This document shows positions 1 to 33,760 of a stretch of DNA of 33,760 bases, in pieces. Under the pieces are notes generated by a model. That model was not told the DNA's origin and did not search any database. It saw only the letters and a list, made by a program, of their open reading frames with translations. The position numbers were made by a program, and so were the translations under genes. Every line of letters starts with the position of its first letter. Positions within the stretch are counted from its first letter, which is position 1. Source of the stretch: Saccoglossus kowalevskii (Eukaryota; Hemichordata; Enteropneusta; Harrimaniidae). Location of the stretch: assembly GCF_000003605.2 (NCBI RefSeq), contig NW_003135847.1, positions 23,208 through 56,967 of the forward strand, written 5' to 3'.

Positions 1-1788
1 TATTCGTTTTGAACTTATTTGTTGTTTTCCGTAACGAAACTTAATTAGTAATATTTATCTCTCGTTACTTGTTTATGAGAATTTTGATTGCAAAATTTCG
101 TTTATATGGATAATTGAAAGCTGATTAGTTATGAATAATAATTATAACATATAATATGATTCACTTATATAAAATATGACATATCATTCAAAACACAAAC
201 GATTTTAATTGTACCATTATTTTAAATGGAGTTTAATATAATAGTAAATTTAAATAATTTTTTTCAAACGTATGGTAATACAATGAGAAAACAATGTTTG
301 TTGGTACACACATTTTGTGAGTTTAAATTATTTGTTAACGAAATGCGTAGTGCAATGGCGAAATATGAACTTTTGCTAATGTTGGACACAATGACCAAAA
401 TACTATTTTGTTATGGACCCTAGAACCCATGATATATATTAATATGTGTGAGCAGTGCACCGTTCATTCGCATCATTTATACAAATCAATCCACCTCCAC
501 CAAAATTTGCTTGGAGATAATAGCCCCATTTATAAGTTTAATTCTGCAAATATTTGTTAATCCAGATAATGTACCTCGCAGAAACGGAGCACAATATATT
601 AGCAGAATATCGTCTTAATCAGTCGTTCACTCTCACAAATTCAATGAAAATACTCAATACGATTATGATATATGTTCAAAGCCATCATGTGCTCAATCGT
701 GCACGCTAATCCACGTTTATTGAGTGTGTTACTTTCAGTGAGAGACGCAACATATGGAAAATACAAATTTACACATGACGGTCATATTTACAGGTTTAAC
801 ACGTGTCTGTACTTCACTTGTACACACACACCGGGGAAATAAACAACATAATTATCAAGCATGATATATTTGTCGTACTAGCTGAGCAACTTTTGATGTA
901 TTGTGATGTGACATATTCGGTTCTCTCGTCAACACACAAGTCAATAGGGGATGCAAAGGGGTAGCTGGTACGGTTTTACGGGAAATAAAAGGTGCTTTTC
1001 ACAATTTACGAAGAAAAAAAGACATTTTTACAGTTTACGGTGTTAACAAATGGAACATTGAATGGTCCGAAGAGCTCTCCGACTCAAATTCTCCGCCATT
1101 GCTGTGCCGTGTGAAGAGAGCATGCGCATATTACCCTCGTAATGCTCTTTAACCCTTGCCCCCCCCCCATCAGTCAAGAAAAATAAGGTACACAATGAAA
1201 CGCTTGTTCTCATTTGAAATCTACCAACGTATGATTAGAATCGATTTTTATGTTTAACATATGTCTCATGTGTACACGATCCCTCAATCCCGACTAGTAT
1301 TTAACCCGATTCGTATCATATTCTTTAACATATTATGAAACTTTTGATTAAATATTTGCAACAACGATTAGAGTATTCAAACCATTCGAGCAGTAAACAA
1401 TGGCTTAGCAGACTATTGCCTAATCTAGTGACTGGTGAAATACAACGTGCAACATATTACTCCAAATGTATGTCCACATAATATGACCTACGATTTCAGA
1501 TCACAGTGGAATATTAACCTGACATCACCTCGTCTATTAATGACACGTCCCCCAGTTACATGTGTCCCCATTATTGTATGCTTTATCTACAATACAATAC
1601 ATAGTTGGCATGACGCATAAAAGAATGATACCATGGAGGCAGAAAGGAAAAAAAGAGAGGACACTTGTTAAGTCTGTTTTAATCTGATGACATAGCTTTG
1701 TTTTAGGCAGAATTAATCCTATTAAAATAAGCCTTTTACACCATGATTGAGACCGCATATTTACTTATGCTAATTGTTGCGTTTCCAG
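1..1788. other. Anonymous AT-rich non-coding stretch
   Basis: No coding exon, RNA gene or recognised transposon is visible here on either strand. The open frames present are short, biased to AT-rich codons and lack splice context. A run of nine C's occurs near 1159-1168. The stretch ends at a good splice acceptor (pyrimidine-rich tract then CAG at 1786-1788). Confidence 0.5.
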
Positions 1789-2049
1789 ATATTGCTGAAC
1801 GGGAAAATATTTTATGTCCATAAAAACGAATATGCTGAAGAAATAACAAACAATACATGTACGTGTTTTCTTCCAAGTGACGTCAGATTTCATTCAGTGA
1901 CCTTTGACACCGGAAACAACACAGTCCTGGATACATTCTCAGCGCAGTCATGGCCGTGTACTTGTCGTGTATGCGGAAAAGAACTCAATACTCAAACGCT
2001 AAATATTTTTCTCCCTACGAATTCTCTAAAAGATTTTAAATGTTTGTAA
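1789..2049 (+). CDS. Possible terminal exon of an unidentified gene
   Basis: An open frame follows a credible splice acceptor (gtttccag) in phase 0 and runs 86 codons to a TAA. Its composition is richer in mixed codons and CpG than the surroundings. It contains cysteine clusters, 'TCTCF' near its residue 29 and 'WPCTCRVCG' near residue 58. A possible AATAAA lies at 2299-2304. No upstream exon could be joined to it in this window, and I do not recognise the family. It does not resemble the CHRD modules downstream. It could be the 3' end of an upstream neighbour, a pseudogene fragment or a chance open frame. Confidence 0.3.
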   Translation: MLLNGKIFYVHKNEYAEEITNNTCTCFLPSDVRFHSVTFDTGNNTVLDTFSAQSWPCTCRVCGKELNTQTLNIFLPTNSLKDFKCL

Positions 2050-2304
2050 TGGGTTGCTTGAAAACAGACAGTTATAGTGAGATATTTATTTTTATTGTGC
2101 GCCGATGTGCAATCGTGAAAATTATGTTTGAAATCACAATAGCCTTACCATTTTTTACGTTTTTATTGTTTGTCTAGACAATATCAAACTTGGCTAAAAG
2201 ATTTCGTTTTTACATGGAGTGTATTTCACAATTGATTATTTCATTTCGCAGTATTTATATATTTTACGATAGCTACTTTACTTTGTTTTTAACATGAAAA
2301 TAAA

Positions 2305-4596
2305 AATTCCTATTTCATATAGCAATTTGATGTTGTTGATATAATTATTCACTGGCTATATTGGCTAAATTAAAACCCAGTGAAAATTAGTAATTTTACA
2401 GTATACTGATATTCATGAAGTCAACCAACAAAAGATTAAACCCTGTTAATCTTGTTATAATGAAGTGGTCAATATCTAATGAGCAAAGAAACTATAACTA
2501 TAATAGAACAGGCAGAAACAATAGTGTTACCCCTCCTTCCCTTTCTAGCTCCATGATACAACAGAAGAACATTTAGATATTAATTATAGTTAGCATAGCG
2601 ACGATGTTAGTTTTATCGGCGGCGGTAACGAGTCACCATCAAATAGTACAGCCAGAGATATTGTGAATTTCCAGTGCAATACCGATGAAGCAACATTAAC
2701 TTACAGATATATACCAGCTCAAATACACTTCGCTTTGCATTACTAAATTCATATGTCCACGTCAAATACTGGAATACGCAGAAATATGACTGCTTTCTCT
2801 CGGTACAGTTGGTCTATATCTTGTATGTTGTTTATGTTTGCAAATTACCATCAGAAAAGGCGTTTCATATCGGTGAGATGGAACCTATCAAAACACTTAC
2901 TCCTTCATAAAATTATTGTGTGAATTAGTGTCCAGATTACAAACAGTAATGTTTCACAATGTGTTAGTTGAACCATTAAAGTTTCAATCATATAACAAAT
3001 AAAGTGAAATTAAACTATTACACTAATAGCCTATTTAGTAAATACCATCTGCCCCATTAACACGTTACATTCCATTGCGTGAGGACCTATACATCTCATT
3101 TATAAATTGCCCATTTTTTTTAAACGTAACCTATCTAGGTAATTAATTTCAGTGTTGACCTCGGATATTTTCAAAAAGCTTTTTAGGATAGTATTGTTGT
3201 TGTATTGAGTAGATCATAATTGTTTCTCGTTCGGCGTTATGTAAAACATTAATGTACTACTATGTGCCATATCGATATACACTCATTGCATTACAAACTC
3301 ATTTAAACTTTTCTGAATATTTGAGTTTAGGGAATGAAAAAATAATCCCGGCAATGATATTCAGTGTACAAATGTATTTAATTGTCAGCTTCCTCGTGTT
3401 GCCGTATATCGATACTATTTGTGAATGTCAACGCAAAAAAACATTGCACACGAACACCTCACACGAAGAACGTAGAACACTTTCTCGAACCGTCATAGAT
3501 TGGATCTTGTGTTGATTGACGATTTCGGGAAATTACTGTGGGAAATACAAATATACAATCGTTTCAACCGCAATTTACCATTAATAATAATAAAAAAAAA
3601 AAACAGTAATCGATATATTTATACTACACTAAGGATTCGATATATGTAAAACACTTTTTAATTAGTGCGGCTTGTGATAGAGCTCCAAAATGTTAATAGT
3701 ATTAAGCTAACACTGTCTAAGTCTAAATATATATAAAACATTGAAAGCATATTTTTTGGCTCCGAGCTCAACTCAAGTTTAGTCTTTATTAATTTCATTT
3801 GAAATAACATATGATTTTTCCTCATTACAATTAGTTATGTACATATAGTCATGTTTTACGATCAAGAATAAAAGACTTTCATCAATAAATTTAAATTCAC
3901 AATAATTTTGCATAACCAAATGCGAATGAAGATTTTATTTATTCACTGTTATTTATTAGTACAAAAAAACTTGACAACTTATATTTATTTGAGACTTTGA
4001 AACCGTATCCCGTATGTCAAACACTACTCTATATATAAGACAGTGTATCACTAACTAAATATACATGTGCAAAATTCCCCAAGAGTATGGCATGTTAAAC
4101 AGTTTTACTTTATTTTGCAGAGATTGGAATAGTTTTGAAGCTGTTATTCCCTATCATTGGGGAATATTAACGTGTATGCATTGAATATTATGAATGAAAA
4201 TATTAAATTCGACTTAAAATATTACAAACTGTATTATAGACTACATTTATCTTTTTTAAATCATCAATAAATGTATGGTTTCAACAACACATGACACGTT
4301 TGCTGAGTATTGATGAATACGTCTTTATAACAAAAACAAATAGTATATTGTCATTTCATCAAAAGATGACTTAAACATTCAAACCGCTCTACAAGGGACG
4401 ATCAGATTATTTGTGTTACATATTGAACGGTAATTTCACGGTTTCATCACACAGAACAACAATAGGTGAGAATATGGTAATTCAATTTAAAATAGTCAAT
4501 CAATCAGGATTGATGCACTCAATTGTTAATGGCTGATATATTGTGTCGCTTGTGTATATAATTGGACATATTAATACATAAACGTAAAAAGCAGAG
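2305..4596. other. Intergenic region upstream of gene A
   Basis: AT-rich sequence in which I see no exon, RNA gene or repeat family shared with the rest of the window. An 87-codon open frame at 3252-3515 has no splice context or family resemblance and is treated as chance. Confidence 0.5.
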
Positions 4597-4603
4597 TATT
4601 TAA
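4597..4603 (+). promoter_or_regulatory. TATA-like element of gene A
   Basis: TATTTAA lies about 44 nt before the gene A start codon, nearly the same spacing as the TATATA elements of genes B and C. An alternative TATATA is at 4555-4560, about 87 nt before the start. The proximal one is preferred on spacing only. Confidence 0.35.
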
Positions 4604-4646
4604 TTTGTGCAACGCGTCTATTCAATCGCTCCTTCACATGGGAAAC

Positions 4647-7600
4647 ATGAATACTCTCTACTTTGTTTTGTGTGTGGTATTTGTCGCGGATCTCAGTATC
4701 GTGAGTATTAGCATTAACATAAACAAATACTATCGCTTTCACTAATCTACTTTGGTAACATTTGATGCATTATAGTATGTAAGTGATAAAACTGAAATCT
4801 AAAATTATATCGTATTCACTGTGTTTATCTTTCTTTTTTTATTCAAATAGTTTTCTACCGCACAAGGTAAGACATTTTCTGAATTGATGTTATCTGTCTG
4901 ATAACTTGTTATAGTTATCATGGTAAGATCAAAAGTTAAATATATAATACTGTTCCCGTGCGCGCTGAATTTGTCACTCCGCTCACAGGATCGTTATATT
5001 AATCTGCAGCAAACATTTTTGAATGATGTCACGATTTAATTCTAAAAAAAAAACAAGCGCAAAAATGACATACTTGCTTAATTTTAATTAGATTATATGT
5101 TTTGCTGTGGGATGCAATAGCAAAATTGAATAATTAGTTGCTCGGCCGCACCATTTATTTCCAGCCTTGGTTGCAGCTGTAGACACCGACTATGTTAATA
5201 TTGTTTCTAGTCTCAGGTTGCAAATTCTTCAAATTAGTATATATCTTATAAAATAAGTGATTAATATAATGTAGACAATTATGAGTTGCAGCAATGATCA
5301 TTTAATTATACGTGTTTATGTTCAATAGTGTCGTTTCTGGTTTCAAGTAAAGAACATTCAACATTTAATTTTTCTATAATCGTGTTTTCTGTAATATGCT
5401 GAATGATGCGAATTGTCGAAGAAAAAAAATGGTAATTGTGAGATTTGTCCTTTATGTCATTTTAATCATGCCAACGCTACGATAAAGTCTTTCGACATTG
5501 TAAAATTATTTCGTTTTTGGGAGAAAAAAACCCTAAAAAAATAGATTTTGACAAGGTAATTCAGAAATGTATATTAGGAATAAATCATAAAAAATGATTT
5601 TTGTATGCACCCATAAATATTTTTCATAATAACCGATTTCACACAAATATTACAGAAAAAAGATAATTTGATATATTCTCTATATTTATTCCTTTATTTG
5701 ATTTAAATTATGATTGAAAGACGCTAAGTGTAATTACAAAATTTGTAGTGTGTTAAATCAACCAATGTATGAACAGTAACCTCAATAACCGTGATTTTAC
5801 GTGGTAAAAATGTTGTATTTTTTGGCATAAAAACTAAAGAATTTCACAATGTCGAAATCGGAAAATCTGTATCGCAGTGATGTGCTTTACAAAAACAACT
5901 ATCTCGGAGTACGGTACTTTTGTGATTGTTTGCCGCAGATTATTTGTTCACATGTTTGTGCATTCCGTGCGAAATTTATAACAAGCAGAATGGTAGGCAT
6001 TTTGTTTTCACTGCTTCTTTGTCTGGCTCTTACATACTGTCTGCAATAAAATAATGAAACGTACAAAAATATATATTATGCATGACATAATTCATTTATT
6101 GTATATTCTATTATATACAGTGTGTAGCATAGATTGTCATACAAGGGTAGGACAAGTATCTGATACAGATATTAATTCAGTATCTGAAATTGAATGCGAG
6201 GAAGGTGAACTCATGACAGGTTGCAGCAGTTACTCACAGATGAGCAGTGAGCGATCTGGTGACCACATGAAACCAATCGGCGATGGTAAAAGATCCTGTG
6301 TTGCAATGAATGGTAGAAATGGTACAGGTATGTTACTTCGTACGTCATTGTATGTTGTTATTATTTTTTGCTCCTACACTACGCTTTTAGACGAAACAGG
6401 TATTTTTTTTACTAAAAGTAATAATAAGATCGTTGTAGTGCTTTTATCAATTGACACGGATTTATGTTGAAATTGTTATGTTCTGTACCATAAACTTGTG
6501 TATACCCCACAGTTATTCTAGCGCAATAAATTGATAAGTCAATTCTTTTTAGATGTTTTTTTTTATATGTTTAATTTCATAGTTGGCGCGCATGCAAGTA
6601 CACAGTCTCTGTTTATACATACTTATATCACCTCCACTTTAACAATCCCGTTTTATGTTTCAATTGCATATGCAATTAAGTATCGTATGTTGATTTGTTT
6701 TGAATAATTGAATTAGTAGAGTTTTAAAGTGATGTCACCTGAATTCGTATATTTAATTTGTGTCGCTGCTTTCATTAATGTAATTGGTGACATATCAGGA
6801 GAAAACATGATTTGTTTCTATATTGCGGTATTAAGGAACACGTGCCTATGCTAGATGTTGCAAGTGGCCTGGCATGGAATGTGAATATTTCCAAGGTAAC
6901 AGGTCTTCGTCCCCAGATGATGGCGGAAGCATAGCATTTTGTCCAGACAAAATCAATTGCTTGGATACCTACGCAACAGGTATGTTTATTTTTCAGCACA
7001 ATTGAAATTAATATAATTGTATATTTATGGTATTAGTATTATTTTTCTAGTGATTACATATGTGGTTGAATACCTAAGAACATACACATGCAAAGAAGTT
7101 GTGTGAGAACAAAGAAGCTACCATTGCTTATATTACAGGTATCTATATATAATAAAATATAGAACCTGTTAATGTTCAATAAATTAAGCTTTTGCATATA
7201 ATATTTAAGCAAATTAATAATTCTTTAAATAGTAATTCCAAATCACATAAATATAACTGAATGTTGCATCGTATTTATAAATATATTGTATATTTTTTTA
7301 TAAAAAGGGGAATTGAAGCATTATATATTCATACTTTCTTTGCAGTGACTGTACCATCTTCTTTTTAATTAGTATAGACTTATCTTATTTTACCAGGTTG
7401 TTCGGTCAGATCACCTTGGAAAGGTCTAACAGGGACAAAGCCTATAATGCCAGATCGTTGTATTGGTTATAATGAACTTGTGAATAAAGGTAAGATTTGA
7501 TGAAATATTATTCATTATATTCTAGCACGATTTATTTATTTATTAGTAGTAATTGTATTCACTTTTTATTTCAAAAAGATAAGCCTAAATTCATCTGCAC

Positions 7601-8291
7601 ATTTTTTGTTCAGTAAAGTAAATTCCAGTTTAATTAAACATACACCTTTCTTATAAACACCCTTTTGTAGTAATATAAGCACATTTAACCAATATATGAT
7701 TAGACAAATGTTTTAAATATACAACACATGCGTTTCTTCTAGGTCTCTGGGTTACCACTGCATGTTGTTCCGCTCCAAATTTAATTTGTAAAACTAAATC
7801 TGGCAAGTCTGGTTCTGTAGCTGGTGATGAAGCAATTATATGGTGTGATGATGGATGGATAATAACCGGTTGCTCTGTCCGCAACCCGAATCGTCCTACA
7901 CATGGAGCCTACATTGATGGTGCGTCGTATGGTATTTAATTATACAATACATATTTGTCTGCGCGGGTGGGTGGCCAAGCACATGAGTAATCATTATGCG
8001 ATACTCTCGTCATGAGAGCTGAGCATAACAGAAACGCTGTATATTAGTATTGATAGATATATTTATTTAATTGTACTTCATGCGCATATGGTCTCGAACC
8101 ATCAGTACTTGATGTACACTTACATCACTTGGTATCTTGCATCCACTCTACATAACTAATTAGTTGGTTAGCACTGCTTCTTTAACAAACTAATTGTTTG
8201 ATTTTCAGATAATGACAATTGTGTGGCCGTTAGTGGAGCAGATGACAAACCAGTTTGGGCAGTAGCTGTATGTTGTAAAGACACGTTTTAG
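4647..8291 (+). CDS. Gene A: secreted PCSK9 CHRD-like three-module cysteine-rich protein, seven exons
   Basis: Exons are 4647-4700, 4851-4866, 6121-6327, 6836-6979, 7397-7489, 7743-7919 and 8209-8291, totalling 774 nt for 257 residues. All introns are GT-AG; donor 1 is GTGAGT, intron 1 is phase 0, and intron 2 onward are phase 1. Residues 1-23 form a signal peptide (starts MNTLYFV, ends FSTAQ, cleavage likely near A22/Q23). Three modules follow, with cysteines 29/49/58/83/100/101, 108/128/142/162/179/180 and 187/206/215/235/252/253. Each ends in CC. Modules 1 and 3 carry 'C-x8-C' cores ending MTGCSS and ITGCS; module 2 has ATGCS. This spacing and the TGCS...CC pattern match modules M1-M3 of the PCSK9 C-terminal Cys/His-rich domain. 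In that family each module has C1-C6, C2-C5 and C3-C4 disulfides. No subtilisin catalytic domain or prodomain is present. Extra cysteines are C25 and C134. N-glycosylation sequons are N90 (NGT) and N114 (NRS). It is the most diverged of the three paralogs. The binding role is inferred only. Confidence 0.82.
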
Positions 8292-8326
8292 AAAGCTTAT
8301 TACAATAAGGAAACATGGTGATGGGC

Positions 8327-8332
8327 ATTAAA
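8327..8332 (+). terminator. Poly(A) signal candidate of gene A
   Basis: ATTAAA begins 36 nt after the gene A stop codon. It matches the position and type of the gene B signal (ATTAAA, 23 nt after the stop) and of gene C (AATAAA, 23 nt after the stop). Confidence 0.45.
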
Positions 8333-8629
8333 ATGTAATATCGTCTACTTGATAGATTTAGTTATTTTGTTATGTTTTGTTTTGTTATAGATTTAGTTAT
8401 GTAAGTATTTTAAGTATATGTATATTATGAACCAGGAAAACATAGCATTATGTGTTGTGGTGATCACATTACAAGAGCTGATACCAGTACATATTTTATT
8501 TAATGTATTATTTTTAGATTTTAAAATGGCATAAAACGGGAACATCTTCAATATTATCGCAATTGTGTGACACCTAATCTTATTTTACAAACCTACACAC
8601 GAGAAAAATGTTAATCTACGCCAGATTAC

Positions 8630-8842
8630 TTCAATATCAACCATCTCATGTCACAATTTAGGCCTGAAGTTTGCACAGTTGTGTCCTGTATTATTGACAT
8701 CTGACTAATCTAATCAGGTTATAGAGAAAATATGAGTTTACAAATGGGAAGCATTTGTGTCAAGTTTAAAGGCAATAACCATTTACTCATTGTAGTTTTA
8801 TTGCAGAAATACACATTCATTTCTTTGAACTTCAGCTAAAAA
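8630..8842 (+). repeat. Dispersed repeat R1, copy 1
   Basis: This stretch aligns over about 210 nt with 23036-23270. Shared landmarks include 'ttcaatatcaaccatct', 'cctgtattattgac', 'tgtgtcaagtttaaaggcaa' and 'tttctttgaactt'. The two copies differ by small indels and scattered substitutions, as expected for old interspersed elements. No open frame or terminal inverted repeat was recognised. Confidence 0.6.
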
Positions 8843-8929
8843 TATAACTAGGTGTTGTGAGTTGCACAGCAAACACGAGTGTAAAGTTTGAAAATGGTAC
8901 TTATTTTACCGCTTGTAGATCACTCACAA

Positions 8930-10850
8930 ACACATAATTGAGATTACCCTGACACAAACATACAGTCTGATTTTTTACTATTGGCCCCCAAAAAATATGC
9001 TCTTTCGATATGCAGTAGACAAAGCATATGCTCTGACGAGGCATAATAATATATATTATCATCAAGGATGGAACAAGACGCACTAACAGAAGCGTTGCAG
9101 TGATCTACAGTCATACAGTCGCACCATGCGCCTCACTATTATATGAGGTATTGTCGAGGCTAGTGTTGAGCAATTCAAGTCCCGCCTCTCGACAAATTCC
9201 ATGCATCTCATTGTCAAATAACGGCTGTGTTTATATATTTGCCGTGCAACTTTCCTCTATTATGGCATTATTTTAATTTGATTGTTAGTATTATTAGTTT
9301 GGAATAAACACACAGGATAAAATACTTGTTACAAAGCGCAATTTCCACTCCCAGCAATCTCGGATAATCAAGTGTTTCTAAATGCGTTATACAATGACTT
9401 TCTCAATTCCATAGCTGCGTCATCAAAGAAGTATATTGGTGGTATCTACAGCTGTCACACCAAACCAAGAAATACAAAACGGATAGCAATGAAACTTGGT
9501 ACTTAGTTGCTCTGAAATAATGTCCACAACTAACCACACCATAATAATGACCCGATCTGCATAATAATTATCTATTTTCAACTGTTCAGATGATATTTCC
9601 ATAGACACTCAACAGTTTTCAATAAAACTTGGTGTATAGTTGGTCCGATACAATTGTCAATGTATACTCTGAGATAATGTTCTTACCCTAAGGTTCTACC
9701 TAATTTGCAATAATTATTTTGCAGACAAGCATATTGCAAGTTAATGGTATAATTTCTAGAATGTATCCGAGGAATATACGTTTCAGATTATGGTAAACTG
9801 ATGTACATATTATTCACATTGATTTTATTACAGTAGTTATTTGATTTGTCCACGTATCTCCCTATTGTATACTGTCATTTCCCAAACAACATCACTTCTG
9901 GTCTAGCCAAGTGCTGATCGTTCTAGTAAAGACTAGTACTGATTTGTAAATAACACTAATTGGTCATTGCCAACTAACTGTGCATTTTATCATAAACACA
10001 AGGGCAACTGTAACCAACATAAATAACATAAATGTCGATGATTGGTGGCGACGAGGATACTGCAACTGTAAATGCAACTGATTCGCCAGTGTTGATAGTA
10101 TAGAATATCCGACATTAATCATTCCAAAAAACTATATTATAAGAAAAACACAATGTTCTAACAATTTTGCACTTTTGATCACAGTTTTGGTGATCAAAAT
10201 AAATATTGTATATTGTGTTGTTATTTGACAGACTTCTTACAGACACACAAACTTGCACAACTTGGTTCATTTTTAGTCAACGAGTCATTGCATGACAAAA
10301 TCAAAGAACCGAAAGCTAATTACTCTGTTGGCAGTGAAAGCAAAATTTTCGTGTGAGTGTGGGGGGGGGGTTGTCAAAAACAAGAAAAAAAAATTACACT
10401 GTAGCTAAATTATGTGCAATTCAGATGAAATTGGGAAAATCTTTTGGCAGTTACCAGAAATAACATTCAACGGCGATTCACAATAAGTGATTTCATACTA
10501 AATCACAAATAATAACTGTAAACTTTGACAATTACCTACCGTCTTTTATTGAGTGATCAGAAACTTAGAATCTTAATTAGTCATAATTTTACAAGTTTAG
10601 ACAAAAATATTCCTTATTTTTTTACAATGGATTGAAAGATAAGTTTGCTGTTAGATTTTCAGATACACTGAATATTTAAAAATATATTTCATTCGCAAAA
10701 TCTAGTAAAAAGTATTGTAAAATCTAACTACTGTGCGCACAATGAACTAGATGGAATCTTTATTAAATCTCATCGAAATAATGTCGGTTGTTAAATATAT
10801 CTGTCCATGTTGTATAACGCACAGCAAACATAATGCGTAAGTCATACTGT
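8930..10850 (+). repeat. 3' flank of gene A, homologous to the distal 3' flank of gene C
   Basis: Segments at about 8945-9470 and 10715-10850 align with 30560-30600 and 31826-32520. Shared strings include 'gagcaattcaagt', 'tattagtttgga' and 'tatattggtggtatct'. In A the homology is interrupted between about 9448 and 10710 by about 1.25 kb that gene C lacks. In C there is instead about 1.2 kb of extra sequence between 30600 and 31826. No genes are visible. Open frames in one copy are broken in the other. Confidence 0.6.
10173..10199. repeat. Perfect 10-bp inverted repeat (hairpin)
   Basis: TTTTGATCAC at 10173-10182 is complementary to GTGATCAAAA at 10190-10199 across a 7-nt loop. It lies inside the gene A flank segment that is absent from the gene C flank. 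It could be part of an inserted element or chance. Confidence 0.4.
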
Positions 10851-11236
10851 GTTAGGATAAATATTGTTTACATTGCGAATAGATATTACAATTAATTGCT
10901 TATGCTTCAGTACGGCGTTTACAAAATTATTAAGCGATTATAAAAAGTTTAAAGTATAGATAAACTGAACGATGAGGGCGTGAACAAAGACGAGGCGTGT
11001 GAATGATAGGTCACTGGATAGGTAACTGACTTGCTCTAAAATGGCGTTCTGTTAAAAGTTAGAAGGCCACCATGGTGTGTTATATGGAATTCTCCTAGAA
11101 TTGTGTTTTGCAAAGTAGTTCGAGAACCTACGAATAGTAGAATTCGTAAATATTTTTTGTTAAAAAATAAAGGCTGAATTATTGAGCAGTTGACTGAAGC
11201 TAATAATAGAACAAAAATGATAAGTTTCACTATTGA

Positions 11237-11730
11237 TTACGTCAGTATACATTAGCGGACCGAACTACGAGCATCAGTTGGAATAATATTGCGTCATAAC
11301 GGTTTGAATCACGTCACGGCAAGTGAACAACATTTACATCATACAAATACCGGCGCCCTCAATGTGTGGGAATTGTATATCATAGGTTTCAATCTATAGA
11401 CGACTTTCCCGGAAGTAGCGAGACTGGGTGCAAAACTATTCCTGCTTTGTTATGGCGGGAAATACAGACATGTCAGATTGCTGATAGTCGATAGAAGGGA
11501 ATTTGATTTTTGGCACGTAGATTGGTACAGCCAGAAGCACAATATCACGGCGTCCAAGTTTGCGTTACACCCCGAAACGGCGTGCGCGCGCATGTGAAAC
11601 GCCGTATCTTCGACTCCCGGGAAATTCGTCTATACCAAGTTCCCTCTCGTGTTTCTTTGAACAATATGTTATTAAGGGAGTATCTGTTGAATATTAACGC
11701 TCTCCAGTACTATACGCGATAGATACACCA
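11237..11730. promoter_or_regulatory. CpG-rich promoter-like patch
   Basis: This patch is much richer in CpG than the AT-rich surroundings. It holds clustered transcription-factor-like sites: TTACGTCA (11237-11244), GCGTCAT near 11291 and ACGTCAC near 11311 (CRE/ATF-like), CCGGAAGT at 11409-11416 (ETS-like) and GGCGGGAAA at 11454-11462 (E2F-like). Such clusters are typical of broadly active promoters. No exon could be attached on either strand. A 70-codon frame at 11510-11722 starts with TTG, so it has no ATG start. Function and direction are unresolved. Confidence 0.35.
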
Positions 11731-13780
11731 TATTACGGATAAAGATTTGACTCAATAACATATTTTATATTATCTAATGTTGTAATATACATGCTGGAGT
11801 AGGTTCATTTCATGTTGTAATAATTATATTGAAAAAGAAGTGTGTATTCTAGCAACTTGTAAGTACTCATGACTGCCGGGCCGAGCCCGAGTATTTTTTT
11901 TCTCTACACAATCTGATTTCGTGTATAGATCTCCTATGTGACCACGAAACGGTCCGTGAAAATGTGTTGATGCGGTTGCATCCATGTTTGATCATATCTT
12001 ATGTGCTATTGTTTAGTTCCCAGGTCATGGGCCGCAGGAATCTAGGTGCCTATTGTACATCAACATCGTGAAAAGCCTCTATATCAACTGTCCAGCCAGA
12101 TTCTCAATACAGTTTTATTGAGACATTAATAGAACCATTGTATGTGAATGAGCGTACGTTTTTAAATATAGCTATAACGTTATTGTCTATACAAAAATGT
12201 TGCTACGTGAATGATAGCGTGCTTGTAACGGCATCGTTCATGTACTGTTACAGCAGTGCTTTGTTCTCCAACATTTGGAGAATGTTTTTTTATTAAATAT
12301 TTTTTTCTAATTCATTTTCCTAGATAATTTTTGCGTTTAGAAGGTGGCATAAACCGCAAAAATATCAGTGCGTAACGTTAGTTAGTTGTCTTTCTCTGAT
12401 GGTTGCCTGGCAACTGGTTGCTTTGAAAACATTAGGTACTGATTAACAGCACCATGTAATTGAATCAACTAATTAAGTTTCCTGCATGATAGTAGTGGAA
12501 TTCTCGTTTACAAATTGTAGCCTCCATTGTCCTGTAATTAAAGGCATATGGCCAATGATGAAAACTGCAATAGATAAAACTGTATTAGAGTGTTACTTTT
12601 GAATGTGTGACATTTAACTGATAAACTAGTTGAGACTTTGACACTGATTGGTTTGATTTATATTTCAATGAGTTGACAACAAATATTGGCAAGTTCTTTT
12701 AGAACTGCTGAGAAAGTTAATCGATGCGTGCCTATCCACGAATCGACATAGGAACAGACGTGAAAGAATCCGACAGATGTGCATTGCTTCTTTTCTGGGT
12801 GATCCATTTTAAAACAATACGTGACAACTATAAAAGATATTATTAAACTGAGTCATTGTGATATCACGTGTTAACAAAGTGAGGATCAGCTGATAAGTAA
12901 ATGCAGCCGAATAAAACAAAAGAAGTATGCAAGAATTCCAATGAATCACCGGCTGATGTGTTCATCAAGATTAGCGAAAATGTAAACTGAATGAATCTAC
13001 ATAAACAGTAATTGTTAATTTTAAACAAATGCTGGCAGCATAACCTTATAATTACTGGTGCACAAAACATGAATTATAATTAAAGACAGTCACATCCATG
13101 CAGAGTTCAAGTCACATACGGAGAATGTACAGAATAATTATCACGAATAGTATACAGTAACCATATTAATACATGTACGTGGTGATCAACATTGCAAAAT
13201 TAAGCCTAGTAGCAGAACTGTGTTGGATGGTTCAGATGTAAATATCTGTACTGAACAAACACACAGTTAAAATTGTTGAAATATTCAATATTTTATAGAC
13301 GATATTGGTACTTTGCACATGCAACGCCTACGGCAATAACATTGCATGGCTTGGAATGCCCGTATTGCTGCTTGCAGCTTTATTCATTCTGCGTGACTGT
13401 TGTTGCCGTCTCTGTGTTATTAACGTCATCAGTGGCGTCCACGAGTTACGAACGTGGTACACATTTCACCTGCACCGGCGTCAGTGACGGCATTGCAAAA
13501 TTGATAATGAATTATTAACCAATGCAGTAACATTATCCCATTGTCAAATTATCAAAGCCAACACAAAAAAATATGATATTTATTAGGTCGAAACATGGCT
13601 GCTTTTACTTAACGAACACAATTTAATATATCACCATCGTGCCATGACCTTTGACATATACTTATTTATAGTTTTGCGTACATACTCTATTATATTGCAG
13701 TCCATATATTTTTATTTTCACACGTACGTTATGTGTTTTTTTAATGCTGTTCTAATTTCTATACCATATAATATTTAATT
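11731..13780. other. Intergenic region with no supported gene
   Basis: Mostly AT-rich. A short hairpin (TTCTCCAA, 3-nt loop, TTGGAGAA) lies at 12264-12282. A small higher-GC island at about 13292-13520 is open in two frames but has no convincing exon structure. Nothing else is recognised. Confidence 0.45.
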
Positions 13781-13893
13781 TGTATTTATTATGCAAAAAA
13801 ATATTTAAAATTTATTGATTATGTTGAAGCTAATTGCTTCAATTCAGGTTAATCAAGTATTAGGCCCGTCTGTATGCCGGTATGTCTCTGTGA
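13781..13893 (+). repeat. Dispersed repeat R2, copy 1
   Basis: Aligns with 23273-23387. Shared strings include 'tgtatttattatgcaaaaaa', 'agctaattgcttcaattc' and 'ttaatcaagta'. At the second location R2 directly follows R1, so the two are probably parts of one longer interspersed element. Confidence 0.6.
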
Positions 13894-13897
13894 CCAC

Positions 13898-14140
13898 CTC
13901 TTTCTTCACCTCATCTTTCTCTTCGTTTCCATGTGCATTCCTCTCCCACACCTCTTTTTTTCTTCAGCGGCCCAATCCTTGCCCATGTCGTTTCCCTCCC
14001 CTTCTCCTCTTTCGTTCTGTTTTCATTCCAAATATTATCTCTACTCGCTACCCTCCTTCCAATGTCCGCTCAATTCAACCCATCTACCCGCTCGTTTCTT
14101 CCTTACCTCTTCTCTTTTTCCCTCCCCCTTACAGTCATTT
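13898..14140 (+). repeat. Pyrimidine-rich tract
   Basis: About 240 nt of strongly C/T-biased sequence. It is open in all three forward frames because of its composition, not because it codes. It leads into a pentanucleotide microsatellite. Confidence 0.6.
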
Positions 14141-14190
14141 ACATTACATTACATTACATTACATTACATTACATTACATTACATTACATT
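14141..14190 (+). repeat. (ACATT)10 microsatellite
   Basis: Ten perfect tandem copies of ACATT. The tract and the pyrimidine-rich segment before it are bracketed by near-identical 18-mers at 13880-13897 and 14191-14208 (15 of 18 positions match). Confidence 0.95.
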
Positions 14191-14396
14191 GTATGTCTTT
14201 GTGGTCACTTTCATTGCTGAAAATACACTAACCATACATTCGTTCCGCAATATGAATCCTTAGAAATTGTCGTTATCATATTTTAACATTTTAAAATCGC
14301 ACGATTTAGTTTCGTTATGACTGCAACCAGTTAATTTTTAAACACGCATTTTAAAATTACATAAACCAGCTGTTAGAAATAAATAACTTTGCGTGT

Positions 14397-14685
14397 CAAC
14401 TGTACATGTCAGTATTGACGGCCGATATTTTAAAAATTTGTTTCAGATACTATTTTGAAGTTTCATGCGGGTCGGCACGAGTATAATAAATATGATATTG
14501 TGATCTGTCATTTGAAATTGAGACGGTGTATTCATGTATCCAATAAATATGTTTCAAGTTACAACTGCTCATGTCAGTATTGACGGCCGATATTTTAAAA
14601 ATTTGTTTCAGATACTATTTTGAAATTGCATGCGGGTCAGCACGAGTATAATAAATATAATATTGTGATCTGTCATTTGAGATTT
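14397..14685 (+). repeat. Tandem duplication, 165-nt spacing
   Basis: Copy 1 begins at 14397 and copy 2 at 14562. They share about 120 nt of nearly identical sequence, including 'atgtcagtattgacggccga' and 'gatctgtcatttga'. About 40 nt of unrelated sequence separates the copies. Confidence 0.85.
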
Positions 14686-14954
14686 CATGCGAAAATGGGG
14701 GGTCTATCTCTCGCAATTTGTTCGCTGATTGCTAGGTTTTTAATGAGCTATCAATTATCTGGTGCAATCCACCTTCTATATAGACGTTTTTATACCTCAG
14801 TGTTTCTAAGGTAATGTCAGGACTTGAAACCTGTCACCTGTATTTTTAACAATTGCCTTCAGTCAGTTTATAGGTAACAACTAACAAACAATCACACATT
14901 TTCCATAAACTAGAAATACAAGTTTCAGAGTAGCTTTGAAGCTTCAATGCAATA

Positions 14955-15645
14955 AAATATGTTTTGAATACCACCAATAGAATTACCCAATACCACATAA
15001 ATGTAGAAAAAAATGCTGATGCTTAAACGCTTGTGATTCTTGCATATGTTTTTGCATATGTTTTTTTGAAACAAAAAAATGTTTGTATGGATCACAAATA
15101 CCGTCGTGACATGTTCGTCGATTATCGGATGATTTTTGTCTTGAAATAGACATCTTCTACATAAACACCTGTGCGCTGTTATTTGAAAGTTAGATAAATT
15201 GAACAGAGTTTAATGTGTAAACACGACTTTAAAACAAAAATGTACCTGAACAATAAAATCAACTAGAATTATTTAGATGTCACAAAATGTTCAGGAAATA
15301 GAATGTTAATATTTTAAACAATTACATCAAATTGTTAAACTAGGTAGTCAGGTCATTAGTTGTGTTACATGGTATGGAGACATCGAACAATGTTACCATG
15401 GTTTCATCAGCCATGAAAATTAATCAATGTAACTCACAATAGTATTCTGAGCATCTGATTTATAGTATTATGTGATAGCGTGCGTATTTATTTAGTAATT
15501 GGTTAAAATTAAGGGTACCAAGCGTGATAATACTAAATTCATTATATTAAATAAAGCTATTTTGGTCAAAACATTTGGTCATGTTTAACAACAATATATA
15601 CAGCAGCACGACCGAGTGAGAGTATTTGCTCCTGCGTCAGACACC
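14955..15645 (+). repeat. Upstream region of gene B, homologous to that of gene C
   Basis: Aligns with about 25070-25742 up to the start codons. Well-conserved blocks include 'gtgtaaacacgactttaaaa', 'caatgttaccatggtttcat' and 'ggtaccaagcgt'. The promoter was therefore duplicated together with the gene. The conserved blocks are candidates for shared regulatory sites. Confidence 0.7.
15595..15600 (+). promoter_or_regulatory. TATA box of gene B
   Basis: TATATA ends 46 nt before the gene B ATG. The same element, spacing and flanks (taacaaca...cag) recur in gene C. This spacing would put the transcription start about 15-20 nt upstream of the ATG, so the 5' leader would be short. Confidence 0.5.
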
Positions 15646-18600
15646 ATGAATACTCTCTACTTCGTTATCTGTGCGGTGCTAGTTGCTAATCTCAGCACGG
15701 TAAGTTATCACATTGAGAAGAAAAAAAACTATCACGAGCGTAATTTTCATTTGAGTTGATTTCATTTCCAGTCATTCTTTAATTTAATAGTTGTTTTGGT
15801 GGTAGAAATATTAGTCAACTAACACATTACAGTCAGTCTGTTGACAATATGTGCAATGCGGAGCGTAACTAATTTAACCAAACTATAATGAACGCATTAT
15901 ACTCCGTAACTGATGCAAATGAGATCTGAATTCAATATACCGTATTCACCATGTTTGTATTTCTTTTTTCAAATAGTTTTCTACCGCACAAGGTAAGTAC
16001 ATTTTAGTACTAGGTTGCCATCTTAAGCGTTGCATATTGTTTCTTTGCAATCATAAGAAATCATAGTGAGTTGATATTTCTCCGTGTGATTTATCAAAGC
16101 CAATTTATCTGCTTTACTATAAGCAGCTGCAGGTGTCACCGTTTCTGACTCCTACCTAGAAAATCTAACGCAATTTGGCGGCATATTCTATTTGCTCCCA
16201 GATAGAAGTAAAACATTGTAATTCACTAATTTGTTAATGTTGGCTTCTGGTTAATTCGTCAAACACATAACTATAACAATAATGAATTCCAACAATTATG
16301 CGATGATTATGCGATGTAATTGTGTGCAGCATGGAATTAAGTATATCAGACAGAACCTACAAATGAGAAGGACATAGCTACATACGATGTTTGAAAATAA
16401 ATAATAGTAAAAATCATTTTTAGTGATGTACAACCTAGGACGTATTACACGATTACATTGTTACATTGTTAATACATTTCAGTCAGCAAATCAGTCAATA
16501 CATAATTGAACGACATGTACAATCATGCAAAAATAATTGTCTGTGAAACAAGTTAGATATTTATTTGTGTCATTATAGTATGTGATAGAGTGTGTGTTAC
16601 AAGAACTGGATTAAAGTCTGGTACGGATAAGGATTCTATATCCGAAGCTACGTGTGAGGTAGGCAAATTTCTAACAGGATGCTCTAGCTACTCAGAAGAC
16701 AGTAGTGAGCGAGCTGGCGAACAAATTAAACGAGCTAGCAATGGTAGAGTGGGCTGTATTGCCACAAATGGCGAAAATGGATCAGGTATGCACAAGAATG
16801 CTGTTGTATGGTTTGTTTTATACATAAATGCAAAGTGCTTAAGGTAGAGATGCAGGTTGGGAGACTACATTTTTAATTGGCTATAGTTACTGTAATTACA
16901 CGAGTAAAATATAATTTGTACCCATCAAGTTATATATAATTTGCAAGAGTTTTATTTAAACTTTCGAGTTTTATGGTTTACAATAACGTACTATGATACC
17001 ATATTAAGTGGTGTGAATTTTGGGTTAAAATCATGCATTTTAGGTGAAAATGCCCTTTTGAATGCATACCCTGATTTTGATTTAAAAACACTTATTTAAA
17101 ACTTCTGGTTACTAAGAACATAATGATGCTCTTCGAAAGATTCAAATGTTATGAATAACAGAGCCTCTAATTGGCAGCTCTACTGTTTCTGTTCCAGTAA
17201 AGACAGTGAAACCATACAAAGCCATTTACTTAGAATAAACCTGAATAATCACCCCTGAAAATTTCATTGAAAACAAATGAACCGTCTAAAAGTTAATTAG
17301 TTCTAAAGTTGAAATTTTGAGTAAAAAATGAAACGGAGATAATCGCCATTTTGTAAAAAAAATTGATAGAACGAATCATTGGCTTTATATGTGTAAAAGA
17401 AACTCATTGAAATACGCCTTACACCGGGTACTTTTTTTATTTTTAATTAACCGAGCATTTTACGTATGTGTATTTTGACACTGAAAAGTTAGTTATCGAT
17501 TACAGCAACAGCAGTTGTGTTTGTCAATTGCATCACAATTCTATCAGTACGGTGATCGCCCTATCGGGGCTTCCTCCTACATGAAAATAAATGAAAAATC
17601 AATTATTTATAGGTGAAAAAGTTCACTTATCATTTACAAATGTATGTTGTGTTTCATTACGCTTGCATGCTGGAAGCGTCTACGTTTTGTATGTTTTTTT
17701 TTGTAGTTTGCTAGTTGATCGCGCTTGAGGTAAGTAAACAGAGAGCCAGGACAGGAAGTCGCACACCGCTGCTCCGTAACTGAGGCCAGCAATCATTTGC
17801 ATATAACATAAACAATGACTTGTCAATCAAAGAGCAACGCAAACAAACTTTCGGGATTTTTAATCACATAAGCCTGCATCGGTTCCCTATATTTTAAAAT
17901 TTTTGAGTATGTTCCAACATTGACAATGCTCCGAAAATTTAACACTATCTAGCCAAGACTGTCTGGGTAAGAAAAAGCAAACAAAAACTGCATCTCTACC
18001 TTAAATTCCCTTTATTGAGTTAATATAAATAAATGTTCTGTATTATAATACAATATAATAATGTTGAATATTATTTTGCACTTTCTAAAATTATTTCTTT
18101 GATAAGTTCAGAATTAGTGTCAATTATCACTGCTATATTTGCCTACTGCTTTATTCTAGATTCAAAAACTAAAACTGTTAACTATTCAATATACACTACA
18201 GATGACATGTTGCGGTGAATTCATGCTTCACTTTTATTTATTTTAATCACCTACTTTGATGTTCTATTTTTTCATTGCTCTGACCACGTTTTGATAGCTT
18301 AATTTATTATTCTATATGTGTACTATTTTTATTTACACCATGGTTACTGTACTTATCTATTCGATGAAACTGTTCGGAATAAATTGTATAGTTATCTTCC
18401 TTGCTTTCATTAACATGGTTTTAATGTTGTTTTTGTTTTTTACGTAATTTTGGAAAGTATGTACTTTAGTCCACTCAATATAAAATAATGACTTGCATAC
18501 CAAAGGTTGTTTTTTTCATTCAAAATTTTCATGTCAAAGTGTCAGAATATACTTTGTTTTCCTGTAACATTATAGAGATTATATGTAATAAATGTATATT

Positions 18601-20295
18601 TTGTTTGCGGTATATGTTAAATATTACGATATTTGTATTCAAGGTACACGTGCCTATGCTCGTTGCTGCAAATGGCCTCATATGAGATGTAATTATGTCA
18701 ACGGCAACAAATCCTCAACCCCTGACGATGACGGGAGTATGGCATTTTGTCCAGACAAAATAAATTGTTTTGATGCCTTTGTTACAGGTTTGTGCATTAT
18801 TTTGTGTTTTAAGAAGTTATCAAATAAATCAATTCGTATTAAAGGCAAATGCTGTATAAGTACAGCGACTAGTAATCTTTACATGATGAAAATACAACTA
18901 CAATTATTATAATTAATGCATTTTATTAATGTTTATTTTAATATTGGGCGATAAACACACTATTATTGTGTTAAATGCGAGTATTCTAATCAAATGACTG
19001 GTTGATTTTGAACATTACATAATTTTTTGTAAAATTTGTAATAAACGAATAGATTTTTAAATAAGATAAATGAGTAAAATTTAACAGATTAAATAAAACG
19101 CACAAAAAAATGAAATCCCTCAGTACTGAAATCGATTAATCATTTCATTTCCGATCATTGTGTTCTTCATTATTTTATTGTTGGCCACACAGTTAATACA
19201 GTGTTCTCTTATTCCAAATAGGTTGTTCACTCAGGTCCCCGTGGAAAGGTCTAACCGGAGCAAAGCCTATGATGCCTAACTACTGTCTTGGTTATAATGA
19301 AAATGTGGATAGAGGTAAAGTTGTTCTGGTTTATTTAAAAGAAAACGTGTTTGCAGGAGTCAAATATACTTTCTGGGGGCTCTTTTAGTTTTATATTTCA
19401 TTTCCACGTAATTGATGTCGATATCATGTGATTCATTCAAAAATAGCACATTTTGTGTTTGATAATATTTATTGTGCAGACCATTTTCAAAACCTTTCCT
19501 TTTTCTTTTTCATATTGATATTGATAATAGCAAGGATATTTGTTTCCATATATGAGCGACGGTTTGAGTCACGTATGCAAGACATTTATTATTGTCATTA
19601 CCCTGCCGTGCATTCGGTAAAACTTGAGTCCAACGTTGCTCAAATCAAAACCTGTTTGTTTGGACGTTCATCGTATTGTAAAATTCCCAACATTTTGTTA
19701 TTGGCAGACGACTAACGTCCATTAGAATGAGTATGTGTCGTGCAATATAGTCTTTGTAATACATATGCATACATCATACGTGTTTTGTTTGTAGGTCTCT
19801 GGGTTAGTTCTGCGTGTTGTTCCGCTTCCAACTTCAACTGTAATACGAAATCTGTTCAGACTGGAACGGTTGAGGGTGATAAAGCAGTAGTAGGATGTGA
19901 CGATGGTTGGATACTAACCGGTTGTTCTGTGCGAAACCCAAACCATCCTACACGTGGAGCCTACATTGATGGTGCGTCGCACGTGATTTCATTATTTTAT
20001 TATGTGGGTGGGTTTTTGTGGTGATGATGGGATCGTCTTTCATTTCATCAACTGTATATTATGTAATCATTTAACTATCAGATTTAATTGATGATTGTCA
20101 CCAAATTATACTGCCTACATGTAGCATAATAACAATACAGTTCATATTTAATGTATGTATGTTTTTGTTTGTTGGTTGACTGATTGATTTGTTTGTTTTG
20201 TTTTTGTTTCAGAGGATGACAACTGTGTGGCCGTTAATGGAGCAGACGGCAAAGCAATATGGGCCATTGCTGTATGTTGTAAAGACACGTATTAG
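15646..20295 (+). CDS. Gene B: secreted PCSK9 CHRD-like three-module cysteine-rich protein, seven exons
   Basis: Exons are 15646-15699, 15977-15992, 16579-16785, 18644-18787, 19222-19314, 19795-19971 and 20213-20295, giving 774 nt and 257 residues with exactly the exon lengths of gene A. Donors are GTAAGT, GTAAGT, GTATGC, GTTTGT, GTAAAG and GTGCGT. The signal peptide (residues 1-23) has the sequence STAQ at its cleavage region. All 20 cysteines sit at the gene A positions (25, 29, 49, 58, 83, 100, 101, 108, 128, 134, 142, 162, 179, 180, 187, 206, 215, 235, 252, 253). Sequons are N90 (NGS) and N114 (NKS). The protein ends in AVCCKDTY. Intron 3 is long (1858 nt) because of a TTAA-flanked insertion. 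It is closest to gene C; for example, the exon 4 products differ at 6 of 48 residues. The CHRD assignment rests on the three-module cysteine pattern. No protease domain is present. Confidence 0.82.
16843..18000. mobile_element. TTAA-flanked non-autonomous DNA transposon (MITE-like) in gene B intron 3
   Basis: A 1158-bp element bounded by perfect 13-bp terminal inverted repeats, GGTAGAGATGCAG (16843-16855) and CTGCATCTCTACC (17988-18000). A TTAA target-site duplication lies on each side (16839-16842 and 18001-18004). The orthologous gene C intron has a single TTAA at 27169-27172 and no insert, i.e. the empty site. No transposase frame is visible. TTAA duplication is typical of piggyBac elements, but the ends start with GG rather than the usual CC. 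Another TTAA-targeting superfamily such as Sola3 is possible. Confidence 0.8.
19545..19590 (+). repeat. Decayed tRNA-derived SINE-like remnant, gene B intron 5
   Basis: Contains GGTTTGAGTCA (19561-19571), one change from the B-box-like GGTTCGAGTCA of the matching place in gene C intron 5 (28537-28547). It is embedded in shared flanks such as 'tatttgtttcc'. The insertion would predate the B/C duplication. Confidence 0.35.
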
Positions 20296-20317
20296 AAGCA
20301 TATTACAACGATGAAAT

Positions 20318-20323
20318 ATTAAA
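20318..20323 (+). terminator. Poly(A) signal candidate of gene B
   Basis: ATTAAA 23 nt after the gene B stop codon. Confidence 0.5.
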
Positions 20324-20507
20324 TGTATTTGGTTTGTTGATGTAACGGGTTTACAATGGTGGTGGGAACTCAATATATAATGTTATCAACTTGCATAGTT
20401 TCAATTGTTTTATTTAATTTATGTATTGAATGCCTGTGCATGAGACAGATTAGAGCATATCATATTGAGGCAATCTGGTATATATTAAGTACGCAAATGA
20501 AAAAAGG

Positions 20508-20694
20508 NNNNNNNNNNNNNNNNNNNNNNNNNNNNNNNNNNNNNNNNNNNNNNNNNNNNNNNNNNNNNNNNNNNNNNNNNNNNNNNNNNNNNNNNNNNNN
20601 NNNNNNNNNNNNNNNNNNNNNNNNNNNNNNNNNNNNNNNNNNNNNNNNNNNNNNNNNNNNNNNNNNNNNNNNNNNNNNNNNNNNNNNNNNNNNN
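20508..20694. other. Assembly gap (187 N)
   Basis: Unresolved bases directly next to a long TAAA microsatellite. The tract probably continues into the gap, so the true length here is unknown. Confidence 0.98.
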
Positions 20695-20793
<99 letters not shown>

Positions 20794-20796
20794 ATA
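20695..20796 (+). repeat. (TAAA)n microsatellite, about 102 nt
   Basis: A near-perfect TAAA array beside the gap. The matching place 3' of gene C has only a short AATA run (about 29360-29379), so the array expanded after the duplication. Confidence 0.95.
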
Positions 20797-20814
20797 TCAG
20801 GTGATAAGACTAGA

Positions 20815-21290
20815 ATCTTAAAACAATGACGGCGTTTATTCAATACTAATTTAATACACAATAATTTACACAAGGCAACATAGAGCAATGAATCAACGAT
20901 GTAAATAATGGTGATGACTGTCTTTAAATAGCACAACGTGTGAAGTACAAAATGCGATATGAAATTCAGCCTTGATTTTCTGTTTCAATTCAATTGCGAT
21001 TTGCAGTGTACACCCAAACCATATAAATTCTACACATCTTTCCACAATTCCAACGTACCATGGGTTGCAACAGTTTGTTAAATAGTTATTGCAATTAATT
21101 AAGAAAAATGCAATACACAATCCAAAAACACCTTATGTGTCAGTCGTTCTGCAGAAAAAAGGCATTGAGTGCAATTTGTGGTTAAAATTAGTTATTATTG
21201 ATTCAGGTCAACAATGTGAAATTTTTCATGTAGCTGTTACAGATTCAAGCTATTAAATGTTACTGCCCTACATTGCCCATGTACATGATT
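20815..21290 (+). repeat. Proximal 3' flank of gene B, homologous to the gene C flank
   Basis: Aligns with about 29400-29850. Shared strings include 'gaatcttaaaacaatga', 'aatcaacgatgtaa', 'attgcgatttgcagtgtaca' and 'ccctacattgccca'. The minus strand holds an open frame in both copies (20893-21120 and 29477-29677) with similar products, for example FHIAFCTS in both. Confidence 0.7.
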
Positions 21291-21392
21291 AATAATGCAG
21301 ATGAAACACCGTGACGTGACAGTGAGGACATGTAATATTTACCAGTTAGAGTACACTTTTACCGTTTTGATATTTTATTGCACTGTTCTGCT

Positions 21393-22140
21393 TATTTGTT
21401 CTAAAATGCTATCGTCTTGTGACGTGTTCTGTCACACCTGCCATATTCTAGAACACCTTCATTACAATCGGGTTGGACCATTTTCACATGTATTTGTTAA
21501 AATTATTGTGTTTAAGGCTTTAATTTTTTTATATAGAATATCAGTCCTGGAACACAAGAAAAATGCCCTTCAATGCAGCACTGAATATATTAACAGTGGC
21601 ACTTTGGTACACTATATACATAATAAACAAACAATATAGGCGCCTAAATCAAATTCCAAAATTATTTATTAAACATGAAATTTACCAATACATCCACATA
21701 TGTAACGGCTCACACACCGACGTTCTTGAAATACTGTTAATGTCTTACATTTCGTCGGACACGACGTGATACCATTTGACCATACAAAAGCAAATATAGA
21801 TCAGAAATCAATTTGCATATTCAAACCCATGAACAATGAAACCACAATTGTTTGCACAAAACGCTTCAGATCAATACCCACACCCACATTACTGTCCCAT
21901 CGAAAATATCACACTGAACATCAACTTGAAAAGGCTTTTAAAAACAATTCACAGGATTATTTTATTGCTGCATAAAAATACGCCAGACAGCTGTCAATAG
22001 ACTTCATTTGAATACATCTAGATCAGGCCAATCAGTAACCATGACTTTTGTAATAGCGTCCTCTGAAAAGAAGTAGAAATGAAGAAACTTATCTCACCTA
22101 TCGAGGGCCTCAATCGCAAGACCATATTTATAAGAAAAAG
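21393..22140 (+). repeat. Distal 3' flank of gene B, shared with gene C and with 23.6 kb
   Basis: The block with 'cttgtgacgt' near 21418 recurs near 23633 and 30315. The block 'cagacagctgtcaatagact' near 21985 recurs near 30409. Together they show the duplicated unit reaches at least 1.4-1.8 kb past the stop codons. No gene is supported. The forward open frames here are not preserved in the other copies. Confidence 0.6.
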
Positions 22141-22161
22141 TGTTGATATAAATTGGTTGAT

Positions 22162-22763
22162 ATGGCCATTTTAACATTGTCCAGAAGAGATGGCTTAACG
22201 GGGAAACCAGGAAAACAACATAATGCTTCCGGATGCAAGTGCTCCACAAAATTTACTTTACAGATTTGTTATATCATTTTTCATTCTCTAGATACATTTC
22301 ATGTAGTACTTTTACTTCCATGTTCAGCTTCCCACAGTCAGCGATTTTAATCAATGAACAATCATTTGAGTTTTGAAATCTCGCCTTATTAATTTAATTC
22401 TGATCTTAACACTTAACATTAAAAGCACTGGATTTACAGTAGTTTCCAAAAAATGTGATACACATATTTCGATCCTAAAAAAATATGTACAAACTAATTA
22501 AATTCTATTTGGTGTCATACAACTCACAAAGCCGTTTTACTCGTTCGAGAGAAACTCATTCTGTGATAGGAGAGGAGCATCTTAAACAGTGATTGAATAG
22601 ACGCATGTGTTTTGTATCACTGAAAGAAAGATATGTATTTTTTATCTAATTGCATTCTAGATGTATATTTAAAATCTTGTCTAAAAGATTTTTTTACAAA
22701 TACATCAATATCACCCACTTCTTGAGCATCCTATACTTCTGTCATGTTACATAAAAATAACAG
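22162..22763 (+). repeat. Duplicated flank segment, copy 1
   Basis: Aligns with 23681-24370. Shared strings include 'accaggaaaacaaca', 'gttttactcgttc', 'gaggagcatct' and 'acaaatacatcaatat'. The two copies are separated by the R1/R2 repeat. Confidence 0.6.
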
Positions 22764-23035
22764 ACGTTGAGCTGGTATAGATAAACTCTCTCGCATTCCT
22801 TGAAGAAAATAGTTTTTTGAAACTCTGTCATGTACCAAACAGAACGCACTTTGTTTGCAATCTGACATTGTGGTGTTTTCAAAGGTACAACACAAAAAAC
22901 GGCTTTATGTATGTAACTATAAAACATTAATTGTATTATGCATAGCAGCACAAAACACTCTATGTATGCTGATATTCTATATACTGTCTGGTCATTCGGA
23001 CGATCCTTAATTAGTTCAGTGAATGAATGAGCTCA

Positions 23036-23387
23036 TTCAATATCAACCATCTGATGTCAAATTTAGGTCTCAAGTTTGCAAAGTTATGGCTTTAAGCGTG
23101 GTGCCCTGTATTATTGACCTTTGACTAATTTAATCAGGCCCCAGAGAACATATTAGTGTACTATAGCCAGATATGAAGCATGTGTGTCAAGTTTAAAGGC
23201 AATAGCCATTTATTCATTGTAGTTTCATTGCAGAAATACACATACGTTTCTTTGAACTTTAGCTAAAAATCTTGTATTTATTATGCAAAAAAAATATTTG
23301 AAACTTATTGATTATGTGGGAGCTAATTGCTTCAATTCGGCTTAATCAAGTAATATGCCCGTCTGTCTGCCTGTATATCTCTGTGAT
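23036..23387 (+). repeat. Dispersed repeat R1+R2, most complete copy
   Basis: Bases 23036-23270 match R1 at 8630-8842, and 23273-23387 match R2 at 13781-13893. The adjacency suggests a single element of at least 350 bp, of which the other two are fragments. Confidence 0.6.
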
Positions 23388-23604
23388 AACGCATGCACAT
23401 GAAGTTCATGAGTGTTTATTTGCATATAACTTTAGCACGTAACAAAGATTACAATAAGGGAAAGAGTGGTATAAACAAAGATCAGTGATTACTTGAAATC
23501 GATACCAGGAAGGGGGTAAAAGAAAAGTTATATAACATTTTATTATTTAATAATTTATTAAAATACATAAGTTTGTCCAACTCCCTGTGGTAACACATAA
23601 TAAT

Positions 23605-24370
23605 TGTTTCTAAAATGTTATTTTCTTGTGACGTTGTATACTATCTCGCCAATCATTTCGTGGAAAATCGGCAATGTGATGTGGCCAATTTAACAAGAGG
23701 TACGTAAAGCCTGAAGGGGGGAACCAGGAAAACAACACGAGGCATTCGAATAAAAGAACAAATTCTACAAATCCAATGATGAAATAGACGGGTCAAATCT
23801 CATCTCATCGATTGTGATCTGATTGTTATTACCAAATATAATACAAAAACGAAGATCAATGGAGATACAGTAGGTTCGTATAACATAATAAAAGAATAAA
23901 AAAACGACTAGACGCTGAATAAGATGACTTGTTTAATCACAAAACATATATAAATTTGGTATTTGTGGGTGGAGTGAAGACAAAAATATGGTATATATAT
24001 GGTTCTAAAAACGTACATCTAATAAAAAGTGTGTATTTCTATTTGGTGTTTGTCACATAACCAACAAGGTCGTTTTACTCGTTCCGAAGAACTTGTTCTG
24101 TTTTAACAGTGAGAGAGAGGAGCATCTTTAACGCACCACTGCTTGCATACGTATGTATTTTCACTACAAATAAATATCTAGCTAAATTATTTTCTTGTAC
24201 TCTCAATAGTATCGATTTTGCTTCTGCTACATATATATGATTGCATACCACATGTAGATATTCTTTTTTCAATATTGCCAGAAATTTCGTTTTTTTATTT
24301 TTTAACAAATACATCAATATTATCCACTTCTTGAACATAATACTTCTGTCATGCTACACAGAAATAGCAG
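23605..24370 (+). repeat. Duplicated flank segment, copy 2 (no gene attached)
   Basis: Starts with sequence matching 21393-21430 and 30290-30330 (gene B and C 3' flanks) and continues with the match to 22162-22763. No CHRD gene lies 5' of this copy. It may be local duplication or the remnant of a lost array unit. Confidence 0.5.
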
Positions 24371-25069
24371 AATTTGGTTGTTCTAGACCTTTGTGCAATG
24401 TATCATTGTTGCTGATTTGTCTTGCATTATTATATATATTTATATCATTTATAAATGCATTTAGCAATCCTCAATGTTACATTTTACTGGGGGACAACTG
24501 AACAAGAATAATAAATCCTTCTTTGTTGGAAGAAATATGAGCTTTTCCTCAAGCAGGCGTGTATGTCTCTCTGTGAGCTAATGTTCATAGCTATTGTGAA
24601 TAAGATTGAAGAACGGAGGTACTAGCTTAGTTTGACTGTTTAATAGGTAAAATGACACACATCACACGACCAGAAGTTCTAGATTTATCTGCTGTTTATG
24701 GTGTCTTGGCTGTGGTCCACATGGTTCAATGTGATGGCAAGAATCTATATGAGTTTAACTAAAATTCACATCACGTCTTGTGGTTTGTGATAAAAGCACA
24801 GAAAGCTCTCTCATTTGTCATTCCAGTGTTCATCTGAATGGTGATGAAAAACGTACATGTTTGCTCTCGAGGTAGAACACGCGATCTATAATATTGAAGG
24901 AAGCTGCTTTTCAGGGTGAAAAAACAGACTTTGTTTTTCTCACTATACTATTTACATATTTCGTTACGTAATTTAGTGGAGCTATTCATAAAAATGGTTT
25001 CATAAATTCATAAAATTGCATGAATTCTGCGCCCCAATTCTAAGTAAATGAGAAACATTGACATGTTTA
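24371..25069. other. Intergenic, nothing recognised
   Basis: No exon, RNA gene or repeat match within the window was found here. Confidence 0.4.
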
Positions 25070-25742
25070 TGTTGAATACCAATGAGTAGATTTATTAAAC
25101 ACAACTAAAAATGTACCAAAAATATTGCGCACGCCTGCGAATATTGATTATGTTCATTTTTGAAACCATCAATGCATATATGAATGATAAATATATTTGT
25201 AACATGTTCGCTGATTGTCGGATGATTCATGTCCGTGACATGGACATCTGCTACGCATGTGCACTGCAAATTTAAAGTTGGATGGATTGAAGAGTTAAAT
25301 GTGTAAACACGACTTTAAAACAAAACTGCACCTGATCCATAAAAACAACTTGAATTATTAAGATTACGAAAATATCTTCACGAAATAAATTATTAACCCT
25401 CCAAACAATTACATCAAACTGCATACGAGATTAGTTGTATTATATAGCATGGAGACACCGGGCAATGTTACCATGGTTTCATCTGCCATGGGTAAATGAG
25501 ATTGTGGTTAAACAATGTATGGAAATAAATCAATGTAACTGTATGTCTGATATTAATGTCATTGCGTGTGTGTTTATCAGTTGGTTAAATTTGGGGGTAC
25601 CAAGCGTAGTAATACCAAATCCATTATAATGAAAAACGTTAATAACATCAGGGCTATTTTTGTCAATACATTTGGGTCTTTTTAACAACAGTATATACAG
25701 CCACGCGACTGAATGAGAGTATTTGCTTCTGAATCAGACGAC
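25070..25742 (+). repeat. Upstream region of gene C, homologous to that of gene B
   Basis: Partner of 14955-15645. It carries the same ordered blocks, with small indels, leading to the TATA element and start codon. Confidence 0.7.
25692..25697 (+). promoter_or_regulatory. TATA box of gene C
   Basis: TATATA ends 46 nt before the gene C ATG, identical spacing to gene B. Confidence 0.5.
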
Positions 25743-28700
25743 ATGAATACTCTCTACTTCGTTATCTATATGTGGGTAGTCGCTGATCTCAGTACGGTAA
25801 GTTATCACATTGAAATCACGAGCACGAACACATCCTAACGCTTTTCGTTTGAGTTAATTTCATTATTAGTCATTCGTCAATTTAATAGTTGTTTTGGTCG
25901 TAGAAATATTAGTCAACTAACACATTACAGTCATGCTGTTGACAATATGTGCAATGTCGTAACCAACTTCAATAAACTACCATGAACACATTGAGAACGC
26001 ACTGTAGTCTGTAACTGATACAACTGACATCTTGAATCACCATATTGTATTCACATTTTTTTTTATTTCGTCTCTCAAATAGTTTTCTACCGCAAAAGGT
26101 AAGCAGATCATTGAATTTATAGTTTAAGTATATGTAATATAATTTGGTATAATTATGAAAGTAAGATCAATAATTAAATAATTCATATATATCGCACGCT
26201 TCAAATATATGCAGTGACAACGTAGAGTAAATCTCTAGGACTAAACACTAATGCGTTCAGCAAGGACGCTGTTAAGTCTATGTTGCCCGTAGTTACTAAA
26301 CTCGATTTCAGATCATGCACATGCTATTACTATTCTGTCTGGGAACCAGTATGACAGGTTGCTTTCGTATGAGAGTGTTCATTTTAAGCGCATGATGTTC
26401 CTTTAACTATAAAGAGTAATTACAGTGTATTAACATATTTATGTGCGTGTTACCAATTTTAGTTGATCTATATGGTCATTATCATCAAATGCAAATGTTT
26501 TATGTAAACCTACTTTTCTGACTTATGGCTCGAAATTTTGGCGGCATGAATATGAACATGAATATGAATAGCTTTCAGCCGACTACTGGTTACTAATTGA
26601 AACATATATATGGCTCAATATAAAAGTAATGAATTTCATCAATTATGTAATAATTAGTAATCGTGTGTGGCGCTATATTAAGAATATCGGACAGAACATA
26701 CAAATGAGAAAGAAACAGCTTCTACATACGATGTTTGAAAATAATTGTAAATGTCATTTTAGTGATGTACAAACTAGGGCGTATTACATGGAAACATTGT
26801 CGGATACATTTTAGCCAGCAAACCAGTCAATACGTATTCGAACGACATGTACAATCATTCAAAATAATTGTATATAAATAATGTAGGTGTTTATTTATCA
26901 TTATATAGTATGTGATAGAGTGTGTGTTACAAGAACTGGATTAATGTCTGGCACGGATAAGGATTCGACATCCGAAGTTATGTGTGAAAAAGGAAAGTTT
27001 CTAACAGGATGTACTAGCTACTCAGAAAACAGTAGTGAACGCGGTGGCGAATATATTAAACCAGTCGGCTTTGGTAAAAAAGCATGTACTGCCGTAAATG
27101 GTGAAAATGGGTCAGGTATTTTTATGATCGCCATTGTATGTTTTGTTTGGTACATAAATGCAAAGAGCTTAAATGTATACATGCGTACACGACTCGTTAT
27201 TGACTTTAAAATGTTAAGTGCAATAAAATATATTAATGTTGAATATTATTTTGTAAATTATCTTTTTCTTTGGAAAGTTCAGAATGAGTGTCATTTAGCG
27301 ACCATCTGTTTAATTTTCATGATTTTAGTGTATCATTCTCATTTTCGTTGTGGTTACTGTATTTACTATTCTATGAAACTATTCAGACTAAATTTTATAG
27401 TTTTCTTTTTTAATTTTTTGCTGTTTTGTTTCATTTTTTCCCCAAATAATTCCGGATTACTTTTCCCGGTTTGTATGTATTTCTACTCATGAAGGGTCTT
27501 GGATACCTGTTTTTATTTATTTTTTTCCTTCAAAATCCAATGCCAACGTGTCAAAATGTGCCTGTTTGTATTCCTGCAATATTATTGAGATTATTTGTAA
27601 TAATAATATTTTGGATATTTTTTTTTTATTTTATATCGGCATATTCGTATTCAAGGTACACGTGCCTATGCTCGTTGTTGCAAGTGGCCTCATATGAGTT
27701 GTCAATATGTCAACGGCAACAGATCCTCAACCCCTGATGATGCCGGAAGTATGGCATTGTGTCCAGACAAGATAAATTGCTTTGATGCTTCTGTAACAGG
27801 TTTGTTTATTTTGTGTTGGATAATTCTGAGCATTTTATCATGTATTAATGTTTTTTTAATAATAAAGTAAGTTTTCAAATTGGTTAAATAAACCAAGTTT
27901 TAATATTTTAACAGGTTAAAATAATACAGGTCAAAACAGTCATTTAAATGCTAAGTGAAACTAAAATCGATTACTGAGTTCAATACCGACTATTGTGTAG
28001 TTCATCATTTTGTTGTTGGCCACACAGTTAATACAGTGTTCTCTTATTCCAAATAGGTTGTTCAGTCAGGTCCCCGTGGAATGGTCTAACCGGAACAAAG
28101 CCTATGATGCCTAACTATTGTCTTGGTCATAATGAACTTGTGAATAAAGGTGGGGTTATTTTTTGTCTATGAAATTTTTTTAGTTTCTTTAAAAATAAAG
28201 TCCCGCGAATACGTTACTTTTTTTTCTGGTGTTTTGCGTTGTTTTTCCCCCAGTTTTTGGTGGCGTGGATTTTTAATTTCATATAATTGATTTCGACGGA
28301 ATAAATGTCGATATCATATGATTCATTCAAATATAGCACATTTTGTAAAGATTAATTTCAAAACGAACCCTTCAAAAGCATGTAGTTCGTGTTTTTTTTT
28401 ATGTTATTTATGCAGTTAATCATGCATTTCTTTCTTCCCTACGTCTCAGTGATATAGATAACATAATCAACATACTTAGACAATGCAATGTAAGCTGGTA
28501 GTGCAGCGGGGCTATTTGTTTCCGTACGCGAACGTCGGTTCGAGTCACACGAAATACATTTCATATAGTCATTACCCAGCCACGTATTCGGTAAAACGTG
28601 AGAGCATTGTTGCTCAAATCGACATCTGTTTGTTTAGTCGTTCATTCCTCAATTATTTTATTGGCGGACGACGACGTCTTTGTATAAGATATACATACAA

Positions 28701-29127
28701 CATGTGTATTTTGTTTCTAGGTCTCTGGGTTAGCTCTGTGTGTTGTTCTGCTTCCAATTTCAAATGTAAAACCAAATCCGTTAATGCTGGAACTGTTGAG
28801 GGTGATAAAGCAATAGTAGGATGTGACGATGGTTGGATACTAACCGGTTGTTCTGTGCGAAACCCAAACCACCCTACACGTGGAGCCTATATCGATGGTG
28901 CGTCGCACGTGATTTCATTATTTTATTATGTGGGTGGGTTTTGGTGGTGATGATGCGATCGTCTTTCATTTCATCAACTGCATATTTAGTAATCATTGTG
29001 GATTCAGAGCATATTTAAGTTTATTTATTCGATTTTTATTTCAGATGATGATAATTGTGTGGCCGTTAATGGAGCAGATGGCAAAGCAATTTGGGCTATA
29101 GCCGTATGTTGTAAAGACACGTATTAG
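25743..29127 (+). CDS. Gene C: secreted PCSK9 CHRD-like three-module cysteine-rich protein, seven exons
   Basis: Exons are 25743-25796, 26083-26098, 26909-27115, 27656-27799, 28057-28149, 28721-28897 and 29045-29127, giving 774 nt and 257 residues in the same exon-length pattern as A and B. The signal peptide ends FSTAK. All 20 cysteines are conserved. Sequons are N64 (NSS, unique to C), N90 (NGS) and N114 (NRS). Module cores read LTGCTS, VTGCS and LTGCS, and the protein ends AVCCKDTY. The exon 5 donor is GTGGGG, weaker than GTAAGA in A and GTAAAG in B. Exon 5 could therefore splice less efficiently, although the frame continues correctly into exon 6. Exon 6 is nearly identical to that of gene B, as is the start of the following intron. 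Family assignment and functional caution are as for gene B. Confidence 0.82.
28485..28560 (+). repeat. tRNA-derived SINE-like head in gene C intron 5
   Basis: An A-box-like stretch 'agctggtagtgcagcgg' (about 28493-28509) is followed about 30 nt later by GGTTCGAGTCA (28537-28547), close to the Pol III B-box consensus. No full tRNA cloverleaf can be drawn. A decayed partner is at the same place in gene B intron 5. Confidence 0.45.
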
Positions 29128-29149
29128 AAACGCAATACAACGATAAAAT

Positions 29150-29155
29150 AATAAA
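29150..29155 (+). terminator. Poly(A) signal of gene C
   Basis: AATAAA 23 nt after the gene C stop codon. Confidence 0.55.
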
Positions 29156-29399
29156 TCTTTTTGGTTCGTTGGTACAATGATGGCGGGAGTTCAACAACAA
29201 GTAATATTATCAACTTGCATAGTTTCAATTGATTTATGTAATGCATGTATTGTATGGATATGGGTACTATATATCAAAACATATCATATTGAGTACTTGT
29301 TAGAAATAAGCAACTTGATTTATATATATGTACGCTTATCAAAAAGTCGATATTGGACGAATAAATAAATAAATAAATATAAAGTAAAACTAATGAGAG

Positions 29400-30540
29400 C
29401 GATTACACTGGAATCTTAAAACAATGATAGCGTTTATTGAATACTCATTTAAATACGCGTTTGAATCTACAATGAATTAGGTCAATAAAACAAAGAGCAC
29501 TGAATCAACGATGTAACAAAGGTGATGACTGCCTTCAAATAGCACAACGCGTGAAGTACAAAATGCAATATGAAATTCTGCCTTGGGCATATGTTTCAAC
29601 TCAATTGCGATTTGCAGTGTACACCAAAACCACATAAATTCTACACACCAATCCATCATACAATTCCAACATACCATGGATCACAACATGTTAAATATTT
29701 ATTGCAATTAATCGAAAAAAAGTACAATGCATACTTGAAATATGGGTGACATTTTAGTGGTTCTGGAGACGATTTAAAAGCATTTAAAGCTATTTTTGGA
29801 TATAAATAATTATAGCATATGTTACCGCCCTACATTGCCCATTTGCCTTAGTATAGGTGCAGGAAAAACAGGTGATAGTGACTTTGCGATAGTTGGAGGA
29901 TATATAATGTTTACCAGTTTGTGTACACTGTTACTGTTTTGATATGTGACTGCATTGATCGTTTAAACACAGGAAATTAAAAACTGCCAGAATAAGTGTT
30001 ACAAATGAAAAATTCCATATCGCCTAGTAGAGATTTCATCCACACGTTTTATAACGCAAGGCAAACATGCTAATCCCTAGACCACACAGTCATTTCCACT
30101 GCCTAATAAAACAAACACTGATGAGATTAATTTAGTTTCAGTGATACGTATTACTAATATAAGAACTACTCGTATCTCTTATTTGAAATTTGTCTTTTAG
30201 TGTGCAACGGCCAAATGCATTCAATTTTGAGAATCTTTTAATGATTCGTGGCAATGCAAATATTTGACCCCTCTAATGCTGCCACGGTCAATTTTTTTCT
30301 GAAATGTTATTGTCTTGTGACGTATTCTGTCACGCCAGCCATGTCCTAGTAAACCTTCATTGCAATCGGGATGGCCCATTGACTAGATTAATGCTGCATA
30401 ATACACCAGACAGCTGTCAATAGACTTCATTTGAATATATGCCGATCAGGTCAATCAGTAAACATGATTTTTGGAATAGCGTCCTCGGCCTAAAGAAATC
30501 TATAGAGGGCCAAAACACAAAATAGATATTGTATCCCATA
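29400..30540 (+). repeat. Proximal 3' flank of gene C, homologous to the gene B flank
   Basis: Partner of 20815-21290 and 21393-22140, with about 400-700 bp less sequence than the B copy. No gene is supported. Confidence 0.65.
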
Positions 30541-32520
30541 CATGTGTCTGTTAAAAATACATAAACACAGTCTGACTTTTTACTATTTGTTTCAAAAAAT
30601 CACTTCACTTTGTGGATTTTGTGTGTACAGTATATCCCCTCTATTACAGTAACTGCACTATTAATCACTGGTACGAGATTAGTAAAAAATGAAATATACA
30701 TCTAAACCAAGGTGGGTTTAGGCAGAAGGAGTATCAATGAGTCTTGACTTGACACTTAATCGTGGATGAACATAAAGAACGAGTCAATGGAACGATGTCC
30801 TTTCAAACAGTCATATTTACAGCTGAAATGAAATCTTAGTGCTGAAATATCGGAATTGACATGCGCCAAACAAAGATGACAATGACAACAACATCACTAG
30901 TTAGACAATAACAAAATAAATTTTACATAAACGATTTACTGATTACTAAATTCGAAATTTTATTCATGCATGTAAATCTTAGAGTGACATGATTCCCCAT
31001 GTCTTGTTCCATTTTCCATATCATAACTCTGTGTCACAAAAAGTAACCAATCTAACGCAGTAATATTAACTAGGATACCATTTCACCAATGCTCAAATAA
31101 TGTGTGATTGAAATTCATGCTTAACCAGCTTATTTAAAAGTGAATATAATTAACTCGCTTTAACTCGATGTTGAACGATTTAGTAAAAAAAACTACCCCA
31201 CTACCATTAATGAATAATCTTAAGAATCGTAATGAATAAGTAGACTGTGAATTGATTTCCATAGTCCCATCATAAATTTGATATCATTTAAGCATAATAT
31301 CCCCATAATTTCATTTCTGCTCATTACTTTTTTATTCATTACATAACTGCTTTTGTTATATACAATTTCCGCCATATCATGACCATAGGCCAGAATGTAT
31401 TGCATGCACATGACCAAGTGTGGGGAACATGCCGGATAATAATTCCTACAATTCTCTATAGTCAAGTAGTTCTATACTCTTCGTCAGCAAGAGTTTTGGG
31501 TGGCATAAAGGTGGGTAGTCCACAAATTGGCAATTTTATTTCACCAGTTCAATCAAAAACCGTAGACGGAAGAGCAGTAATGTTGAGGCTGTTATCAAAA
31601 AACCTGCGATTATTTTGTTTAGGTTTTCCATTAAGAATCCTAGATTGTCTGATTTTGCATTCATTTGACGAAAAACTAGTTTGCACTTTGATATTATACA
31701 TACAAACTCAGTATATCATGTATATGTATTAATGTATTAATGTAGTTTTATGATTAACTTTTGACGTGTATGGCATTTGCAAGCAGAGTCAGACCGGATA
31801 TGGTCGTTAGTTGCTAGATTATTTGTTTTGACACAAAGTAGACAAAATCATATGGTCTGACAAAACATAATAATATATTATCATCTAGAATGGAATGAGA
31901 CGTATTAGCAGAAGCGTTCCAGTCATCTAGTCATACATGCGATTGTCGAGGAAAGTGTCGAGCAATTCAAGTTCTGCCTCTCGACACGCTTGTCATATTT
32001 AGCGTGCAACTTCCCTTTATTATGGAATTAATTTTAATTTGGTTGACAGCATTATTAGTTTGGAAATATAAAAACGATAAAATACTTTGTATTGTTAAAA
32101 AGCATAATTACCACTCCCTGCAATCTATGGTCATCAAATGTTTCAATTTTAAACGTGGAGGTATATTGGTGGTATCTGGTATTGTTAAATATAATTATTG
32201 TGCGCACAATGCACTAGATGGAAACCTTATTAAGTCAAATCGAAACTTTACAAATTACATTAACATGGATTCTAAAACCGTGCTACGTGTTCAACTTTTT
32301 AGGTTGTTGATTGAAGGTATGCAATAATTGTAAAACTTGTCTTCTATTAACTTAAAATAAATCTACTTCCAAGGCCATTGCTAATAAAATGACATGGCCA
32401 GATCCTATGCACAGTCACCTTCACTCAGTGTTCCAGAGTAATGGGTGTGACTGCGTTACATCTTTGACAATAAGTAATGTTGGTTGTTAAATATGTCTTT
32501 CCATGTTGTATAATGCATAG
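30541..32520 (+). repeat. Distal 3' flank of gene C, homologous to the gene A flank
   Basis: Bases 30560-30600 and 31826-32520 match 8945-9470 and 10715-10850. About 1.2 kb (30601-31825) is specific to C and unrecognised. Open frames of 107-117 codons in this stretch lack family resemblance, and the one overlapping the duplicated part is not intact in the gene A flank. Confidence 0.55.
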
Positions 32521-32830
32521 GTGGATAAACATAAGATTTTCACACAGCAATCACAATCCAATGTATGGATTCAATATTATTTTGCATATATGCTGCATGG
32601 ACCAAACACACTGAGGCACAATAATTGCGCGATTTTCTACAAACAAAATATATTTCTCCATCTTGTCCCAACCATAGTATTTCATACGGGAACAGTATAT
32701 ACATTTTACAAATTTATCATTATAGAGCGGCTTCTCATGGGAGATTACATACTAACAATCATTTCAATAGTTGTACAAGAGTACTATTTCAATAAAAAAT
32801 GTATTCTGTATTTTACTGTAATGTCATTAT

Positions 32831-32973
32831 TGTAATGTATTCTCTTGTTTTGATGCAAATGAGTACACCTGGGTTTCCTGCACATGCTCAGCACAGAACA
32901 ATAGAACCCTGGTGATGACTGTCTACTGAGTACAGCATTATTGCATGGTCTGACAATCCGTTGCAATCCAACA
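32831..32973 (+). repeat. Putative 5' LTR of a Ty3/gypsy-like element
   Basis: About 143 nt beginning TGTA and ending AACA, immediately upstream of a primer-binding-site-like sequence and a gag frame. The 3' LTR lies outside the window, so the boundaries rest on the TG...CA ends and the position of the primer site only. Confidence 0.45.
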
Positions 32974-32976
32974 AAT

Positions 32977-32994
32977 TGGCGACGAGGATGGGAT
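32977..32994 (+). other. Putative primer-binding site of the LTR element
   Basis: TGGCGACGAGGATGGGAT begins with TGG, complementary to a tRNA 3' CCA end. It sits 3 nt after the LTR end, the expected place. The priming tRNA was not identified. Confidence 0.5.
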
Positions 32995-33115
32995 CTATTT
33001 GTTCTTAAAAGGCAAAAGGTATACAGTTTGCACAGCCACAGATTTTCGAATTTGTAACCAGACGAACAGTATATTTTCCCCTTTTTCTTGACGACTACCA
33101 TTTACATGTGACAAG

Positions 33116-33760
33116 ATGGCATCCATTGGCAGCATTGAACCATTTGATAAAACAACTGGTGATTGGAGCTGTTATGTGGAGCGTATAGATATGTACTTCA
33201 TTGCAAACAAGGTGAAGTCAGACAATAAGGTAGCAGCATTTTTAAGCCTTATCGGTGGTAAGACCTATGCTTTATTGAGATCATTAGTCAGCCCTGACAA
33301 ACCGTCAACAAAGACGTATGAAGAATTAACTGAAGAGTGTCACTGTTCCAGTACATTGCTGTGTTAAAGAAATTACATTACACTGTAACTTTGGTCCCAT
33401 CTTAGATGATGCTTTACGTGGTCGTTTTGTTTGTGGTATGCGGAACGAAACAAAAGACTACTCACAGAGCATGATCTTACTTATACAAAGGCAGTTGAAC
33501 TTGCAATTTCTATGGAAACTGCTGCCAAGGACATACAGGAACTTAGCCATGATGCAAAGGGGGGATATCCTATTAAACTAAAAACAATCACGTGATTCAA
33601 ACAACCCTTGTTATCGCTGTGGCAGTATAGACCATAAGCATTGGAATTGTTGTTTTAAAAATGAGATCTGCCATAATTGTGAAAAGAAGGAACATATCAA
33701 GCGTGTTTGTCGTTCCAGAGCTCCCCAGTTTACTAAATCTTGGCAAGGTAATGCTCGAAT
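33116..33760 (+). pseudogene. Decayed gag of a Ty3/gypsy LTR retrotransposon, truncated by the window end
   Basis: The frame opening at ATG 33116 encodes 83 residues resembling a gypsy-type Gag capsid N-terminus (FDKTTGDW near residue 10, then YF, and IGGKTYALL near residue 47). It then ends at a premature stop at 33365-33367. Later Gag-like pieces persist in shifted frames: one near 33400-33540, and two CCHC zinc knuckles of form C-x2-C-x4-H-x4-C at 33609-33650 and 33669-33710. The knuckles share one frame with each other but not with the ATG. The product is therefore broken by at least one frameshift and probably a deletion. No protease or polymerase part is visible before the window ends. 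Confidence 0.75.

Follow-up and report, generated by a model that had tools for sequence, protein, structure and literature searches.

The three genes found head to tail on the plus strand of a 33,760-base stretch of DNA (hereafter the window) probably, if by a narrow balance of judgement, belong to an expanded family of free-standing, secreted binding proteins made only of the three-module tail of PCSK9. This reading is carried by sequence homology, intact gene models, a shared exon layout, the lack of a subtilisin match in cis, purifying selection and the presence of at least 12 loci.

The window, which comprises bases 23208-56967 of contig C2799 in a 572-Mb assembly of 4830 contigs, is animal-type DNA of 33% G+C with a single gap (20508-20694), and scans of it with Rfam and for tRNAs found nothing. 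The initial annotation had described three intact seven-exon genes, and these were recovered at the same coordinates (Table 1), with exon boundaries set by eye, GT..AG at 18/18 introns and no internal stop. All three share the same seven exon lengths (54, 16, 207, 144, 93, 177 and 83 bases) and the same intron phases (0,1,1,1,1,1). A signal peptide, likewise claimed earlier for each gene, was likewise predicted here on reading by eye: exon 1, which consists of 18 codons, ends in phase 0 and is alike in the window genes and in three genes on contig C3905, is hydrophobic, and the predicted signal peptide takes up the first ~22 residues, with only a few residues separating it from the first module (M1). 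The predicted mature chain would be ~25 kDa and hold 20 cysteines and two or three histidines, and each of the three proteins has sequons at residues 90 and 114. At the protein level, gene 2 is 83% and gene 1 is 68% identical to gene 3. At the DNA level, genes 1 and 2 match almost only in exons and at exon edges; between genes 2 and 3, introns and spacers still match, and these two are therefore the younger pair. The placement of M1 in genes 1 and 2 is the same as that given for gene 3.

Table 1. Positions of the three genes, their exons and the modules of gene 3 within the window.
Feature	Position in window	Strand	Description
Gene 1	4647-8291	+	257 aa; Pfam PCSK9_C1 5.7e-17, PCSK9_C3 3.8e-16
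Gene 1 exons	4647-4700, 4851-4866, 6121-6327, 6836-6979, 7397-7489, 7743-7919, 8209-8291	+	Gene model
Gene 1 exon 1	4647-4700	+	Start codon and predicted hydrophobic signal peptide (read by eye)
Gene 2	15646-20295	+	257 aa; Pfam PCSK9_C1 4.4e-17, PCSK9_C3 2.2e-16
Gene 2 exons	15646-15699, 15977-15992, 16579-16785, 18644-18787, 19222-19314, 19795-19971, 20213-20295	+	Gene model
Gene 2 exon 1	15646-15699	+	Predicted signal peptide (read by eye)
Gene 3	25743-29127	+	257 aa; Pfam PCSK9_C3 9.6e-19, PCSK9_C1 1.4e-15; match to human PCSK9 7anq
Gene 3 exons	25743-25796, 26083-26098, 26909-27115, 27656-27799, 28057-28149, 28721-28897, 29045-29127	+	Gene model
Gene 3 exon 1	25743-25796	+	Predicted signal peptide (read by eye)
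Gene 3 module M1	26909-27690	+	Exon 3 and start of exon 4; residues ~24-104; PCSK9_C1 at 28-104
Gene 3 module M2	27691-28752	+	Rest of exon 4, exon 5 and start of exon 6; residues ~105-182; seven cysteines; no PCSK9_C2 match
Gene 3 module M3	28753-29127	+	Rest of exon 6 and exon 7; residues ~183-257; PCSK9_C3 at 182-255

Judged from sequence, the homology of the window proteins to the C-terminal domain of PCSK9 is secure. The Pfam profiles PCSK9_C1 (residues 28 or 29 to 104) and PCSK9_C3 (residues 181 or 182 to 255) score above their curated cut-offs in all three proteins, with E-values that span 1.4e-15 to 9.6e-19, and the PCSK9_C families are the only Pfam matches of these proteins. When compared to the PDB using phmmer, gene 3 matches human PCSK9 at E 1.9e-19 over residues 29-254, in an alignment that runs through the middle module (M2), and a distant paralogue reaches E 5.7e-21 with PCSK9 entries as its only matches; for both queries, PCSK9 chains are the only PDB matches under E 0.01. 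The other matches of gene 3 (E up to 10) are one protein at 0.8 and three ribonuclease 4 sequences at 0.012-0.015, and a ribonuclease 4 identity was rejected given these values and the single stretch of ~55 residues involved. PCSK9_C2 does not pass its cut-off (26.1 bits) in any of the three window proteins or in any of the 11 gene models described below, and the sub-threshold matches to this profile in 6/11 models (2/3 in the window) are located in M1, not in M2. M2 is assigned by its position, its cysteines and the phmmer alignment rather than by its Pfam model. The M1-M2-M3 order of the PCSK9 tail read by the initial annotation is thus upheld by the C1 and C3 profiles and by the whole-domain alignment, but not by the C2 profile, and the search against the PCSK9 C-terminal families that it had suggested left C2 unmatched. 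With two of three module profiles and an alignment over the whole domain, the proteins are assigned to the PCSK9 tail superfamily.

The family itself is judged not to be PCSK9: a subtilisin-like catalytic domain was sought and not found. The assembly contains 33 Peptidase_S8 matches (E up to 0.001) spread over 17 contigs; the six contigs that carry the family are not among these, and neither a narrow nor a wide pattern for the subtilisin Ser/His catalytic motifs occurs in 219,654 bases of these contigs. This motif scan covered C2799 and C4008 whole and the other family contigs in part, and had no positive control; the profile search is the stronger test. No contig was found to hold both S8 and PCSK9-tail matches, and no protease-tail fusion gene was found in the assembly, as far as searching fragmented sequence one exon at a time can show, which does not amount to proof. 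Both tests agree with the earlier statement that the genes have no subtilisin part. As to the Inhibitor-I9 prodomain of the full convertase, the Pfam matches of the three window proteins are confined to PCSK9_C families, and the signal peptide and M1 are only a few residues apart. As exon-level searches of draft assemblies can overlook exons, the seven exons might be imagined as encoding the C-terminal half of complete PCSK9 proteins, with the protease exons having escaped detection. Beyond the lack of S8 matches and of even the wide motif, this is opposed by the signal-peptide exon upstream in 3/3 window genes and by a gene pair on contig C3373 that is transcribed away from each other with third exons 2.7 kb apart, and we consider it very improbable.

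The multicopy array of three genes reported initially was confirmed as such, but it is only a subset of a family with at least 12 gene loci on six contigs, 11 of them with complete models of exons 3-7. Three loci each are found on C2799 (the window) and C3905, two each on C3373 and C4008, and one each on C3647 and C258; one of the C4008 loci is truncated by the contig end, and C1644, where a weak further match (E 0.95) contains two stops, was left out of the 12. In the assembly as a whole, there are at least 17 matches to PCSK9_C3 and at least 13 to PCSK9_C1 (E up to 1). Exon 3-7 models were obtained for eight of the nine loci outside the window by requiring AG/GT ends and phase 1, and phase was therefore not free to vary; exon 4 has 144 bases in all eight, and both PCSK9_C1 and PCSK9_C3 score above cut-off in every one. 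Using a simple upstream scan, an exon closely like the signal-peptide exon of the window genes was identified in three of these eight models, all on C3905, a hydrophobic candidate exon only was identified for C258 and one C3373 gene, and no such exon was picked in three models. A tree of the 11 models, rooted at its midpoint and with C4008 as a long branch, sets C3647, C4008 and C3373 apart from C258, C3905 and the window genes. The C3905 gene closest to gene 2 encodes a protein 93% identical to that of gene 2; an allelic duplicate contig was rejected as the source of the copies, as the DNA blocks in which these two genes match share 76-91% identity and were judged too distant for alleles. Two peptide patterns each, applied to viral contigs and prokaryote genomes (collections not built for animals), gave no confirmed relatives.

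Genes of this family are under purifying selection, with M1 the fastest-changing module. The dN/dS ratio is 0.24-0.39 among the window genes (three methods) and 0.23-0.35 over the 15 pairs formed by six genes of equal length. In all 15 pairs, which are not independent of one another, dN is higher in M1 than in the third module (M3); the lowest dN is that of M3 in 14 pairs and that of M2 in the remaining one, and dN/dS of M3 is 0.06-0.28. The C3373 pair, which stands outside these 15 and to whose longer chains the module borders are ill-fitting, has dN values of 0.223 for M1, 0.053 for M2 (where the ratio is ~1 on few changes) and 0.152 for M3, and agrees with the other pairs on M1 as fastest but disagrees on M3 as slowest. 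The fast evolution of M1 could reflect relaxed constraint instead of recognition, the overall dN/dS being below 1. Chance resemblance and pseudogenes were both rejected on the basis of open frames, 18/18 splice sites and dN/dS well under 1.

The three six-cysteine modules of the initial annotation proved nearly right, but M2 of the window proteins contains a seventh cysteine and a further one precedes M1. In 9/11 models a cysteine precedes M1, and M2 of each of these nine contains seven or eight cysteines; M2 of the two models without it contains exactly six. This co-occurrence, drawn from about two independent lineages, suggests that a disulfide links the N-terminal tail with M2. For the second cysteine of M2, residues 128 and 134 are both possible. 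A protease, had there been one, would have joined the chain at this N-terminal tail with its extra cysteine. With respect to the eighteen module cysteines of the PCSK9 tail, which make three disulfides per module, the count is at least six in every module of 10 of the 11 models, the exception being the C4008 model, which has four in M1. In this model, M1 lacks its first cysteine together with the second one of its CC pair, which fits disulfide 457-527 of PCSK9. Cysteine totals are odd in the two C3373 models (21 each) and in C3647 (19), so that at least one cysteine there is left without a partner in its own chain and is likely to be free or bonded to another molecule.

For the fold, secretion, function and ligand of these proteins, we infer a course that builds on the above. 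The chain would enter the secretory pathway via its signal peptide and fold into a compact three-module pseudo-trimer with about nine disulfides, and in most copies a further disulfide would tie the N-terminal tail to M2. The protein may then be released into mucus, an epithelial secretion or body fluid. Because there is no protease, action is expected to occur by binding, with the protein serving non-enzymatically as a stoichiometric extracellular binder in which M1 would form a variable contact face, and the usually slowest module, M3, a conserved face for contact or structure. Duplication would in turn give rise to binders that differ in specificity. Such an extracellular binder set is consistent with a scaffold that is secreted, multicopy and presumably rigid and in which one module evolves fast and another slowly.

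A narrower form of the binder reading is that these are secreted host-defence or defensive-mucus proteins that bind microbes or act as a deterrent. In the nemertean Antarctonemertes valida, PCSK9-superfamily transcripts are up in the body wall, are present in mucus and are counted among 14 putative defensive toxins (PMC9132205); given these ribbon-worm mucus proteins, this kind of protein may already have been seen. A multicopy family with a fast M1 would also suit defence, but the nemertean section of that paper contains no activity test, and the two families matched in NCBIfam, choice_anch_L (best E 0.0089) and mannose-binding-lectin (best E 0.037), are weak, the match to the one for which a cut-off is shown being well below it. 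We regard a defensive role as possible but unlikely.

LDL-receptor action in the manner of PCSK9 cannot be exerted by this family, as the catalytic domain, through which vertebrate PCSK9 mainly binds this receptor according to PMC9816786, is missing. The same source describes contacts of the PCSK9 tail with CAP1 via Arg491, Arg657 and Arg659, among others. In the phmmer alignment, Arg491 of human PCSK9 aligns with Glu63 of gene 3, and Arg657 and Arg659 are opposite a gap; because the contact arginines are not kept, CAP1 binding of the PCSK9 kind is not predicted for gene 3. This loss weighs against two further explanations. In vertebrates, the tail engages additional partners and tunes the activity of PCSK9 (PMC9816786), and a free tail could by the same token be a regulator or decoy of an endogenous PCSK9-like protease or receptor, competing for the partner of the full-length tail. 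Such a role appears quite improbable to us, as the exon-by-exon search of the fragmented assembly also found no full-length PCSK9 to regulate. Alternatively, the proteins could constitute a resistin-like hormone, that is, a secreted cysteine-rich signal acting on a cell-surface receptor, an idea that draws on the structural resemblance of the PCSK9 tail to resistin and on the binding of CAP1 by both (PMC9816786). No resistin family appeared in Pfam searches (E up to 1 for the window proteins and up to 0.1 for the other models), a dozen diverging copies seem to us unusual for one hormone, and we hold this explanation to be unlikely.

The tail domain of PCSK9 is known, and it is its free-standing, secreted and expanded form that is new. 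Searches of open-access literature, some of them with loose queries, yielded no paper that we recognised as dealing with free-standing PCSK9-tail genes, and the Pfam names of the tail domain were absent from the literature searched. The job of the tail within PCSK9 is unsettled, with PMC9816786 implicating it in degradation of the LDL receptor through a partner termed ‘protein X’. PCSK9 is a major drug-target protein, and a tail that apparently stands alone with a secretion signal and is kept by selection makes it possible to ask directly how the tail functions on its own. Such a natural free-tail family also lets one ask which face binds partners and whether PCSK9 came from domain fusion. On the latter point, we tentatively raise the idea, which we doubt more than we believe, that, in invertebrates, the three-module tail makes up a separate family of extracellular recognition proteins and that PCSK9 arose by joining a subtilisin to such a module. 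In its favor, we count the presence of at least 12 free-standing loci with no detected fused gene in the assembly, and the phase 1 intron in M2 that splits a TG|C codon and presumably falls at the human exon 10/11 boundary, c.1681/1682. It appears that the PCSK9 tail can occur and diverge as a protein in its own right.

Resistin is a trimer of chains, while PCSK9-tail-type proteins carry three modules in one chain. The resistin family is similar to the family described here in consisting of small secreted cysteine-rich proteins, and structural resemblance is reported for the PCSK9 tail (PMC9816786), but it has no sequence match to the window proteins or the other models. The nemertean mucus proteins (PMC9132205), which were compared by description only, likewise are of the PCSK9 superfamily, are represented by several transcripts and come from an invertebrate; they differ in being listed as putative defensive toxins, in a section that makes no statement on presence or absence of the protease. 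In comparison to PCSK9 and its CHRD (Pfam PF18459, PF18464 and PF18463; PDB 7anq and 2p4e), the window genes are multicopy, have their own predicted signal peptide and lack a detected catalytic domain, and the family has extra cysteines before M1 and in M2 and does not reach the PCSK9_C2 model. The name CHRD-like, used in the initial annotation, is apt as regards homology to the PCSK9 C-terminal domain, but the family is not histidine-rich in the CHRD sense, with 2-7 histidines per chain (11 models, exons 3-7) against 13 in the aligned stretch of human PCSK9 (hand count). The two are nonetheless homologous over the whole domain and have in common a C1 module placed first and a C3 module placed last, nearly all module cysteines, and the CC pair that closes each module.

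Two members of the family of free-standing PCSK9-tail genes lie on contig C3373 (121136-130876; loci L032-L033), where they are divergently transcribed with their third exons 2.7 kb apart. Both carry additional cysteines in M2, the middle cysteine module, and have a total of 21; because of these extra residues and the odd total, the encoded proteins are possibly disulfide-linked dimers.

Subtilisin-domain matches were also observed elsewhere in the assembly. A full-length domain on contig C4171 (890336-891199, E 7.8e-54) lies within an unbroken 598-aa open frame and has no introns across the domain; this could be an unusual gene, or the contig could be foreign. Contig C4556 alone holds seven of the matches listed (97908-427351), all seven with internal stops, that is, introns or broken copies, and this is a separate protease gene cluster. 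A pattern search hit a regular array on contig C72 (132-28102) with a repeat unit of about 3.1 kb, whose repeats carry a cysteine-codon motif on alternating strands.

Repeats and retroelement motifs in the window
Feature	Position	Detail
Repeat copy	9014-10824	spacer between genes 1 and 2; DNA comparison
Repeat copy	31837-32520	ahead of gag piece; DNA comparison
(TTACA)10	14139-14190	perfect simple repeat
(TAAA)25	20695-20796	perfect simple repeat; directly adjoins assembly gap 20508-20694
Zinc knuckle CX2CX4HX4C	33609-33650	after Gag-like frame; motif scan
Zinc knuckle CX2CX4HX4C	33669-33710	after Gag-like frame; motif scan

The end of the window (33092-33760) is a fragment of an LTR-type retroelement that continues past the window edge. 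Its Gag-like reading frame, shifted somewhere around 33340-33410, is followed by two zinc knuckles; two pieces searched against Pfam matched no convincing family. The repeat shared by the gene 1-2 spacer and the flank of this fragment, at 69-88% identity between copies, is perhaps an old LTR copy. By string search, GGCGACGAGGAT occurs on the + strand of the window only at 10047 and 32978, and it resembles the region adjoining a primer site.
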